Shown piece after piece: positions 1-64,000 of a DNA stretch of 64,000 bases. The DNA comes from Aureitalea sp. L0-47. GTDB taxonomy: Bacteria > Bacteroidota > Bacteroidia > Flavobacteriales > Flavobacteriaceae. The stretch spans positions 62,001 through 126,000 of the forward strand of contig NZ_JAFMTQ010000008.1 in NCBI RefSeq assembly GCF_026126405.1. Direction: 5' to 3'. Numbering within the stretch: position 1 is the stretch's first letter; the number at the start of each line of letters is the position of its first letter. The notes beneath the pieces were generated by a model. The model was not told the origin of the DNA. It saw only the letters and a program-made list of their open reading frames with translations, and searched no databases. The position numbers and the translations under genes were made by a program.

Positions 1-1900
1 TTTTGTACAATTGAAGAAATCGGGAAGTAACTTCAAGGGATTGAGTCCGTTCACCGATGAGCGTACTCCCAGTTTTATGGTATCGCCCGTGAAACAGATC
101 TGGAAGGATTTCAGTAGCGGAAAAGGAGGAAATGTAGTGGCCTTTCTAATGGAGCATGAACATTTCACATATCCTGAAGCCATTCGTTACCTGGCGAAGA
201 AATACGGGATCGAAATTGAAGAGACCGAACAAAGCGACGAGCAAAAGCAACTGGCCAACGAACGAGAAAGCCTTTACCTGGTGAGTGAATATGCGAAAGA
301 CTTCTTTGTTTCGGCCCTTCACAAATCGGAAGAAGGGAAAGCCATCGGTCTTACCTATTTCAAGGAGAGGGGATTTACTCCTGAAACCATGGAGAAGTTC
401 GAACTGGGCTATTCTCCAAACGAATGGAGCGCCTTTACCGACAAGGCAATCAAGGATGGTTACAAACTGGAATTCCTGGAGAAGACCGGTTTAACCATTG
501 TGAAAGAGGAAAAACAATTCGATCGCTTTAAGGGAAGGGTAATCTTCCCGATAAAGAGTATGAGTGGTCGAGTACTCGGATTTGGTGGTAGAATACTTAC
601 CAGCGATAAGAAAGCGGCCAAATACCTAAACTCACCCGAAAGTGATATCTATCACAAGAGCAAGGTGCTCTACGGAATTTTCAAGGCGAAACAGGCTATA
701 GCTAAGGAAGACAATTGTTACCTGGTAGAGGGTTATACAGATGTGATACAGTTCCATCAGACTGGGATTGAGAATGTAGTGTCCTCCTCGGGGACTGCAC
801 TCACGCCTGAACAGATCCGATTGGTCAACAGGTTGACAAAGAATATAACTGTGCTCTTTGACAGTGACCCGGCGGGACTGCGGGCTTCGTTACGAGGTGT
901 GGACCTGATCCTTGAACAGGGAATGAATGTAAAGATATGCACATTTCCAGAGGGTGAAGACCCCGATAGTTTTGCAAAAGCAAACACGCTGGATGTACTT
1001 AAGAGCTACCTGAACGAGAACTCTGCTGATTTTATAAACTTCAAGGCTTCGCTCCTTGCTTCGGAAGCCAAAGACGACCCGTTAAAGAAGGCCGAGACCA
1101 TTCGGGATATGGTAGTGAGCATTTCAAAGATCCCGGACCAGATCAAGCAGGAGGTGTATATCAAGGAATGTTCACGCATCATGGATATTTCCGAAGCGGT
1201 GCTGTTTAATACCCTGGCCCAAATACTTCAGAAGGAAAGAAGAGACGCATCCCGAAAATCGTCTCAGCAGAAAGTTGAGCCAATGGGAGTGGTGAGTTCC
1301 GAGAGGCAAGCCGCACCCAAGGTGGATGTGCAGTTTGAGCTTGAACGGAAGATCATCGAGTTGTTACTGCTCTATGGAACGGTTGAAGAAGAATTTGAAG
1401 ATCTCATACTGGAAACCAATGAAGAGGGTGAGATCGCTTTTGTTCCGGAGAAGATACAGACAAAAGTGTATGAAAAGATCTTCCTGGATCTTCAGGATGA
1501 TGAAATCGAATTTATGAATGAGGATTTCCGGGAACTATATTATGAAATTATCGATAAGCTTAACCAACAGCAGAATCTTCAAATTGATTCCCTGGTGAAT
1601 CAATTGCAGCCTGAAAAGGCCGAAGCAGTTACCCATATCCTAATGGAGGAGGAAAAGTACAATCTTCACGATTGGAAGCGCAAAGAAATATACGTAAAGG
1701 AAAAGAAGCATACGATCTCTCAGCTTGTTAGTGAGACTATATTGAATTTACGTCGACATCTAGTTAGCTCGAAAATCGAGGAATTGGCGAAGAGTCCCGT
1801 TAAGAATGGGGAATACGAAGATAAAACGGTACTTGAGAATATATCCGACTACACCATCCTGAGGGATGTACTTTCCGAAAAACTACGAAGGGTGCTTTAG
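1..1900 (+). CDS. dnaG: DNA primase DnaG, 5' end outside the window
   Basis: DnaG makes the RNA primers for chromosome replication. The reading frame is open to the left edge (FVQLKKSGSNFKGLSP continues upstream of the first possible start at position 11), so only the first 25 or so residues are missing. The CHC2-type N-terminal fold is recognisable from PFTDERTPSF and the segment ending in GNVVAFLM. However, the positions of the four zinc ligands of E. coli DnaG (Cys40, His43, Cys61, Cys64) hold Ser, Thr, Asp and Ser. The catalytic TOPRIM core follows (VEGYTDVIQFHQ, then LFDSDPAG). The C-terminal part is a helical, charged region as expected for the helicase-binding domain. Length is normal for the family. 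The gene is convergent with the response regulator, only 1 bp apart. Confidence 0.96.
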   Translation, partial: FVQLKKSGSNFKGLSPFTDERTPSFMVSPVKQIWKDFSSGKGGNVVAFLMEHEHFTYPEAIRYLAKKYGIEIEETEQSDEQKQLANERESLYLVSEYAKDFFVSALHKSEEGKAIGLTYFKERGFTPETMEKFELGYSPNEWSAFTDKAIKDGYKLEFLEKTGLTIVKEEKQFDRFKGRVIFPIKSMSGRVLGFGGRILTSDKKAAKYLNSPESDIYHKSKVLYGIFKAKQAIAKEDNCYLVEGYTDVIQFHQTGIENVVSSSGTALTPEQIRLVNRLTKNITVLFDSDPAGLRASLRGVDLILEQGMNVKICTFPEGEDPDSFAKANTLDVLKSYLNENSADFINFKASLLASEAKDDPLKKAETIRDMVVSISKIPDQIKQEVYIKECSRIMDISEAVLFNTLAQILQKERRDASRKSSQQKVEPMGVVSSERQAAPKVDVQFELERKIIELLLLYGTVEEEFEDLILETNEEGEIAFVPEKIQTKVYEKIFLDLQDDEIEFMNEDFRELYYEIIDKLNQQQNLQIDSLVNQLQPEKAEAVTHILMEEEKYNLHDWKRKEIYVKEKKHTISQLVSETILNLRRHLVSSKIEELAKSPVKNGEYEDKTVLENISDYTILRDVLSEKLRRVL

Positions 1901-1901
1901 A

Positions 1902-2534
1902 CTACCCGAACTGGAACATGCGCGACTGGTGAATAAGGTCGGCAAGGTTATCCACTTTAAGTTTCTTCAGCAATCTTGTCTTGTACGTGCTAACCGTTTT
2001 CTCATTGATATTGAGAGCATTGGCAATATCCTTGTTGCGTTTCCCGCTGGATAATAGATTCAATACTTCAATTTCACGAGAGCTCAGTTTCTTGTACCTG
2101 CTGATCGCACTTGTCTCACCAACATTTCTACTGGTAAATGTGGAAGTAAGGTCTTCGTTTAGGAAGATACCTCCTTTAGCGATCTGTTTAAGCGCTTTCA
2201 TGAAAACTTTAGTGGATGCGGTTTTGGGGACGTAACCAGCAGCTCCGGATTTAATTGATCGCAGTGCGTAAATCTCTTCCGGGTGGGTTGAGAAAATGAG
2301 GACTCTTACTTCCGGAAATTCCGTTTTAATGCCTCGCAATGCGTTAATACCGTTAATGTGGGGCATGTCGATCTCCATGATGAGGATATCGGGCTTTTCT
2401 TCCTGTAAGCTTTTGTACAGTTCATCACCATTGTTTGCCTTGCCGATAATCTTAAAATTATCGTTCTTTTTCAGCATACAAGCAATCCCCTTTCTTGTAA
2501 CTGGATGATGATCAGCGATAAAAATTTTCTTCAT
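1902..2534 (-). CDS. LuxR/NarL-type response regulator with Glu at the phosphoacceptor site
   Basis: A receiver domain (about residues 1-120) is followed by a LuxR-type helix-turn-helix (about 145-205; LSSREIEVLNLLSSGKRNKDIA), so this is a DNA-binding transcription factor. The start is the ATG at 2534; a TTG two codons upstream is less likely. The receiver is unusual. The expected phosphoacceptor Asp in the PDxxLMDIxMP motif is Glu54 (PDILIMEIDMP), and the acidic pair near the N-terminus is Asp8-His9. The switch Thr (FSTH) and the conserved Lys (GYVPK) are present. Glu at this site often mimics the phosphorylated state, so the protein may act without a kinase; that is inference. No histidine kinase gene lies beside it. 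Confidence 0.9.
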   Translation of the reverse strand: MKKIFIADHHPVTRKGIACMLKKNDNFKIIGKANNGDELYKSLQEEKPDILIMEIDMPHINGINALRGIKTEFPEVRVLIFSTHPEEIYALRSIKSGAAGYVPKTASTKVFMKALKQIAKGGIFLNEDLTSTFTSRNVGETSAISRYKKLSSREIEVLNLLSSGKRNKDIANALNINEKTVSTYKTRLLKKLKVDNLADLIHQSRMFQFG

Positions 2535-2544
2535 TTCCAAATTT

Positions 2545-2627
2545 GTCTTTTTAGTAAAGACACCAACGACAATAGAATTGTCAGAAGTGTGAGGTTTTTG
2601 TAATAGAAATACTACAAATCAAAACTA
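2545..2627 (-). promoter_or_regulatory. Promoter and two inverted repeats upstream of the response regulator
   Basis: A perfect -7 element TAGTTTTG lies at 2620-2627 on the minus strand. Between it and the start codon are two short inverted repeats: GACAAT-aga-ATTGTC (2568-2582) and GTCTTT-ttagt-AAAGAC (2545-2561), the second about 10 nt from the ATG. They could be operator half-sites for autoregulation or leader hairpins. A further perfect palindrome TTCAACGTTGAA is at 2660-2671, between this promoter and the end of nadE. Confidence 0.5.
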
Positions 2628-2689
2628 AAGAAAAGAATTTTCCTTCATAGGAAATTTCGTTCAACGTTGAAAAAATTCGTTGAAAGTGC

Positions 2690-3481
2690 TTAATTTTTAA
2701 GTTGTGCGGGGATTTCGCAAACAGGAATAGGGATCATTTTGTGTTGATTGAGTTTGTTAAGCCTTAAATAGATTGACATCACCTCTTTCTCACGGCCTTC
2801 AAAATCGCCTGGATTCTTACCATTATCCTGCATTTTCATAGCCCATTCGAGTTCGTCATAGCTCGCCCCGATCTGGTCCTCGTCGGTTCGATTATCACCC
2901 CATAAGCCATCGGTAGGTGCTGCATCCAGGATCTCCTGGTTGACCCCCAGGATTCGTCCTATCTCATACACTTCGCTTTTCATGAGATCTGCAATCGGAC
3001 TGAGATCTACACCGCCATCTCCGTATTTAGTGAAGAACCCAACACCAAAATCTTCTACTTTGTTACCCGTTCCGGCAACGAGGTACTTTTTTAAGGCGGC
3101 AAAATAGTACAAGCTTGTCATTCGAAGCCGTGCCCTTGTATTGGCAAGTGCCATAAATCGGGATTCTTCATTTTCCACCGCCGGCAAGGCATCGATCAAA
3201 CCATCGAATACAGGGGTTAAATTCACCTGGGTCATGGAGACCTTGTTGTAGTTTTCCTGAAGCCATTCTATGTGGTTCATGGCGCGATTTACCTGGGAAG
3301 GAGCCTGGTGAATAGGCATTTCCAGGCAGAGTAATTCCAGCCCGGTTCTAGCGCAAAGTGTTGAGGTTACAGCCGAGTCGATCCCTCCGCTAACACCAAT
3401 AACGAATCCTTTCATTCCGGCATTTTCGGCATAGTCTTTCAGCCATTTTACGATGTGATCAATAACCTTTTCAGTTTGCAT
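2690..3481 (-). CDS. nadE: NH3-dependent NAD(+) synthetase
   Basis: NadE amidates deamido-NAD to NAD in the last step of NAD biosynthesis, using ATP. The PP-loop SGGIDS is at residues 31-36 and the protein carries the family's conserved central blocks (GNKVEDFGVGFFTKYGDGG; APTDGLW). At 263 residues it is the short, ammonia-dependent form without the glutaminase domain found in long NadE proteins. The ATG at 3481 fits the family N-terminus. It is transcribed divergently from gldB, and the two promoters overlap within about 20 bp. Confidence 0.95.
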   Translation of the reverse strand: MQTEKVIDHIVKWLKDYAENAGMKGFVIGVSGGIDSAVTSTLCARTGLELLCLEMPIHQAPSQVNRAMNHIEWLQENYNKVSMTQVNLTPVFDGLIDALPAVENEESRFMALANTRARLRMTSLYYFAALKKYLVAGTGNKVEDFGVGFFTKYGDGGVDLSPIADLMKSEVYEIGRILGVNQEILDAAPTDGLWGDNRTDEDQIGASYDELEWAMKMQDNGKNPGDFEGREKEVMSIYLRLNKLNQHKMIPIPVCEIPAQLKN

Positions 3482-3508
3482 ATTGAAGAAAATATGGGTT
3501 TATAATAG

Positions 3509-3528
3509 TACCTTTGCCCACAAAAGTA
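3509..3528. promoter_or_regulatory. Back-to-back -7 elements for gldB (+) and nadE (-)
   Basis: TACCTTTG at 3509-3516 on the plus strand faces gldB, and TACTTTTG on the minus strand (CAAAAGTA at 3521-3528 on plus) faces nadE. Both match the Bacteroidota consensus TAnnTTTG. The two elements are only 4 bp apart, so the genes must compete for sigma factor in this short region. Confidence 0.6.
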
Positions 3529-3585
3529 ACGCAATTGTAAAATTTATGAAAACTGCTTGCGTTAAGAATTGCAAACGAGAGCTTC

Positions 3586-4542
3586 ATGAGATTTATCACA
3601 GTGCTTATTTTGGTCTTTCTGCTTGCTTCGTGCAGTGGCAAAAGCAGCATCGAAAAGGAGATTGAAAAGATCCCTATGGATGTTGAGATCTTTAGGTTCG
3701 ACAAAGAATTTGCTTCCGCATCCATCAACGATCTGCCAATGCTAAAGAAGAAATACCCGGCTTTTTTTCCGAAGCAATTCCACGACAGCATTTGGGTAGG
3801 GAGGATGCAGGATACGCTACAGCAGCAATTGTTCGATGCAGTGGCCAAAGAGTTTCCGGATGAATCCTACCTGGAAGATCAGTTGATCCCGCTTTTTCAG
3901 CATATGGAGTATTATTTTCCCGAGTTCGTGCCACCTGCGGTTGTAACTGTTACTTCTGATGTGGACTACCAGAATAAGGTTATTGTTGCAGATACTTTGC
4001 TAGTTTTGGGGCTGGACACATACCTGGGCGACGATCATGAATTTTACCATGGTATAAAGCGCTATGCCGCAAAGAATCTCAAACCATCTCAATTAGCTCC
4101 CGATGTGGCCTCGGCCTATGCGCGTCAGCTTATCAGCCAACCCAGGAAGCGTGATTTCCTGGCGCAGATTATTTTCTTCGGTAAGGAACTCTACCTGAAA
4201 GATGTCTGGTTGCCGGAGTCTTCGGAGGCCGACAGGATTGGCTATACCGAAGAAGAGATGCAATGGGCAATTGAGAATGAGGAAGATATGTGGCGATACT
4301 TTATAGAAAATGAACTGCTGTATAGCACAGATCCCAAATTACTGGGAAGGTTCGTTAACCCAGCGCCATTTTCAAAATTTTACCTTGAAATAGATAACGA
4401 ATCTCCCGGTATGGTGGGAAGGTTCATCGGTTGGCAGATCGTTCGGTCCTATATGGAAAACAACGATGTAACTGTGCCACAATTGATGATAAAATCAACG
4501 GAGGAGATATTTCAAAATTCAAAATACAAACCAACAAGATAA
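3586..4542 (+). CDS. gldB: Gliding motility lipoprotein GldB
   Basis: GldB is a cell-envelope lipoprotein needed for gliding in Flavobacterium. The N-terminus is a lipoprotein signal (MRFITVLILVFLLASCSG; lipidated Cys16). The rest matches GldB in length (318 aa) and in its characteristic segments (MDVEIFRFDKEF; KKKYPAFFPKQF; FIGWQIVRSYM). Its stop codon overlaps the gldC start in TAATG, so the pair is translationally coupled. GldB is not part of the T9SS core; its molecular role is not settled. Confidence 0.93.
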   Translation: MRFITVLILVFLLASCSGKSSIEKEIEKIPMDVEIFRFDKEFASASINDLPMLKKKYPAFFPKQFHDSIWVGRMQDTLQQQLFDAVAKEFPDESYLEDQLIPLFQHMEYYFPEFVPPAVVTVTSDVDYQNKVIVADTLLVLGLDTYLGDDHEFYHGIKRYAAKNLKPSQLAPDVASAYARQLISQPRKRDFLAQIIFFGKELYLKDVWLPESSEADRIGYTEEEMQWAIENEEDMWRYFIENELLYSTDPKLLGRFVNPAPFSKFYLEIDNESPGMVGRFIGWQIVRSYMENNDVTVPQLMIKSTEEIFQNSKYKPTR

Positions 4543-4877
4543 TGTCGGAACTTACTTCAGAAATAAAAATAAACGTTAGCCTTGACGAAAACCGTATCCC
4601 GGAAAAGCTCAACTGGTCCGCTCCGGATGGGGGAGTGGATAATAGCCCCACCAAAGCCATGTTGTTATCGGTTTGGGACCACCAGGCTCAGGAAGCATTA
4701 CGTATTGATCTATGGACTAAAGACATGCCGTTGGATGAGATGAATGTCTTCTTTCATCAAACACTGGTAGCCATGTCGCACACCTTCCAAAGGGCCACGG
4801 CCAATGATAAAATGGCGGCAACAATGCGGGATTTTTGCGACTATTTCGCAGAAAAGCTAGAGTTGAAGGAGGACTAA
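4542..4877 (+). CDS. gldC: Gliding motility protein GldC
   Basis: A 111-residue soluble protein with no signal peptide, directly downstream of gldB as in gliding Flavobacteriia. The start ATG at 4542 overlaps the gldB stop by one base. A frame extension to 4431 lies inside gldB and is not used. Sequence features include a beta-rich N-terminus (SEIKINVSLDENRIPEKLNWSA) and a conserved block ending in FAEKLELKED. In F. johnsoniae GldC supports gliding but loss is milder than for GldB. Confidence 0.93.
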   Translation: MSELTSEIKINVSLDENRIPEKLNWSAPDGGVDNSPTKAMLLSVWDHQAQEALRIDLWTKDMPLDEMNVFFHQTLVAMSHTFQRATANDKMAATMRDFCDYFAEKLELKED

Positions 4878-5242
4878 TGACCGTATTGTTCGTTTACAAC
4901 GCCAATTCCGGGGCAGCGAGTGCTGTGTTCGACAGTATGCACAAGATGCTGAGTCCGTCAACTTACGATTGCAAATTATGTGAACTTACCTTCGGAACTT
5001 TTTCTGAAAAACGTATTTGGAAAAAATTCAGACAGCATTCAAACTACGAATTTCGATTTCTCCACAAGGATGAATTTCTGAAACGCTACAAGTCGAAATG
5101 GCTCCCTAAATATGATTTTCCAGTAGCATTGTTAATGGACAAGGATTCGATGGAATTATTTATTTCTTCTGAAGAATTCCAAGAATTGAAAACCACCCGA
5201 CAACTAATCAGGCTCGTTGAAGAGCGCCTATCTCAAGATTGA
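4877..5242 (+). CDS. Small conserved protein coupled to gldBC, function unknown
   Basis: A 121-residue protein whose ATG at 4877 overlaps the gldC stop (TAATG), so it is the third gene of the gldBC transcript. The start [12 protein letters not shown] is preferred over an upstream in-frame start at 4835. The sequence has a possible glutaredoxin-like look (LFVYNANSG near the start, a CKLCEL segment, and [20 protein letters not shown]), but no motif that proves a redox function. The 3' end overlaps the convergent engB by 35 bp, which means the last 11 codons are double-coding. I infer a role in the same physiology as gldBC only from the operon. Confidence 0.8.
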
Positions 5243-5822
5243 TGGCATCTATATAATCCAGAAGCTGTTCGCGCCCATACCCTTTGCTGGAGGAGGTGAT
5301 GAAGTAGTTTGGCATGGTTTCCCATGATTCCAGCATTTTTTTCTGGTAGTTTTCGATATTTGCCTTTAGAGCATTTGGCTTTAGTTTATCTGCCTTAGTG
5401 AATATGATGGCAAATGGAATTTGATTCTCTCCAAGCCACTGCATGAATTCGAGATCGACGGGCTGAGGCTCATGTCGGCAATCCACCAGTACAAAACCAA
5501 GTACCAACTGTTTCCTTTTCTCGAAGTACTGGGTGATAAATTTCTGGAAGGTCTTCTTATCTTTTTTTGAAACACGAGCGTAACCATAACCAGGAAGGTC
5601 GACCAGGTGCCAGTTCTCATTGATCAGGAAATGATTGATAAGCTGAGTTTTTCCCGGTTTCCCTGAAGTTTTGGCTAGGTTTTTACGCTGCATCAGCATA
5701 TTAATGAGGGATGACTTTCCAACATTGCTTCTGCCAATAAATGCGTATTCCGGCAACGAGCCGCCAGGGCATTTAGCGACATCGCTATTGCTCATTACAA
5801 ATTCTGCCGATACGATCTTCAT
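5208..5822 (-). CDS. engB: Ribosome biogenesis GTP-binding protein YihA/YsxC/EngB
   Basis: EngB is a small essential GTPase that acts in assembly of the large ribosomal subunit. All G motifs are visible: G1 [11 protein letters not shown] (about residue 30), G3 DLPGYGYA (about 75), and G4 FTKADK (about 140). Length is 204 aa, normal for the family. The start ATG at 5822 lies 11 bp after the stop of the upstream hydrolase gene, so the two are probably co-transcribed. The 3' end overlaps the convergent gene ending at 5242. Confidence 0.95.
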
Positions 5823-5833
5823 GAGTTCCTGGG

Positions 5834-6598
5834 TTAAAATTCCCGTTTTTGCAACCAGGCGTAAAGCAGGTCGTTAAATTCATCGGGATGTTCCATCATG
5901 GCAGCATGGCCACACTTATCGATCCAGTATAGGTCTGAATCCGGCAGCAGGTCATGAAATTCAATGGCCACCTCCGGAGGAGTAACATTATCCTGTTTTC
6001 CCCAGATAACACAGGTGGGCGTATTCATATTGGGTAAGTCTTTCGACATGTTATGACGAATCGCGCTCTTAGCGATAGAAAGTGTTCGGATTAGTTTATT
6101 CCGGTCGTTCACCGAGGCATACACTTCGTCCACGATCTCCTTGGTAGCTACCTTCGGATCGTAAAAGACATTTTCCGCTTTTCTCTGAATATAGTCCCTG
6201 TCACCTCGTTTTGGATAGCTTTCTCCCATGGCACTTTCATAGAGGCCGGAACTTCCGGTTATCACCAGGGCCTTTACTTTCTCCGGATAGAGTTTTGTGC
6301 AGAGCAGCCCGATATGTCCACCAAGTGAATTACCAAGTAAAATGGCGTTCTCAAAACCTTTGTGATCGATGAATTCTACCACGTATTCCGCAAAACGCTT
6401 CACATTGGTCTTTAAAATGGGCATGGTGTAAATAGGTAATTCCGGGATGAGGATCTGGTATCCTTTGGATGGGAAAAACTCGGTAACCCCATCGAAATTA
6501 CTCAATCCTCCCATCAAACCGTGTAATACGATAATGGGAGTTCCCTCTCCAACTTCTAGGTAATTGAATTTGCCTTCTTCGCGAAACTGCTTTGTCAT
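5834..6598 (-). CDS. Alpha/beta hydrolase
   Basis: A 254-residue cytoplasmic alpha/beta-hydrolase. The oxyanion region HGLMGG is near residue 26. The nucleophile elbow GNSLGGHIG places the catalytic Ser near residue 93. The acid is probably Asp in [11 protein letters not shown], and the base is His in [10 protein letters not shown]. The substrate cannot be told from the sequence. It is the first gene of a two-gene unit with engB, and it is divergent from the mraZ cluster. Confidence 0.9.
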
Positions 6599-6630
6599 TC
6601 AGTGTCTGGGTTAGCAATGGCTAAAATACA

Positions 6631-6638
6631 CAAAAATA
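6631..6638 (-). promoter_or_regulatory. -7 element for the hydrolase-engB unit
   Basis: The minus strand reads TATTTTTG (CAAAAATA on plus), a match to TAnnTTTG, about 35 nt upstream of the start codon at 6598. In the rest of the 287-bp divergent gap (6599-6885) I see only the mraZ control region. Confidence 0.5.
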
Positions 6639-6790
6639 GTTGAATCGAATACCATGTCTCTAGTTCGGATATCAATGGACTAATACCGTGTGTGTTAAAG
6701 CCAAATCCAGATCAATTCTCAGTTCTGTCATAGGTGAGTCAGTTTATAAAATACAGATAATCAGGGCTGTGAGCTATTTGATATGAGATC

Positions 6791-6854
6791 GTGGTAAAAC
6801 TTATTAACAATGTGGTAAAATGTGGTAAAAAGTGGTAAAAGTTCTATATATTTG
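6791..6854 (+). promoter_or_regulatory. mraZ promoter with GTGGTAAAA repeats (probable MraZ operator)
   Basis: Four copies of GTGGTAAAA start at 6791, 6812, 6822 and 6832. The last three are in phase with a 10-bp period, and the first is 21 bp upstream, so all lie on nearly the same face of the helix. A perfect -7 element TATATTTG follows at 6847-6854, 32 nt before the mraZ ATG. MraZ proteins of other phyla bind direct repeats with a TGG core at a 10-bp period upstream of their own operon. By analogy these are the autoregulatory sites covering the -33 region. Confidence 0.8.
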
Positions 6855-6885
6855 GATTTATTAATACCGAACGACAAACAACCTA

Positions 6886-7359
6886 ATGCTCAATCTCATA
6901 GGGACATACGAATGCAAGGCCGACGTAAAAGGGCGGGTAATGGTTCCTTCTGCACTGAAGAAACAGCTCGCGCCCGTGTCCAATAATGGCTTTGTGATCA
7001 AGCGTGCGGTTTTTCAGCCCTGCCTGGAATTATATCCTATGGATGAATGGCAGGCTCTTATGGAAAAGGTGAGCGGGTTAAATAGGTTCAATAGGAAAAA
7101 CAACGACTTCATTCGAAGATTCACAGCAGGTGTCAAAACTGTTGAGCTCGATGCTACAGGCAGGTTGAATATACCGAAGGACCTGGCGTCTTTCGCAGGT
7201 ATTGATAAAGAACTAGTGATCTCTTCCGCTATCAACATAGTTGAGATCTGGGATAAACAGAAATACGAACAAGCTATAGACGACGCGGCCGATGATTTCG
7301 CAGATCTGGCTGAAGAAGTAATGGGTGATGCAAGCAACGCAGACCATGGAATATCATAA
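6886..7359 (+). CDS. mraZ: Division/cell wall cluster transcriptional repressor MraZ
   Basis: MraZ is a ring-forming AbrB-like DNA-binding protein that controls the dcw cluster. It contains two SpoVT/AbrB-like halves: MLNLIGTYECKADVKGRVMVPSALK (about residues 1-50) and GVKTVELDATGRLNIPKDL (about 80-130). Length is 157 aa, with a short acidic C-terminal tail. It is the first gene of the cluster and follows the GTGGTAAAA repeats directly. The end overlaps the start of rsmH. Confidence 0.95.
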   Translation: MLNLIGTYECKADVKGRVMVPSALKKQLAPVSNNGFVIKRAVFQPCLELYPMDEWQALMEKVSGLNRFNRKNNDFIRRFTAGVKTVELDATGRLNIPKDLASFAGIDKELVISSAINIVEIWDKQKYEQAIDDAADDFADLAEEVMGDASNADHGIS

Positions 7360-8242
7360 ACCGGTACTACTTCACGAAACAGTAGACGGCTTAAATATCC
7401 AGCCCAACGGGGTATATGTGGATGTCACTTTCGGCGGCGGCGGTCATTCAAAGGAAATACTTCAACGACTTGGTACAGAAGGAAAGCTGATCGCCTTCGA
7501 CCAGGACACAGACGCGCTTGAGAATGCTATCGACGATCCCCGGTTTTTGTTAATTAACGAAAACTTTAGATTTCTCAAGCGCTTCTTACGTTTCTATGGG
7601 TATACGCAGGTGGACGGTATCCTGGGTGACTTCGGAGTTTCCTCCCACCAGTTCGACGTGGCTGAACGCGGTTTTTCAACACGCTTCCAAGCCGACCTCG
7701 ACATGCGTATGAACACAAAAAGCGACTTCTCTGCCTATGATGTTATCAATACTTACGAACAACAACGACTCAAGCAAGTCCTGTATAGCTACGGTGAATT
7801 ACGTAGTTCTGCGGGTATGGCACGCGTAATTGTTGAGGCAAGGCAACAACAGCCTATTAAGACCAGTGAGGAATTGAAGAAGGCATTGGGCAGGTTTCTT
7901 CCCAAACATCGTGAAAACAAAATACTCGCACAGGTGTTCCAGGCAATTCGTATTGAAGTGAATCAGGAATTGGAGGCCCTTAAGGAGTTTCTTTTGCAGA
8001 CCGCAGATGTGCTAAAGCCAGGAGGCAGATTAAGCCTGATCTCCTATCACTCTCTTGAAGACCGACTTGTAAAGCGATATATGCGGAATGGACTGTTTGA
8101 AGGAGAACCGGAAAAGGATGTATTCGGAAGGGTAGAAGTCCCTTTCAAGCCTGTTGGGAAATTTATAATCCCTTCAGAAGAAGAAATAAGTGAAAACCCA
8201 AGAGCGCGCAGCGCGAAATTGAGAATAGCCGAAAAATTGTAA
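7346..8242 (+). CDS. rsmH: 16S rRNA (cytosine-1402-N4)-methyltransferase RsmH
   Basis: RsmH methylates C1402 in the decoding centre using S-adenosylmethionine. The SAM site is VDVTFGGGGHSKEIL near the N-terminus, and the family block GILGDFGVSSHQFD follows. The start is chosen at MEYHKPVLLHETV (7346), which fits the family. Alternative starts at 7325 (GTG) and 7328 (ATG) would add six or seven residues. The gene overlaps mraZ by 14 bp, and its stop overlaps the ftsL start (TAATG). The C-terminal ENPRARSAKLRIAEK is typical. Confidence 0.95.
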   Translation: MEYHKPVLLHETVDGLNIQPNGVYVDVTFGGGGHSKEILQRLGTEGKLIAFDQDTDALENAIDDPRFLLINENFRFLKRFLRFYGYTQVDGILGDFGVSSHQFDVAERGFSTRFQADLDMRMNTKSDFSAYDVINTYEQQRLKQVLYSYGELRSSAGMARVIVEARQQQPIKTSEELKKALGRFLPKHRENKILAQVFQAIRIEVNQELEALKEFLLQTADVLKPGGRLSLISYHSLEDRLVKRYMRNGLFEGEPEKDVFGRVEVPFKPVGKFIIPSEEEISENPRARSAKLRIAEKL

Positions 8243-8562
8243 TGAAGAAGAGTTTCTACAATGTAGTTAAAGGGAAGTTTTTGGTAAGCGACGATGCTTT
8301 CCGAAACTGGCGCTTTATCATTTTTCTCTCTTTCCTGGCGCTTATCATGATCGCCAGCTCGCATAGTGCCGACAAGAAAGTACACCGAATCGCTGAGCTG
8401 AGCGATGAAGTAAAGGAATTAAAAAGTGAATATGTAGATGTGCGCATGAAGCTCATGCAAACCAAACTGGAAAGCAGGATCATTAGGGCAATGGCCGCAA
8501 GGGGACTCCAACCCTCGGTCACCCCTCCACAACGAATCAGAATAACCTCAAACAACGAATAA
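8242..8562 (+). CDS. ftsL: FtsL-like cell division protein
   Basis: A 106-residue bitopic membrane protein: short cytoplasmic N-terminus, one membrane segment (about residues 26-42; IIFLSFLALIMIASSH), then a periplasmic coiled coil (about 48-90). Sequence identity in this family is low, and identification rests on topology, size and position between rsmH and ftsI. In other bacteria FtsL joins FtsB and FtsQ to activate septal peptidoglycan synthesis. The start overlaps the rsmH stop by one base. Confidence 0.88.
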   Translation: MKKSFYNVVKGKFLVSDDAFRNWRFIIFLSFLALIMIASSHSADKKVHRIAELSDEVKELKSEYVDVRMKLMQTKLESRIIRAMAARGLQPSVTPPQRIRITSNNE

Positions 8563-8567
8563 AACAG

Positions 8568-10568
8568 GTGGCTACGGAAGACAAAAACATACTTAACCGC
8601 CTCTATATTATCGCCGGATGTATGTTCGTCTTTGCATTTGCCGTGGCTTTCAAACTCATGAACATTCAGTTCGTGGAAGGTGAGAAATATCGCGACCTGG
8701 CGCAAAGGAATACAACCAAGAATTTCGAGATACCTGCAAATCGCGGAAATGTATATGCCGACGATGGAAGTCTGCTCGCCACTTCAGTTCCGAAGTATGA
8801 AATACGATTTGACGCGGTAACGGTTTCCTCGGAAGACTTCAAGGAACATCTCGTTCCCCTTTCGAAAGAACTCAGCAAGATGTTCGGTAGGTCTGCATCC
8901 TACTATCAGCAGCGATTCAGAAAGGCAAGAGCCGATAAGAACAGATACTTACTGGTGGCAAAGAATCTGGGGTATTCAGAATACATAAAAGTTAAGAGCT
9001 TTCCACTATTCAATAAAGGACCATACAGAGGTGGATTTATTATGGATCAGCATACCGTTCGCGAGCATCCCATGGGGAAGATCGGTGAACGACTGGTGGG
9101 TAGCCAGAATAAAAATGAACCCGGTGTATATGAAGTAGGTTTCGAAGGAGCCTTTAATCAATACCTGCAGGGGAAGAATGGGCGCCGACTAAAGCAGAAG
9201 ATAGCCAAAGGCCAGTGGAAACCTGTATCAGACAATAACGAGATCGAACCTCAAGACGGTTACGATGTGATCTCAACAATCAACGTGAACATCCAGGATA
9301 TTGCACATCATGCCTTGCTGAAGCAAATGGAATATTATGAAGCCGAGCATGGATCGGTTATCGTTATGGAAGTAAAGACCGGGGAAATAAAAGCCGTTTC
9401 CAATTTAGGGCGAACAAAGCAGGGCACCTATTATGAGAAACTGAATTACGCAGTAGGCGAAAGCCATGAGCCGGGATCGACCTTTAAAGTTATGGCCTTC
9501 ATGGCAGCCCTGGAAGATAAGGTGATCGATACCTCCACGGTAATTGATACACAAAACGGAACCAAGCGATTTTACGGAAGAAGCATCACAGATAGCCGAA
9601 GAGGTGGTTACGGCGAGATCTCAGCAGCCAAAACACTTGAGGTGTCTTCAAATATTGGCCTGGCCACCATCATCGATGAAGCCTACGCTAAGAAGCCTCA
9701 GAAGTTCATTGACCGACTCAACAGCTGGAATCTGAATTCGAAGATCGGTATACCTATCCTCGGTGAAGGCAAGCCGATGATACCGGGTCCCGGCCACGAA
9801 AATTGGAGTAAAAATGCCTTACCATCAATCGCATATGGCTACAATCTTAGTTTGACCCCGCTTCAAACACTTGCATTTTATAATGCCATAGCGAATGATG
9901 GCGTGATGGTGAAGCCACGATTTATCAAGGAAATTCGGAAGTGGAACCAGGAGGTGGAAACATTCGAAACAGAAGTGATCAACGAAAAGATATGTTCCGA
10001 TGAAACTCTTCGTCAGATTCAGGATATACTACTAAACATAGTGAAGCGAGGAACAGGTGAACGATTGTATTCTGAATATTTCTCTATGGCCGGTAAGACA
10101 GGAACGGCACGAACCGAATACTGGTTGCCAGGCTGGGAAAAGGATCGCAAATATATCTCATCCTTCGCAGGTTATTTCCCGGCGGAAAATCCCAAGTATT
10201 CATGCATCGTTGTTATCCACAAGCCTAGTACTAAAAAAGGATACTATGGAGCCGATGTAACAGGTCCAGTATTTAAGCGTATTGCCCAGAAGATATTTAC
10301 AGATTCGCCCAGGATCGCAGAGATAGACGAAGTGGATAGAGTGGATGAAGCTTTTGCCTCCGATTTCGAGAATTATTACAACGAAGTGCAGAAAACCGGC
10401 ACTGCGGTTCCTGACGTTTCGGGGATGGCCGGTATGGATGCTGTGTCCCTGTTAGAAAACATGGGGATGCGAGTGGAAATCAAAGGAAATGGAACGGTTG
10501 CTTCGCAGTCTATCGAGCCCGGAGCTGCGTTCCGCAAACGTCAGATAATACAATTAATGCTTAAATGA
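8568..10568 (+). CDS. ftsI: Septal penicillin-binding protein (FtsI/PBP3 type) with PASTA domain
   Basis: A class B transpeptidase that crosslinks septal peptidoglycan. It has a membrane anchor at about residues 10-32, a PBP dimerisation domain, and a transpeptidase domain with SxxK (STFK, Ser about 304), SxN (SSN, about 359) and KTG (KTGTAR, about 508). One PASTA domain ends the protein (about 610-666; TAVPDVSGMAG). The start is GTG at 8568, six bases after ftsL. At 666 aa it is longer than E. coli FtsI because of the PASTA tail, which is common in Bacteroidota. It overlaps murE by 4 bp. Confidence 0.95.
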   Translation: MATEDKNILNRLYIIAGCMFVFAFAVAFKLMNIQFVEGEKYRDLAQRNTTKNFEIPANRGNVYADDGSLLATSVPKYEIRFDAVTVSSEDFKEHLVPLSKELSKMFGRSASYYQQRFRKARADKNRYLLVAKNLGYSEYIKVKSFPLFNKGPYRGGFIMDQHTVREHPMGKIGERLVGSQNKNEPGVYEVGFEGAFNQYLQGKNGRRLKQKIAKGQWKPVSDNNEIEPQDGYDVISTINVNIQDIAHHALLKQMEYYEAEHGSVIVMEVKTGEIKAVSNLGRTKQGTYYEKLNYAVGESHEPGSTFKVMAFMAALEDKVIDTSTVIDTQNGTKRFYGRSITDSRRGGYGEISAAKTLEVSSNIGLATIIDEAYAKKPQKFIDRLNSWNLNSKIGIPILGEGKPMIPGPGHENWSKNALPSIAYGYNLSLTPLQTLAFYNAIANDGVMVKPRFIKEIRKWNQEVETFETEVINEKICSDETLRQIQDILLNIVKRGTGERLYSEYFSMAGKTGTARTEYWLPGWEKDRKYISSFAGYFPAENPKYSCIVVIHKPSTKKGYYGADVTGPVFKRIAQKIFTDSPRIAEIDEVDRVDEAFASDFENYYNEVQKTGTAVPDVSGMAGMDAVSLLENMGMRVEIKGNGTVASQSIEPGAAFRKRQIIQLMLK

Positions 10569-12031
10569 TCTTACTGAAAGACATATTGTATAAGGTTTCC
10601 ATTGAAAAGACAGTGGGTACTACTGCTGTGGCTATAGGTAACATTCATTTTGATTCTCGTAAAGTTGAACTCAATGATGTCTTTGTAGCAATTCGTGGTA
10701 CCGTATCCGATGGTCATGATTTCATCAAAATGGCCACTGATAAAGGAGCGCTTGCCGTGATCTGCGAAGAGTTGCCGGAACTCGTTATCAATGGTATTAC
10801 TTATGTGCAGGTAAATGATAGTCAGCAAGCCCTGGCGCTTATGGCTTCGAACTACTACGAGAATCCTTCAGAATCACTGAAACTTGTTGGAGTGACAGGA
10901 ACCAATGGCAAAACGACCATAACCACATTACTATATCATCTTTTAAGTTCGGCAGGTTTTGAAACAGGTTTGCTTTCCACTGTTCGTATTATGGTGGGAA
11001 GTAAGGAATTTGAAGCAACACACACGACCCCGGATTCACTTACCATTAATCACTATTTAAGAGAAATGGTGGAAGCAGGTGTTGAATATTGCTTTATGGA
11101 AGTGAGTTCCCACGGAATCCATCAAAAAAGGACAGAAGGACTGACTTTTGTGGGTGGAATTTTCACCAATCTATCCCATGACCATCTCGACTATCACAAG
11201 ACATTCAAGGAATATCGGGATGTAAAGAAATCCTTTTTTGATCACCTGCCTAAATCGGCTTTTGCCCTTACTAATGCCGACGACAAGAACGGTCCTCTGA
11301 TGCTTCAGAACACGGCGGCAAAAAAATATACTTACGCCTTAAAAACCTATGCTGATTACCAGGGCCAGATTTTGGAGAACCAGTTTAGCGGTCTTCTTCT
11401 GAAGATCAACAACAATGAACTATGGGTAAAACTAATCGGCGCTTTCAACGCGTATAATATGCTGGCCATCTTCGGAACAGCCGATCTCTTAGGCCTTGAG
11501 ACGATCGAAGTACTTCAATTGATGAGCAACCTGGAAAGTGTAACCGGCAGGTTTCAGTATACCGTTTCAGAAGATTTAAACATAACAACCATTGTCGATT
11601 ATGCGCATACACCGGACGCATTGAAGAATGTGCTCCATACCATCAATAGTATTCGTACAGGCAACGAAGAACTCATTACCGTAGTAGGTTGTGGCGGTGA
11701 TCGGGATGCCGAAAAGCGCCCTAAAATGGGGAACATCGCGGCTTCATTGAGTACGAAAGTGATTTTCACAAGTGATAATCCACGAAGTGAAAAGCCCGAA
11801 GATATAATAGAGCAGATCGAAGCCGGAGTGCCACCAGAGCACTTTAAACGTACGCTGTCAATTACAGATAGAAAACAGGCGATAAAAACAGCTTGTCAGA
11901 TGGCCGATAGAAACGACATCATCCTTATTGCCGGGAAGGGTCATGAAACCTACCAGGAGATCAATGGTGAACGTTTCGATTTCGATGATTTTAGAATTGT
12001 GAAGGAGTTCATAAACGCCCTAAAAAAGTAA
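10565..12031 (+). CDS. murE: UDP-MurNAc-L-Ala-D-Glu:meso-diaminopimelate ligase MurE
   Basis: MurE adds the third stem-peptide residue. The ATP P-loop GTNGKTT is at about residue 112, and the central ligase block (SSHGIHQKRTEGL; TNLSHDHLDYHKT) is intact. A DNPRSEKPEDI segment near residue 405 matches the DNPR motif of enzymes that use meso-diaminopimelate rather than lysine, so a DAP-type wall is expected. Length is 488 aa. It starts 4 bp inside ftsI and ends 3 bp before mraY. Confidence 0.95.
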   Translation: MILLKDILYKVSIEKTVGTTAVAIGNIHFDSRKVELNDVFVAIRGTVSDGHDFIKMATDKGALAVICEELPELVINGITYVQVNDSQQALALMASNYYENPSESLKLVGVTGTNGKTTITTLLYHLLSSAGFETGLLSTVRIMVGSKEFEATHTTPDSLTINHYLREMVEAGVEYCFMEVSSHGIHQKRTEGLTFVGGIFTNLSHDHLDYHKTFKEYRDVKKSFFDHLPKSAFALTNADDKNGPLMLQNTAAKKYTYALKTYADYQGQILENQFSGLLLKINNNELWVKLIGAFNAYNMLAIFGTADLLGLETIEVLQLMSNLESVTGRFQYTVSEDLNITTIVDYAHTPDALKNVLHTINSIRTGNEELITVVGCGGDRDAEKRPKMGNIAASLSTKVIFTSDNPRSEKPEDIIEQIEAGVPPEHFKRTLSITDRKQAIKTACQMADRNDIILIAGKGHETYQEINGERFDFDDFRIVKEFINALKK

Positions 12032-12034
12032 ACT

Positions 12035-13273
12035 ATGTTGTATTACCTTTTTGAGTATTTAGAAAAAAACTTTGATATCCCAGGGGCGGGACTCTTCAGT
12101 TTTATCACCTTCAGGGCGGCACTGGCCGTGATCCTGTCGCTGGTGATCGCTACTTTCTTCGGAAAGAAGATCATCCGGTTTCTTCAGAGAAAACAAATGG
12201 GAGAGACCATTCGCGACCTCGGTTTGCAAGGTCAGAATGAAAAAGCGGGTACTCCTACCATGGGAGGGGTCATTATCATCCTCGCTACCCTGGTTCCGGT
12301 GCTTTTACTGGCGAAACTGGACAACATCTATGTGATCATGCTCATCGTAACCACACTTTGGATGGGGACCATTGGTTTTATAGACGACTATCTCAAGAAA
12401 TTCAAAAACGATAAAAAAGGACTGCCCGGAAAATTCAAAGTGATAGGACAGGTTGGACTGGGCATCTTCGTGGGGGCTATTATGTACTGGCATCCAGATG
12501 TTACTGTTCGATTGGAAAAGGATAATGTAGCTCCCGCAACCGAGATCACTGCCCAGGTGGAAGATCCGACTCTGGAATTTGGCCCGGAGGAGAATAGCCT
12601 GCTTACCACCATACCCTTTGTTAAGAAGAACGAATTTAACTATGAAAGTCTGATCTCCTGGGCTGGTGAAGGAGCAAAGGATTACATCTGGCTGATCTTC
12701 ATCCCTATCCTCATATTTATCATCACCGCTGTTTCGAACGGAGCAAATCTCACCGATGGAATAGACGGCCTGGCTGCAGGGACCTCAGCTATCATTGCCG
12801 TCACACTGGCCCTCTTTGCCTGGGTTTCGGGTAACCTGATCTTTTCAGATTACCTGAACATCATGTACATCCCGAATACGGGAGAGATGACCATTTTTAT
12901 CACCGCTTTTGTTGGAGCTCTCATAGGTTTTCTATGGTACAATGCTTACCCGGCCCAGGTGTTTATGGGAGATACGGGTAGCCTTACTATTGGAGGTGTG
13001 ATAGCTGTAATAGCCATTGCAATACGAAAAGAATTATTGATACCCATCCTCTGTGGCATTTTCCTGATGGAGAATTTGTCGGTGGTACTGCAGGTGAGTT
13101 GGTTCAAGTATACGAAGAAGAAGTTTGGTGAAGGAAGAAGGATCTTTCGAATGTCACCATTACATCATCACTATCAGGTGAAAGGATTTCACGAAAGTAA
13201 GATCGTTACCCGGTTTTGGATTGTAGGGATCTTTCTGGCAATTCTAACCATAGTGACTTTAAAGATCAGATAA
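12035..13273 (+). CDS. mraY: Phospho-N-acetylmuramoyl-pentapeptide-transferase MraY
   Basis: MraY is an integral inner-membrane enzyme that makes lipid I from UDP-MurNAc-pentapeptide and undecaprenyl phosphate. It has about ten membrane segments and the family motifs GTPTMGG, the aspartate pair [28 protein letters not shown] and the histidine-rich MSPLHHHY. At 412 aa it is about 50 residues longer than the E. coli enzyme. The extra part is a loop at about residues 160-210 rich in acidic residues, which is usual in this phylum. Confidence 0.95.
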
Positions 13274-13275
13274 GT

Positions 13276-14610
13276 ATGCAGCGCTTAGTAGTACTGGGAG
13301 CAGGGGAGAGCGGGGCCGGAACCGCCATACTAGGAAAAAAAGAAGGTTTCGAAGTATTTGTATCGGATTACGGAACCATAAACAATAGATACAAAGAAGT
13401 TCTTATACATCATGAGATCGAGTGGGAAGAAGGAACCCATTCCGAAGAAAAGATTTTGAATGCCAGCCTGGTGATGAAAAGTCCGGGAATACCTGATACG
13501 GCACCCATAGTACAAAAACTACTGGCCAAAGGTGTTAAGGTGGTTTCTGAAATAGAGTTCGCTTATAAGTATGCGAATGCGCATTTGGTGGGTATTACCG
13601 GAACAAACGGTAAGACTACTACAGCCAATCTAACCTACCAGGTTTTACATCAGGGTGGACTGGATGTTGGACTGGGTGGAAATATCGGTAGAAGCTTTGC
13701 AGGGATGATAGCCGAAGATGCCCATCGGTATTACGTGCTGGAGCTGAGCAGTTTTCAGTTGGATGGAATAGTAGAATACCGAAATCAAATTGCGGTACTA
13801 CTGAATATCGTTCCCGATCACCTGGACAGGTATGAATACGACTTCAGCAAGTATGTGGAGGCGAAATTCAGGATACTGATGAACCAGACGGAGGAAGACT
13901 ATTTCATTTACGACGCAGACGATCCGGTGATCGATAAATGGCTTTCGGAACATAACACACGACCTCAGATGATACCTTTTTCAGTAACTAAAAAACTTGA
14001 AAAGGGAACGTATTTAGAAGATGAAAAAATAATAATAAAACTAAACAACACAGAAGAAATTATGCCAATCGCAACTTTAGGTTTACAAGGACAACACAAT
14101 ATTAAAAATGCCATGGCGGCTTCTACGGTGGCGGCCCTGCTGAGAATTAGGAAGTCGACCATCAGGGAGTCCATGGAAAACTTCCAGGGGGTGGAACACC
14201 GACTGGAAAAAGTACTTAAGATCAACAACGTGATGTATATCAACGATTCTAAGGCAACTAACGTGAATGCCGCTTTCTATGCTCTCGACAGCATGGAAAC
14301 GCCAACTGTTTGGATCGCCGGTGGAGAAGACAAGGGAAATGATTACACCGAGTTGTTACCGCTTGTAAACGAAAAGGTGAAAGCCATCATCTGCCTGGGT
14401 GTTGATAATGAAAAGATCATCAACCAGTTTGGAAGTTGTGTGGATATAATGGTTGAAACAGATTCTATGAAAGCTGCGATTGAGATCGCTTACAAACTGG
14501 CAACAAGAGGAGATACCGTATTGCTTTCCCCAGCTTGTGCGAGTTTTGATCTCTTTAAGAATTTCGAGGATAGAGGAAGGCAATTTAAAGAAGCAGTTAG
14601 AAATCTATAG
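13276..14610 (+). CDS. murD: UDP-N-acetylmuramoyl-L-alanine:D-glutamate ligase MurD
   Basis: MurD adds D-Glu to UDP-MurNAc-L-Ala. The N-terminal Rossmann segment is RLVVLGAGESGAGTAI, the P-loop is GITGTNGKTTT at about residue 108, and the C-terminal domain carries NDSKATNVNA and LSPACASFDLFKNFEDRG. The start is the ATG at 13276, two bases after the mraY stop. A longer reading frame from 13216 lies inside mraY and is not used. Confidence 0.95.
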   Translation: MQRLVVLGAGESGAGTAILGKKEGFEVFVSDYGTINNRYKEVLIHHEIEWEEGTHSEEKILNASLVMKSPGIPDTAPIVQKLLAKGVKVVSEIEFAYKYANAHLVGITGTNGKTTTANLTYQVLHQGGLDVGLGGNIGRSFAGMIAEDAHRYYVLELSSFQLDGIVEYRNQIAVLLNIVPDHLDRYEYDFSKYVEAKFRILMNQTEEDYFIYDADDPVIDKWLSEHNTRPQMIPFSVTKKLEKGTYLEDEKIIIKLNNTEEIMPIATLGLQGQHNIKNAMAASTVAALLRIRKSTIRESMENFQGVEHRLEKVLKINNVMYINDSKATNVNAAFYALDSMETPTVWIAGGEDKGNDYTELLPLVNEKVKAIICLGVDNEKIINQFGSCVDIMVETDSMKAAIEIAYKLATRGDTVLLSPACASFDLFKNFEDRGRQFKEAVRNL

Positions 14611-14622
14611 CGAGAATTAGAT

Positions 14623-15816
14623 ATGCAGGGAATATTTAAAAATATCAAAGGAGACAAAGCGATCTGGGCAGTTGCGGGCCTCTTGGCGCTCTTTTCTTTC
14701 CTCCCTGTATACAGTGCCAGCAGTAACCTGGCGTATCTCTATGGTGATGGCAGTACTTTACCGTATTTACTGAAGCACCTTGCGCACCTACTCTTAGGGT
14801 TTGCCATCCTGTACGGAGTTCATAAAATTCCTTATCGATATTTCCGCGGACTTTCCATTATCGCCTTACCCGTTGTTATTATCCTGTTGCTCATTACGCT
14901 TTCCCAGGGAACTACAATCGAAGGAGCTAATGCGAGCAGGTGGATTCGAGTTCCGTTTGTTGGTGTGACATTCCAAACATCCACACTGGCGGCGGTTGTT
15001 CTTCTTACCTATGTTGCCAGATATCTCTCGAAGATCACGGACAAAACGATCACATTCAAGGAGTCCTTATTACCCTTGTGGTTACCTGTATTCCTGGTCT
15101 TAGCCCTTATTTTACCTGCCAATTTCTCAACTACAGCAATCATTTTTGCCATGGTTGTGGTAGTGGTATTCATTGGCGGCTATCCATTAAAGTATTTAGG
15201 CATTGTCCTTGGCGCCGGGGTGGTTATGCTGGCACTCTTTGTACTTACTGTCAAAGCCTTCCCGGGATTGTTCGATAACAGGGTGGATACCTGGATGAGC
15301 CGAATTGAAAGTTTTACAGATAATGCCGATACGGAAGCCGACTACCAGATCGAAAAAGCCAAGATCGCGATTGCATCAGGAGGAGTGACCGGCCTTGGAC
15401 CCGGGAAGAGTGTTCAGAAGAACTTTTTACCACAATCATCATCAGATTTCATTTATGCCATCATCGTTGAGGAATTCGGGATGGTAGGTGCGATGACTCT
15501 TATGTTCCTGTACCTGTTGTTGTTGTTTCGGCTAGTAATTGTTGCCCACAAGGCCAGTTCGGCTTTTGGTACCTTACTCGTAGTTGGTGTGGGATTACCC
15601 ATTGTATTCCAGGCATTGATCAATATGGCTGTGGCAGTAGAACTGTTCCCGGTTACCGGACAGACCTTACCATTGATCAGTAGTGGTGGGACATCGATCT
15701 GGATGACCTGCCTGGCGTTAGGTATGGTGCTAAGTGTTAGCGCTAAAAGAGAAGCGAAATTAAAAGAAATGGAAGAGGTGGAAAATCCTCTCGAAATATT
15801 AAGTGAAACCTTATAA
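14623..15816 (+). CDS. ftsW: Septal peptidoglycan polymerase FtsW (SEDS family)
   Basis: FtsW polymerises lipid II at the septum together with the FtsI-type transpeptidase encoded upstream. It is a polytopic membrane protein with about ten helices. SEDS features include [11 protein letters not shown], the periplasmic loop after [22 protein letters not shown], and the C-terminal [16 protein letters not shown]. Length is 397 aa. The 3' end overlaps the murG start by 14 bp. Confidence 0.94.
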
Positions 15817-16897
15817 ATTCATCATATCAGGAGGAGGAACCGGGGGGCATATCTACCCGGCCATAGCTATTGCCAACGAATTAAAACGCAGGTATAGTGA
15901 TTGCGAGATCTTGTTTGTTGGGGCAAAGGACAGGATGGAGATGGAAAAGGTTCCGCAGGCTGGTTATTCAATTAAAGGACTATGGATCTCCGGTATTCAA
16001 AGGAATTTAAGTTTAAAGAACTTACTCTTCCCACTAAAGCTGGCCTCCAGTCTCATTCAGGCTAAAGGGATAATTCGCAAGTTTCGTCCTGATGCTGCGA
16101 TCGGGACGGGTGGTTATGCCAGTGCACCCTTGCTTAGAGTAGCTTCCATGAGAAGGGTTCCCTGTCTCATCCAGGAACAGAACAGCTATGCGGGGATCAC
16201 TAACAAATGGTTGAAGAACAAAGTGCAAAAGATCTGCGTGGCCTACGATGGTATGGATGCATTCTTTCCTTCGGAAAAGATCGTGATGACCGGAAATCCT
16301 GTGCGTGAGGACCTACTCGATATCTCAGAGAATCGAAGTGAGGCGCTATCTTTCTTTAATCTGAATGCTGAAAAGAAAACCTTACTTATTCTGGGCGGTA
16401 GCCTTGGCGCCCGGAAGATCAATACACTGATCGACAGCTCCTTGGAGATGCTTACTTCCGAAGGCGTGCAGCTCATCTGGCAGTGTGGAAAGTTTTATTA
16501 TGAAGAGTACAAAGACAGAAGCAAAGGAACGGTTCAGGTGCATGCCTTTTTGAACAGGATGGACCTGGCGTATGCAGCAGCGGATATCATTATTTCCAGG
16601 GCCGGTGCACTTTCTGTTTCTGAATTATGCCTGGTGGGTAAACCTGTCATCTTTATACCTTCACCTAACGTTGCTGAAGATCATCAGACAAAGAATGCCC
16701 AGGCAATTTCCGAAAAGAATGCAGCAGTTTTATTAAGAGAATCGGAAGCCGAAACGAAGTTCGAAGCCGTATTTACTGAACTATTGCATTCCGAAGAAAA
16801 ACAAAGAACTCTTTCTGAAAATATAAAGAAACTCGCTCGTCCCGATGCAACACGTGAGATCGTGGATGAGATTGAAAAATTAATTAGTAGCTCTTGA
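15803..16897 (+). CDS. murG: UDP-GlcNAc:lipid I N-acetylglucosaminyltransferase MurG
   Basis: MurG converts lipid I to lipid II at the inner face of the membrane. The first G-loop [12 protein letters not shown] is at residues 8-20 and the second is [11 protein letters not shown] at about 195. The UDP-GlcNAc site includes [10 protein letters not shown] and [10 protein letters not shown]. The start is GTG at 15803, inside the end of ftsW. The stop TGA shares bases with the TTG start of murC. Confidence 0.95.
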
Positions 16898-18249
16898 AGA
16901 AACTCGATAACATACAAGCCGTCTATTTCATAGGCATTGGAGGAATTGGGATGAGTGCCCTGGCGAGGTTTGTGAACCTACAAGGGAAACAGGTTTGTGG
17001 CTACGACAAAACTGAAACCGAACTTACCAGGGAACTGGTAACGGAAGGAATTTCGGTTACCTATATCGATGAGGTTTCGGAAGTGCCTGATGCGATAAAA
17101 AACAATGAAGATACGCTGGTGGTCTACACCCCGGCGATACCAAAAGATAACACCTTGCTTAATTGGTTTCGAACAGAGAATTATACTGTGATTAAGCGCG
17201 CTCAGTTCCTGGGCGAGGTGACACGAAACACTTTATGTTTGGCTGTGGCTGGCACGCACGGAAAGACAACAACATCGGCTATACTTGGTCATTTGTTGGC
17301 GGACTGTGACATGCCGGTCACCGCTTTTTTAGGAGGCATAGCAGAGAATTATAATTCGAATTTCATAAGCAGGGGAACGGAGATCACCGTAGTGGAAGCC
17401 GATGAGTTTGACCGTTCGTTTTTAACCCTGAGTCCGGACATTGCCTGTGTAACTTCAATGGACGCGGATCATCTCGATATCTATGAAGACAAAGGTACCC
17501 TGGAGGATGCCTTCAGGGAGTTTGCTGAGTTGTTGCCTTCCAAAGAAAAACTATTACACAAAAAAGGATTGCCGTTAGATGGCAAATCGGTTGCTGTAGA
17601 ATCCTCAGCCGATTTTGAAGCGATGAATGTTCGCATAGAAAACGGCCAATATGTTTTTGATCTGAAAACACCGAATGAACTCATCAGGGATTTACAGTTT
17701 TCACTGCCCGGACATCATAACCTACAGAATGCAGTTACTGCTTTGGGTATGGCAATTTTAGCAGGTTCCCCAACCCATTGTCTGCCCAAAGCATTAGGTA
17801 ACTTCCGTGGAGTTCAAAGGAGATTCTCTTACAGGATCAGGCGGGACGACCTGGTGCTTATCGATGATTATGCTCATCATCCAACAGAGATCGACGCCCT
17901 TAGTCAGGCAGTAAATGAATTGTATCCTGACGATAAAAAATTAATCGTGTTCCAGCCTCATTTGTACAGCAGAACCAGGGATTTTGCCGATGGATTTGGA
18001 GAGAGCCTGGCCCGATTTGATGAAGTGATATTGCTAGACATTTATCCAGCCAGGGAAGAGCCCATAGAAGGGGTAACTTCTTTGTGGTTAATGGGTAAAA
18101 TTGATAAGGATAATGTAGCGTTGACCAGTAAAAACGAACTTCCTGCGGCAATAAAAGAATCCAGGAGCCGTATAAAACTTATAGTAGGCGCCGGAGATAT
18201 TGGAGCCGAGGTGGATAGAATCACAAAATTTCTGAGCGATGAAGGTTAA
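16894..18249 (+). CDS. murC: UDP-N-acetylmuramate:L-alanine ligase MurC
   Basis: MurC adds the first amino acid of the stem peptide. The nucleotide fold begins with [16 protein letters not shown] (about residues 10-25), and the P-loop [10 protein letters not shown] is at about 119. Further blocks are EADEFDRSF and [10 protein letters not shown]. The start is a TTG at 16894 overlapping the murG stop (TTGA); no ATG lies nearby. The 3' end overlaps ftsQ by 11 bp. Confidence 0.95.
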
Positions 18250-18955
18250 TAGTTGGTTCATAAAATTGAGTGTCTTAGTGGTCTTGGTGGTCTTCCTTCT
18301 GGGCTTCTCGAGACAGCGAAATGCAAGTCGGAATCTTGAAAAGATCAACATCGAATTTACCGATGAAAATGAGCCATTTATCACTCATGATGCGGTTAAT
18401 AAATTGTTAATACAAAATACAGACAGTGTTACGAGTATAGTCAAAGAAACTTTAGATTTGAATGAGATGGAGCAAAGGCTGCTAGGGAATCCTATGATCC
18501 GGGATGCCGAGGTTTTTGTGACCGTGGATGGAGCCCTCGGAGCGCAGATCGAGCAGCGAAATCCAATTGCCAGAGTGGCTTCGAGTCCGGATTATTACCT
18601 GGACGAAGACGGAAAAAAAATGCCGCTTTCTTCGGTCTACACAGCTAGAGTTCCATTGATCACAGGAAGATCTCAATCAGATTTAACCGAAGTAACACAA
18701 TTACTGCTCGAAATAGAAGGAGATGATTTTATGAAAAGCAGTGTGGTAGGATTGCATATAGAAGGCAGTGGAAATGTAATTCTAAGATTGCGAAAACACG
18801 AATTAAAAGTTCACTTCGGAAAGCCAAGGGACATCGCCAGAAAGTTTAGAAACTTCAAGGCGTTTTATAAAAAGACCAAACAAGACAATCTGATTAACAA
18901 TTACAGCCTGGTCGATCTGCAATTTGGAGATCAGGTGGTAGCAACAAAAAAGTAA
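18239..18955 (+). CDS. ftsQ: Cell division protein FtsQ/DivIB
   Basis: A 238-residue bitopic protein: one N-terminal membrane segment (about residues 8-24; LSVLVVLVVFLLGF), then a periplasmic POTRA-like and beta domain (INIEF.DEN, VNKLL, NPMIRDAEVFVTVDGALGAQIEQRNPIARV). FtsQ links early and late division proteins. Sequence similarity to E. coli FtsQ is weak, but topology and position between murC and ftsA make the call safe. It ends 4 bp before ftsA. Confidence 0.9.
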   Translation: MKVNSWFIKLSVLVVLVVFLLGFSRQRNASRNLEKINIEFTDENEPFITHDAVNKLLIQNTDSVTSIVKETLDLNEMEQRLLGNPMIRDAEVFVTVDGALGAQIEQRNPIARVASSPDYYLDEDGKKMPLSSVYTARVPLITGRSQSDLTEVTQLLLEIEGDDFMKSSVVGLHIEGSGNVILRLRKHELKVHFGKPRDIARKFRNFKAFYKKTKQDNLINNYSLVDLQFGDQVVATKK

Positions 18956-18959
18956 AGCC

Positions 18960-20300
18960 ATGGAACACGAAAATATTGCTGTTGGGTTAGACATTGGGAC
19001 AACCAAGATCGTTGCCATGATCGGTAGAAAGAACGAGTATGGCAAAATGGAGATCCTGGGTATCGGTAAGTCCAAAAGCCTGGGAGTACACAGGGGTGTG
19101 GTGAATAATATCACACAGACCATTCAATCCATACAGCAAGCGGTACAGGATGCCGAAGCTTCCTCCGATATGAAGATTTCGGAAGTAGTGGTTGGAATTG
19201 CGGGTCAGCACATACGTAGCCTTCAGCATAGCGACTACATCACCCGGTCGAATAGCGACGAGGTGATCGACGAAGAAGATATCGACCGGCTTTGCAACCA
19301 GGTACACAAACTTGTAATGCTGCCGGGAGAGGAGATAATTCACGTGCTTCCGCAGGACTTTAAAGTAGATGGTCAGGCTGAAGTAAAAGAGCCCATCGGT
19401 ATGTATGGAGGTCGATTGGAGGCCAATTTCCATGTAGTAGTTGGGCAGGTTTCATCGATCAGGAATATTGGAAGATGTGTGAAAAGTGCCGGACTGGAAT
19501 TGTCAGGAATTACTCTGGAACCTCTTGCATCTGCCAACGCGGTATTGAGTCAGGAAGAGAAAGAGGCTGGAGTGGCACTTATCGATATAGGGGGCGGTAC
19601 TACCGACCTAGCCATTTTCAAAGATGGTATCATCCGTCATACGGCGGTAATACCGTTTGGTGGAAATGTTATTACTGAAGACATCAAGGAAGGCTGCAGC
19701 ATTATCGAAAAGCAGGCGGAATTGTTGAAAATAAAGTTCGGATCGGCATGGCCGGGAGAAAACAAGGACAACGAGATCGTTTCTATCCCAGGACTTCGAG
19801 GCAGGGAGCCAAAGGAGATCACCTTGAAGAACCTATCCAAGATCATACACGCGAGAGTGGTGGAAATCATTGAGCAGGTATATCTGGAAATTAAGAATTA
19901 CGGTCATGAGGACCAGAAGAAAAAATTGATCGCGGGAATAGTACTTACCGGTGGAGGTGCTCAACTAAAACACCTCAAGCAACTGGTGGAGTACATTTCC
20001 GGAATGGACACTCGAATCGGCTACCCGAACGAACATTTAGCAGGGGATAGTGATTCGGAAACTACGAGTCCGATGTTTGCAACAGCAGTTGGACTGGTAC
20101 TAGATAGTTTGAACAGCAGGGACAAAGCCGCTCAACCAAGCACGGCTGTGGCAATGGAAGAAGCAACTGGTTCGGAGGGGGTAGTTCAGGAGAATGAGAA
20201 TGAAGAAGAGGAAGTGATGGACAATACACCGAAAGAACGCAAGAGGTTCTTCGATAAATGGGCTGAAAAGTTCAAAGAATTTTTAGACAACGCAGAATAA
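18960..20300 (+). CDS. ftsA: Cell division protein FtsA
   Basis: FtsA is an actin-like ATPase that tethers FtsZ to the membrane. The phosphate-1 loop AVGLDIGTTKIVAMIG is at residues 6-21, the phosphate-2 segment ALIDIGGGTTDLAIF is near 205, and LTGGGAQL is near 325. After an acidic linker (about 390-425) the protein ends in a probable amphipathic membrane-binding helix, KRFFDKWAEKFKEFLDNA. Length is 446 aa. It is 35 bp upstream of ftsZ. Confidence 0.95.
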   Translation: MEHENIAVGLDIGTTKIVAMIGRKNEYGKMEILGIGKSKSLGVHRGVVNNITQTIQSIQQAVQDAEASSDMKISEVVVGIAGQHIRSLQHSDYITRSNSDEVIDEEDIDRLCNQVHKLVMLPGEEIIHVLPQDFKVDGQAEVKEPIGMYGGRLEANFHVVVGQVSSIRNIGRCVKSAGLELSGITLEPLASANAVLSQEEKEAGVALIDIGGGTTDLAIFKDGIIRHTAVIPFGGNVITEDIKEGCSIIEKQAELLKIKFGSAWPGENKDNEIVSIPGLRGREPKEITLKNLSKIIHARVVEIIEQVYLEIKNYGHEDQKKKLIAGIVLTGGGAQLKHLKQLVEYISGMDTRIGYPNEHLAGDSDSETTSPMFATAVGLVLDSLNSRDKAAQPSTAVAMEEATGSEGVVQENENEEEEVMDNTPKERKRFFDKWAEKFKEFLDNAE

Positions 20301-20335
20301 GAGAATACAATATACAACCTCACAAAATAAACAAC

Positions 20336-22357
20336 ATGAGCAGCAACACAGAATTTGAAAATATTTCATTCGATCTGCCAAAAAATCAATCGAACGTCAT
20401 CAAGGTAATTGGTGTAGGTGGTGGCGGGAGCAATGCTATTAACCACATGTTTAGCCAGGGAATCAAGGGAGTGGATTTCGTGATCTGTAACACAGATTCC
20501 CAAGCACTTGAGAACAGCCCTGTCCCGATAAAGATCCAATTGGGTGTCTCGCTAACTGAGGGTTTGGGCGCAGGAGCCAATCCTAAGATCGGAGAGCAAT
20601 CGGCCGTAGAGAGCATGGAAGAGATCAAGAACATGCTCACTACCAATACCAAGATGATATTTATCACAGCTGGTATGGGAGGTGGTACTGGTACAGGTGC
20701 AGCTCCTATTATTGCGAAAATGGCCAAGGAGATGGATATTCTAACCGTAGGTATTGTTACGATTCCATTCCAGTTTGAAGGTAAGCTTCGTAATGAGCAG
20801 GCACAGATTGGTGTTGAGAAGCTGCGTCAGAATGTAGATTCTCTCATCGTTATCAATAACAATAAGCTACGCGAGGTTTACGGAAATCTTGGATTTAAAG
20901 CTGGTTTTTCAAAGGCTGATGAAGTTCTTGCTACGGCTGCGAGGGGTATAGCCGAAGTGATCACGCATCACTACACTCAGAATATTGACCTTCGGGATGC
21001 GAAAACCGTGCTGGCAAATAGTGGAACCGCCATTATGGGAAGTTCAAGTGCGACAGGTGCAAATCGTGCAGGAGAAGCGATCAACAAGGCGCTGGATTCA
21101 CCGTTGTTAAATGATAATAAGATTACCGGCGCAAAGAATGTATTGCTTCTGATCGTTTCCGGTTCCGAAGAGATCACGATTGATGAGATTGGAGAGATCA
21201 GTGATCACATCCAGGACGAAGCGGGTCATAGCGCGAATATCATTATGGGTGTTGGGGAAGACGAATCTCTCGAAGGCGCTATTTCGATCACGGTCATCGC
21301 CACCGGATTCAATGCTGAACAGCAGGACGAGATCGTGAATACCGAAACAAAGAAGATCATCCATACACTGGAAGACGAACAAAAAGCCGAGCAAGTGCTT
21401 ACTCCGGAACCAACCGCAACGCCGGTCGAGATCCCGGTGTCTGAAGTTACCCAACAGGCTAAACAAGTGGAAAGCGAACCGGTAATACGACATACATTAT
21501 TCGAGGAGGAGGAAGAAACGGTTGTAGTTCCCAAAACAGAGAAGAAAGCAGAAGCCAAGACGGAATTGACTTTTGAAGGTTATATTGAAACAACAGAATT
21601 GATTAAGAATATCGACGTCACATACTCAGAGATCGATATTCATCATTTAATGGAGTTCGAACAGGTTATCATTAATGAGATCGATGTGAATGATTTTGAA
21701 ATTGTGGATCACAAGGAGGAAGCAGAGGTTGTTCGGGAAGTAAAGGAAGAAGCAGTAGCTCAGGAGCCGGAAGACCAGATGTTGATGTTTGATCTGCCTG
21801 CGGTTTCTTCTGATGACACCGCTGAGGCTCCAAAGAAGAAGGAACTCGATATAGAGGTAGCTACTTCTAGCATTGAAGAAATTGAAGTTAAAGATGCCAT
21901 TGAAGTAGTCCCGGTAACCGAAGTGACTGGCGAAGGTGTTAAGCGTTATAGTTTGGATGATTACCAGGAGATGGAAACCATGCTTAATGAGGCAAAACCA
22001 GGTGATACTGAGGACGAAGAAGTTGCCTTTTCTACACGCACTGTAGAAAGTCCGGATACTGATGAGAAAGCCGATGATGAACCTGCCGATCCATTAAATA
22101 CACCTATTTCCAAGCTTTTAAAGGATAGAACGGAAGAGCGCAAGAAGAAAATGAAGGAGTTCAATTACAAGTTCAGGAATAGCGCATCTAAGATCGAGGA
22201 TATTGAAAAGCAACCGGCGTATAAGCGTGCGGGCATCGATCTGGACGAGACCAAGAACTCCGGAGACACCAATATTTCGAGGACTTCTGTGAACACAGAC
22301 GATGATGATATTGAATTGCGATCCAACAACTCATTCCTCCATGACAATGTAGATTAA
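20336..22357 (+). CDS. ftsZ: Cell division protein FtsZ with a long acidic C-terminal tail
   Basis: FtsZ is the tubulin-like GTPase that forms the division ring. The GTPase core (about residues 15-330) has the nucleotide loop IKVIGVGGGGSNAINHM and the tubulin signature GGGTGTGAAP near 117-126. The protein is 673 aa against about 380 in E. coli. The extra 300 residues are low-complexity, rich in Glu, Val and Thr, and probably disordered. It ends in SNNSFLHDNVD, so no typical FtsZ C-terminal peptide is obvious at the very end. A strong terminator follows. Confidence 0.95.
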   Translation: MSSNTEFENISFDLPKNQSNVIKVIGVGGGGSNAINHMFSQGIKGVDFVICNTDSQALENSPVPIKIQLGVSLTEGLGAGANPKIGEQSAVESMEEIKNMLTTNTKMIFITAGMGGGTGTGAAPIIAKMAKEMDILTVGIVTIPFQFEGKLRNEQAQIGVEKLRQNVDSLIVINNNKLREVYGNLGFKAGFSKADEVLATAARGIAEVITHHYTQNIDLRDAKTVLANSGTAIMGSSSATGANRAGEAINKALDSPLLNDNKITGAKNVLLLIVSGSEEITIDEIGEISDHIQDEAGHSANIIMGVGEDESLEGAISITVIATGFNAEQQDEIVNTETKKIIHTLEDEQKAEQVLTPEPTATPVEIPVSEVTQQAKQVESEPVIRHTLFEEEEETVVVPKTEKKAEAKTELTFEGYIETTELIKNIDVTYSEIDIHHLMEFEQVIINEIDVNDFEIVDHKEEAEVVREVKEEAVAQEPEDQMLMFDLPAVSSDDTAEAPKKKELDIEVATSSIEEIEVKDAIEVVPVTEVTGEGVKRYSLDDYQEMETMLNEAKPGDTEDEEVAFSTRTVESPDTDEKADDEPADPLNTPISKLLKDRTEERKKKMKEFNYKFRNSASKIEDIEKQPAYKRAGIDLDETKNSGDTNISRTSVNTDDDDIELRSNNSFLHDNVD

Positions 22358-22383
22358 TTGTTTAGATTAAATCGTTGCAGACG

Positions 22384-22421
22384 GCCCGCGGTGAATGTAA
22401 TTTGCCGCGGGCTATTCTTTT
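22384..22421 (+). terminator. Rho-independent terminator after ftsZ
   Basis: The stem GCCCGCGG (22384-22391) pairs perfectly with CCGCGGGC (22405-22412), with a 13-nt loop and a T-rich tail. It lies 27 bp after the ftsZ stop and closes the dcw cluster. Confidence 0.85.
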
Positions 22422-22440
22422 CAGGAAATTAATAATTATG

Positions 22441-22448
22441 TATCTTCG
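22441..22448 (+). promoter_or_regulatory. -7 element for the yqeY-like gene
   Basis: TATCTTCG matches TAnnTTTG with one mismatch and lies 22 nt before the start codon at 22470, just after the ftsZ terminator. The downstream tRNA has no promoter of its own that I can see, so this may serve both. Confidence 0.45.
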
Positions 22449-22469
22449 CGGTCTGATTAAACAACGGAT

Positions 22470-22919
22470 ATGAGTTTACAGAAAAAGGTCATGGATGCGA
22501 TGAAAGTCGCAATGAAAGAGAAGGATACAGTTGCCCTGCAATCGCTGCGTGCGGTGAAGTCGGCTATACTTTTAGCCCAGACAGAAGAAGGTGCTTCTGA
22601 GGAGCTTTCCCAGGACCAGGAACTCAAATTATTGCAGAAACTTGTGAAGCAGCGCAAGGACAGTGCGAGTATCTTTACCGAACAGGGAAGAGATGATCTC
22701 GCCGCTCCTGAACTTGCCGAAGCTGAAGTAATTGGGCAATTCCTCCCAGCACAAATGGGCGAGGAAGAAATTGCGAAAGTTGTAGATGAAATTATCGCAC
22801 AAACCGGTGCCAGTTCCATGAAAGACATGGGTAAGGTGATGGGTATGGCGAACAAGGCAATGGCCGGCAGGGCGGATGGTAAGACCATTTCGACGCTTGT
22901 TAAGGCTAGGTTGTCATAA
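22470..22919 (+). CDS. GatB/YqeY domain-containing protein
   Basis: A 149-residue protein of the YqeY family, related to the tail domain of the GatB subunit of the tRNA-dependent amidotransferase. Family features are the N-terminal helix MSLQKKVMDAMKVAMKEKD, the block LQSLRAVKSAILLAQ and the C-terminal GKVMGMANKAMAGRADGK. The function of stand-alone YqeY is not established, although tRNA interaction is suspected from the GatB relationship. It lies between ftsZ and a tRNA-Arg gene. Confidence 0.92.
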   Translation: MSLQKKVMDAMKVAMKEKDTVALQSLRAVKSAILLAQTEEGASEELSQDQELKLLQKLVKQRKDSASIFTEQGRDDLAAPELAEAEVIGQFLPAQMGEEEIAKVVDEIIAQTGASSMKDMGKVMGMANKAMAGRADGKTISTLVKARLS

Positions 22920-22930
22920 AGAAATATACA

Positions 22931-22952
22931 TTCCTGCCTATGCAGGAATTTT
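22931..22952 (+). terminator. Hairpin directly abutting the tRNA gene
   Basis: TTCCTGC (22931-22937) pairs with GCAGGAA (22942-22948) across a CTAT loop and is followed by TTTT (22949-22952). The T tract ends one base before the tRNA. It looks like a weak terminator for the yqeY-like gene, or a processing signal if the tRNA is made by read-through. Confidence 0.6.
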
Positions 22953-23026
22953 GGCCCCGTAGTTCAACTGGATAGAATATCAGATTTCGGCTCTGAGGGT
23001 TGGGGGTTCGAATCCTCCCGGGGTCA
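22953..23026 (+). tRNA. tRNA-Arg, anticodon UCG
   Basis: The 74 nt fold as a normal cloverleaf. The acceptor stem is GGCCCCG/CGGGGTC with one G-U pair. The D arm is GTTC/GAAT. The anticodon stem TCAGA/TCTGA (22980-22984/22992-22996) encloses the loop TTTCGGC, giving anticodon TCG at 22987-22989, which reads CGA and related arginine codons. A 5-nt variable loop and a T arm with loop TTCGAAT follow. The discriminator base is A at 23026; CCA is not encoded. Confidence 0.95.
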
Positions 23027-23055
23027 CGAATAAGCCGAAAAAAAGGTGAAAACGA

Positions 23056-23091
23056 GCGAGTTTCCTAAAAAGGAAGCTCGCTTTCTTTTTT
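23056..23091 (+). terminator. Rho-independent terminator after tRNA-Arg
   Basis: GCGAGTTTCCT (23056-23066) pairs with AGGAAGCTCGC (23071-23081), 11 bp with one G-U pair, loop AAAA, followed by TTTCTTTTTT. It lies 30 bp after the tRNA. Confidence 0.88.
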
Positions 23092-23170
23092 GGAACGAAG
23101 TGAGGCTTTCTTTTTTCGGCTTTCAAAGCGGAGCTTTGTGAGGATCACGAGGTGAATCCTTGACGGAGCC

Positions 23171-23290
23171 GACGAGGAAGCCCGAAGGGAATCCTCGAGG
23201 TGGAGTTTTGTGTTTTTTCAAAGCGGATCTGATGAGGAAGCCCGAAGGGAATCCTCGAGGTGGAGTTTTGTGTTTTTTCAAAAGCGGAAT
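23171..23290. repeat. Two tandem 60-bp repeats
   Basis: The units 23171-23230 and 23231-23290 are direct repeats with a 60-bp period. The stretch 23174-23222 is identical to 23234-23282 (49 bp without a mismatch). Because 60 is a multiple of three, the repeat leaves a short frame open that reads RKPEGNPRGGVLCFFK twice. I take this to be a by-product and not a gene. Confidence 0.85.
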
Positions 23291-23426
23291 GAAACAAGAT
23301 ACACTATGCGTCAGCATTGGTTTTCTATTTGCAAAGGAGAGTCAATTGAGGATCACGCTGTAATCCGATTGTTTTCAAAAGCGGAATGAAACAAGATACA
23401 CTATGCTTCAGCATTAGTTTTCTATT
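23275..23426. repeat. Two 55-bp direct repeats 97 bp apart
   Basis: Positions 23275-23329 and 23372-23426 match at 53 of 55 bases, starting TTTTCAAAAGCGG and ending TTTTCTATT. They follow the 60-bp tandem pair and share its TTTTTCAAA(A)GCGG segment, which suggests that the units arose from one another by duplication. Confidence 0.8.
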
Positions 23427-23570
23427 AATCCATTGAGGATCACGCAGTAATCCTCCAGAACGAGTAATAAGATATCCTTCAAAGAACTTAACCCCAACTT
23501 CATACCTAGTTGACACCCAGTTAACCTTGGGTTTGTTACTTTATATGTTATAACCACCGAGAGCATATTG

Positions 23571-25826
23571 ATGTTAGACATCTACCTTGTTATACTGGTT
23601 CTCTTATTCGTACTGGCCATTTCCGATTTGATCGTGGGAGTGAGCAATGACGCGGTTAACTTCCTGAATTCTGCCATAGGCTCTAAAGTAGCCACTCGCC
23701 GAACCATAATGATCGTGGCCAGCCTGGGGATACTGGTGGGAGCTACTTTTTCCAGTGGAATGATGGAAGTGGCGAGGAAGGGGATCTTCAATCCGGAATA
23801 CTTCTATTTTGCCGAGATCATGACCATCTTTATGGCGGTAATGATCACAGATATCATACTGCTCGATCTCTTCAATACCTTCGGAATGCCTACTTCCACT
23901 ACTGTATCAATTGTATTCGAGTTATTAGGTGCGGCAGTCGCAGTGTCTCTTCTGAAGATCCTTTCCGAAGGGGAAAATGCGGGTACTCTTGGAGATTATA
24001 TTAATTCTTCAAGTGCTATTTTAATTATTTCGGGCATCTTTATTTCGGTGCTCATCGCCTTTGTGATAGGTGCCCTGGTGCAATATATTTCCAGGATTTT
24101 ATTTACGTTCAACATTCAGAAAAAATTGAAAGTGGTAGGCTCGGTATGGAGTGGGCTGGCACTTTCGGCATTGACATATTTCCTTTTGATCAAGGGTGTA
24201 AAAGGGGCCTCTTTTGTTTCCGGTACGTTTATTAGCTGGGTTCAGGAAAATACCCTGGTATTATTGACCGTATCCTTTGTTTTTTGGAGCATAGTGATGT
24301 ATTTGCTATACGTTGTGCTGAAAGTAAACATCCTACGCATCGTGGTTCTCTTCGGAACCTTCGCGCTAGCAATGGCCTTTGCCGGAAACGACCTCGTAAA
24401 TTTCATAGGGGTACCTATAGCCGGTTTCGAATCTTATCAGAATTGGGTGGCTTCCGGCGAAGAACCTACGAGTCTCGTTATGTCTTTTCTGAATGAACCT
24501 ATACGGACAGACACCTATATGCTGGTTATCGCCGGGGGAATAATGATCGTAACACTATGGTTCTCTAAAAAAGCGCGTTCCGTCACCGAAACCGAAGTGA
24601 ACCTTGGCCGTCAGGACGAAGGATCCGAGCGATTTAAACCTAATCTACTCGCAAAGGGTATTGTTCGCTATTCTATTGCAATTGGAAACAGTGTTGACCG
24701 ATTAGTGCCTGTGAGCTGGTCAAATAGAATAGCTCGAAGCTTTAAACCTGTGGCAGTGATGGCTTCGGATAAAACACATCGAGATAAACCTGCGTTCGAC
24801 TTGCTGCGTGCCTCGGTGAATCTCACGGTTGCCAGTATCCTTATCGCCCTCGCTACCTCATTTAAACTACCACTAAGTACAACCTATGTGTCTTTTATGG
24901 TGGCCATGGGTACTTCACTAGCCGATAAGGCCTGGAGTAGGAGTAGTGCTGTATTCAGGGTTTCCGGAGTGATCAATGTGATAGGTGGATGGTTTTTTAC
25001 GGCTATCGTTGCCTTTTCTGCATCGGCGGTCTTCGCCCTCTGTATATTTTATTTTGGTTTCACTGCCATCGTTCTGCTTATGATGCTTGCAGTGTTTCTT
25101 ATTACACGGACCTTTATGATGCATCGTAAAAAAGAAAAGGTTAAATCACGGACCAAGGCCCTTGAAAGTGAAACAAGTGCCCTCGGTTCTTCACAGATCA
25201 TAAGTGAGACAAAACAAAAAGTTGGTGAGATGCTGGAGTTGGTGAGGAAAGTGTATGTTTCTTCTCTAACTGGTCTAATTCAGGAGGATCCCGCGAGGTT
25301 AAAGCGAGCTAAAGAAAAAACCAAAGAACTACTTCTGGAGAACGAATTGATGCAAAAACGCCTTTACGGACTCATCAAGCGCATAGCTCCCGAACATAAG
25401 GACGCAGGAAGATTGTACTTGTTAATTTATCATCATGAACAGGATTTTCTTCAGTCGATATCACTAATCGTAAAATCATGCAGAACTCATGTTTCTAATA
25501 GCATGACTCCGGTTAACGGTCGACATTCGGGAGTGATTCTGGAAATGAGTAAAGAGGTAGACGAATATCTCAAATACCTTAGTGATTTGATTGTTTCGGG
25601 TGATTTCAAAGGTGTAGAGACGGCATTGAATACCAAAAGAGCCCTTCTCCATTGGTTAGAGGACAGACTCGATGCTCAAATGGATGGGATCCAGGCAGGG
25701 GAATTCGGGATGCGTCAGAGTTTGTTGCTGTTCACCATTTTCCTGGAGACTAAAGACCTGGTAGCGGTTGCCGCCCGGTTTGCAAAACTTTACAATCGAA
25801 TTCAGAAATCTTCCGAAGGAAAATAA
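23571..25826 (+). CDS. Inorganic phosphate transporter, PiT family, with C-terminal cytoplasmic domain
   Basis: A 751-residue membrane protein. The N-terminal half has the PiT signature (GVSNDAVNFLNSAIGSK at about residue 20) and a second copy is visible further on (FAGNDLVNFIGVPIAG). About 10-12 membrane helices reach residue 520. After these come about 230 soluble helical residues, which resemble a PhoU-like helical bundle (SKEVDEYLKYLSDLI; LHWLEDRLDAQMDGI). The start ATG at 23571 follows a TTG that could be read as an alternative start. PiT carriers take up phosphate with protons or sodium. The gene stands alone. Confidence 0.9.
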   Translation: MLDIYLVILVLLFVLAISDLIVGVSNDAVNFLNSAIGSKVATRRTIMIVASLGILVGATFSSGMMEVARKGIFNPEYFYFAEIMTIFMAVMITDIILLDLFNTFGMPTSTTVSIVFELLGAAVAVSLLKILSEGENAGTLGDYINSSSAILIISGIFISVLIAFVIGALVQYISRILFTFNIQKKLKVVGSVWSGLALSALTYFLLIKGVKGASFVSGTFISWVQENTLVLLTVSFVFWSIVMYLLYVVLKVNILRIVVLFGTFALAMAFAGNDLVNFIGVPIAGFESYQNWVASGEEPTSLVMSFLNEPIRTDTYMLVIAGGIMIVTLWFSKKARSVTETEVNLGRQDEGSERFKPNLLAKGIVRYSIAIGNSVDRLVPVSWSNRIARSFKPVAVMASDKTHRDKPAFDLLRASVNLTVASILIALATSFKLPLSTTYVSFMVAMGTSLADKAWSRSSAVFRVSGVINVIGGWFFTAIVAFSASAVFALCIFYFGFTAIVLLMMLAVFLITRTFMMHRKKEKVKSRTKALESETSALGSSQIISETKQKVGEMLELVRKVYVSSLTGLIQEDPARLKRAKEKTKELLLENELMQKRLYGLIKRIAPEHKDAGRLYLLIYHHEQDFLQSISLIVKSCRTHVSNSMTPVNGRHSGVILEMSKEVDEYLKYLSDLIVSGDFKGVETALNTKRALLHWLEDRLDAQMDGIQAGEFGMRQSLLLFTIFLETKDLVAVAARFAKLYNRIQKSSEGK

Positions 25827-25884
25827 TAACCACATCATAGACTATAGACCGAGTTGGTTGATACTAAAGGGTATAAATTCTATC

Positions 25885-25927
25885 TGATTAATATCATAGT
25901 TATTAGGAAGAATGACAGATACCTTTG
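25885..25927 (+). promoter_or_regulatory. Crp/Fnr-type site and -7 element of the mla operon
   Basis: The site CTGATTAATATCAT has the core TGA-N6-TCA at 25885-25896 (centre 25890.5). A perfect -7 element TACCTTTG lies at 25920-25927. The first T of TTT (25924) is 33.5 nt from the site centre, which puts the site at about -41.5 relative to the expected transcription start. The start codon of the permease gene is at 25953. Confidence 0.7.
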
Positions 25928-25952
25928 ATAGTTAGGCAATATCACCATAGGA

Positions 25953-26738
25953 ATGAAAGGTCCGGAAAATATACGATCCAGGGCAGTCTCCTTTTTTACC
26001 GAAATTGGAGAGATCTCCTATTTTGCCTTGCGATTCTTTCGAGAGGTTTTCAGGCCACCATTTGAATTCCGGGAACTTATCCGACAGTGCTACAATATTG
26101 GTAACCGCTCACTTTTATTAGTTTGTGTTACGGGGTTTATCCTCGGGCTGGTATTCACGCTACAGTCGCGCCCCACTTTGATGGAATTCGGGGCCGAGTC
26201 CTGGATGCCTTCCATGGTGAGTATTTCCATAGTAAGGGAAATTGGACCAGTGATCATTGCCCTGATCTGTGCCGGTAGGATAGGATCTGGGATAGGAGCG
26301 GAGCTGGGTTCCATGCGAGTAACCGAACAGATCGATGCTATGGAGGTTTCGGGTACAAATCCGTTTAAATACCTTGTAGTTACCCGGATAGTAGCAACGA
26401 CACTAATGCTGCCACTGCTAATTGTAATTGGAGATACCGTTGCTTTATTAGGTTCCGCGATGGTGGAGAATTTGAAAGGGGCAGTATCTTACCAGTTATA
26501 TTTTAACGAAGTGTTCGATGCCCTGAAGTATTCTGATATTGTACCTGCCACTATCAAGTCGTTCTTCTTCGGATTTGCCATTGGCCTCGTTGGTTGTTAC
26601 AAGGGATATTACTGTAGCAAGGGCACTGTAGGGGTAGGTGAAGCATCGAATGCGGCCGTAGTGTATACTTCCATGTTGTTGTTCGTTATTGACTTTATAG
26701 CTGTATTTGTAACCGATATCTTTTTTGAAGTGCAATGA
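25953..26738 (+). CDS. mlaE: MlaE-type ABC transporter permease
   Basis: A 261-residue permease of the YrbE/MlaE family with about five or six membrane helices. Conserved blocks are FILGLVFTLQ, SIVREIGPVIIALICAGRIGSGIGAELGSM and RVTEQIDAMEVSGTNPFKYLVVTR. In proteobacteria this family moves phospholipids between the outer and inner membranes. It overlaps the ATPase gene by 4 bp. The operon has its own Crp/Fnr-type promoter. Confidence 0.92.
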   Translation: MKGPENIRSRAVSFFTEIGEISYFALRFFREVFRPPFEFRELIRQCYNIGNRSLLLVCVTGFILGLVFTLQSRPTLMEFGAESWMPSMVSISIVREIGPVIIALICAGRIGSGIGAELGSMRVTEQIDAMEVSGTNPFKYLVVTRIVATTLMLPLLIVIGDTVALLGSAMVENLKGAVSYQLYFNEVFDALKYSDIVPATIKSFFFGFAIGLVGCYKGYYCSKGTVGVGEASNAAVVYTSMLLFVIDFIAVFVTDIFFEVQ

Positions 26739-27487
26739 AAGAAGATCGATCCATAGCGCCTGTTTTAGAACTGAGAGCCTTAAAAAAGAGCTTCGGAGAT
26801 AATCACGTGCTTAAGGGATTTGATCTACAACTACACGAAGGTGAGATCCTGGTGGTCATGGGTAAATCGGGATCAGGTAAATCGGTTATGATCAAGTGTC
26901 TGGTAGGCCTTATGCAGGCTGATGCAGGAGTGATTCGGATAAAGGGGTATAATATTACCGAATTAGGGCAAACAGAGCTTGACATACTCCGTACAGAGAT
27001 CGGTTTCCTTTTCCAGGGAAGCGCCCTGTACGATTCCATGACGGTTCGTGAGAACCTCGAATTCCCGCTTCGGCACCACAAAGAAAAACTGAGGATCACA
27101 GAGACCAACGAACAACTTGTATTGGAAGCGCTTGAAAACGTCGGGCTGGCTGAAGCTATCGACCTTATGCCCGCAGAACTTTCGGGAGGAATGAAACGAA
27201 GGGTAGCGCTTGCAAGGGCACTGATACTGAAACCAAGGATCATTCTGTACGATGAACCTACCACAGGTCTGGACCCCATCACGTCGAAAGAGATCATTCA
27301 TTTGATGCGTAACATTCAGAAGAAATATAAAACCTCCGCTCTTATCATTACCCATGATGTGGATTGTGCGAGAGTGATCGCAGACCGTATCATTTTGCTG
27401 GTAGACGGAGTGAATTACATTGAAGGAACCTACCAGGAATTGATTCGATCGGACGATCCAAAGGTGCAGGCCTTCTTTAAAACATAG
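26735..27487 (+). CDS. mlaF: MlaF-type ABC transporter ATP-binding protein
   Basis: A 250-residue ABC ATPase: Walker A GKSGSGKS at about residue 42, Q-loop FLFQGSALYDSMTVREN, signature LSGGMKRRVALARAL at about 148, Walker B IILYDEPTTGLDP, and a switch His in ITHD. The Q-loop and the signature MKRR are typical of the Mla/Ttg2 subfamily. It lies between the permease and MCE genes, which fixes the assignment. Confidence 0.93.
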   Translation: MKEDRSIAPVLELRALKKSFGDNHVLKGFDLQLHEGEILVVMGKSGSGKSVMIKCLVGLMQADAGVIRIKGYNITELGQTELDILRTEIGFLFQGSALYDSMTVRENLEFPLRHHKEKLRITETNEQLVLEALENVGLAEAIDLMPAELSGGMKRRVALARALILKPRIILYDEPTTGLDPITSKEIIHLMRNIQKKYKTSALIITHDVDCARVIADRIILLVDGVNYIEGTYQELIRSDDPKVQAFFKT

Positions 27488-27492
27488 AAATC

Positions 27493-28494
27493 ATGCAAAA
27501 GACAGTAGCACAGAAAGTTAGATTAGGTATTTTCGTGATTTTAGGTACAACTTTATTGGTTTCCGCGCTTTATTTTATTGGTAACCGACAGAACCTCTTT
27601 GGAAAGAACATAGAGCTGCACTCGGAGTTTACTAACGTCAACGGTTTGCAGCTGGGTAACAACGTGCGTTATTCCGGTATTAATGTAGGTACAGTTAAAG
27701 CAATCAACATGATAGGACAATCTCGTATCGTGGTTTCTATGTTCATAGAGGAAAAGATTGCTAAGCGTATCAATAAGAACGCGGTGGCTACCATTGGTTC
27801 GGATGGCTTGGTGGGGAGCATGCTTATCAATATTCTGCCGCAGGAGGGGACATCCCCGCCCATTGTTTCCGGAGACACTATACAGTCGTACACCAAGATC
27901 GGGGCCAATGATATTTTGAGTACGCTGAGTGTGACCAACGAAAATGCCGCCATACTCACTTCCGATCTTTTAAAGATCACAACCAAGATCATAGAGGGGG
28001 AAGGAACCATTAGCATGTTGATCAACGATACCACCATGGCCGAAAACCTCAAATTAAGCGTTATCGAGTTGAGAAGGGCGAGCTCGGGGGCTAATGAGGC
28101 GATCCGGCAGTTAAACGGTATTATCGCGGGTATCGATTTCGACGAGAGCGTAGCCGGGGTATTACTTAACGATTCCGTTTCAGGAGAAAAAGTTAAGAAG
28201 ATCATTACCGACCTTGAATCCAGCAGTGGTAATATCGAAATGGTAAGTGCCCAGCTGGATGAGTATGTGAGTGAGATGCGAGCTGGTGAGGGTGCGGTGA
28301 ACAAACTGATCAATGACGAAGTTTTCGCTCAGAACCTGGACACAACACTGTTGAACTTAAAGGAAGCCACCAATAGGCTGAATACGAATATGGAGGCGCT
28401 GAAGCACAATTTCCTCTTCAGGGGCTATTTCAGAAAGCTGGAGCGCCAGAAAAAGAAAGCCGAGCGGGATTCCCTAAAAAAACTAAAAAAATGA
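27493..28494 (+). CDS. mlaD: MlaD-type MCE-domain lipid-binding protein
   Basis: One N-terminal membrane anchor (about residues 10-28) is followed by an MCE domain (about 38-120; NVNGLQLGNNVRYSGINVGTVKAI) and a long helical region to residue 333. MCE proteins form hexameric rings that carry lipids across the periplasm. The C-terminus is very basic (KLERQKKKAERDSLKKLKK). It overlaps the next gene by 4 bp. Confidence 0.9.
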   Translation: MQKTVAQKVRLGIFVILGTTLLVSALYFIGNRQNLFGKNIELHSEFTNVNGLQLGNNVRYSGINVGTVKAINMIGQSRIVVSMFIEEKIAKRINKNAVATIGSDGLVGSMLINILPQEGTSPPIVSGDTIQSYTKIGANDILSTLSVTNENAAILTSDLLKITTKIIEGEGTISMLINDTTMAENLKLSVIELRRASSGANEAIRQLNGIIAGIDFDESVAGVLLNDSVSGEKVKKIITDLESSSGNIEMVSAQLDEYVSEMRAGEGAVNKLINDEVFAQNLDTTLLNLKEATNRLNTNMEALKHNFLFRGYFRKLERQKKKAERDSLKKLKK

Positions 28495-28982
28495 AACTAG
28501 AACATCTGGAAGAACGTGTAGCCGATTACAAGATGTCCATTGAAAAGGTAGTCGATAAGAAAACTATGTGGAACGAGAGTTTAAAAGGGTTGATAAAGAA
28601 TACCCTGAAGAGCATTGTGAATCGTTATGACATTGGTTGGAAGGTACAGGAATTGAGTTGGATGTATTCCAATGAAGCAGTAAATATCACTTTCGAATCA
28701 TTTCCTCCCGAACTGATCGATTGTACAAACCGCATACCTGCCTATCAATTCATTCCGGGCGGATCACTGGTGTTTTCACAAACCTACAATGGTGATGTTT
28801 TCGTATTTATACTATTGCCACATAACGAAACCATACAGAATGAAAAGGACATGATAGATATGGGTACATTTTCTCCTTCGGAAATGACCGAGAAATTAAT
28901 TGTAGAGAAAGTAGATGATTTCCTGAAAGAAATGATCCGATGGGAATTACCCAATAAGAAAAATCGCGTAGGATTTAGTTGA
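28491..28982 (+). CDS. Conserved protein at the end of the mla operon, unknown function
   Basis: A 163-residue soluble protein without signal peptide or membrane segment. I do not recognise a family. The sequence mixes an N-terminal helix with a beta-rich middle (VNITFESFPPEL; GSLVFSQTYNGDVFVFILLP) and a helical end. The start overlaps the MCE gene by 4 bp, so it is co-translated with mlaEFD and may serve the same lipid transport process; that is inference from position only. Confidence 0.75.
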   Translation: MKLEHLEERVADYKMSIEKVVDKKTMWNESLKGLIKNTLKSIVNRYDIGWKVQELSWMYSNEAVNITFESFPPELIDCTNRIPAYQFIPGGSLVFSQTYNGDVFVFILLPHNETIQNEKDMIDMGTFSPSEMTEKLIVEKVDDFLKEMIRWELPNKKNRVGFS

Positions 28983-28998
28983 TCAGTAGTGTATGAAA

Positions 28999-29412
28999 TT
29001 AAGGTCTTTTCTGTTGTTCAAGGTAGAATTTAATTACATCGGCAGTGGAAACAATACCTGCAACTTTGTCTCCTTCTAATACTGGAATGGCCCTGAATCT
29101 ACCTCTTCCCAGCTCTTCTGCAACATCCTGGATGGGTGTTGAGGTTTTCACCGTGTAAGGATTGGGTGTCATAATATCTTTAACCGTAAGTTTATGATAA
29201 ATCTCGTTGCTGTCGTCCAGTCCCGCACCCTTGATTCGATACATAAAATCGATTAGACTCACCATTCCCACTAGCCTGTCGTTTTCAATAACGGGTATGT
29301 GATGGTGGAAGTCGGACTTTTCGTATATGTGCTTAACATCTATGAGTTTTTGTGAGGGTGATACACATACCACTTCTTTGGTCATTATCGATTCGACAGC
29401 CCTGGGTTTCAT
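28999..29412 (-). CDS. CBS-domain pair protein
   Basis: A 137-residue protein made almost entirely of two CBS motifs (MKPRAVESIMTKEVVCVSP, about 1-60; VKDIMTPNPYTVKTSTPIQDVAEEL, about 75-135). CBS pairs bind adenine nucleotides or related ligands and act as energy or redox sensors. The ATG at 29412 fits the domain start; an upstream TTG at 29430 is less likely. It is convergent with the mla operon, and divergent from the phasin-like gene across a shared Crp/Fnr-type site. Confidence 0.88.
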   Translation of the reverse strand: MKPRAVESIMTKEVVCVSPSQKLIDVKHIYEKSDFHHHIPVIENDRLVGMVSLIDFMYRIKGAGLDDSNEIYHKLTVKDIMTPNPYTVKTSTPIQDVAEELGRGRFRAIPVLEGDKVAGIVSTADVIKFYLEQQKRP

Positions 29413-29440
29413 AACTACGGAATTTTGCAATTTACAAGCT

Positions 29441-29514
29441 TAAAGTAAAGGTGAAAAGCTCAATTTTCAACTGATCAAAGTCATAGTTACGGCTACTGTT
29501 ATACGATAACTTTG
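29441..29514. promoter_or_regulatory. Crp/Fnr-type site between CBS and phasin-like genes
   Basis: CTGATCAAAGTCAT has the core TGA-N6-TCA at 29472-29483 (centre 29477.5). On the plus strand a perfect -7 element TAACTTTG is at 29507-29514, with its first TTT base at 29511, 33.5 nt away. On the minus strand a weaker TTACTTTA (29448 to 29441) has its TTT starting at 29444, also 33.5 nt away. One site could therefore activate both divergent genes. Confidence 0.68.
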
Positions 29515-29543
29515 TTAGTAATGCATTCTCAAATTGCCGTACT

Positions 29544-29918
29544 ATGAAAACTAAAACAATACTAGAACTACTCACGCTTTCGGCAAGCCTGTATCACATC
29601 GCGAAAGACACTCATCTGATGGAAAAAATACAGGAATATTCAGAAAAGAGCAAACAGGGCATCAACCAGGTAGCTGCAGAACCTTTGTTGGATGAAGATG
29701 GAAATGAACTTGAACTTATGGATAAGATCCTCCATAAAGCCGGGGAGATGAAGCAGGAGCTGGAAATGAAGATCGAAGAGCTGGTGGCTGCTTTCTACAA
29801 AAAGATAAACGTGGCACACCTGGATGAAATTAAAGCCTTGAATGAAAAGCAAGATAAGGCAGACAGGACGATAGCGCTTCTGGAAGCTAGGCTGAACAAG
29901 CTCGAATTAAAAACGTAA
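29544..29918 (+). CDS. Phasin-like coiled-coil protein
   Basis: A 124-residue, helical, charged protein without signal peptide. It has a short hydrophobic start (ILELLTLSASLYHIAKD), an acidic middle, and a C-terminal coiled coil with leucines at heptad spacing (DRTIALLEARLNKLEL). The shape resembles small granule-associated phasins, but I see no diagnostic motif. It ends one base before the AarF-type gene and should be on the same transcript. Confidence 0.7.
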   Translation: MKTKTILELLTLSASLYHIAKDTHLMEKIQEYSEKSKQGINQVAAEPLLDEDGNELELMDKILHKAGEMKQELEMKIEELVAAFYKKINVAHLDEIKALNEKQDKADRTIALLEARLNKLELKT

Positions 29919-29919
29919 G

Positions 29920-31623
29920 ATGGGTATCCTAACGGGCATAGGACGAAAGTTTAGATCGGTATCTCGTTACAACCAGATCTTAAAGGTACTTCTGAAATAT
30001 GGTTTCGAGGATCTGGTGCAGCACCTGGAGGAGCGGAATGAATATAATCTCCTTCGGAAAATGATACCGAAATCTTCCCGCAAACACGCTGTAATGTATA
30101 CCAAGTGGGAGAAAATGCGTATGGTTTGCGAGGAATTAGGCCCCACTTTTGTAAAATTTGGCCAGATACTCAGCAATCGTCCGGACCTTATTCCTTTGGA
30201 ACTCGTTCTCGAACTTGAGAAGTTACAGGACAATGTTCCACCCATGGCCGAAGATGTCGCCAAAAAGGTGGTTGAAGAAGAATTGAACGCGCCGGTACAT
30301 GAGTTATTTGCCTGGTTCGAACCAAAATCCTTCGCTTCGGCATCCATGGCGCAGGTGCACAAAGTAACGCTACACACAGGAAGGCGGGTTGCGCTGAAAG
30401 TCCAACGCCCGGGTATTCAAGAGATCATCGAAGAGGATATCAAGGTAATGTACAAGGTGGCCGAGATCATTGAAAAACGGATACCTTCTGTGCGAAACTT
30501 CGATCCGGTTGGCCTGGTTCGCAATTTTGAAGATGCCATTACCAAGGAAATGGATTTTATCAATGAATCCATCAATGTGCAACGCTTTTACAACAACTGG
30601 TACCTGGATCGCGGTCGGGATCAGTTTGCCTGTTCCCCCAAAGTATACCAGGAATTCACGACAAGTAAGGTGCTGGCACTTGAGTTTATGAACGGAACCA
30701 AGATTGGCAGGATCCAGAGATTGGAGGAAAAGGGGTTCGACACCAAGATGATCGCGCGGCGATTGACAAAGAGTTTCTTTAAGCAAATATTTGAATACGG
30801 ATTTTTCCATGCAGATCCACATCCGGGAAATTTACTCGTGCTGCCCAACGGAAAGATCTGTTATCTCGACTTCGGAATGATGGGAAGCATACTTCCGAGG
30901 GATATTGAAGTCTTTGGTAAGTTATTCCTGGCAATTTCCCGCAAGGAGGTTAACAAGGTGATCAAGGCGCTTCAGCGGTTGTCTAACGAAATGGTGGTAG
31001 ACGATATGCGCAGCCTGGAATTCGATATTTCAGAATTCATTGAGAAATATTATACTCGCGACATTCATAAGAATGAGATGAGTACCATATTGTTAGAATT
31101 AAAGGATATTATCATTAAAAACGGACTGGTAGTACCTTCTCATTTCTTCCTCTTCGCAAGATCACTGGTAACTATAGAGGGTGTAGTACAGAAGTTGGAC
31201 CCAAAATTAGAACAGTTTGATGTAGTAAAACCTTATCTCTCCAGGGCAGTGAGTAAAGGCTTCGACCCTATAAAGCTAGGTGAGAAAGCGTATAATTCCA
31301 TTTATGAACTTGCCAGTTATATGGAGGAGTTTCCGAGGGATCTTCGAAACGCCATCCGTAGAATTAATACCGGACAGGTAAAGGTAGATCTAACGCACAA
31401 AGGGATGGATCCTATGATTCACACCATAAACAGGGTAACTAAACAGTTGGTAACTGCATTTATCATGGTAGCACTTATTGTAGGAGCTGCACTGCTCATC
31501 ACATTTAAGATAGGTCCGCTGTGGTGGGATAATTCTGCCTTTGGAATTCTCTGTGCCGCCGCCGCTGCAATATTAGCCATAGGCATGTTACGCGACATCA
31601 GTAAAGGTGATTACGATCGATGA
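29920..31623 (+). CDS. AarF/ABC1/UbiB family protein kinase-like protein
   Basis: A 567-residue atypical kinase. The family-specific KxGQ motif is in VKFGQILSNRPDLIP (about residue 80). The ATP site includes ASASMAQVH and VALKVQRPG, and the catalytic part has FHADPHPGN and YLDFGMMG. Two hydrophobic helices at the C-terminus (about 500-560) probably anchor it to the membrane. Family members are linked to quinone biosynthesis and lipid-dependent functions. Its Crp/Fnr-type promoter would place it in low-oxygen physiology. Confidence 0.9.
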   Translation: MGILTGIGRKFRSVSRYNQILKVLLKYGFEDLVQHLEERNEYNLLRKMIPKSSRKHAVMYTKWEKMRMVCEELGPTFVKFGQILSNRPDLIPLELVLELEKLQDNVPPMAEDVAKKVVEEELNAPVHELFAWFEPKSFASASMAQVHKVTLHTGRRVALKVQRPGIQEIIEEDIKVMYKVAEIIEKRIPSVRNFDPVGLVRNFEDAITKEMDFINESINVQRFYNNWYLDRGRDQFACSPKVYQEFTTSKVLALEFMNGTKIGRIQRLEEKGFDTKMIARRLTKSFFKQIFEYGFFHADPHPGNLLVLPNGKICYLDFGMMGSILPRDIEVFGKLFLAISRKEVNKVIKALQRLSNEMVVDDMRSLEFDISEFIEKYYTRDIHKNEMSTILLELKDIIIKNGLVVPSHFFLFARSLVTIEGVVQKLDPKLEQFDVVKPYLSRAVSKGFDPIKLGEKAYNSIYELASYMEEFPRDLRNAIRRINTGQVKVDLTHKGMDPMIHTINRVTKQLVTAFIMVALIVGAALLITFKIGPLWWDNSAFGILCAAAAAILAIGMLRDISKGDYDR

Positions 31624-31655
31624 GTTTTATTCTTTCTGAATAAATTATTTCTTCT

Positions 31656-32255
31656 TTAGACTTTCTGAAATGCTTTCTTGAAGTGATCGAATGCTACGGA
31701 GATCTCTCCCTGGAAATGTTCCCAGCGTGTTGCTTCTGTTTCGGGTTCTTTCGATTTGAACCTGTCTATGAATTCATTGAATTCCACCTTTCCTTTTTCG
31801 AAAGCCTCTTTAGCACTTTCCCTGCCTTCATCGAATTTTTCTTCCAGGATCTCGAGCTGAACTTTAAATATCTCGATCTCAATGAGCAGTATAGCGTACA
31901 TCTGTTGAAGCTTTTCGTTGCTTTTTATCTTAGCTTCGATCTGGTGAATGAGGGAGAGTAGCTTTCTTTTTTGTTGTTTGAAAGCATCTTGCGATTCTGC
32001 TTTACCCAACGCCAATTGAACTCTTAGTTCTTCCAACTTCATCTGCAGATCTTCCAGTTTATCCTTGCCCGTTTGGATCTTGGATTTACTTTCGTGAATG
32101 AAATGGTTGAATTTCTTTTTCACGTCTTCGTATTTGTCTTGCGCTTCGGCCTTTCCCAATGCGGTTTGTACCTGAAACTCCTCAATCTCAACGGCTGCTT
32201 TCCGAAGGGCCTTAGCGACTTTGTCCATCAAATGAGAATTTTCATTTTCTTTCAT
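31656..32255 (-). CDS. Coiled-coil protein with internal 50-residue repeats
   Basis: A 199-residue, almost entirely helical protein without signal peptide. It is built from related segments: EEFQVQTALGKAEAQDKY at residues 25-42 and EELRVQLALGKAESQDAF at 75-92 are 50 residues apart, and a weaker third copy begins near residue 128 (EIFKVQLEILEEKFDEG). No enzyme motif is present. A structural, stress-related or granule-coat role is possible but not shown. It has its own candidate Crp/Fnr-type promoter. Confidence 0.78.
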   Translation of the reverse strand: MKENENSHLMDKVAKALRKAAVEIEEFQVQTALGKAEAQDKYEDVKKKFNHFIHESKSKIQTGKDKLEDLQMKLEELRVQLALGKAESQDAFKQQKRKLLSLIHQIEAKIKSNEKLQQMYAILLIEIEIFKVQLEILEEKFDEGRESAKEAFEKGKVEFNEFIDRFKSKEPETEATRWEHFQGEISVAFDHFKKAFQKV

Positions 32256-32279
32256 GATATCAGGGTTTAACTATTCTAG

Positions 32280-32322
32280 TAAATGTCTGTAAATATGTCG
32301 GTGATTACAATGAGGAATGTCA
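32280..32322 (-). promoter_or_regulatory. Candidate Crp/Fnr-type site of the coiled-coil gene
   Basis: ATGAGGAATGTCAC has the core TGA-N6-TCA at 32311-32322 (centre 32316.5). The minus strand reads GACATTTA from 32287 to 32280, a poor -7 element, but its TTT starts at 32283, again 33.5 nt from the centre. This is the weakest member of the set. Confidence 0.5.
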
Positions 32323-32370
32323 CCAATTGGTGTTATTAAAAGTATTATTTCTTCAGAATAAATATTGCGA

Positions 32371-32649
32371 CTATTGGCTTGTAGAACCCATACGACCCGC
32401 GGCACAGCTGACGAAGGACTTTGCTTTGGTCATAAAGGAATTAGCATCTTCAGCCAATGGATATCCGAGAGCGATCAGTTTGTGATGCGCTGTTTCGTAG
32501 GCTTCCTGATTCTCGAAATCGAAAGTAACGGAAGAATCCTCGTCATTAACAATGACTTCGGATATTCCGGGTAGCAATTCAAGGTTCTTACGAATGGTGT
32601 TTGCACACCCGCCACATTTCAAATTCTGAACGTATTGTGTAGTTTTCAT
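32371..32649 (-). CDS. Heavy-metal-associated (HMA) domain protein
   Basis: A 92-residue copper-chaperone-like protein. The metal site LKCGGC gives Cys12 and Cys15, followed by the usual ferredoxin-like fold (VTFDFENQEAYETAHHKLIALGYP). It is divergent from the copper P-type ATPase gene ccoI and probably handles copper for the cbb3 oxidase. Both genes share one Crp/Fnr-type site. Confidence 0.9.
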   Translation of the reverse strand: MKTTQYVQNLKCGGCANTIRKNLELLPGISEVIVNDEDSSVTFDFENQEAYETAHHKLIALGYPLAEDANSFMTKAKSFVSCAAGRMGSTSQ

Positions 32650-32665
32650 ATCAATTTATCTAGTC

Positions 32666-32739
32666 CAAATTTACAAACACCCGGCCAAAGAGTAGCTGAT
32701 TTTTGTCATAGTTTAACGATCTCCAACTTCCAATATTTG
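32666..32739. promoter_or_regulatory. Crp/Fnr-type site shared by the HMA gene and ccoI
   Basis: CTGATTTTTGTCAT has the core TGA-N6-TCA at 32697-32708 (centre 32702.5). The minus strand has a perfect -7 element TAAATTTG (32673 to 32666) with TTT starting at 32669. The plus strand has AATATTTG (32732-32739) with TTT starting at 32736. Both are exactly 33.5 nt from the centre, a mirror-symmetric divergent promoter. Confidence 0.72.
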
Positions 32740-32768
32740 CGACAGGTAAATGAGTAACTAAGTTGGAT

Positions 32769-35183
32769 ATGGAGCATTGCGCCCATTGTGGGGACCCATG
32801 CAAGGAGGAATTAATCTATCTGGAAAAGCTTCCATTTTGTTGTAACGGTTGTAAAACCGTTTACGAATTATTGCATGAAAATGACCTCAGTTATTATTAC
32901 GAATTAGAACAAACTCCCGGAGTATCTCCTAGAGAATTTGAACATAAGTTCGATTTTCTCGATAACGAAACTATTGCCGATAAATTACTGGAATTTAAAG
33001 ATGGCCATACAAGTGTGGTTGCTTTTCTAATTCCTTCCATTCACTGTTCCTCGTGTATATGGGTATTGGAGAACCTTAATAAACTTCAGCCCGCGGTTCA
33101 AAGTTCCCAGGTGAATTTTCCCGAAAAGACCATTCGGATCACGTTCAATTCGGATCGGGTTCACCTTAAGCAACTTGTTAAATTACTGAGCAGGATCGGT
33201 TATGAACCTTATATCTCCCTGGAGGATTCGGATAAGAAGAAACGAATCATCAACAGAAGCTTGATCTATAAATTGGCGGTAGCCGGCTTTGCATTCGGAA
33301 ATGTGATGTTTCTTTCATTCCCGGAATATTTCGAAGTGGATGGATACTGGCTTGAACGCTTTGCTCCGGTATTCCGTTGGTTAATGTTTGCCTATTCAAT
33401 TCCGGTGGTATTTTATGCGGCCCAGGATTATTTCATTTCAGCTTTCAAAGGATTGCGGTCGAGGATCTTAAACATCGATGTCCCCATTGCTCTGGGAATT
33501 CTGGTGCTATTCGTAAGAAGTACCATTGATATCGTCCTGAATTGGGGTACTGGCTTCTTCGATAGTCTCACCGGCCTGGTATTCTTCTTGTTGGTTGGGA
33601 AGTTCTTTCAGCAAAAAACATACAGTTACCTATCCTTTGAGAGGGATTATAAATCCTATTTCCCTATTGCGGTTACGCGATTGGCCAAGGATGAAAATGA
33701 AAATGTTTATGAAGAACAGGTAGAAGTTTATGAAATTAAAAAAGGAGACCGCATCCTGGTTCGAAACAACGAACTACTACCGGTGGATGCCATACTAATT
33801 AGAGGAAACGCTCTTATCGATTACAGTTTTGTAACTGGTGAATCTGAACTGGTCTCAAGGAACAGCGGTGATAAATTATTCGCCGGAGGGAAACAACAAG
33901 CCGGGGTATTGGAAGTTGAAGTGCTGAAACCTGTAGAACAAAGTTATCTCACTCAGCTATGGAGCAACGACGTGTTTGATGTGGATAAACACAGCGCTTT
34001 CCAGTCGTTCACAGACAGTATCTCCAAGCGGTTTACAGTGGCTGTTTTAACCATTGCTTTTGTGGCAACCTTGTTTTGGATGATCTATGATCCATCCAAA
34101 GCATTTAATGTCTTCACTGCAGTGCTCATCGTTGCATGTCCTTGTGCCATTGCACTATCGGCACCGTTTACGCATGGTAATTTGCTGAGGATCTTCGGAA
34201 GGTTGAGATTCTATGTTAAGGAGGCATTAGTGGTTGAAAGGATGGCGGGTGTAGATGCTGTGGTTTTCGACAAAACCGGAACACTTACCAGCGGCTCAGG
34301 CAGCAATATGACCTATGAAGGCATAGCACTTACGAATGATGAGGAGGAGCTGCTAACCAGTACCCTTAGGGCCTCCAATCACCCTTTGAGTAGGTCCTTG
34401 TACGATATGCTGAAGGATCATGATATCAAGACCCTGGACTCTTTCGAAGAGAAGGCAGGTAAGGGAATAACTGGATCGGCAGATGATCAGTTTATAAAAG
34501 TAGGTTCATATAAGTTCGTTTCCGAAGGAAAAGGAGATGAGAACAAATTGGAAGAAAGCATCAACAGGACAGCGGTTCACATCAGTAGTAATAATTTGTA
34601 TAAAGGATGTTATGTGTTTCAGAATCAATATCGTGACGGACTTTCAGAATTGCTGAAAGAACTTTCCAAAGAAAAGAAACTTGTGGTCTTGTCTGGTGAC
34701 AATGACGGAGAGCGTGAACGTTTAATGAAGCTAGTTCCTGCAGGAACGGCTATGTACTTCAATCAGAAGCCGGAAGACAAGCTCAACTTTATACATGAAA
34801 TGCAGCAAAACGGCAGCAAGGTCATGATGGTAGGAGATGGTTTGAATGATGCCGGTGCCTTGCAGCAAAGTGATATTGGTGTTGCCATTGCCGAGAATGT
34901 TAATATTTTTTCGCCGGCTTGTGATGCCATCCTGGATGCGTCTAAATTCGATCAACTTGCACAGTTCTTCCAATTGTCGAAATCAGGTATGCGAATTATT
35001 AGGTGGAGTTTTGTTTTATCACTGATTTACAATGTGATAGGATTGGGATTTGCAGTAACCGGGAATTTGGCTCCTGTTGTGGCAGCCATTCTTATGCCAT
35101 TGAGTTCCATAAGTATTGTTGTCTTCACCACGCTGGCAACGCGATATTTTGGGAGTCGGCTTATTAAAAATAAAAATGAATGA
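32769..35183 (+). CDS. ccoI: Copper-translocating P-type ATPase CcoI/FixI type
   Basis: CcoI supplies copper for assembly of cbb3 oxidase. An N-terminal cysteine-rich segment (CAHCGDPC ... CCNGC, about residues 4-28) precedes an HMA-like domain with Cys93 and Cys96 (IHCSSC). Eight membrane helices include the CPC metal site at about 456-458 (VACPCAIALSAP). TGES and DKTGTLT (phosphorylated Asp at about 501) and GDGLNDAGAL are present. The start is taken at the ATG at 32769; a TTG at 32763 is an alternative. Position next to ccoS and ccoN supports the role. Confidence 0.93.
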   Translation: MEHCAHCGDPCKEELIYLEKLPFCCNGCKTVYELLHENDLSYYYELEQTPGVSPREFEHKFDFLDNETIADKLLEFKDGHTSVVAFLIPSIHCSSCIWVLENLNKLQPAVQSSQVNFPEKTIRITFNSDRVHLKQLVKLLSRIGYEPYISLEDSDKKKRIINRSLIYKLAVAGFAFGNVMFLSFPEYFEVDGYWLERFAPVFRWLMFAYSIPVVFYAAQDYFISAFKGLRSRILNIDVPIALGILVLFVRSTIDIVLNWGTGFFDSLTGLVFFLLVGKFFQQKTYSYLSFERDYKSYFPIAVTRLAKDENENVYEEQVEVYEIKKGDRILVRNNELLPVDAILIRGNALIDYSFVTGESELVSRNSGDKLFAGGKQQAGVLEVEVLKPVEQSYLTQLWSNDVFDVDKHSAFQSFTDSISKRFTVAVLTIAFVATLFWMIYDPSKAFNVFTAVLIVACPCAIALSAPFTHGNLLRIFGRLRFYVKEALVVERMAGVDAVVFDKTGTLTSGSGSNMTYEGIALTNDEEELLTSTLRASNHPLSRSLYDMLKDHDIKTLDSFEEKAGKGITGSADDQFIKVGSYKFVSEGKGDENKLEESINRTAVHISSNNLYKGCYVFQNQYRDGLSELLKELSKEKKLVVLSGDNDGERERLMKLVPAGTAMYFNQKPEDKLNFIHEMQQNGSKVMMVGDGLNDAGALQQSDIGVAIAENVNIFSPACDAILDASKFDQLAQFFQLSKSGMRIIRWSFVLSLIYNVIGLGFAVTGNLAPVVAAILMPLSSISIVVFTTLATRYFGSRLIKNKNE

Positions 35184-35186
35184 ACC

Positions 35187-35229
35187 TGATAAATGTCATT
35201 TTTTGAGGCAGGGACTCAGGCTACTTTTA
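35187..35229 (+). promoter_or_regulatory. Crp/Fnr-type site of the ccoS-NO-Q-P operon
   Basis: CTGATAAATGTCAT has the core TGA-N6-TCA at 35187-35198 (centre 35192.5), starting 4 bp after the ccoI stop. The -7 element TACTTTTA is at 35222-35229 with TTT from 35226, 33.5 nt from the centre. The ccoS start is at 35250. Confidence 0.68.
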
Positions 35230-35249
35230 CGACTTAATTACACATAGGT

Positions 35250-35441
35250 ATGAGTATCATTTATGTTTTATTAACCATCAGTATTGTTGTGGCCCTTGGT
35301 TTCTTCGCGGCCTTCGTTATTTCTGTACGTAGCGGGCAATACGATGATACTTATACGCCTTCGGTACGAATGCTTTTTGAAGATGAAGTAGTGAAGGAAT
35401 CAACAGAGGATCAACCAATAGAAAATAACGACAAGCACTAA
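35250..35441 (+). CDS. ccoS: cbb3-type oxidase assembly protein CcoS
   Basis: A 63-residue protein with one membrane helix (about residues 4-26; VLLTISIVVALGFFAAFVI) and an acidic tail. The pattern of helix followed by SGQYDD is typical of CcoS, which is needed to insert cofactors into CcoN. It lies between ccoI and the oxidase subunits, 2 bp before ccoNO. Confidence 0.9.
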   Translation: MSIIYVLLTISIVVALGFFAAFVISVRSGQYDDTYTPSVRMLFEDEVVKESTEDQPIENNDKH

Positions 35442-35443
35442 TT

Positions 35444-37642
35444 ATGGAAGTAGAGAAGTTTTATTACGATAATAAGATCGTTAGAAGTTTCCTATATGCC
35501 ACCATCTTCTGGGGTATTATTGGAATGAGCGTCGGTTTATTACTGGCGTTTATGTTTTTATTCCCTAACCTAACCGAAAACATATCTTGGTTAAGTTTCG
35601 GTCGTTTACGTCCGCTACACACCAATGCTGTGATCTTCGCCTTTGTGGGGAACGCAATTTTTGCAGGGGTGTATTACTCACTACAACGCTTACTTAAAGC
35701 ACGAATGTGGAGTAACTTCCTCAGTAAGTTTAATTTCTGGGGATGGCAGTTAATCATCGTTTCCGCGGCAATTACGTTGCCTTTAGGGTATACAACTTCA
35801 AAAGAATATGCAGAGCTGGAATGGCCAATCGATATTGCGATTGCATTAGTTTGGGTTGCTTTTGGTGCGAACATGATAGGAACCATACTGAAAAGAAGAC
35901 AGCGTCACCTGTACGTTGCCATCTGGTTCTATCTTGCCACCTTTGTAACAGTAGCGGTATTGCATATCGTAAATAGTATGGAACTTCCCGTGCATGCTCT
36001 TAAGAGCTATTCTGCCTATGCGGGGGTTCAGGATGCCCTGGTTCAATGGTGGTACGGACACAATGCTGTGGCATTCTTCCTTACCACACCTTTCTTAGGA
36101 CTCATGTACTACTTCGTGCCTAAGGCGGCGAATCGTCCTGTGTATTCCTACAAACTTTCCATAGTGCACTTCTGGTCACTGATATTTATTTATATCTGGG
36201 CCGGACCACACCACTTATTGTATTCTGCACTTCCGGATTGGGCCCAAAACCTGGGTGTTGCTTTTTCCGTAATGCTTATTGCACCTTCATGGGGAGGTAT
36301 GATCAACGGGCTGTTAACCCTTCGTGGAGCCTGGGATAAAGTAAGAACAAGCCCGGTACTAAAATTTATGGTGGTAGCCATCACCGGTTATGGTATGGCA
36401 ACTTTCGAGGGGCCTATGCTTTCACTGAAGAATGTAAACGCTATCGCTCACTTTACCGATTGGATCATTGCTCACGTACACGTGGGAGCCTTGGCTTGGA
36501 ATGGATTCCTGGCATTTGGTATGATCTATTGGTTAATTCCGAAGTTGGTTAAATCACCGCTCTGGTCGAAAGGATGGGCAAACGCCCACTTCTGGATTGG
36601 GACCCTGGGTATTATACTCTATGCACTTCCATTGTATGTCGCCGGATTTGTGCAGGCATTCATGTGGAAACAGTTTAATCCGGACGGTACTTTAGTATAT
36701 GGTAACTTCCTTGAAACAGTGAGTGAGATTATGCCAATGTACTGGATGCGTGCAATAGGAGGTAGTATGTATATATTAGGTGCGATTATGCTTCTTGTTA
36801 ATGTGGTTATGACTATCAGAAGTGGTAGCAAAGTAACCGACGAACTTGCAGAGGCTGCTCCACTAAAACGAGTTACCAAACGAAGAACTGCAAAAGAAGG
36901 TTATCACACCTGGTTAGAAAGAAGACCTGTGAAACTTACAATTTATGCTACTATAGCAATATTGATAGGAGGTATGGTTCAGATCATTCCATCGTTGATG
37001 GTAGACGACTATGTTCCTAAGATCACTAGTGTGAAACCTTATACCGCACTTGAACTGGAAGGTCGAGATATCTATATTCGAGAAAGTTGTAACGCTTGTC
37101 ACTCGCAAATGATCCGTCCGTTCCGTAGCGAAGTGGAACGTTATGGTGAGTATTCCAAATCCGGTGAATATGTTTACGATCACCCATTCCTTTGGGGTAG
37201 TAAACGAACCGGCCCCGACCTCTTTAGAGTAGGTGGAAAATACTCAGACAACTGGCACTTCAACCACTTCTGGGATCCGCAAACAACCTCTCCGGGATCA
37301 ATCATGCCTCGATATACCTGGCTGATTAAAAATTCCCTGGATAAATCGTTAACAGAGAAGAAAATGGAGGTTATGGTTTCATTAGGTGTTCCATATACCG
37401 AAGAAGAAATCACCGCTGCTCAGGAGTCGATGTTGGAACAAGGGACGCAGATCGAAGAGAATTTATTCGCCGATCCGGACTTTGTGAAGACCTATGAAGC
37501 CGATAAGCAAGCCACTTTAGAAAGTGGTGAGGAGTTTGTGGATATGAGAAACAGAGAAGTCGTAGCCCTGATAGCATACTTGCAGCGACTTGGAACTGAT
37601 ATTAAAGTAGAGAATAACGAAGAAGTAACCCTAAATCAATAA
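35444..37642 (+). CDS. ccoNO: cbb3 cytochrome c oxidase, fused subunits CcoN-CcoO
   Basis: The N-terminal ~480 residues are the catalytic haem-copper subunit I with about 12 helices and histidine ligands (for example RLRPLHTNAV, WYGHNAVAFF, WAGPHHLLYSALPDW, DWIIAHVHVGALAWNG). After a basic linker (TKRRTAKEGYHTWLERRP) comes the CcoO part: one helix and a cytochrome c domain with SCNACHSQ (Cys548, Cys551, His552 approximately) and an axial Met probably in GSIMPRYTWL. In proteobacteria these are separate genes. The fusion is common in Bacteroidota. Confidence 0.94.
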   Translation: MEVEKFYYDNKIVRSFLYATIFWGIIGMSVGLLLAFMFLFPNLTENISWLSFGRLRPLHTNAVIFAFVGNAIFAGVYYSLQRLLKARMWSNFLSKFNFWGWQLIIVSAAITLPLGYTTSKEYAELEWPIDIAIALVWVAFGANMIGTILKRRQRHLYVAIWFYLATFVTVAVLHIVNSMELPVHALKSYSAYAGVQDALVQWWYGHNAVAFFLTTPFLGLMYYFVPKAANRPVYSYKLSIVHFWSLIFIYIWAGPHHLLYSALPDWAQNLGVAFSVMLIAPSWGGMINGLLTLRGAWDKVRTSPVLKFMVVAITGYGMATFEGPMLSLKNVNAIAHFTDWIIAHVHVGALAWNGFLAFGMIYWLIPKLVKSPLWSKGWANAHFWIGTLGIILYALPLYVAGFVQAFMWKQFNPDGTLVYGNFLETVSEIMPMYWMRAIGGSMYILGAIMLLVNVVMTIRSGSKVTDELAEAAPLKRVTKRRTAKEGYHTWLERRPVKLTIYATIAILIGGMVQIIPSLMVDDYVPKITSVKPYTALELEGRDIYIRESCNACHSQMIRPFRSEVERYGEYSKSGEYVYDHPFLWGSKRTGPDLFRVGGKYSDNWHFNHFWDPQTTSPGSIMPRYTWLIKNSLDKSLTEKKMEVMVSLGVPYTEEEITAAQESMLEQGTQIEENLFADPDFVKTYEADKQATLESGEEFVDMRNREVVALIAYLQRLGTDIKVENNEEVTLNQ

Positions 37643-37647
37643 GAGTC

Positions 37648-37845
37648 ATGTTGAAATTTATAAAAGGAAACCTGGAGAATATTGATGGGGTTGAGATCTA
37701 CCCGATCATCTCACTATTGATATTTTTTGTCTTCTTTGTTGTACTGGCCATTTGGGTATTAAGTGCGAAGAAGCAATACATTGAGGAAGTAAGCAATATT
37801 CCTTTAGAAGAAGATACTAACACCAACAATACTATTCAATTATGA
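37648..37845 (+). CDS. ccoQ: cbb3 oxidase small subunit CcoQ
   Basis: A 65-residue protein with a single membrane helix (about residues 20-42; IISLLIFFVFFVVLAIWVL) and a short polar tail. Identified by its position between ccoNO and ccoP and by its topology. CcoQ stabilises the oxidase complex. Its stop overlaps the ccoP start by 4 bp. Confidence 0.82.
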   Translation: MLKFIKGNLENIDGVEIYPIISLLIFFVFFVVLAIWVLSAKKQYIEEVSNIPLEEDTNTNNTIQL

Positions 37846-38807
37846 AAACAGTCGCGTCATATCTAAGAGTAATCATATTTATGGTGATCGCCTTTGTGCT
37901 GCTGGAAGTAACTATAGATGGCGGCGATCAAATGGCCATTGAAAAATACCCAATAATTTGGGGAGTACTTGCAATGCTGGCTCTATTCGCAGCTGCTGTT
38001 GAGATCGTTTCCGAATCTCTGAAATCCATCATGTTCAGAGGAATGACACCAGAGGCTCAGGAACGCTACCTTGAAAAGGAAGCTTTAAGGAAGGAGAACC
38101 AATTTTCCGGAATTAAAAAGTTGATGAGAAAGCTGGAAGGTAGTAAATCAATAGAAGAAGAAGGTGAGATCGTTCTTGATCACAACTACGATGGTATCAA
38201 GGAGCTTGACAACAAGCTTCCGCCATGGTGGTTATACGGATTCTACATCACTATTATTTTCGCAGGTATCTACCTGGCTCGTTACCATATTTTCGATGGA
38301 GTGAGCACATCAGAGGAGTTTGAAATTGAGATGGAAGATGCTCGCCTGGCAATTGAAGAGTATAAGAAGACCGCTAAAGACCTGGTGGATGTAAATACAG
38401 TTGAATTGTTAACCGAAGAATCTGACCTGGCCGCTGGTAAGGTGATTTTCGAAGGAAAATGTGCCGTTTGTCATAAGAACGATGGAGGTGGAGGTATTGG
38501 TCCGAATCTAACGGATCAACACTGGATCCTGGGTGGAGGAATCAAGAATGTATTCCAAACCATTTCCGAAGGAGGCCGTGACGGTAAAGGTATGGTGTCA
38601 TGGAAGTCGGAGCTTAGTCCGGCCGAAATGGCACAAGTAGGAAGCTACATTCTTACCATGCAGGGTACAACCCCGGCAGAACCTAAAGCTCCGGAAGGAG
38701 AAATATGGGTTGATCCGGACGCTGAAGCACCAGCAGAAGAAGTTATGGAAACTGTAGTAGATTCTATTGCCACGGAGGCAGAGATAACTATGACCGATAA
38801 CGAGTAA
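37842..38807 (+). CDS. ccoP: cbb3 oxidase subunit CcoP with a single haem c domain
   Basis: Two N-terminal helices (about residues 8-25 and 36-58), then a hydrophilic stretch and a third helix in the block PPWWLYGFYITIIFAGIYLARYH, which is the CcoP hallmark. Only one haem-binding motif is present, CAVCH (Cys207, Cys210, His211), with GIGPNLTDQHWILGGG and GMVSWKSELS. Classical CcoP has two haem domains. The C-terminus is acidic and Ala/Glu-rich. Electrons pass from this domain to the CcoO part of the fused subunit. Confidence 0.92.
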   Translation: MKTVASYLRVIIFMVIAFVLLEVTIDGGDQMAIEKYPIIWGVLAMLALFAAAVEIVSESLKSIMFRGMTPEAQERYLEKEALRKENQFSGIKKLMRKLEGSKSIEEEGEIVLDHNYDGIKELDNKLPPWWLYGFYITIIFAGIYLARYHIFDGVSTSEEFEIEMEDARLAIEEYKKTAKDLVDVNTVELLTEESDLAAGKVIFEGKCAVCHKNDGGGGIGPNLTDQHWILGGGIKNVFQTISEGGRDGKGMVSWKSELSPAEMAQVGSYILTMQGTTPAEPKAPEGEIWVDPDAEAPAEEVMETVVDSIATEAEITMTDNE

Positions 38808-38862
38808 AACCTAGAACATAAGAACCCTGGTCATTAACCGAGAATAACCTAAAAATTGAAAA

Positions 38863-40284
38863 TTGGAAACACCGGAAGATGAAATATTCAGGGATAGTAT
38901 TGCAACTATAGATAAAGAGGGTAAGCGAGCCTGGATCTTCCCTAAGAAACCTTCGGGAAGGTATTATGAGAAACGCAAACTGGTAAGTTACATTTTACTT
39001 GCCTTTTTGTTCGCCGCACCCTTCATCAAGATTGGTGGAAACCAATTTATAATGATCAATGTCCTGGAACGGCGGTTCAATATCTTTGGATTCCCGTTCT
39101 GGCCACAAGACTTCCACTTATTCGTGATCATGATGATCATCGGGGTGGTATTCATCGTATTTTTTACCGTTGCCTTCGGAAGGATTTTCTGCGGATGGAT
39201 CTGTCCGCAGACCATCTTTATGGAAATGGTATTCAGAAGAATTGAATATTGGATTGAAGGTGATCGTGGTAAGCAAATCCGACTTGATAAACAAAAGTGG
39301 AACCGTGAAAAGATCCGAAAACGTACTTTGAAATGGTTTGTGTTCTTTGTCATTTCGTTCCTTATCGCTAACGTATTCCTGGCCTACATCATAGGAAGCG
39401 ATAAACTTATAGAATACATAACGGAAGGCCCTATTGAAAACATGAGCACGCTTATTTCATTGCTCATCTTTACAGCTGTATTCTATTTCGTCTTCGCCTG
39501 GTTCCGTGAGCAGGTATGTATTATTGCATGTCCTTACGGAAGATTGCAGGGAGTACTGTTAGACAACCGCTCGATTATTGTTGCCTACGACCATAAGCGA
39601 GGAGAAAGAGAAGCTGGTCGGGCTAAATTTAAAAAGGATGAAGACCGTGAGGCATCCGGAAAAGGAGATTGTATAGACTGTTTCCAGTGTGTTAATGTTT
39701 GTCCTACGGGAATCGATATTCGGAATGGTACGCAGCTCGAATGTGTGAACTGTACAGCGTGTATTGATGCCTGTGACCATATGATGGAGAAGGTTGACCT
39801 TCCGAAAGGACTTATCCGTTATGCCAGCGAGGCAAATATTGAGAGCAAAGAGAAATTTAAATTCGGTGCCAGGTTAAAAGGGTACTCTGCGGTTCTGGTT
39901 ATACTGATAGGAGTGTTCATTGGGATGTTATTCCTTCGGAATGACGTTGAAGCGAGGATACTCAGGCTCCCGGGTCAGCTATACGAAAAGGTAGACGAAA
40001 ACACAATAAGCAATGTGTATACCTATAAATTGGTGAATAAAACCACCGAAGAGATTGAAAATATACGATTTGAGCTAATGTCTCATGATGGTACGATAAG
40101 AATGGTGAAAGACGGTAATATTAATGTTGAAGAACAGGGTATTTCTGAAGGAACCCTTTTTATTGAAATAAAATCTTCAGATCTGTCCAGCGACAGAGAA
40201 AAAGTAAAAATTGGAGTCTACAGTGGTGATAAACTGATAGAATCAACCAAATCAGCCTTTTTAGGGCCTAGAAGTTATAATTAA
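38863..40284 (+). CDS. ccoG: Cytochrome oxidase accessory protein CcoG/FixG
   Basis: A 473-residue membrane iron-sulphur protein with several helices, the FCGWICPQ block near residue 110, and two 4Fe-4S clusters (CIDCFQCVNVCP and CVNCTACIDAC, about 265-305). A periplasmic FixG_C-like domain ends the protein. CcoG reduces copper during cbb3 assembly in studied bacteria. The start is a TTG at 38863, with no ATG near the expected N-terminus. Confidence 0.92.
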   Translation: METPEDEIFRDSIATIDKEGKRAWIFPKKPSGRYYEKRKLVSYILLAFLFAAPFIKIGGNQFIMINVLERRFNIFGFPFWPQDFHLFVIMMIIGVVFIVFFTVAFGRIFCGWICPQTIFMEMVFRRIEYWIEGDRGKQIRLDKQKWNREKIRKRTLKWFVFFVISFLIANVFLAYIIGSDKLIEYITEGPIENMSTLISLLIFTAVFYFVFAWFREQVCIIACPYGRLQGVLLDNRSIIVAYDHKRGEREAGRAKFKKDEDREASGKGDCIDCFQCVNVCPTGIDIRNGTQLECVNCTACIDACDHMMEKVDLPKGLIRYASEANIESKEKFKFGARLKGYSAVLVILIGVFIGMLFLRNDVEARILRLPGQLYEKVDENTISNVYTYKLVNKTTEEIENIRFELMSHDGTIRMVKDGNINVEEQGISEGTLFIEIKSSDLSSDREKVKIGVYSGDKLIESTKSAFLGPRSYN

Positions 40285-40294
40285 AGATGAAATT

Positions 40295-40741
40295 ATGAAG
40301 TTCAACTGGGGAACGGGAATTGTTATCGGGATGGTATTGTTCATTGGGTTTATCATGTATATGGTAATAACAATGATGACAGACGATGCCTATAATCACG
40401 ATCTCGTTACCGAGGGCTATTATGAAAAAGACCTCCAATATCAGAAGGAGATCAATGCTGAAGAGAATAGTCAGAAGAAATTTGCAAATATTACGGGTGA
40501 AAAGGTAGCCGAAGGATGGCTGCTGCATTTTCCCGAAGATCTGGATCCCAATAAAATAAAAGGAAAAGTGTTCCTATACAGACCGTCTAATAAGCGATTG
40601 GATTTCGACATACCCATAGTTATATCCAATGCTCAATTACTCATACCTGATGAACGTTTATTGGACGGTCGCTGGAACATTACCTTGGATTGGGAATACG
40701 AAGGAGAACACTATATGTACAAGGAATCCATAGTCTATTAA
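40295..40741 (+). CDS. ccoH: FixH/CcoH family protein
   Basis: A 148-residue protein with one N-terminal helix (about residues 7-28), the segment MTDDAYNHDLVTEGYYEKDLQYQ typical of FixH, and a periplasmic beta domain (LFRPSNKRLDF-like, here VFLYRPSNKRLDFDIP). It helps cbb3 oxidase assembly. It lies 10 bp after ccoG and 4 bp before the SafE-like gene. Confidence 0.9.
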   Translation: MKFNWGTGIVIGMVLFIGFIMYMVITMMTDDAYNHDLVTEGYYEKDLQYQKEINAEENSQKKFANITGEKVAEGWLLHFPEDLDPNKIKGKVFLYRPSNKRLDFDIPIVISNAQLLIPDERLLDGRWNITLDWEYEGEHYMYKESIVY

Positions 40742-40745
40742 ACTT

Positions 40746-41486
40746 ATGCTTTGGTCTGGCTTCATACTGGGATTGTTAGGTAGTTTCCACTGTGTGGGAA
40801 TGTGTGGCCCTATTGCATTCGTGTTGCCTCTGGATAGAAAAAGCAGATCGAAGCGAATGCTTCAGGTGTCTCTGTATCATCTTGGGCGTATTATAACCTA
40901 TAGTCTTATCGGATTACTTTTCGGACTATTGGGCAGAGGCCTGTATCTTTTTGGTTTACAGCAAAAAATATCTGTAATCACGGGTATTCTTATGATTCTC
41001 GCAGTAGTCCTGGCGGCTACATCCATAAGGAAGTTTAGGTTTTCAGCACCCTTGTACAAGGCAATATCCGGACTAAAAAACAAACTGGGAGCAGCGCTCA
41101 AGAAAAAATCACCCGATACTTTTCTAACCATAGGTTTCCTCAATGGATTTCTGCCTTGCGGATTAGTTTATATGGCTGTTTTTGGTGCGATTGCCGCAGG
41201 AGATTTGTTTCAAAGTAGTTTGTATATGGTGCTTTTCGGACTGGGTACCATACCGCTTATGACCACTGCTGTTTACTTCGGAAATTTCCTTACCGGTAAA
41301 ATTCGTCATCGAATTCGGAAAGTGATTCCGGTATTCGTTGTGATCGTTGGTGTGCTTTTCATTTTGAGGGGCCTCGGACTTGGAATACCATACATTTCAC
41401 CAAAACCCATGAGTGAGAAAGTGGATGCCGAAATGGAATGTCACACTTCAATAAGTTCAGAAAAAATAATTCATTATAATTCGTAA
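40746..41486 (+). CDS. Sulfite exporter TauE/SafE (UreH-like) family membrane protein
   Basis: A 246-residue protein with about six helices. The N-terminal GLLGSFHCVGMCGPIAFVLPL and the later NGFLPCGLVYMAVFGA are the signature of the CcoG/FixH-linked SafE/CcdA-like subgroup, which is found in cbb3 operons. The Cys pairs in MCG and PCG could bind or pass copper or electrons. The exact function is unknown. Confidence 0.88.
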   Translation: MLWSGFILGLLGSFHCVGMCGPIAFVLPLDRKSRSKRMLQVSLYHLGRIITYSLIGLLFGLLGRGLYLFGLQQKISVITGILMILAVVLAATSIRKFRFSAPLYKAISGLKNKLGAALKKKSPDTFLTIGFLNGFLPCGLVYMAVFGAIAAGDLFQSSLYMVLFGLGTIPLMTTAVYFGNFLTGKIRHRIRKVIPVFVVIVGVLFILRGLGLGIPYISPKPMSEKVDAEMECHTSISSEKIIHYNS

Positions 41487-41497
41487 ACGATAACGCT

Positions 41498-41635
41498 ATG
41501 CAAGCACTTAATATACCATTAGTAGACTGGGGTAACGGCGTAATAATGATCGGGGTTTTTGCCCTGGTAGTCGTAGTCCTTATCGGGGTTACTATTTATT
41601 ATATGTCTCAGGGTAAAAAGAAAGAAGACGAGTAA
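41498..41635 (+). CDS. 45-residue single-helix membrane protein at the end of the cbb3 operon
   Basis: A short reading frame starts 11 bp after the SafE-like gene: MQALNIPLVDWGNG, one strong membrane helix (VIMIGVFALVVVVLIGVTIYY), then a charged tail (SQGKKKEDE). A terminator follows within 6 bp. The helix-then-lysine tail and operon position suggest a real small protein, perhaps a further small subunit or assembly factor of the oxidase. I do not recognise a family. Confidence 0.65.
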   Translation: MQALNIPLVDWGNGVIMIGVFALVVVVLIGVTIYYMSQGKKKEDE

Positions 41636-41640
41636 AACAT

Positions 41641-41675
41641 AAAACGGGAGCAATTCGAAAACTGCATCCCGTTTT
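41641..41675 (+). terminator. Terminator of the cbb3 operon
   Basis: AAAACGGGA (41641-41649) pairs with TCCCGTTTT (41667-41675). GCA/TGC inside the loop extends the stem. The stem could serve the opposite strand too, since the hemN remnant ends at 41699. Confidence 0.7.
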
Positions 41676-41698
41676 ACGCTTCTAACTAATAAACCAAC

Positions 41699-42007
41699 TT
41701 AAACCGTCATAGAAAAGAGTTGAGTTTCCGGTTTTTTGCGTGTTAAGCGCAAATCGAAACTCATACACACGTTTCTTACGAACGGCCTACCTTTCTCAGT
41801 GACCTGAATTCGGTCACTTTCCATTTCGATCAAACCATCTGTTTCCATTTCTTTCAACCGGATCAAAACATCCGGAAGTTCATTAAACTTCATATCATCG
41901 CTTTTCCATGAAGTTTCGAAATGACACATCAGGTTTAAAATATGCGATCGAACAATGAGATCTTCCTTGTTTAAAAGATGTCCCCTATATACAGGGAGTA
42001 TGTTATT
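41699..42007 (-). pseudogene. hemN: 3' remnant of hemN (oxygen-independent coproporphyrinogen III oxidase)
   Basis: The frame from just after a TGA at 42008-42010 to 41699 codes about 100 residues that match only the C-terminus of HemN: PVYRGHLLNKEDLIVRSHILNLMCHF, then RIQVTEKGRPFVRNVCMSFD close to the end. Full HemN has about 455 residues. The radical-SAM core (CxxxCxxC) is missing, and only 134 bp separate the fragment from the next gene, so there is no room for it. The first ATG in frame is at 41929, which would give 76 residues. The C-terminal stop is intact. The fragment sits under an intact Crp/Fnr-type promoter. It is either a deletion remnant or a retained C-terminal-domain protein. 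Confidence 0.78.
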
Positions 42008-42025
42008 TCAACCAACCGTTGAGCA

Positions 42026-42069
42026 CAAAACTAAGGTGAGGTGGTCTCAAATAATATGATAATTATCAT
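42026..42069 (-). promoter_or_regulatory. Palindromic Crp/Fnr-type site and -7 element of the hemN remnant
   Basis: ATGATAATTATCAT at 42056-42069 is a perfect 14-bp palindrome with the TGA-N6-TCA core (centre 42062.5). On the minus strand a perfect -7 element TAGTTTTG runs from 42033 to 42026 with TTT from 42029, again 33.5 nt from the centre. No -7 element stands at the mirror position toward 42144. Confidence 0.72.
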
Positions 42070-42143
42070 TTTAGAAATCTTCCTATGATGGTTTTATCGG
42101 GTATAAAATTTCCGTATTTTCACTAGCTGTAAAACCAAATACT

Positions 42144-42677
42144 ATGAACAGGATTTTAGGCATAGGATCGCGTATCGATCATCCCGAACACGGAAAAGGA
42201 GTAGTTACAAATGTAACAGCAAGGATGTACTGGGTAACATTTATCGATAAAGGACTCGAGACGATCGATGTAGATGATACCTTCGATATAATCGAAGCCG
42301 CTGAAGACGAAGTAGACACTGTGAGTTTTTATGAAGTTGAAAAAAGTCTAAGGGACATTCTCAAGAAATGGAGCGATGCCAGTGAGATCGTACCTATAGC
42401 AGATAAATTCAAAGGAGGTACAATGATCCTTAAACCAAAGGATATCTCCCTCTCAGAAAAAGAGATCCCTATCAATACTTTTTTTCACAAGATTGTAATG
42501 TTAAGGGATCGCTTGCGTGTATTGGAACAGAAGATCAATTCCAGCAAAACTATGGATGATCAGGATAAGGTTGATCTTCAGCAGTACATAACGCGATGCT
42601 ATGGCTCACTTACTACCTTTAATGTCCTGTTCAAAAATAATTCTCAAAATTTTAGGGGAGAGAGCACAAAAAAGTAA
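42144..42677 (+). CDS. Conserved hypothetical protein with SH3-like N-terminus
   Basis: A 177-residue cytoplasmic protein. The first ~45 residues (GSRIDHPEHGKGVVTNVTARMYWVTFIDKGLETIDV) look like a small SH3/KOW-type beta barrel of the kind seen in nucleic-acid-associated proteins. The rest is helical, with FFHKIVMLRDRLRVLEQKI. I do not recognise a named family. It stands alone between the hemN remnant and the peptidase gene. Confidence 0.78.
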   Translation: MNRILGIGSRIDHPEHGKGVVTNVTARMYWVTFIDKGLETIDVDDTFDIIEAAEDEVDTVSFYEVEKSLRDILKKWSDASEIVPIADKFKGGTMILKPKDISLSEKEIPINTFFHKIVMLRDRLRVLEQKINSSKTMDDQDKVDLQQYITRCYGSLTTFNVLFKNNSQNFRGESTKK

Positions 42678-42761
42678 TAAAGGAGCTGTTTAATTCGTTT
42701 TTATTCAATGAATTAACAACGAGTACCGGATTAATCGGTATCTTAGGTATCCCAATTCTTT

Positions 42762-43598
42762 ATGATGCTACTATTACAAGCCGATGAGAATGCAACTTGG
42801 TTGGCGCCCTATGCGTATGGGGTCGTGTTCGTTATATTACTCTTCGCCATCTTCAGGGCTTTCGAGAATTGGTATGCGGGAAGATATGATAAACCCCTCT
42901 TCAGGCATTACTTCGTATATAAGAAATTAAAACCCAATCAGGTTAAAATACTAGAAGAGGAGTTTTTATTCTATCAGAAATTATCCGAGAAATACAAAAA
43001 ACAATTTCGTCATCGTGTAGCAACCTTTATTTCCGAAAAAAGATTTATCGGAAGGGAAAGCCTGGAAATTGATGACCGCATCAAAGTTCTAATAGCTTCC
43101 ATAGGGTGTATGCTGAGTTTTGGCAGAAAGAATTACGAATACAGCCTTATCGACTTCATCCTCGTCTATCCCGGGGAATTCTACAGTGCGATCAACGAAT
43201 CTCATCACAAGGGAGAGTTCAATCCCAGGGAGAAAGCGCTTGTTTTAAGTTGGAAACATTTCGAGGATGGATTTAAAATCACCAACGACAACCTTAACCT
43301 GGGAATCCATGAATTCATGCATGCCATGCAGTTGGAAGCCAAACAGCGAAGTGATATAGATTCGTCGCGTTTTGTCAAGCAATTCCAGAATATTCTAAGG
43401 CGACTTACCAACGAAGATGTAAAGCACAAACTGGATGAAACGCGCTATTTCAGGGAATACGCGTTTTCCAATCAGTATGAATTTATGGCTGTACTGGCAG
43501 AGTATTTTATCGAATCCCCTGAGGAGTTCAAGTCGCACTTTCCAACCCTGTACAAATACACTCAGAATTTACTTAATTTCAGGTATGCCGGGTACTAA
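42762..43598 (+). CDS. MtfA-like zinc-dependent peptidase
   Basis: A 278-residue protein with one N-terminal membrane helix (about residues 14-35), then a soluble MtfA/DUF980 domain. The zinc site HEFMH (GIHEFMHAMQ, about residues 187-191) and a downstream Glu in NQYEFMAVLAEYF fit the family. E. coli MtfA is a cytoplasmic aminopeptidase that binds the regulator Mlc; here a membrane anchor is added. The 3' end overlaps the convergent reductase gene by 20 bp. Confidence 0.88.
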   Translation: MMLLLQADENATWLAPYAYGVVFVILLFAIFRAFENWYAGRYDKPLFRHYFVYKKLKPNQVKILEEEFLFYQKLSEKYKKQFRHRVATFISEKRFIGRESLEIDDRIKVLIASIGCMLSFGRKNYEYSLIDFILVYPGEFYSAINESHHKGEFNPREKALVLSWKHFEDGFKITNDNLNLGIHEFMHAMQLEAKQRSDIDSSRFVKQFQNILRRLTNEDVKHKLDETRYFREYAFSNQYEFMAVLAEYFIESPEEFKSHFPTLYKYTQNLLNFRYAGY

Positions 43599-44556
43599 CC
43601 CGGGAAAGAATATTCTCCAGGATGATCTTCGCGTGAACCCTGCTGTTTTCAATAAACCATTTATGAGTTTCCATTCCGCCGCAGATCACACCCGCCAGGT
43701 ATAAGCCGGGAATATTTGATTCCATTGTGTCGGGATCGTATGCAGGGAAGTAGTTGCCATCTTCAGAGAGCTTCACACCAATCGATTTAAGGAATTCGAA
43801 ATTCGGACGATAACCGGTAAGCGCTACCACAAAATCATTATCGAGTGTTTGCTCGCCATCAGGAGTGGAAATTACTACCTCGTTATCTCTAATTTCTTTT
43901 ATTTCTGAATTGTAGATGGCTTTTATACTTCCTTCGGCTATACGGTTCTCAATATCAGGCTTCACCCAATACTTAACCCGCTCCCCGATGGATGGACCAC
44001 GGACTACCATAGTAACCTCGCCGCCTTTTCGCCAGATCTCCAGTGCGGCGTCAACCGCCGAATTACTTGCGCCTACCACGATGGTCTTTCGCATAACGTA
44101 GGGATGTGCTTCCTTGAAATAATGAGAGACTTTCTGAAGATCTTCCCCCGGAACATCCAGTAATTTAGGGATGTCGTAAAAACCGGTGCAAACGATAATA
44201 TTTTTAGCTGTATACGATGACTTGCTCGATTTGATCTCGAAAATATCCCCTTGTTTCTCAACAGCCTCTACTTTTTCGTACAGGTTGATGTTCAGGTGGT
44301 TGGATGTCGCTACCCTTCGATAATACTCCAGGGCTTCATCCCGATTCGGTTTTGCACTGTTGCTTATGAATGGAATATCGTCTATTTCCAGCTTTTCAGA
44401 AGTGGAAAAGAAGGTCATATTTAATGGGTAATTGTACAGGGAATTGGTGAGGGTACCCTTTTCTAATACTACATAGTCCAACCCTTTTTTCTTACATTCC
44501 AGTGCGCAGGCGATCCCTATGGGACCACCTCCGATAATCAATACATCCAGCCTCAT
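43579..44556 (-). CDS. ypdA: YpdA-type FAD/NAD(P)-dependent disulfide reductase-like protein
   Basis: A 325-residue flavoprotein. The FAD-binding start is RLDVLIIGGGPIGIACALE, and the second dinucleotide fold is KTIVVGASNSAVDAALEIWRKG (about 165-185). The C-terminal FAD block is GLYLAGVICGG. The architecture and the GGGPIG-IACALECKKKGLDYVVLEKG start match YpdA, the putative bacillithiol disulfide reductase. It lacks the CxxC of thioredoxin reductases. The start is the ATG at 44556; an ORF start 11 codons upstream adds residues not typical of the family. Confidence 0.88.
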   Translation of the reverse strand: MRLDVLIIGGGPIGIACALECKKKGLDYVVLEKGTLTNSLYNYPLNMTFFSTSEKLEIDDIPFISNSAKPNRDEALEYYRRVATSNHLNINLYEKVEAVEKQGDIFEIKSSKSSYTAKNIIVCTGFYDIPKLLDVPGEDLQKVSHYFKEAHPYVMRKTIVVGASNSAVDAALEIWRKGGEVTMVVRGPSIGERVKYWVKPDIENRIAEGSIKAIYNSEIKEIRDNEVVISTPDGEQTLDNDFVVALTGYRPNFEFLKSIGVKLSEDGNYFPAYDPDTMESNIPGLYLAGVICGGMETHKWFIENSRVHAKIILENILSRVSTRHT

Positions 44557-44578
44557 ACTCACAACAAATTGTTTGTGG

Positions 44579-44586
44579 CAAAGATA
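44579..44586 (-). promoter_or_regulatory. -7 element for the YpdA-like gene
   Basis: The minus strand reads TATCTTTG (CAAAGATA on plus), a perfect TAnnTTTG match 23 nt upstream of the start codon. It sits immediately beyond the T tract of the terminator that ends the upstream gene. Confidence 0.6.
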
Positions 44587-44587
44587 C

Positions 44588-44624
44588 AAAAAGCCCGACT
44601 CTTACTACTTAAAAAGAGTCGGGC
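44588..44624 (-). terminator. Terminator of the T9SS propeller gene
   Basis: GCCCGACTCTT (44593-44603) pairs perfectly with AAGAGTCGGGC (44614-44624), 11 bp. On the minus strand it is followed by a T tract (A's at 44588-44592). It is 25 bp after the stop codon at 44649. Confidence 0.88.
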
Positions 44625-44648
44625 GAGACCTGCTTATCCAACAGCAGC

Positions 44649-45773
44649 CTACTTAAACATTACCACAATTTTTTGGGTAATTCTGTTCTCACCGTTCGTG
44701 GCTGAAAGGAAATAGATTCCTTCAGCGAGATGTGATGCATTATATGTTCGATTGATTGATGGATCTATGGAGTCGATCAGCATTCCCTGGGTATTATGTA
44801 AATAGAATGTGTTGTAGTTATTCATTGCCTGATCGGTAATAGTGAAAGCGGTACCGATCGTGGGAGTCACCATAATGAGCTTAAGGGCGTTCTCCCTAAC
44901 GGCTAAAGGGATATCGTCCCTTATTACGATCGCATTTGGCGTGTTTAGCACCCCAATATCTACAAAGTTTTCGATGAAATTATAACTACTGTCATATCTC
45001 CTTACCGAACCGTCCGAGCCAACACCTATTAGCAGGTCTCCATTCGGAAAGAAAGCGAAACCTTCGCATCCGTTAACACCTGTAATAAGGTCTTCTACGA
45101 AATTTCCATTGGAATCGAATCGTTTGATTATACCACTATTATAGTTGAATACGATAAGATCTCCCCCCGGTTCGAAAAAGATATTCGTAGGGCCCTGTAA
45201 GCCGGTATCGATAAATAGACCGAGATCATCACCGTTAGTTCCGTCGAACTTGCGGATAGTGGATTGACCATAGGAAGAAACATAAAAGTCACCATTGCTA
45301 TCCCAGTCGATCCCGATACTTTGCACCACACCTACTTCTGAGAATTCATCCACAAAGGTTCCGTCCAATTGATATCTAAGTACTTTATTATCGGTATTAC
45401 TCCATTGAAGCACGTACAAGAGGCCATCTGGTCCGATCTTCATGCGTGTTGGACCAGCTATACCTTCTGCGAAGTTTTCTATCAGGTTTCCTGTGTCCCA
45501 TTCGTGTTTTGAAATAATTCCGGCAGTGCTTAGGTTGGATATCAAAACAGCTTGTTCATTGTCCAGGAAGATAATATCCTGTGGCCAGACGATACCGTCG
45601 GCGTCATTCATCAAAGCGCCCTCGTAAGTACCGTTTTCATCGAATTTGGCGATCTGCCAGGGACCGGTGCTAAAACTTCCGGCATCGGAAACATAAACTG
45701 CCAGGTTTTGTCCTGAAATTCCTGCTGCCATTAACAGGAGTATGATTGTTGCGAATAGTTTACATCTTTTCAT
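44649..45773 (-). CDS. Secreted beta-propeller protein with T9SS type A sorting domain
   Basis: A 374-residue exported protein. A signal peptide (about residues 1-20, ending AAGISG) is followed by six or so NHL/vWD-like repeats with the pattern G-P-DGxL-V-x-R-D-G (for example PTRMKIGPDGLLYVLQW, GPTNIFFEPGGDLIVFN, GFAFFPNGDLLIG). The last ~75 residues form a type A sorting domain (FTITDQAMNNYNTFYLHNTQGM; GIYFLSATNGENRITQKIVV). It should be secreted through the type IX pathway to the surface or medium. The AraC-type gene lies directly upstream on the same strand. Confidence 0.88.
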   Translation of the reverse strand: MKRCKLFATIILLLMAAGISGQNLAVYVSDAGSFSTGPWQIAKFDENGTYEGALMNDADGIVWPQDIIFLDNEQAVLISNLSTAGIISKHEWDTGNLIENFAEGIAGPTRMKIGPDGLLYVLQWSNTDNKVLRYQLDGTFVDEFSEVGVVQSIGIDWDSNGDFYVSSYGQSTIRKFDGTNGDDLGLFIDTGLQGPTNIFFEPGGDLIVFNYNSGIIKRFDSNGNFVEDLITGVNGCEGFAFFPNGDLLIGVGSDGSVRRYDSSYNFIENFVDIGVLNTPNAIVIRDDIPLAVRENALKLIMVTPTIGTAFTITDQAMNNYNTFYLHNTQGMLIDSIDPSINRTYNASHLAEGIYFLSATNGENRITQKIVVMFK

Positions 45774-45865
45774 AGTGTATGAGTTTTAAGGATTGCAGTC
45801 CGAAATTGCCCAAAAACCTTCAGAAAAGGGTTTGAAATTATAATTCTGTACTCTTGATTTAAAAA

Positions 45866-46957
45866 TTAAGACCTAAGTATAGTGTTCTTAAACTGGGTGG
45901 GAGTGCAGCCGTATTTCTTTTTGAAGGCACTGTAAAACGTGGCCTTATTGTTGAAACCCACTTCGTAGTAGATATTCTGAATGGAGAGGTCTGACGATTC
46001 TTTTAAGAGACCTTCAGCCTCCTGAAGGCGATAGTCGTTTATGAACTGGTTGAAATTCTTTCCAGCCATGTCGTTGATCACCTTTGAGAGTAAATGTGTG
46101 GAAAAACCAAGCTGATCTGCCAAATGCACCAAACGCAGTTCATTTTCGATATAGGGTTTTTTGGTTTCCATGTATTTGGTGAGATTCTTATACAATTCAT
46201 TTAATAACGATTGTTCGAAGCTTTCTTTTTTATTCCGAAGGGGTATAAACAATTGCCTGTAAAATTCTCCATCGAAGATTTGTGGTTGTTTGAATATGAA
46301 GAACCCAATGGCATAAATTGAAAAACTCATGGTTAAGGATATGGCGTAATCCCACTGACTGTTGAAAAAAGGAAATTTTACCAAAATGTAATATGAAGCA
46401 TATGCTAAGATGAACAGTGAATAAAGGCTTACCATAATTGTGGCCCAACGATGTCTTAATCGCAAGTATTCCGTAGTGCTTTTCCTGTTTATATAGATCA
46501 AACGAACAACCAGCAGCGTATAGAAAATCATATGGCCTGCCGCGAACCAGGGGTTTCGGACGAGCCAGAGTAACGGAATCTCGACTTCAGTCCAGCCTAA
46601 ATAGCGCAGCCAGATGGTGATATTTGGGATTAGTATAATGATAGCCGGGATGAAATGAAGTAAAAGGTTGAATTTCGTATTATTCTTGTACAGATTCAGA
46701 AAATAGAGAAGGAGCAGGGGCCCAGTGATATAGTAACATGCCTGGGGGATCAGAACAAAGTAGGGGAAAACAGTTTCGTATCTCGTCCAGTAAAGGACAT
46801 ACTGAAATAGTATCACTGAAAAAGCAAGTACCAGGAAGGCGATAGGGTAATTCTTTTTGTTTTTCCCTGTGATAAGGAGAACAAATAAGAACAAACCCAT
46901 GGCAACTGCGAACAGGAATAGCGAGGTCCAGGTATCAAATGATGGTGGTTGCTGCAT
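45866..46957 (-). CDS. Membrane-bound AraC-family transcriptional regulator
   Basis: A 363-residue protein with about seven membrane helices (residues ~12-225) followed by an AraC-type DNA-binding domain (about 260-360; LADQLGFSTHLLSKVIND and NIYYEVGFNNKATFYSAFKKKYGCTPTQFK). Membrane-anchored AraC regulators of this type are common in Bacteroidota. The start is the ATG at 46957, since the TTG at 46963 is less likely. Its target could be the propeller gene just downstream; that is inference. Confidence 0.9.
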   Translation of the reverse strand: MQQPPSFDTWTSLFLFAVAMGLFLFVLLITGKNKKNYPIAFLVLAFSVILFQYVLYWTRYETVFPYFVLIPQACYYITGPLLLLYFLNLYKNNTKFNLLLHFIPAIIILIPNITIWLRYLGWTEVEIPLLWLVRNPWFAAGHMIFYTLLVVRLIYINRKSTTEYLRLRHRWATIMVSLYSLFILAYASYYILVKFPFFNSQWDYAISLTMSFSIYAIGFFIFKQPQIFDGEFYRQLFIPLRNKKESFEQSLLNELYKNLTKYMETKKPYIENELRLVHLADQLGFSTHLLSKVINDMAGKNFNQFINDYRLQEAEGLLKESSDLSIQNIYYEVGFNNKATFYSAFKKKYGCTPTQFKNTILRS

Positions 46958-47027
46958 AACCAAATATAACCGGGAAGTTACTTAGTTCGCAACAAAATGA
47001 TGTCTTGAATTATAAATTCAGACTAAT

Positions 47028-47684
47028 TTATGCAGTGATTGATTTCAAGCCGGCAATTGTAGATGTTGGGTCTTCGGAACGGAACACATAACTTCCGGCA
47101 ACAAGTACATCCGCTCCTGCTTCCACAAGTTGGGCGGCATTCTTGTTTGTCACACCTCCATCTATCTCTATCAATGTAGAAGCTCCCTGATCCGTGATCA
47201 TTTGTTTTAGGGATCTTACCTTGGAATAGGTATTCTCTATGAAGCTTTGGCCTCCAAATCCGGGATTCACACTCATAATACAAACCATGTCGATGTCCTT
47301 TAACGTGTCTTCGAGTAAAGAAACATTGGTATGCGGGTTAAGCGCCACACCAGCCTGCATACCTTCCGCTTTGATAGCCTGCAGCGTTCGGTGGAGGTGT
47401 GTGCAGGCTTCATAGTGCACTGTAAGAACGTTAACGCCCAGGTCGGCAAAGGTCTTAATATATCTGTCCGGATCCACGATCATCAGGTGGGTATCCAGCG
47501 TTTTATTTGCGTGTTGGGCAATGGCCTTGATCACAGGCATTCCGAAGGATATATTCGGAACAAAAACCCCGTCCATAACATCGAGGTGGAACCAATCTGC
47601 TTCACTGTTGTTCACCAATTCACAATCACGTTGCAGGTTGGCGAAATCGGCGGCTAGGATCGAAGGTGCAATAAGTGCGCTCAT
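47028..47684 (-). CDS. rpe: Ribulose-phosphate 3-epimerase
   Basis: Rpe interconverts ribulose 5-phosphate and xylulose 5-phosphate in the pentose phosphate pathway. The 218-residue TIM barrel has APSILAADFANL, the metal-binding HLDVMDGVFVPNISFG, HLMI, MSVNPGFGGQSFI and EIDGGV. Every catalytic motif is present. It starts 4 bp after the stop of a BLUF gene on the same strand, an unusual neighbour. Confidence 0.95.
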   Translation of the reverse strand: MSALIAPSILAADFANLQRDCELVNNSEADWFHLDVMDGVFVPNISFGMPVIKAIAQHANKTLDTHLMIVDPDRYIKTFADLGVNVLTVHYEACTHLHRTLQAIKAEGMQAGVALNPHTNVSLLEDTLKDIDMVCIMSVNPGFGGQSFIENTYSKVRSLKQMITDQGASTLIEIDGGVTNKNAAQLVEAGADVLVAGSYVFRSEDPTSTIAGLKSITA

Positions 47685-47688
47685 AAAT

Positions 47689-48081
47689 TCAGAGTAGAAA
47701 AGGCTCGAGTAGGCCTTTTACATATTTTAAGTTGGGAGAATCTTCAATTTGGTTCAGGTAAGTTTCTATGGTTTGTAATTCTTCCTTCGATTTCACAATA
47801 CTGAACCTGGATTTATAGTTCTCGAATATTCTTCGTTTGCATTTCTGCTTTAAGATCACAAAGATATTGTTGTGCCGCGAATCCTGCTCAATTTTCTCGT
47901 ATAAATTTAAGAGGGTCTCTTCTTCACCTTCAAGTACCTGGAGAAACTTACCACTCTGGTATAACAAAATGCCGGTTATATTCCCGGAAGCATTGTAGTG
48001 CTGGGTTGTAGAAAAAAGTTCATTTAAATCATTTTCGGTAATACCGGAACGGGCACTACTCACATAACAAATAGTGAACAT
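47689..48081 (-). CDS. BLUF-domain photoreceptor, upstream of rpe
   Basis: A 130-residue blue-light sensor using FAD. The flavin Tyr (ICYVS, Tyr6), the Asn in NITGILLY and the Gln in FLQVLEGE are all present. The segment that carries a semi-conserved Trp and a Met in PixD/AppA reads FENYKSRFSIV, with Tyr and Ser instead. No output domain is fused, so it must act through protein contacts. It is in one unit with rpe. Confidence 0.9.
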   Translation of the reverse strand: MFTICYVSSARSGITENDLNELFSTTQHYNASGNITGILLYQSGKFLQVLEGEEETLLNLYEKIEQDSRHNNIFVILKQKCKRRIFENYKSRFSIVKSKEELQTIETYLNQIEDSPNLKYVKGLLEPFLL

Positions 48082-48100
48082 GAGGGTTTGGTTGTTTGTC

Positions 48101-48108
48101 CGAATATA
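48101..48108 (-). promoter_or_regulatory. -7 element for the BLUF-rpe unit
   Basis: TATATTCG on the minus strand, one mismatch to TAnnTTTG, 20 nt before the BLUF start at 48081. Confidence 0.45.
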
Positions 48109-48147
48109 TAAAAAAAGACGATAACTAAACCATTCATGGGGTGCTGT

Positions 48148-48555
48148 TTAGGTATATTTTAGAAAGGGCTGAACGATTTCCACAAGTCTTTGAACGTTAC
48201 CTTCAAAATTTTCCTTCAACCAATTGAGATAGAGGTTCAGTTTAAAGACCTCCTGTTCATTATTGACAATGGTGAATCCGTTGGCGTAATTTTCGAATAT
48301 GCGTTGCTTGATTTCACGATCGGTGAGCTTGATAAGATGATGGTGTCTTACATCGTTATCAATGCTATTATAAAGTTTTAATAACGGTGCTGCCTCACCT
48401 TCCATGATCTGCATGAAGTTCCCGTCTGAATAGAGAAGTATTCCGGTAATATTCTGCTCAGTATTTTTCTGTATTGCTTCCTCGTAGAGATCAGCCAGCC
48501 CGTTTTCGTCAAGTGAGGGTGCTGCAGTGCTTACGTAACATATAGTCCGCAACAT
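48148..48555 (-). CDS. Second BLUF-domain photoreceptor
   Basis: A 135-residue BLUF protein, paralogous to the next gene downstream. The flavin Tyr (ICYVS), Asn (QNITGILLY) and Gln (FMQIMEGE) are present. The Trp/Met segment reads FENYANGFTIV, so both semi-conserved residues are replaced. A short helical cap follows (LNLYLNWLKENFEGNVQRLVEIVQPFL). It is separated from the other BLUF gene by 66 bp and has its own -7 element. Confidence 0.9.
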   Translation of the reverse strand: MLRTICYVSTAAPSLDENGLADLYEEAIQKNTEQNITGILLYSDGNFMQIMEGEAAPLLKLYNSIDNDVRHHHLIKLTDREIKQRIFENYANGFTIVNNEQEVFKLNLYLNWLKENFEGNVQRLVEIVQPFLKYT

Positions 48556-48570
48556 GATGGTTAGTTTACT

Positions 48571-48578
48571 TAAATATA
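48571..48578 (-). promoter_or_regulatory. -7 element for the second BLUF gene
   Basis: The minus strand reads TATATTTA, a near match to TAnnTTTG, 16 nt upstream of the start at 48555 and 1 bp from the T tract of the rpoD terminator. Confidence 0.4.
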
Positions 48579-48579
48579 C

Positions 48580-48608
48580 AAAAAAAACCCCCGGTAATCA
48601 GCCGGGGG
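48580..48608 (-). terminator. Terminator of rpoD
   Basis: CCCCCGG (48588-48594) pairs perfectly with CCGGGGG (48602-48608). On the minus strand the hairpin is followed by eight T's. It lies about 60 bp after the rpoD stop. Confidence 0.9.
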
Positions 48609-48668
48609 TCATTCATCAATCAAAAAACGAACAGTTATTTTATAAACTGTTGTTGCGGTTACCGGGTA

Positions 48669-49532
48669 TTAGCCCAGGTATGTTTTAAGGATCTTGCTTC
48701 GTGAAGTATGCTTCAGTCTGCGGATCGCTTTTTCTTTAATTTGTCGCACTCGCTCTCGTGTTAAGTCGAAAGTCTCACCAATTTCTTCCAGGGTCATTGG
48801 GTGTTGATCACCCAGCCCGAAATACAATCGGATCACATCGGCCTCGCGAGGAGTTAGTGTTTCGAGCGCTCGCTCTATCTCGGTTCTAAGCGATTCGTGT
48901 AACAGAGATCGATCCGGATTTGGCGATTCACCACTACGCAATACATCGTAGAGGTTTGAATCTTCTCCTTCTACTAAAGGAGCGTCCATTGATACGTGAC
49001 GGCCGCTATTTTTCATAGACTCCTTCACATCGTTAATGGTCATATCCAGTTCTTTTGCGATTTCCTCGGCTGATGGCGGACGTTCGTGCGCTTGTTCCAG
49101 GAATGCAAATGTCTTATTGATCTTGTTTATACTTCCAATCTTATTCAGCGGAAGACGAACGATTCTGGACTGTTCGGCTAAGGCCTGAAGAATGGACTGA
49201 CGAATCCACCAAACCGCGTAGGAAATAAATTTGAATCCCCTGGTTTCGTCAAAACGCTGAGCTGCTTTTATAAGCCCAAGGTTTCCCTCGTTGATCAAAT
49301 CTGGGAGGGTAAGACCTTGATTTTGGTATTGCTTTGCTACCGAAACCACGAAACGCAAATTGGCTTTAGTTAACTTTTCCAGCGCAAGTTGATCTCCCGC
49401 TTTTATACGTTGTGCCAACTCTACTTCTTCGTCTGCTGTGATTAAGTCAACTTTACCAATTTCCTGTAGGTACTTGTCTAAGGAAGCAGTTTCTCTATTC
49501 GTGACCTGCTTCGTAATTTTAAGTTGTCTCAT
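48669..49532 (-). CDS. rpoD: Primary RNA polymerase sigma factor (RpoD/SigA)
   Basis: The housekeeping sigma factor. At 287 residues it is the short form typical of Bacteroidota, lacking most of region 1.1. Region 1.2 is [16 protein letters not shown]. Region 2 includes [36 protein letters not shown] and [13 protein letters not shown]. Region 4 has [13 protein letters not shown] and [18 protein letters not shown]. This factor should read the TAnnTTTG promoters noted across the window. Confidence 0.96.
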
Positions 49533-49580
49533 TAAGGTTTACCTGTCTTAAGTTAAATTCGCTTTGGTAGTTATACGTAT

Positions 49581-49635
49581 AAAAGATGCCTTTTGTTACA
49601 AAAGGTTGTTTGTTTTTCGGTAAAAAGTATCTTTT
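49581..49635. promoter_or_regulatory. Nested inverted repeats upstream of rpoD
   Basis: CCTTTTGT-t-ACAAAAGG (49589-49605) is a perfect 17-bp palindrome. It is enclosed by AAAAGAT (49581-49587) and ATCTTTT (49629-49635), which pair with each other. The structure lies 50-100 bp upstream of the rpoD start, either as operator sites or as part of the leader. I see no gene in the 355-bp gap 49533-49887. Confidence 0.5.
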
Positions 49636-49728
49636 AGCTGGTCAACAGAGGGTTAAATTTACATTAAATTTGATTAGATATCAAATAATACTCCCTGGTG
49701 GTTCTAGAAATGGATTTCGCACCGCATC

Positions 49729-49754
49729 AAAAAAAATCGCCACAAACGTGGCGA
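49729..49754 (-). terminator. Second minus-strand terminator between the kinase gene and rpoD
   Basis: TCGCCAC (49737-49743) pairs with GTGGCGA (49748-49754) across AAAC, followed on the minus strand by eight T's (A's at 49729-49736). It is about 100 bp beyond the terminator of the kinase gene, so it either backs up that terminator or ends a small RNA transcribed from 49855 to 49729. Confidence 0.75.
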
Positions 49755-49856
49755 ATTCTCTAAGCTGACGCTTTAAGTATCTTATTTTTTATCTTGGAAT
49801 AAATTCTTTAGGGTATCAGGTCTGGACTTATCTTATGTGAGCAAAAAGGTTGCGTC

Positions 49857-49882
49857 AAAAAAAAACCGCCCTCTTGGGGCGG
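49857..49882 (-). terminator. Terminator of the hybrid kinase gene
   Basis: CCGCCC (49866-49871) pairs with GGGCGG (49877-49882), loop of 5 nt, followed on the minus strand by nine T's (A's at 49857-49865). It begins 6 bp after the stop codon. Confidence 0.9.
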
Positions 49883-49887
49883 CTCTT

Positions 49888-52605
49888 CTAGTTTTGCTTT
49901 AATTCTATGAGTAACAGATTGACTTCCAGTAGTGCTTTGTTGTATAACTGACTGAAGAGACTCAGATGTCGTTTGGCTTCTTCAATGCCATCTCTCTTTA
50001 TGATATTACTTTCTATTTGCTGCAAATGATGTCCGTGAACCGTCATGCCCAGGTTCATAAAGCTGGATTTCATTTTATGGGCCATCGCACTTGCACGGGC
50101 GTAGTATTCCCTATCGATACAGGTACGCATGCTTTTATATTCCTCCGGCGTTGTTTGAATGAATACCTCAAGCAGGGAAGAAATGAATTCCTCGTCATTA
50201 TCGAAGGTCTCCATCAAGTGGTTTATATTTACACTTCGCTCGATGTTCTCTTCTTCCTGCGTTCTTGAACTTATCTGGTTCCCTGAAATTTGTGGTTCGA
50301 AAGCTTCATCCGATCTCAACCAGAACAACACTTCTTTAAGTGCATCTTCACTAACCGGCTTTGTAAGATAGAAATCTATGCCTGCCTTTATTGCACTCTT
50401 TCTTGCCTCCGGGAATACATCAGCAGAGCAGGCGACTATGGGCACTTTCTTTAATTTGTCTTTATTCGTTCTTCGGATTTTCGAAATAGCTTCAATACCG
50501 TTCATTACCGGCATGTGCATATCCATGAGGATGAGGTCGTAGTTCGCCGTATCCTGCTGAAAAATCTCAACAGCCTCCTTACCATTCTCCGCAATATCCA
50601 CAGTTACTTTCAGGTTTGAAAGCAATTGGCGGATGTAGAATTGGTTCATCTTATTGTCTTCGGCAACCAGTACTTTAAGACCTTCGAGATTCTTATCCTC
50701 CCTTACGAAGGTTTTAATGGAATCATTCAGACTTTTTAGTTTACTCTTCTTGAAGGGAAGAGTAACCTCAAATTCGGATCCAACATGGAGCTTGCTATTC
50801 GCATGGAATTCACCATCTTGTAATTTGATCAATTCCCTGGTAATCGCCAGTCCTAATCCCGTACCGGCGATCTCGTTGTCTTCTCTGTTTTCTACCTGGT
50901 AGAAACTATCAAAGATCTTCGATAAGTTTTCTTCGGAAATACCAATTCCTGTGTCCTTTACACTGAACTTAAGTTTAACTTCATCTTCAAATACCGAAAC
51001 TAGTTCAACTTTGATATTGATCGCTCCCTGTTTTGTGAATTTAATCGCGTTACCGATTAGATTAGTGAGGATCTGGTTAAGGCGGTACTGATCTCCAATC
51101 ACCATATCAGGTATGTCCTTGTCCATTTCTGAAATAAGATCCAATCCTTTCTCATTTGCTTTTATCGCAAAGCCATCTGAAATAGTTTCAACTACTTTAC
51201 GCAAGTTGAAATCTATGGATTGTAGGGTGAGTTTCCCCGCCTCTATCTTCGAAAAATCCAGTATATCATTTACTATAGAAAGAAGGTTCTTTGCCGAAAA
51301 GTCTATGCCGTCAATATTCTTCTGCAATATTTCATTTTCTCCGGAGGCACTCTTTTTTATTATATCTGAAAGCCCTAGAATTACGTTAAGAGGGGTGCGT
51401 ATCTCGTGACTCATGTTCGATAAGAAGGTCGATTTGGCCTTCGCCGAACGCTCCGCATTAACCTTTGCTTCCTGTATAGCCTCCAACATGTGCTTTTTAT
51501 GGCTAATGTTCGTTAAAAGAACAGTATAGGTTTCATTGTCACCGTGGAAGTTATTGGTGATGGTTATTTCGTAGTCTTCCTTTGAACCGCTATTGTCCGA
51601 TAACACCGTCTCTATTCGTTTACCGATAAAGATGCTGGGAATACTTGAATCGAGCCTGTTAAGGTCTTGTTTTATTCCTCTTGAGATCTCATCGGGTAGG
51701 AATTCAGTGATCGTATGGTTTGCCAGCTCGTCCTGAGTAAGCTCGAGAATTTGCATGGCCTTAGTGTTGGCATCTAGAATTCGAGAATGTTTATCGATCA
51801 GTACAAATCCATCCAGCATATTTTCAAGAACAGACTTATAATGAGCTCCGCTGATGTAATTCGAATTCTCACCTTCGTTCTTGTCTTTTACAGCAATTAA
51901 TTTCCGAACCGGGATTCCTTGTGGAACCTTTTTACCTTCTGGTATTATTTCTTTAATACCAATTATTTGTTTGTTAAAACGATAGATGTTTTGAAGGTCT
52001 TCGTAAGACTCGTAGAAGAGACGTTCTGTTTCATTGTTCCCTAATGTATCGCACAGTTCATCGTATATTTCCACCGAGGTTTCTTTGACTCTTCTGAAAA
52101 GATTGATCCTATCAACAATATTAAATCCATATTTTTCCGGGAACATTATATGGATGCGCTCCAGCCAATTTTTGGTCAGCTGTTTTTGGGGATGATCTTT
52201 TTGAACTTTTTTAATAAGATAAAGCAGGTATAATCTAGCTAAGTGAGATTTTTGATTTGCTTCTGAATCAAGCAGTAATTTGAATGCCGGCTGATCCATA
52301 ACTTCGAAGAACTTCTCCTTGGTTTTTTCTCGAAGCTCGGAACAATTTCCAATGAACCTTGGATCTTTATTAACAAGGTAATTCTCGGCGTAAAGATAGG
52401 ATCTCACCAATTGCAGATCGGCGAAGAAAGGATCTTCGTCAAACCTAATGTCTAATACTTCAGATTCAAACTCGGGAATGTGAGTAGAGCGTGAGGCCAG
52501 ATCATACAAATAATTCAGGACGATTCTCCTCGAATCATTGCATTGTTCTTCAATTAATTCCTTAGCCTCGTTTCTCGTAAAAAAACGATTAATAAGAGTA
52601 TTCAT
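49888..52605 (-). CDS. Soluble hybrid histidine kinase: unknown N-domain, PAS, kinase, receiver, Hpt
   Basis: A 905-residue phosphorelay protein. Residues ~1-250 are helical and match nothing I recognise. A PAS domain follows (~255-380; YKSVLENMLDGFVLIDKHSRILDANTKAM). The HisKA box is SHEIRTPLN with His at about 399. The ATPase has NAIKFT, DTGIGIS and GTGLGLAIT. A receiver (~645-765) has its Asp at about 695 (LILMDMHMP) and Lys in YLTKPV. An Hpt domain ends the protein (AMAHKMKSSFMNLGM, His at about 842). There are no membrane segments, so the signal is cytoplasmic. The Hpt should pass the phosphate to a separate regulator. Confidence 0.92.
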   Translation of the reverse strand: MNTLINRFFTRNEAKELIEEQCNDSRRIVLNYLYDLASRSTHIPEFESEVLDIRFDEDPFFADLQLVRSYLYAENYLVNKDPRFIGNCSELREKTKEKFFEVMDQPAFKLLLDSEANQKSHLARLYLLYLIKKVQKDHPQKQLTKNWLERIHIMFPEKYGFNIVDRINLFRRVKETSVEIYDELCDTLGNNETERLFYESYEDLQNIYRFNKQIIGIKEIIPEGKKVPQGIPVRKLIAVKDKNEGENSNYISGAHYKSVLENMLDGFVLIDKHSRILDANTKAMQILELTQDELANHTITEFLPDEISRGIKQDLNRLDSSIPSIFIGKRIETVLSDNSGSKEDYEITITNNFHGDNETYTVLLTNISHKKHMLEAIQEAKVNAERSAKAKSTFLSNMSHEIRTPLNVILGLSDIIKKSASGENEILQKNIDGIDFSAKNLLSIVNDILDFSKIEAGKLTLQSIDFNLRKVVETISDGFAIKANEKGLDLISEMDKDIPDMVIGDQYRLNQILTNLIGNAIKFTKQGAINIKVELVSVFEDEVKLKFSVKDTGIGISEENLSKIFDSFYQVENREDNEIAGTGLGLAITRELIKLQDGEFHANSKLHVGSEFEVTLPFKKSKLKSLNDSIKTFVREDKNLEGLKVLVAEDNKMNQFYIRQLLSNLKVTVDIAENGKEAVEIFQQDTANYDLILMDMHMPVMNGIEAISKIRRTNKDKLKKVPIVACSADVFPEARKSAIKAGIDFYLTKPVSEDALKEVLFWLRSDEAFEPQISGNQISSRTQEEENIERSVNINHLMETFDNDEEFISSLLEVFIQTTPEEYKSMRTCIDREYYARASAMAHKMKSSFMNLGMTVHGHHLQQIESNIIKRDGIEEAKRHLSLFSQLYNKALLEVNLLLIELKQN

Positions 52606-52620
52606 TTGGGGGCTATTATC

Positions 52621-52640
52621 TTGAAGGAAAATTCCTTCAA
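52621..52640. promoter_or_regulatory. Inverted repeat just upstream of the hybrid kinase
   Basis: TTGAAGGAA (52621-52629) and TTCCTTCAA (52632-52640) form 9-bp arms with a 2-nt gap, 15 bp before the start codon at 52605. It could be an operator or a leader hairpin covering the start region. Apart from this and the pnp terminator I see nothing in 52606-52861. Confidence 0.5.
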
Positions 52641-52692
52641 AAACGAATCTAATAGATAATTTTTAAATTCTAAGAACTATTCGATTAAATGC

Positions 52693-52720
52693 AAAAAACG
52701 CCTTCGAAAGGAAGGCGTTT
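52693..52720 (-). terminator. Terminator of pnp
   Basis: AAACGCCTTC (52696-52705) pairs perfectly with GAAGGCGTTT (52711-52720). On the minus strand it is followed by T's (A's from 52693). It lies 142 bp after the pnp stop. Confidence 0.85.
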
Positions 52721-52861
52721 GACAATTTAATAGTCTTTAAACTATGATTTTAGCTATTTTAAGGTGTTTATAAATTCACCTTTTATTCTCGACCTTTCTC
52801 AATTCTTACTCTCATTTCAATTTGAAAAAGGCGTATTCGGTCTATTCAATAATTTTGGTCT

Positions 52862-55066
52862 CTAGTCCCTTCTTCTATCACGGTTTCGGTTATCGCGACC
52901 GCGATTTTTGTTATCACGTCTCGGAGGACGCTCTACATAGCCTTCCGGCTTAGGAAGGATGGCCTTACGAGAGACTTTCTCTTTTCGGGTCCTGGAATCA
53001 ATCCCAAAGTATTTCACGTCGATAACATCACCCATGTTCACCACATCAGTTACATTTTCGGTACGTTCCCATGCTAATTCAGAAACGTGTAATAATACCT
53101 CATTACCCGGAGCGTCTAAATATTCAACTACAGCTCCGAACTCGAGGATCTTAATCACTTTTACTTCGTAAACATTTCCTACTGTTGGTTTGAAAGTGAT
53201 AGAGTCGATTTTCGCTAGTACAGCATCGATTCCTTCCTGGTCGGTTCCGAGGATCTCTACAATTCCTTCTTCAGTAACCGGATCTTCGTTGATCACGATG
53301 GTCGTCTTGGTTTCTTTCTGTAGCTCCTGGATCACTTTTCCACCGGGTCCGATAAGAGCACCGATGAACTCGTTAGGGATAGTAGCAGTTACCATCTTAG
53401 GAGCATGAGGCTTCACATCGGCATTAGGTTGGGCGATAGTTTCAACCAGTTTATCCAGTATATGGAGTCTTCCGTCACGTGCCTGCTTTAATGCATTCAC
53501 CAGGATCTCGTAGCTCAATCCTTTGACTTTGATATCCATTTGGCAAGCTGTGATACCGTCGGCAGTACCTGTTACTTTAAAGTCCATGTCTCCCAGGTGA
53601 TCCTCATCACCAAGAATATCCGAAAGCACGGCATATTTTCCTGATTCGGAGTCGGAGATCAATCCCATGGCGATACCCGAAACTGGTTTCACCATCTGTA
53701 CTCCGGCATCCATTAATGCCATAGTTCCGCTACAAACTGTAGCCATAGAGGAAGAACCATTGGATTCCAGTACCTCACTCACCACACGAACAGTATAGGG
53801 ACAATCTTCAGGGATCATTCCTTTCAATGCTCTCTGGGCTAGGTTACCGTGTCCTATTTCTCTACGTGAGGTACCCCGAATAGGTCGTGCCTCACCAGTA
53901 CAGAAAGGAGGGAAGTTGTAATGAAGATAGAAGGTTTCTTCTCCTTCAAAAGAAGGCATATCAATTTGGTTTGCTTCTCTGGAAGTTCCCAGGGTAACTG
54001 TTGCCAGGGCCTGTGTTTCTCCTCTGGTGAAGATTGACGAACCGTGTGTAGAAGGCAAATAATCCACTTCACACCAGATAGGTCGAACTTCATCTGTTTT
54101 TCTTCCGTCCAATCGCAGACCTTCATTTAACGTAAGGTCACGAATTGCTTCTTTTTCTGCTTTGCGGTAATATTTCTTGATCAGGTCTTCGTTTTCTTCC
54201 CGCTCTTCTTCCGAGAAGGATTCAAGGATTTCCTCTTTAATTGCTGAAAACGCTTCTCCACGTTCTTGCTTAGAAGAACCGGCTTTCGCAATAGCATAAA
54301 CTTTATCGTACGCCATTTCGTGAATTTTCTTCTGAAGTTCTTCGTCTTCAAGCTCTCCGTCATACTCTCGAACCTCTTTTCTTCCGAACGCATCTGCTAG
54401 TCGCATTTGCGCGTCGATCTGAACCTTAATGGCATCGTGTGCAAATTTGATAGCTTCAACCATTTCTTCTTCAGAGATCTCTTTCATCTCACCCTCAACC
54501 ATCATTACAGAGTCGGCAGATGCACCTATCACCATATCAAGTTCCGATACAGCAAGTTGCTCACGGGTAGGGTTAATAATGAGTTGTCCGTCTACTCGTC
54601 CTACACGAACTTCTGAAATAGCACATTCGAACGGGAAATCCGATAGTTGGATGGCTGCAGAAGCGGCCAATCCGGCCATAGCGTCCGGCATTACGTTCTC
54701 GTCGTGTGACATTAATTGGATCATCACCTGTGTTTCAGAGTGATAGTCTTTAGGGAAAAGTGGTCGAAGAACACGGTCTACCAAACGCATAGTGAGGATC
54801 TCACCATCGCTTGGACGCGCTTCTCTTTTAAAAAATCCGCCGGGATAGCGTCCCGAAGCGGCAAATTTCTCACGATAGTCTACCGTTAAAGGAAGAAAAT
54901 CCAGATCTTTTTGGTCATAGTTTGAAACTACTGTACACAGTAGCATACAGTTTCCGGACTGAACCACTACAGAGCCATGGGCCTGTTTTGCCAGTTTACC
55001 GGTTTCGATGGAAATTTCTCTTCCATCACCGAGGTCGATGACCTCTTTAAATACTTTAGGTATCAT
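52862..55066 (-). CDS. pnp: Polyribonucleotide nucleotidyltransferase (PNPase)
   Basis: PNPase degrades RNA 3' to 5' with phosphate. The 734 residues contain two RNase PH-like domains ([31 protein letters not shown] in the first; [21 protein letters not shown] in the second), the linking helical domain, a KH domain ([20 protein letters not shown]) and an S1 domain ([22 protein letters not shown]). The last 20 residues are an Arg/Asn/Asp-rich tail that may bind RNA. The gene follows rpsO, as in E. coli, with a structured leader between them. Confidence 0.96.
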
Positions 55067-55084
55067 TTAAATTGTTTTTCTTGT

Positions 55085-55170
55085 ACTACTTCGCTAATGC
55101 TTAGTAGCACGGTTACTTTGGTCAACGGCCGATGTTCGGCCGTAAGTTGTGTTGTTGTGTGGTTGACCAA
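55085..55170 (-). ncRNA. Structured leader upstream of pnp
   Basis: Within 19-104 nt upstream of the pnp start lie several nested pairings. TTGGTCAAC (55118-55126) pairs with GTTGACCAA (55162-55170), 9 bp. ACGGCCGA (55125-55132) pairs with TCGGCCGT (55136-55143), 8 bp with a 3-nt loop. CTACT and AGTAG close a third hairpin at about 55086-55106. The first two share two bases, so they compete partly. Such a leader could be a target for RNase and PNPase autoregulation, as known for E. coli pnp; that link is inference. Confidence 0.55.
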
Positions 55171-55223
55171 TGAAAAACCTAAGGGTAGCTTTTTCTATGT
55201 TTTCAGAATACTTCTGAAAAAGT

Positions 55224-55249
55224 AAAAGGGACACCAAAGCGTCCCTTTT
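55224..55249 (-). terminator. Terminator or attenuator between rpsO and pnp
   Basis: AAAAGGGAC (55224-55232) pairs with GTCCCTTTT (55241-55249), 9 bp, directly after the rpsO stop and followed on the minus strand by a T-rich run. A TAGGTTTT element further on (around 55175-55200) may start pnp separately. Confidence 0.75.
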
Positions 55250-55251
55250 TG

Positions 55252-55521
55252 TTACTTACGTAATCCAAGTTCTTTTACGATCGCACGATAGCGCATAATG
55301 TCTTTCTTCATTAGGTAATCCAACAATGAACGACGCTTACCTACCAATTTCACCAAAGAACGCTCGGTATTATAATCCTTGTGATTCTTCTTAAGGTGCT
55401 TTGTAAGGTGATCGATACGGTGAGTGAACAATGCGATCTGCCCTTCAGCAGAACCGGTGTCGTTCTCAGACTTACCGTGTTTTTTGAAAATGTCTTTTTT
55501 TACTTCTGGTGATAAATACAT
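55252..55521 (-). CDS. rpsO: 30S ribosomal protein S15
   Basis: The 89-residue S15 binds 16S rRNA early in 30S assembly. The typical blocks are present: SENDTGSAEGQIALFTHRIDHLTKHLKKNHKDY and GKRRSLLDYLMKKD. The start is the ATG at 55521 (MYLSPEVKKDIF). The longer reading frame to 55581 overruns the promoter and is not used. Confidence 0.96.
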   Translation of the reverse strand: MYLSPEVKKDIFKKHGKSENDTGSAEGQIALFTHRIDHLTKHLKKNHKDYNTERSLVKLVGKRRSLLDYLMKKDIMRYRAIVKELGLRK

Positions 55522-55578
55522 GCCAATATTATTTAAATGATTTTTATGTATCGATGATCTCTTTGATCTATCAAGTTG

Positions 55579-55586
55579 CAAAAGTA
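55579..55586 (-). promoter_or_regulatory. -7 element for rpsO
   Basis: The minus strand reads TACTTTTG (CAAAAGTA on plus), a perfect match to TAnnTTTG, 57 nt upstream of the rpsO start. Confidence 0.6.
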
Positions 55587-55700
55587 TAAAAAAGCATCAA
55601 CATATGACTGTAAAACGTTCTTTTTTATTCATTCAGCATACTTAATTAAACCTTCAAGCGTTAGAAAAGTCTTAAGAACAATAACCCAAAACTCAAGAAA

Positions 55701-56528
55701 ATGAAAACTTATGTAAATAAAGCGTTGTTTTTTTCTTTATTACTGCTAGTAGGATCGTTACTATTCTCATGCAGCGATGATGATAGCGAAGATAGCAACG
55801 TTGTAAATTTTTCTGCTGAAAATACGGCTCGTGCAGCCCAAACGGATAATGTAGTGGAAGGATCTTTTACTATTATGGAGGCTGGATACATTGAAACCGA
55901 AGAGGGAAGAAGCAATACTATTTCTTTATTTCCATCCTGTGCAACTATTGTTATAAATCCAAGTGGAAATGGAGGGATGATCACCCTTGATTTCGGTGAG
56001 AGTTGTACACTGAACAATGGTGCTGTAGTCTCAGGACGAATAGAGATGGACTACGGGCCCATCAACGGAGGATCGAGAACTATTAATTACACTTACGAAG
56101 ATTTCACATATAACAACAACGCTGTATCAGGAGGAGGCCAGGTGGTACGACAAATCGCCAATCAGAATGGCAATCCACAGTCGGCAGCCACCGAAACCAT
56201 CAATGTGAGTTTCCCGAACACCGCTGTTACCGCTACTCGTGAAGGATCACGTGTGATAGAGTGGGTTGAGGGCGTCGGAAGCGGAACCTGGGTGGACAAT
56301 GTTTTCAATATTACAGGAAACTGGAACACTGAATTAACAAATGGTTTTAGCAGAAGCGGTGAAGTAACGGAGACCCTCGTTAAGAAATTATCCTGTATTT
56401 ACCTTGTGAGTGGAGTGCTGGAAATTCAGCAGGAAGGATTAACCGGAACCATCAATTGGGGTGATGGTACCTGTGATAATCAAGCAACATTGACATTCAA
56501 CGGGCAGGAATTCCCCATTGTTTTATAA
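55701..56528 (+). CDS. Lipoprotein of unknown function, copy 1
   Basis: A 275-residue lipoprotein: signal with lipobox LLFSCSDDD (Cys24), with acidic residues right after the Cys, which in this phylum can favour surface export. The rest is beta-rich, with four cysteines (FPSC, GESC, KLSC, GTCDN) that probably form two disulfides. I do not recognise a named family. It is a paralog of the next gene (shared NNGAVVSG..., YGPI.GG.R, GNPQS, W.EG.G.G.W.DN, and SGVLEI). Confidence 0.82.
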   Translation: MKTYVNKALFFSLLLLVGSLLFSCSDDDSEDSNVVNFSAENTARAAQTDNVVEGSFTIMEAGYIETEEGRSNTISLFPSCATIVINPSGNGGMITLDFGESCTLNNGAVVSGRIEMDYGPINGGSRTINYTYEDFTYNNNAVSGGGQVVRQIANQNGNPQSAATETINVSFPNTAVTATREGSRVIEWVEGVGSGTWVDNVFNITGNWNTELTNGFSRSGEVTETLVKKLSCIYLVSGVLEIQQEGLTGTINWGDGTCDNQATLTFNGQEFPIVL

Positions 56529-56547
56529 TTAGTCAAGTTTTTTCATG

Positions 56548-56572
56548 AGCCGCTCAATTGAGCGGCTTTTTT
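56548..56572 (+). terminator. Terminator after lipoprotein copy 1
   Basis: AGCCGCTC (56548-56555) pairs with GAGCGGCT (56560-56567) across AATT, followed by T's. The arms are identical to those of the terminator after copy 2. Confidence 0.9.
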
Positions 56573-56653
56573 GTTTAAAATATTGATAATCAAATAAATA
56601 AAACACATATTTTAACATTTTACATTAAACTATCCTGCTATTTTTCGGTCAAA

Positions 56654-56682
56654 ATGATACTAACTTTAAATTAATGTATCAT
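56654..56682 (+). promoter_or_regulatory. Promoter of lipoprotein copy 2 framed by an inverted repeat
   Basis: TAACTTTA (56661-56668) is a -7-like element. ATGATAC (56654-56660) and GTATCAT (56676-56682) are 7-bp inverted arms that enclose it, the second overlapping the start codon at 56681. In the transcript only the second arm is likely to be present, so this is more likely a protein-binding site than an RNA hairpin. Confidence 0.45.
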
Positions 56683-57520
56683 GAAAAAAAATTTATTTTA
56701 CCCCGGAATTTTGACCCTGCTTTTGTTTTCTTTTCTGCTTACATCCTGTAGTAAGGATGAAGCTGTCGATGAGGTGGCTACAACCTCAGTTTCAGATCTT
56801 GTTTTCGTTGAAGAATCTACCCAGGTTTCTCAGGCTGATGTAACTACGGACGGTGTGATCCATATGCTTGAAACTGCCTACACCGAAATAGAAGAGGAAA
56901 GCGGTAGGAGCATAAGTCTTTTCCCGAATTGTGTTACAATCACGATCAGCACCGAGAACGGAGTCACTTTTGTTACTCTTGATTTTGGATTTGGTTGTGA
57001 ATTGCAGAATGGAGCGGTAGTCTCCGGAATCGTAAATATTACCTACGGGCCCATTCAGAATGGAACCCGAACCATGACCTACACCTTAGAGAATTTCTCT
57101 TGGAATAATAAGGACGTCGCCGGTGGAGCCACAATTTTCCGTGAGCGGAGTAATGCCGCTGGCAATCCACAATCTACTGTGCATGCGGATCTGCAGATTT
57201 CGTACCCCGGCGGTCTGATAATTCAGAAGGATGGAACGCGTGTGCGGGAGTGGATCGAAGGGTTTGGTACGGGTAGCTGGTTGGACAATGTTTGGCTTGT
57301 AACAGGAAATAGGGATGTGGTCTCCAACACCGGATTTTCACATTCAGGAGTAATCACTGAAGCACTTCGCAGGGAAGCTACCTGCCCTCATTTTGTTAGT
57401 GGAATTGTAGAGATCACAAGAAATGGAGATCAGGGTACCCTGAATTTTGGTGACGGTAGCTGTGACAATATCGCGATACTAACTGTTAATGGTGTTGATT
57501 ATACCATCATACTCAATTAG
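56681..57520 (+). CDS. Lipoprotein of unknown function, copy 2
   Basis: A 279-residue lipoprotein with lipobox LLTSCSKDE (Cys23). It is a tandem paralog of the preceding gene and keeps the four cysteines (FPNC, GFGC, EATC, GSCDN), the block NGAVVSGIVNITYGPI, GNPQS, EWIEGFGTGSWLDNV, and VNGVDYTIIL. The copies differ enough to be an old duplication. No function can be read from the sequence. Confidence 0.82.
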   Translation: MKKNLFYPGILTLLLFSFLLTSCSKDEAVDEVATTSVSDLVFVEESTQVSQADVTTDGVIHMLETAYTEIEEESGRSISLFPNCVTITISTENGVTFVTLDFGFGCELQNGAVVSGIVNITYGPIQNGTRTMTYTLENFSWNNKDVAGGATIFRERSNAAGNPQSTVHADLQISYPGGLIIQKDGTRVREWIEGFGTGSWLDNVWLVTGNRDVVSNTGFSHSGVITEALRREATCPHFVSGIVEITRNGDQGTLNFGDGSCDNIAILTVNGVDYTIILN

Positions 57521-57543
57521 TAATTTGAGATAGTATTGGATGG

Positions 57544-57570
57544 AAAAAGCCGCTCTCCCGAGCGGCTTTT
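57544..57570. terminator. Bidirectional terminator between lipoprotein copy 2 and accD
   Basis: AGCCGCTC (57548-57555) and GAGCGGCT (57560-57567) with a TCCC loop. T's follow on the plus strand and A's precede (57544-57548), so the same hairpin ends both the lipoprotein gene and the convergent accD, whose stop is at 57575. Confidence 0.88.
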
Positions 57571-57574
57571 ATTA

Positions 57575-58441
57575 TTAAGAAACTTTTTCGCGAAGCGGCC
57601 TGTTAAGGATCAGGTCCAGGTAAAGATTGATCATACGTTTCAGATCTTTTCTGTGACTTATGAAATCAAGGAAACCATGTTCCTGAAGGAATTCAGCGGT
57701 TTGGAAACCATCTGGCAGATCTTTTCCTGTAGTATCACGAACTACCCTCGGACCGGCAAAGCCGATAAGTGCTCCTGGTTCGCTGATATTGATGTCACCA
57801 AGCATAGCGAAAGAAGCGGTCGTTCCTCCTGTTGTTGGATCCGTACATAGAGAAATATACGGGATTTTTGCAGCAGCCAGCTGAGCGATCTTGGCGCTGG
57901 TCTTAGCCAACTGCATGAGAGACAATGCTGCTTCCATCATCCGCGCACCACCACTTTTGGAAATGATCATGAATGGAATTTTCTTTTTTAGGGCGTAGTC
58001 TGCTGCCCTTGCGATCTTTTCACCAACCACACTTCCCATGGAACCCCCAATGAAACTGAAGTCCATACAGGCGATGACGAGGTCTTCTCCCATGGATTTT
58101 CCCACAGCTGTCCTCACAGCGTCCTTTAATCCGGTTTTCTCCTGGGCAGCTTTTAAACGATCCGTATACTTTTTGGTATCCTCAAACTGCAATGGATCCT
58201 TGGAAGTAATTCCTTTATCGAGTTCTTTGAATTCGTTGTCGTCGAACAGGATTTCGAAATATTCCTTACTCCCGATACGAACGTGATAGCCGTCTTCCGG
58301 ACTTACATAGAAGTTCTTTTCCAGTTCTTCGGAATCGACGATCTTTCCTGTTGGAGATTTGTACCAGAGTCCTTTCGGAACATCTTTCTTGTCTTCGGTT
58401 GGGGTTTGTATACCTTTCTTTGTTCTTTTAAACCAAGCCAT
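57575..58441 (-). CDS. accD: Acetyl-CoA carboxylase carboxyltransferase subunit beta, lacking the zinc cysteines
   Basis: AccD forms the carboxyltransferase of acetyl-CoA carboxylase with AccA and makes malonyl-CoA. The crotonase core is clear ([71 protein letters not shown]). The N-terminal zinc ribbon keeps its fold sequence ([22 protein letters not shown] and [12 protein letters not shown]) but has Ser, Gly, Ser and Asp where E. coli has Cys27, Cys30, Cys46 and Cys49. It is 20 bp downstream of fbaA on the same strand. Confidence 0.95.
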
Positions 58442-58461
58442 ACTATGAGGAGTTTATTCGG

Positions 58462-59529
58462 TTAAAGTGTATTTACGTTGTTCAGGTCTTCAAAGGCCTT
58501 GATCAAACGCTTTTTAAAGGTAAGCTCCCCTTCGCGTAACCATTTCCTGGGGTCGTAGTATTTTTTGTTTGGAATATCATCACCATCGGGATTACCGATC
58601 TGTGTTTTCAGATAACCAATATTGTTTGTCATATAATCACGAATCCCTTCGTTAAAGGCAAATTGAAGGTCGGTATCAATATTCATCTTCACCACACCGT
58701 ATCCTATGGCCTCGCGAATTTCTTCAACCGTTGAACCACTTCCGCCGTGGAAAACGAAATCGATAGGATTGTGTCCCGTTCCGTATTTATTCTGAACATA
58801 CTCCTGGGAATTCTTCAGAATAACAGGAGTTAACTGAACATTCCCCGGTTTGTATACCCCGTGAACGTTTCCGAAAGCTGCAGCAATTGTAAAGCGATCG
58901 CTAACTTTCTTAAGTTCTTCATAGGCAAAGGCTACCTCCTCCGGTTGGGTGTATAGACGTGATGAGTCCACATCAGTGTTGTCTACACCATCTTCTTCAC
59001 CTCCAGTGATTCCCAGTTCGATCTCCAGCGTCATGTCCATTTTGCTCATTCGCTCCAGGTAACGCTTGCAGATCTCGATATTCTCTTCTATGGATTCTTC
59101 GGAAAGGTCAATCATGTGGGAACTATAGAGCGACTTACCGTGTTCCTTGTAATACTTCTCACCTGCATCCAGCATTCCATCTACCCAGGGAAGTAATTTC
59201 TTCGCACAGTGATCGGTATGCATAATAACAGTAGCTCCGTAAACCTCGGCCATTTCATGCACGTGTTTTGCCCCTGCAACAGCCCCCGCTATGGCAGCCA
59301 GTTGGCTGTCGTTGGACAAACCCTTTCCGGCATTGAAATGCGCTCCACCGTTTGAAAACTGAATGATCACCGGACTGTTAAGTTCGGCGGCTGTTTCCAT
59401 AACGGTATTCATACTATTCGAGCCGATAACATTAACGGCGGGCATAGCGAACCCTTTATCTTTAGCGTATTGATGTATCTTCTGAACTTCATCTCCCGTA
59501 GCGACGCCGGGCTTTATAGTGTGACTCAT
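58462..59529 (-). CDS. fbaA: Class II fructose-bisphosphate aldolase
   Basis: The zinc-dependent aldolase of glycolysis and gluconeogenesis, 355 residues. The zinc site and family blocks include HTDHCAKKLLPWVDGMLD, LEIELGITGGEEDGVDN, AFGNVHGVYKPGNVQL and FVFHGGSGSTVEEI. The gene is probably co-transcribed with accD downstream, linking glycolysis to fatty acid synthesis. Confidence 0.95.
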   Translation of the reverse strand: MSHTIKPGVATGDEVQKIHQYAKDKGFAMPAVNVIGSNSMNTVMETAAELNSPVIIQFSNGGAHFNAGKGLSNDSQLAAIAGAVAGAKHVHEMAEVYGATVIMHTDHCAKKLLPWVDGMLDAGEKYYKEHGKSLYSSHMIDLSEESIEENIEICKRYLERMSKMDMTLEIELGITGGEEDGVDNTDVDSSRLYTQPEEVAFAYEELKKVSDRFTIAAAFGNVHGVYKPGNVQLTPVILKNSQEYVQNKYGTGHNPIDFVFHGGSGSTVEEIREAIGYGVVKMNIDTDLQFAFNEGIRDYMTNNIGYLKTQIGNPDGDDIPNKKYYDPRKWLREGELTFKKRLIKAFEDLNNVNTL

Positions 59530-59549
59530 ATAGCGTTTGATTAGAATGA

Positions 59550-59557
59550 CAAAAGTA
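59550..59557 (-). promoter_or_regulatory. -7 element for fbaA-accD
   Basis: The minus strand reads TACTTTTG (CAAAAGTA on plus), a perfect TAnnTTTG match 20 nt upstream of the fbaA start. Confidence 0.6.
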
Positions 59558-59572
59558 ACAAAATTTACCGTT

Positions 59573-62158
59573 TTAAAAGGGATAGTTGATACCTATGTTA
59601 TAGACGATATTGGAGAAGTTGTACTCTTTGAACCAACGCTCTCCTTCGGGCCTGGCAGGATTGTATGTCTTGAATCCTCCATCAAACCGAAGCACAAAGA
59701 AGCCGAAGTCGTATCGCAAACCCATCCCTGAAGCGATCGCCAGTTCACTCAGGTCGCCTATGTCAGTGAATCGTGAAGCTTCATCTTCAACATTATCAAA
59801 AGCATTCCAAATGTTTCCGGCATCGATAAAGAAGGCACCTTTGAAGTCACCGAGGATGGTAAATCGGTATTCTGCATTTAAGGCGATCTTGAGGTTGGCC
59901 TCGTTAAATTCATCGGCGCTACCACTGCTTCCCGGACCTAAATCGTAAGGTGTCCACCCTCTGTTGTCGTTCGCACCACCGGCAAAATAACTTCGCACAA
60001 ATGGTATACTGTTGCTGTTTCCGTAAGGTATGGCAAGACCTGTGAACGCCCTGACAGCAAATATATTACCGTCTTTGAGCTCCCAGTGCCGGATGTAGTC
60101 TCCTTCCAATTTTACATATTGTGAAAAAGCGACACCAAAGGCGGTATAGGCCCCATCTTCATTTCTTTCCAGGCCGGCTAATTTTGAAATACCGGAAAGT
60201 AAGTTACCGGCGGCTTCTACCTTCAAACGCAAACGAGAAAAGGAATTGTCGAATATACCTTCCCTGCTATCCCTAAGCCATTGGAAACTGGTGGCAAAGA
60301 TCAGGTTGTTCTCGGTTAGCCTGTCTTTTCGTTCGTTGATACTGTTCACCACAACCGCATTCTCATCGGTTGTAGGGATGCTACCATTTTCGACTTCGGA
60401 AAGAAAGCTGTCCGTGCCAAACGGAATATCCAGGATAAGATCTCCGTTTTCATCAGTGGTGTAGTAATCCGGACTAATGGATCCCGGATTCGTTCCTTCA
60501 ATATCTCTCGCGATCGTATTCAGGACATCGAAGGAATTCTGATATACATTAAAATAGTTGTCTGTGTTAAGGTTGCGAACGTACTGTACATTAGCTCCTT
60601 CAAAAGTGTAGGTTTTGATGTTTGAAGGTTTCCATTTGAAATCGAATACCCCGTTAAAATTCTGTCTGTCCAATCCGATGTTATTCTGCGCATTGATCCC
60701 GAATCGGATGTTGGTTGTGGGAGACATGTATTTCTTAATGAAATCTTCTGTGTTAAAGGGTAATACGATCCTTGGTATGCTAAGTTTTACGTCTGCCCCA
60801 ATATCTGAAATATTGAAAAATGTACTTTCACTGTCTGCCGCATCCTTGGAGGAACCCACGCTTCCTCTTCCCGAAAGACTCAACGTCTCGGCTCCCCGAA
60901 ACACATTCCTTGTTAAAAAAGTAGTGCTGAACCCCATACCAAATTCTTGAATGGGCGATGGAATAGGGATCACATCAAAATCGAGTTGTAAGGTGTATTT
61001 CTTTCGTGGTGTCAGGAGTATGGTGGAAATTAGACCGGTTCCTGTGGTATCGGAAGGATCTTCCTGATAACTGATGTTCGGGTAACGAAAGATCCTGAGG
61101 TCGCTTATCTGGTTGTACGTTAGGGTTCTGTCTATATCACGGAAAATTTCATTGGGAGTGATAGAGATAGCATCCGTTATAGCTTTAGGCCTGAATTTAA
61201 TTGGTTCATAGCTATAAAGCTTATAGCCTTCATAGACTACCGAATCCTGTAGGGTTTTATCTCGATTCTGAAAGGTGTAATCTGTCACGATCCTCACCTC
61301 ATTCACCTTGTGGATCTTGAAAGGTTCTGAGTAGGTGCTATCCTCGATACGGTACCTTCTGTCCGGAATGATGTATGTGATATTAGCCTTATGTTCCGTG
61401 TGCACGGTATCGGCCTCGAACGTGATATAATCCTGATCGAAATAATACAATCCCGAATTCCGAAACTGAATGGTAAGTCGGTCGCGCTCATTGTTGAAAT
61501 CATTATTCGCAAATTGTTTGCCTTGCTCGATGAACGACTGGTTAGCCGATAATTTGAACAAAGAATCCACTACCTGTGAGCTGATTTTAGTGTTTATTGA
61601 ATCGATGATGTACGGCTTCCGAAGTTTTAGAGAATACTCTATCGCAGCTCGTTTCTCCTTTTTTTTATGAGGAATGATCTTGTAATCTCCTTCGGCGTTG
61701 AACCAACCGAAACTTGAATAGTAATTCTGCAATCTTTCAAGAGATTTCCTGGTCTTTACTTCATTGATGACCACCGGGGCACTACCCGTGCTTTCAAACC
61801 ATCTATTGATCCCCACATAGCTACTTCGCATTTCATCAACCTGCTTTTTCGAGTAGAAATTGATGAGTCGCTGCTCTCTCTTCGGGTTTTTTTTCAACCA
61901 CTTCTGAAAAGTGGAATCGGGGGCGGGATTTGCAAGGTTGTAAATGAAAATCCCAAATGGCATCCCCAGGAGTTTGCTGTTGGGGCGCTGCATGATCTGA
62001 CTAAGAACTTTCTCGTCTTTTACTTCAAGGCTATCCACCGAAACCGTATTTTCGGTGAGAAGATATTCGTTTTCACCAACCCTCTTTACCGCATTGCAGG
62101 AAAGCATCATCAACACTATTCCTGAAATTAATGATATTTTTGTGAAGGTTTTGATCAA
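59573..62158 (-). CDS. Omp85/BamA-TamA family outer membrane protein with lipoprotein signal
   Basis: An 861-residue outer membrane protein. The N-terminus is a lipoprotein signal (IVLMMLSCNAVK, Cys21). POTRA-like repeats fill about residues 25-400, and the rest is a beta barrel of the Omp85 type, ending in a typical C-terminal strand (NIVYNIGINYPF). Motifs such as FVRSYFAGGANDNRGW match the barrel lid-lock region (RGW/RGF). A lipidated TamA in this phylum is called TamL and works with TamB, which is not in the window. The role is probably in assembly of surface proteins. Confidence 0.88.
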   Translation of the reverse strand: MIKTFTKISLISGIVLMMLSCNAVKRVGENEYLLTENTVSVDSLEVKDEKVLSQIMQRPNSKLLGMPFGIFIYNLANPAPDSTFQKWLKKNPKREQRLINFYSKKQVDEMRSSYVGINRWFESTGSAPVVINEVKTRKSLERLQNYYSSFGWFNAEGDYKIIPHKKKEKRAAIEYSLKLRKPYIIDSINTKISSQVVDSLFKLSANQSFIEQGKQFANNDFNNERDRLTIQFRNSGLYYFDQDYITFEADTVHTEHKANITYIIPDRRYRIEDSTYSEPFKIHKVNEVRIVTDYTFQNRDKTLQDSVVYEGYKLYSYEPIKFRPKAITDAISITPNEIFRDIDRTLTYNQISDLRIFRYPNISYQEDPSDTTGTGLISTILLTPRKKYTLQLDFDVIPIPSPIQEFGMGFSTTFLTRNVFRGAETLSLSGRGSVGSSKDAADSESTFFNISDIGADVKLSIPRIVLPFNTEDFIKKYMSPTTNIRFGINAQNNIGLDRQNFNGVFDFKWKPSNIKTYTFEGANVQYVRNLNTDNYFNVYQNSFDVLNTIARDIEGTNPGSISPDYYTTDENGDLILDIPFGTDSFLSEVENGSIPTTDENAVVVNSINERKDRLTENNLIFATSFQWLRDSREGIFDNSFSRLRLKVEAAGNLLSGISKLAGLERNEDGAYTAFGVAFSQYVKLEGDYIRHWELKDGNIFAVRAFTGLAIPYGNSNSIPFVRSYFAGGANDNRGWTPYDLGPGSSGSADEFNEANLKIALNAEYRFTILGDFKGAFFIDAGNIWNAFDNVEDEASRFTDIGDLSELAIASGMGLRYDFGFFVLRFDGGFKTYNPARPEGERWFKEYNFSNIVYNIGINYPF

Positions 62159-62195
62159 GCGATACAGATTACTATCGATTCAAAAATACTATATT

Positions 62196-62924
62196 TTGAT
62201 CAGTAAGAGTCAAATTAAATTAATAACGGGATTACGGCAAAAAAAGTACCGCGACAGCAGTGGACTATTTGTTGCGGAAGGGCCTAAGGTAATTTCTGAA
62301 CTTTTGGAGGCAGGTTTTCAAGCCGACTACTTTTTTTCAACAAAAGTAGACCCATCAGAAGGTCATGAGGCTACGGCTATCTCCGAAATTGATTTGAAGA
62401 AGATCAGTGCTCTAAAAACGCCAAACACTTCACTGGCAGTATTCAGGAAACCAACATATCCTGAACTCCGGCAAAGTGGGTTGATCCTGGCTCTTGACGC
62501 TATTAGAGATCCTGGCAACCTGGGAACCATCATTCGCTTGTGTGACTGGTTCGGAGTGGAGCAAATTGTTTGTTCGGCGGACACTGCAGATTGCTTTAAC
62601 CCGAAAGTAATTCAGGCTACCATGGGTTCTATTGCCCGGGTAGCAGTGCATTACGTTGGTCTTGATTCTTTTCTTCGGAACACACAACTAACCACCATCG
62701 GCGCTGTGATGGATGGTGCTTCAGTGTATCAAACCGAACTACCTTCCGAAGGAATACTAGTGATGGGAAATGAGGCCAATGGTATTTCAGAAACAATAAA
62801 TGAAGCCTTAAATCTTCGTATTACGATACCCAGGTTTGGCGCTGTTCAGGAAACGGAAAGCCTCAATGTAGCAACAGCAACCGCCATATTACTCAATGAA
62901 TTCCGGAGATCTACTGGAAAGTAA
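62196..62924 (+). CDS. TrmH/SpoU-family RNA 2'-O-methyltransferase
   Basis: A 242-residue SPOUT methyltransferase. The substrate-binding N-domain begins ISKSQIKLITGLRQKKYRDSSGLFVAEGPKVI. The SAM-binding knot is in LALDAIRDPGNLGTIIRLCDWFG, GILVMGNEANGIS and RITIPRFGAVQETESLNVATATAILL. The start is a TTG at 62196, which matches the family N-terminus. A longer frame to 62055 runs into the divergent Omp85 gene and is rejected. The 3' end overlaps porT by 14 bp. Confidence 0.9.
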   Translation: MISKSQIKLITGLRQKKYRDSSGLFVAEGPKVISELLEAGFQADYFFSTKVDPSEGHEATAISEIDLKKISALKTPNTSLAVFRKPTYPELRQSGLILALDAIRDPGNLGTIIRLCDWFGVEQIVCSADTADCFNPKVIQATMGSIARVAVHYVGLDSFLRNTQLTTIGAVMDGASVYQTELPSEGILVMGNEANGISETINEALNLRITIPRFGAVQETESLNVATATAILLNEFRRSTGK

Positions 62925-63618
62925 AGTTTATAAAGACACCTCTTGTGGCCATCTTGGTGATGTTCCCTGTCCAGGGACTATTTGGGTCTTCATCTCGCAC
63001 TAATTCGTCGCTCATTGCAAATACTCCGCGTATTGACGGGGTGAACTTGAAGAAATAGAGGTAGAGGTCGATACCAAATCCTACTTCGTAATAACTGGTG
63101 GTTTTTGTAGTTCTGAACTGCCCCTGAAAGTTATCCTCCGGGTTGTCCTCGTTGCTCGATAAATTAAAAGAAGTTGAGATACCAGCAACCACGAAAGGTT
63201 TGATATTGTTCAATCGCTTGGTTGAAAATTTAACCAGCAGAGGAACATGGATATACGTAGACTTCACTTCTCTGAGAAAATCTTTTTCCTCCTCAAAATT
63301 TGGAAACATCAGGTTTCTTTGGGTGTAGTACAATCCCGGTTCCAATCGCAGGTTAATGAATTGATTGACACGCATGTCACCAATCAATCCTACATTAAAT
63401 CCCGACTGGCCTTCTACGAGTACATCGGTATTGTCGTCCATGAACTGGTTTTCGTACTCAAATTTGTAATCATAGCTATTAAATCCCAGAAAATAACCCC
63501 AGGTAAGGAATCTCTTATCGAAGTTTTCCAGGTTTGCAAGTCGCTCTTTACTGAAAAGCTGGGCTTGTGCACTTTCAGCAAAAACGATTAGGGCGAGGAC
63601 AATAAGTAGTTTCTTCAT
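62911..63618 (-). CDS. porT: Type IX secretion protein PorT
   Basis: A 235-residue membrane beta-barrel protein with a signal peptide (residues 1-19, ending AQA). PorT is required for type IX secretion in Porphyromonas and Flavobacterium. The barrel segments GYFLGFNSYDYKFEY, NLRLEPGLYYTQRNLMFPNFEEE and the C-terminal VFINFTFQ fit the family. Together with gldB, gldC and the T9SS-tailed protein this shows a working type IX system. It overlaps ubiE by 4 bp. Confidence 0.9.
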   Translation of the reverse strand: MKKLLIVLALIVFAESAQAQLFSKERLANLENFDKRFLTWGYFLGFNSYDYKFEYENQFMDDNTDVLVEGQSGFNVGLIGDMRVNQFINLRLEPGLYYTQRNLMFPNFEEEKDFLREVKSTYIHVPLLVKFSTKRLNNIKPFVVAGISTSFNLSSNEDNPEDNFQGQFRTTKTTSYYEVGFGIDLYLYFFKFTPSIRGVFAMSDELVRDEDPNSPWTGNITKMATRGVFINFTFQ

Positions 63619-64000
63619 AATTTCTTAGTCGCGCTATAGATAGTGGCTACACCAAAGGTTTGTGGCTTATTTTCCACCTCTATAAACCCAATTTTACGTA
63701 AAATATTGTTGAGTGCTTCTCCGTGTGGGAACACAGAGGCACTTTCCGATAAATAAGAGTAGGCAACCTTATCTTTTGAAAACACTTTTCCTATAAGTGG
63801 CATTACTCCTTTTGTATAGACGAAATAACCCTGTCGCCATGGGAATTTTCCTGGTACGGAGGTTTCCAGGATCACAAAGATTCCGTTTGGGCGAAGTACC
63901 CTCAAAATTTCGGCCAGGCCTTTCTCGAGGTTCTCAAAGTTTCGTATTCCGAAGGAAACGGTAATCGCGTCAAACGAGTTGTCTTCAAAAGGCAGGGCTT
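63615..64000 (-). CDS. ubiE: Demethylmenaquinone methyltransferase UbiE, 5' part outside the window
   Basis: The C-terminal ~128 residues of UbiE/MenG are present and the frame is open to the right edge. Recognisable parts are FDAITVSFGIRNFENLEKGLAEI, PNGIFVILETSVPG and YSYLSESASVFP, ending with YSATKKL. It makes menaquinone from demethylmenaquinone, the quinone that feeds the cbb3 respiratory chain. Its stop overlaps the start of porT by 4 bp, so the two genes are co-transcribed. Confidence 0.93.
   Translation of the reverse strand, partial: ALPFEDNSFDAITVSFGIRNFENLEKGLAEILRVLRPNGIFVILETSVPGKFPWRQGYFVYTKGVMPLIGKVFSKDKVAYSYLSESASVFPHGEALNNILRKIGFIEVENKPQTFGVATIYSATKKL

Follow-up and report, generated by a model that had tools for sequence, protein, structure and literature searches.

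A probable low-oxygen regulon of class II promoters in Aureitalea sp. L0-47, with a receiver-Crp fusion protein as candidate regulator

The flavobacterium Aureitalea sp. L0-47 probably switches on a set of class II promoters when oxygen is low; judging from sequence comparisons, this regulon would be driven by a FixL-like histidine kinase and a regulator that joins a receiver to a Crp-type protein. Dozens of genes are preceded by palindromes matching [CA]TGAY-N4-RTCAT, whose centres keep a constant distance of 29.5 nt to the T of TAnnTTT. For the 64,000-nt stretch of DNA analyzed here (the window), a sequence-only reading had proposed a Crp/Fnr-type regulon spanning mla, CBS, AarF, cbb3, and hemN genes. 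The observation behind it is confirmed, the promoter geometry, unlike the bare motif, being significant, and its interpretation as a regulon is supported, with the corrections given below. The features concerned are as follows; site coordinates in the earlier reading begin one base later.

25884..25930, plus strand: mlaE promoter, site CTGATTAATATCAT with -7-like element TACCTTTG; motif and spacing exact
25953..28494, plus strand: mlaE, ATP-binding protein gene, and mlaD (second Mla set); Pfam MlaE, ABC_tran, MlaD
28999..29430, minus strand: two-CBS protein; Pfam CBS
29484, minus orientation: weak promoter of the two-CBS gene (TTACTTTA); TTT in place, TA not
29471..29517, plus strand: site CTGATCAAAGTCAT with element TAACTTTG; motif and spacing exact
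29544..31623, plus strand: 124-aa helical protein and ABC1/UbiB (AarF-type) kinase-like protein; ABC1 PF03109
32310..32323, minus strand: weak site (GTGACATTCCTCAT, GACATTTA); poor motif match
32371..32649, minus strand: HMA-domain protein; Pfam HMA; promoter in the 32709 minus orientation (TAAATTTG), spacing in place
32696..32742, plus strand: divergent site CTGATTTTTGTCAT, plus element AATATTTG, minus element TAAATTTG; motif exact
32763..35183, plus strand: CcoI-type metal P-type ATPase; E1-E2_ATPase, ATPase-cat_bd, HMA
35186..35232, plus strand: cbb3-cluster promoter, site CTGATAAATGTCAT with element TACTTTTA; motif and spacing exact
35444..41486, plus strand: cbb3 cluster (CcoNO fusion, CcoP, CcoG, CcoH, DsbD_2 protein); domain matches
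41705..42007, minus strand: hemN remnant, covering only C-terminal positions 350-453 of 454
42023..42069, minus strand: site ATGATAATTATCAT with element TAGTTTTG, preceding the hemN remnant; spacing exact

Six sites of the CTGAT-N4-RTCAT type had been listed for the window, and five of them stand: CTGATNNNNRTCAT was found exactly at 25884, 29471, 32696, and 35186, and the copy at 42056 deviates by one base. The sixth, at 32310 (ATGAGGAATGTCAC), is weak, being a bare TGA-N6-TCA that departs from the motif at three places. The motif alone proves nothing, as had been cautioned: the bare form TGAYNNNNRTCA occurs 9 times in the window versus 5.1 expected, a count that is not significant, with at least 9 occurrences in 6 of 100 shuffles. 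A recount recovered the reported distance of exactly 33.5 nt from site centre to TTT start in all eight orientations (25884+, 29471+, 29484-, 32323-, 32696+, 32709-, 35186+, and 42069-). The division into five full or nearly full elements and three weak ones was likewise reproduced, TA being present at 25884+, 29471+, 32709-, 35186+, and 42069-. Two further orientations among the 12 of the six sites, including 42056+ before the gene at 42144, have no TTT at the expected place.

The same spacing dominates the 3.38-Mb genome containing the window. The earlier reading was to be abandoned if the motif with its spacing were no commoner than chance; the regulon survived, since a scan for TGAT-N4-RTCA followed by TAnnTTT at gaps of 10-40 nt (31 gaps) gave 61 matches, 21 of them at gap 23, that is, 33.5 nt to the TTT. 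Gaps 22 and 24 hold 6 and 3 matches, respectively, and the other 28 hold 0-3 each. With a broader pattern at the gap-23 spacing there were 53 matches, versus 3 when the pattern was read backwards. The enrichment extends to 80 named loci of relatives, where gap 23 accounts for 220 matches and the mean at other gaps is 3.7; 74 of these other gaps hold 0-9 matches each and gap 45 holds 19. We do not claim gap 45 as a second, class I-like position because its listed sequences are heterogeneous and include near-copies from related genomes. Both in the genome itself and in relatives, the site centre keeps the constant distance to the promoter element expected of class II promoters. A distance of 29.5 nt from centre to TAnnTTT is presumably that of class II CRP/FNR sites at -41.5, and the sites would accordingly sit near -41.5, a value deduced from the -7 element.

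The number of sites in the genome is some 20-50. A mechanical ORF search with a hand count found, for 46 of 53 sites, an ORF of at least 60 aa beginning 40-150 nt downstream, one of these ORFs being the hemN remnant and one doubtful. Two flagged sites fall within an ORF, one of them ambiguously. The candidate targets comprise cbb3, CcoI, a NiFe hydrogenase operon, HypA, pyruvate-type/POR-family ferredoxin oxidoreductases, Usp, Hsp20, and PPK2; among these, cbb3, NiFe hydrogenase, HypA, and the POR-family oxidoreductases fit a role at low oxygen. Methionine gamma-lyase, a YceI-like protein, and CcoS were named by eye only.

Within the window, the cbb3 cluster carries the domains COX1 with FixO, FixP_N, Fer4_18 with FixG_C, DsbD_2, and FixH, and among the matches listed its site at 35186 has near-identical counterparts in genomes G119 and G120. 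Among the same matches, counterparts of the 29471 site were recognized by eye in the same-genus genomes G119, G120, and G123. Of the two genes behind the latter site, the first encodes the 124-aa helical protein, for which a Pfam search gave weak below-cut-off matches only, and the second the ABC1/UbiB-like protein, which scores 409.7 bits with the UbiB model TIGR01982, under its cut-off of 487.55. The assignment of hemN as a target holds only in part: a correctly spaced site precedes it, but what is left of the gene is a C-terminal stretch of about 100 aa (67.8 bits with TIGR00538, under the cut-off of 324.95).

The regulator had been reported as absent from the window, and a Crp/Fnr-type candidate is indeed encoded elsewhere in the genome. 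It is a 353-aa protein with receiver, cNMP-like, and Crp-HTH domains, beside which only two more of Crp type turned up in the genome, and its gene directly follows that of a PAS histidine kinase. The prediction of a Crp/Fnr-type regulator agrees with its superfamily (PF00027, 60.4 bits; PF13545, 50.2 bits; both above cut-off) but not with a plain member of it, the likely regulator being a fusion of receiver and Crp domains whose gene neighbours that of a FixL-like kinase. The protein is also a response regulator, with a PF00072 score of 103 bits and a receiver that has the acidic pair, the phospho-acceptor Asp, and the Lys, D10, D53, and K105 being invariant in 12 fusions. It is not an FNR proper, as the sequence ahead of the cNMP domain lacks a cysteine cluster and the receiver fills positions 5-117. 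The FixJ family (receiver plus LuxR-type HTH) was rejected, the output domain being cNMP plus HTH_Crp. Among the best 25 of 104 NCBIfam matches no model reaches its cut-off, and of 382 PDB sequences the best 60, compared by the best stretch of each, include no match over both the receiver and the Crp parts.

Sites cluster about the regulator gene, with at least one in 70 of the 80 loci of relatives, and a site lies at 138 of 257 Usp starts versus 98 of 5140 random positions. Twelve fusion genomes contain 162 gap-23 matches versus 23 at gap 18. Counted against the fusion, 107 genomes without it are also enriched (284 versus 105), the spacing in family f5 is the same in fusion and other genomes (p 0.5), and a same-genus genome without a fusion match still has three sites. 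A genome was scored as fusion-bearing if its best match (best E at or below 3.6e-74) extended over both parts, receiver and Crp, and G074, with the two parts on separate contigs, was scored as lacking the fusion; the per-genome rows behind these counts are complete. The spacing by itself therefore does not point to the fusion as regulator, and an exclusive link between fusion and geometry was rejected.

The kinase ORF overlaps the start of the fusion gene, and 76 of the 80 loci of relatives have an ORF of kinase size whose end falls at the start of the regulator gene. The closest PDB matches of its PAS domain are the haem O2 sensors DosP and FixL, whose haem-His and FG-loop Arg columns it shares. 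Among 77 aligned kinases, the former column holds His in 69 and the latter Arg in 53; the 8 without His and the 24 without Arg were counted against a haem sensor. Based on the two residues and the PDB similarity, the PAS domain may bind haem, and similar haem-less PAS domains may exist. No NCBIfam model reaches its cut-off among the best 25 of 91 matches of the kinase. Autoregulation of the kinase operon through gap-23 sites is not supported, only 3 of 77 operons carrying one.

Another explanation, which we consider unlikely, accepts the regulator and boxes as proposed and has the PAS domain respond to NO, to the redox state, or to some other ligand. In its favour, the ligands of PAS domains are diverse, not all kinases have Arg in the FG-loop column, and the stress genes Usp, Hsp20, and PPK2 are among the targets; however, the top PDB matches are O2 sensors, and cbb3, CcoI, POR-family oxidoreductases, and hydrogenase form an oxygen-limitation set.

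The DNA-reading helix of the fusion resembles that of cysteine-bearing Fnr-like proteins from the same order. The latter (17 proteins, Flavobacteriales) are single-domain, with at least three cysteines near the N terminus; no such protein was found in the genome studied here. Of the 94 fusions, 78 have the pattern [AS][TS]E[ST]xIR, as do 15 of the 17 cysteine-type proteins; three family f5 fusions (L052-L054) with a different helix, ETVSR, were counted against it. In a tree of 38 of the 94 fusions (every third plus distant ones), all 17 cysteine-type proteins, and four others, the cysteine-type proteins form a branch separate from the fusions. The fusion branch also took in an ungrouped Crp-only protein, L057, whose ORF in G074 is truncated at a contig end.

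These comparisons bear on C4 and C11, the remaining Crp-type proteins of the genome, either of which might read the boxes of a real regulon while the fusion serves other targets. Both have a Crp HTH, the site C4:93205 adjoins the C4 gene, and the C4 helix, REVISR, could also read TGA. Nevertheless, we hold this to be quite improbable: REVISR and the C11 helix RVVISR are unlike the common pattern, both proteins fall outside in the tree, on long branches, and in relatives the sites cluster about the fusion gene. Some TGAC-N4-GTCA sites of the genome could belong to one of them. Chance, by which AT-rich intergenic palindromes lie close to common TAnnTTT strings, would suit the insignificant bare-motif count in the window and is refuted, with virtually no weight left to it, by the gap histograms of the genome and its relatives and by the mlaE site position, kept in 7 of 7 other close orthologues.

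In the low-oxygen mechanism that we prefer, the FixL-like kinase would autophosphorylate once its haem loses O2, and the phosphate would then move to the receiver of the fusion encoded next to it. As a dimer bound to the palindromes, at about -41.5, the fusion would recruit RNA polymerase to promoters bearing the Bacteroidota -7 element, uniting rhizobial FixJ and FixK in one protein.

The FNR/ANR regulators of Proteobacteria recognize a TGAY-N4-RTCA core at the class II position before targets of low-oxygen type. The boxes described here share all three properties; they differ from TTGAT...ATCAA in the outer base, mostly C or A on the left and T on the right, and in the fusion a receiver replaces the N-terminal Fe-S cysteines. 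The FixL-FixJ-FixK cascade of rhizobia and Caulobacterales, as outlined in PMC4999443 and PMC7888657, similarly combines a PAS kinase (here FixL-similar), a response regulator, a Crp/Fnr-type activator, a cbb3 target, and a TGA-N6-TCA box. Unlike in that cascade, the receiver and Crp domains here form one protein, so that there would be no FixJ-to-fixK transcription step, and haem binding is only predicted; the receiver half of the fusion has no sequence homology to the FixJ HTH. MalR and other Bacteroidetes Crp-type regulators, whose Flavobacteriales homologues are predicted in PMC8510549 to sense carbon supply, belong to the same superfamily and phylum as the fusion; a term search of that paper gave no mention of a receiver domain. 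Among listings and abstract openings of the open-access literature, no description of such a regulator in flavobacteria was found.

In relatives, the cysteine-bearing, probably Fe-S, Fnr-like proteins appear to read the same boxes: they have the recognition pattern, and the promoter spacing is enriched in fusion-less genomes. An evolutionary scenario to which we give about even weight is that in Bacteroidota the FixL-FixJ-FixK cascade collapsed to two proteins, with a fusion of single origin, while Fe-S Fnr-like proteins read the same regulon, including the second Mla set, in sister lineages, as suggested by shared helix type, boxes, and spacing. The sensor would therefore have switched from Fe-S to phosphorelay and the promoters stayed. 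A single conserved regulon served by two kinds of sensing head would be a clean case of regulator replacement, and sensor, regulator, box, promoter spacing, and sites together make a complete, testable model of flavobacterial low-oxygen control.

The regulon would also bring a lipid-transport operon together with respiration, hydrogen, and fermentation genes and, through the second Mla set, tie envelope lipids to low oxygen. At falling oxygen, the second mlaEFD set, the ABC1/UbiB-like kinase, the CBS protein, and the small helical proteins are predicted to rise with cbb3. Before mlaE, the TTT spacing is identical in all eight orthologues, the one studied here included, across four genera, its own among them, and the spacers have diverged. 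The genome contains a further MlaE paralogue at C67:29672.

The sequence-only reading proposed a Crp/Fnr-type regulon over mla, CBS, AarF, cbb3, and hemN genes, with six boxes of one motif or a close form set at a fixed distance from their promoter elements. Re-reading of the sequence gave the following positions:

25884, 29471, 32696, and 35186: CTGATNNNNRTCAT, exact match
42056: CTGATNNNNRTCAT, one mismatch
32310: TGA-N6-TCA only

The motif stands in full at four sites and one base off at 42056; 32310 has only the bare palindrome. That the motif alone proves nothing, as that reading warned, is borne out by 9 occurrences in the window versus 5.1 expected, a count reached by 6 of 100 shuffles. 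The promoter geometry was recovered as described, with 33.5 nt from box centre to TTT in eight orientations, five of which also have TA in place. Between box centre and the T of TAnnTTT lie 29.5 nt, the spacing that, in class II CRP/FNR promoters, separates a site at -41.5 from where the -10 element begins.

The whole genome (3,382,708 bases; the window is C66:62001-126000) was scanned for TGATNNNNRTCA followed, after any gap of 10-40 nt, by TANNTTT. The fixed-spacing enrichment is present: 21 of the 61 matches have gap 23 (the 33.5-nt geometry), six have gap 22, three have gap 24, and the remaining 28 gaps have 0-3 matches apiece. A pattern relaxed at two places (C also accepted at the fourth position, the T of TA left free) gave 53 matches, versus 3 when it was read backwards. 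Some boxes (C1:81712, C14:27220, C55:83586, C44:102754-103525, and others) read TGAC-N4-GTCA on both sides; this subset may be a variant box or the box of another Crp protein. At the level of sequence, the predicted regulon and its geometry are established.

The same spacing dominates in relatives. Taken with the regulator alignment, the best 80 of 585 loci (1.467 Mb, mostly Flavobacteriaceae) include several close species and hence are not independent; they contain 220 gap-23 matches, at least one in 70 of the 80, and 0-9 matches (mean 3.7) at each of 74 other gaps from 5 to 80. A minor second peak is seen at gap 45 (19 matches), 22 nt further upstream. The logo of the 220 sites is AA[CA]TGAT-WWWT-RTCAT-[TA][TG]T, a signal-free stretch, and TAnYTTT[AG]; its core letters are fixed by the search pattern and its flanks are free.

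Targets in the window are mlaEFD, a two-CBS protein (weak promoter), a 124-aa helical protein with an ABC1/UbiB-like kinase, an HMA protein, CcoI, and the cbb3 cluster. Elsewhere in the genome they include HypA and a Hox-type operon (diaphorase subunit, then a 2Fe-2S/NADH-G and Oxidored_q6 protein, and the NiFe hydrogenase large subunit), two POR-family oxidoreductases, 4Fe-4S ferredoxin, PPDK, formate-THF ligase, PPK2, AsnA, beta-eliminating lyase, an aminotransferase, a pyridine-nucleotide-disulphide-reductase-fold protein, DUF4405, Usp, and Hsp20. In the 80 relatives' loci, a site lies 30-150 nt upstream of 138/257 Usp starts versus 98/5140 random positions. Window proteins 28491-28982 (the final gene of the mla operon), 29544-29918, 31656-32255, and 42144-42677 had no Pfam matches above cut-off and no NCBIfam matches.

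The proposed hemN target is only partly preserved:

41705-42007, minus strand: hemN remnant, C-terminal piece, intact box ahead

The remnant is in frame and starts about 60 nt after the box, at the expected gene start, but covers only profile positions 350-453 of 454. Four same-genus genomes (G119, G121, G123, and G124) have full-length hemN; in G120, a stop interrupts what is left, positions 409-453, and in G122 a clear hemN was not found, only weaker matches resembling HemW or other relatives. hemN is undergoing loss in this genus, and here its promoter box outlasts the gene.

The mla promoter is conserved. TGA-N6-TCA with TTT at the exact spacing precedes mlaE here and in each of the seven further orthologues that are at least about 70% identical, covering four genera including this one, with differing spacer sequences. 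One of the seven genomes, G132, has no full-length match to the regulator described below but a Crp-only match, so its mla site is presumably read by the other, Cys-type regulator. No close MlaE orthologue was found in same-genus G122 and G124, which have a distant paralogue only. A second, distant MlaE (C67:29672-30364, 32% identical) is also encoded here; the boxed MlaE is the paralogue absent from those two genomes.

The regulator was expected outside the window, and one of three Crp-type proteins found in the genome fits:

C64:133508-134566: receiver-Crp fusion, a single chain with receiver (5-117), cNMP-binding-like (164-249), and HTH_Crp (285-351) domains

The examined loci contain 94 fusions, 17 Cys-type proteins (single-domain, at least three cysteines near the N terminus), and 3 others. 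The recognition pattern [AS][TS]E[ST]xIR occurs in 78 fusions, including this one (ATESLIR), and in 15 Cys-type proteins; the other sixteen fusions mostly have near forms (e.g., APESLIR), with ETVSR in four (L052-L055). This genome's remaining two Crp proteins have REVISR and RVVISR. The fusion is strongly suggested as the regulator of the boxes. In the Crp-part tree one branch (85/100) parts 38 sampled fusions from the Cys-type proteins. The loci of Algibacter pacificus (L104) and Hyunsoonleella ulvae (L114) also include a Cys-type Fnr-like gene, at about 11970, which starts some 0.9 kb past the fusion.

A full-length fusion occurs in 12 of 119 genomes of the order. These 12 have 162 gap-23 versus 23 gap-18 matches; the other 107 have 284 versus 105. 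The Mann-Whitney p is 3e-6 over all 119, a value flattered by many small, site-poor genomes, 0.014 inside the window's family (9 with fusion, 6 without), and 0.5 in f5, another family (3 with, 10 without), whose three fusions, L052-L054, all have ETVSR. Thus, more sites accompany the fusion, yet other genomes use the same spacing. Five of six other same-genus genomes have the fusion (72-90% identical, 4-22 sites); it was not found in G123 (97% complete, 240 contigs), which has 3 sites.

A 409-aa PAS-HisKA-HATPase kinase lies upstream, overlapping the fusion start by four bases; in 76 of the 80 relatives' loci an ORF of kinase size likewise runs up to the start of the regulator. The best PDB matches of the 409-aa kinase's PAS domain are DosP (1.7e-14) and FixL (8e-14), and their haem-His and FG-loop Arg, residues whose roles come from FixL work, line up in it. 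Among 77 kinases (76 relatives and this one), some with extra domains and perhaps misaligned, the columns are H in 69 and R in 53. By eye, only the fusion-adjacent kinase among six PAS_9 matches of the genome has both. Oxygen is the likely signal, through a putative haem PAS.

Published work describes cbb3 induction by oxygen limitation in the transcription-start map of Flavobacterium psychrophilum (PMC9723704), in whose main text the words Fnr and Crp are absent, and MalR-like Crp/Fnr homologues of Flavobacteriales (PMC8510549). The accessible text of PMC9239204 contains no Crp outputs of response regulators. Among the open-access titles and abstracts listed by the searches, neither a receiver-Crp fusion nor a FixL-like kinase was reported from Bacteroidota; Galperin's two response-regulator censuses may tabulate the receiver-Crp architecture. 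FixL-FixJ-FixK and hFixL-FxkR-FixK cascades are described in the accessible text of PMC4999443 and PMC7888657, and the low-oxygen control proposed here would be a variant of FixL/FNR control. Some comparison genomes encode two receiver-Crp fusions, the additional one (G120:C79:108628-109659 and G131:C5:222338-223366) sharing 39-51% identity with the query.
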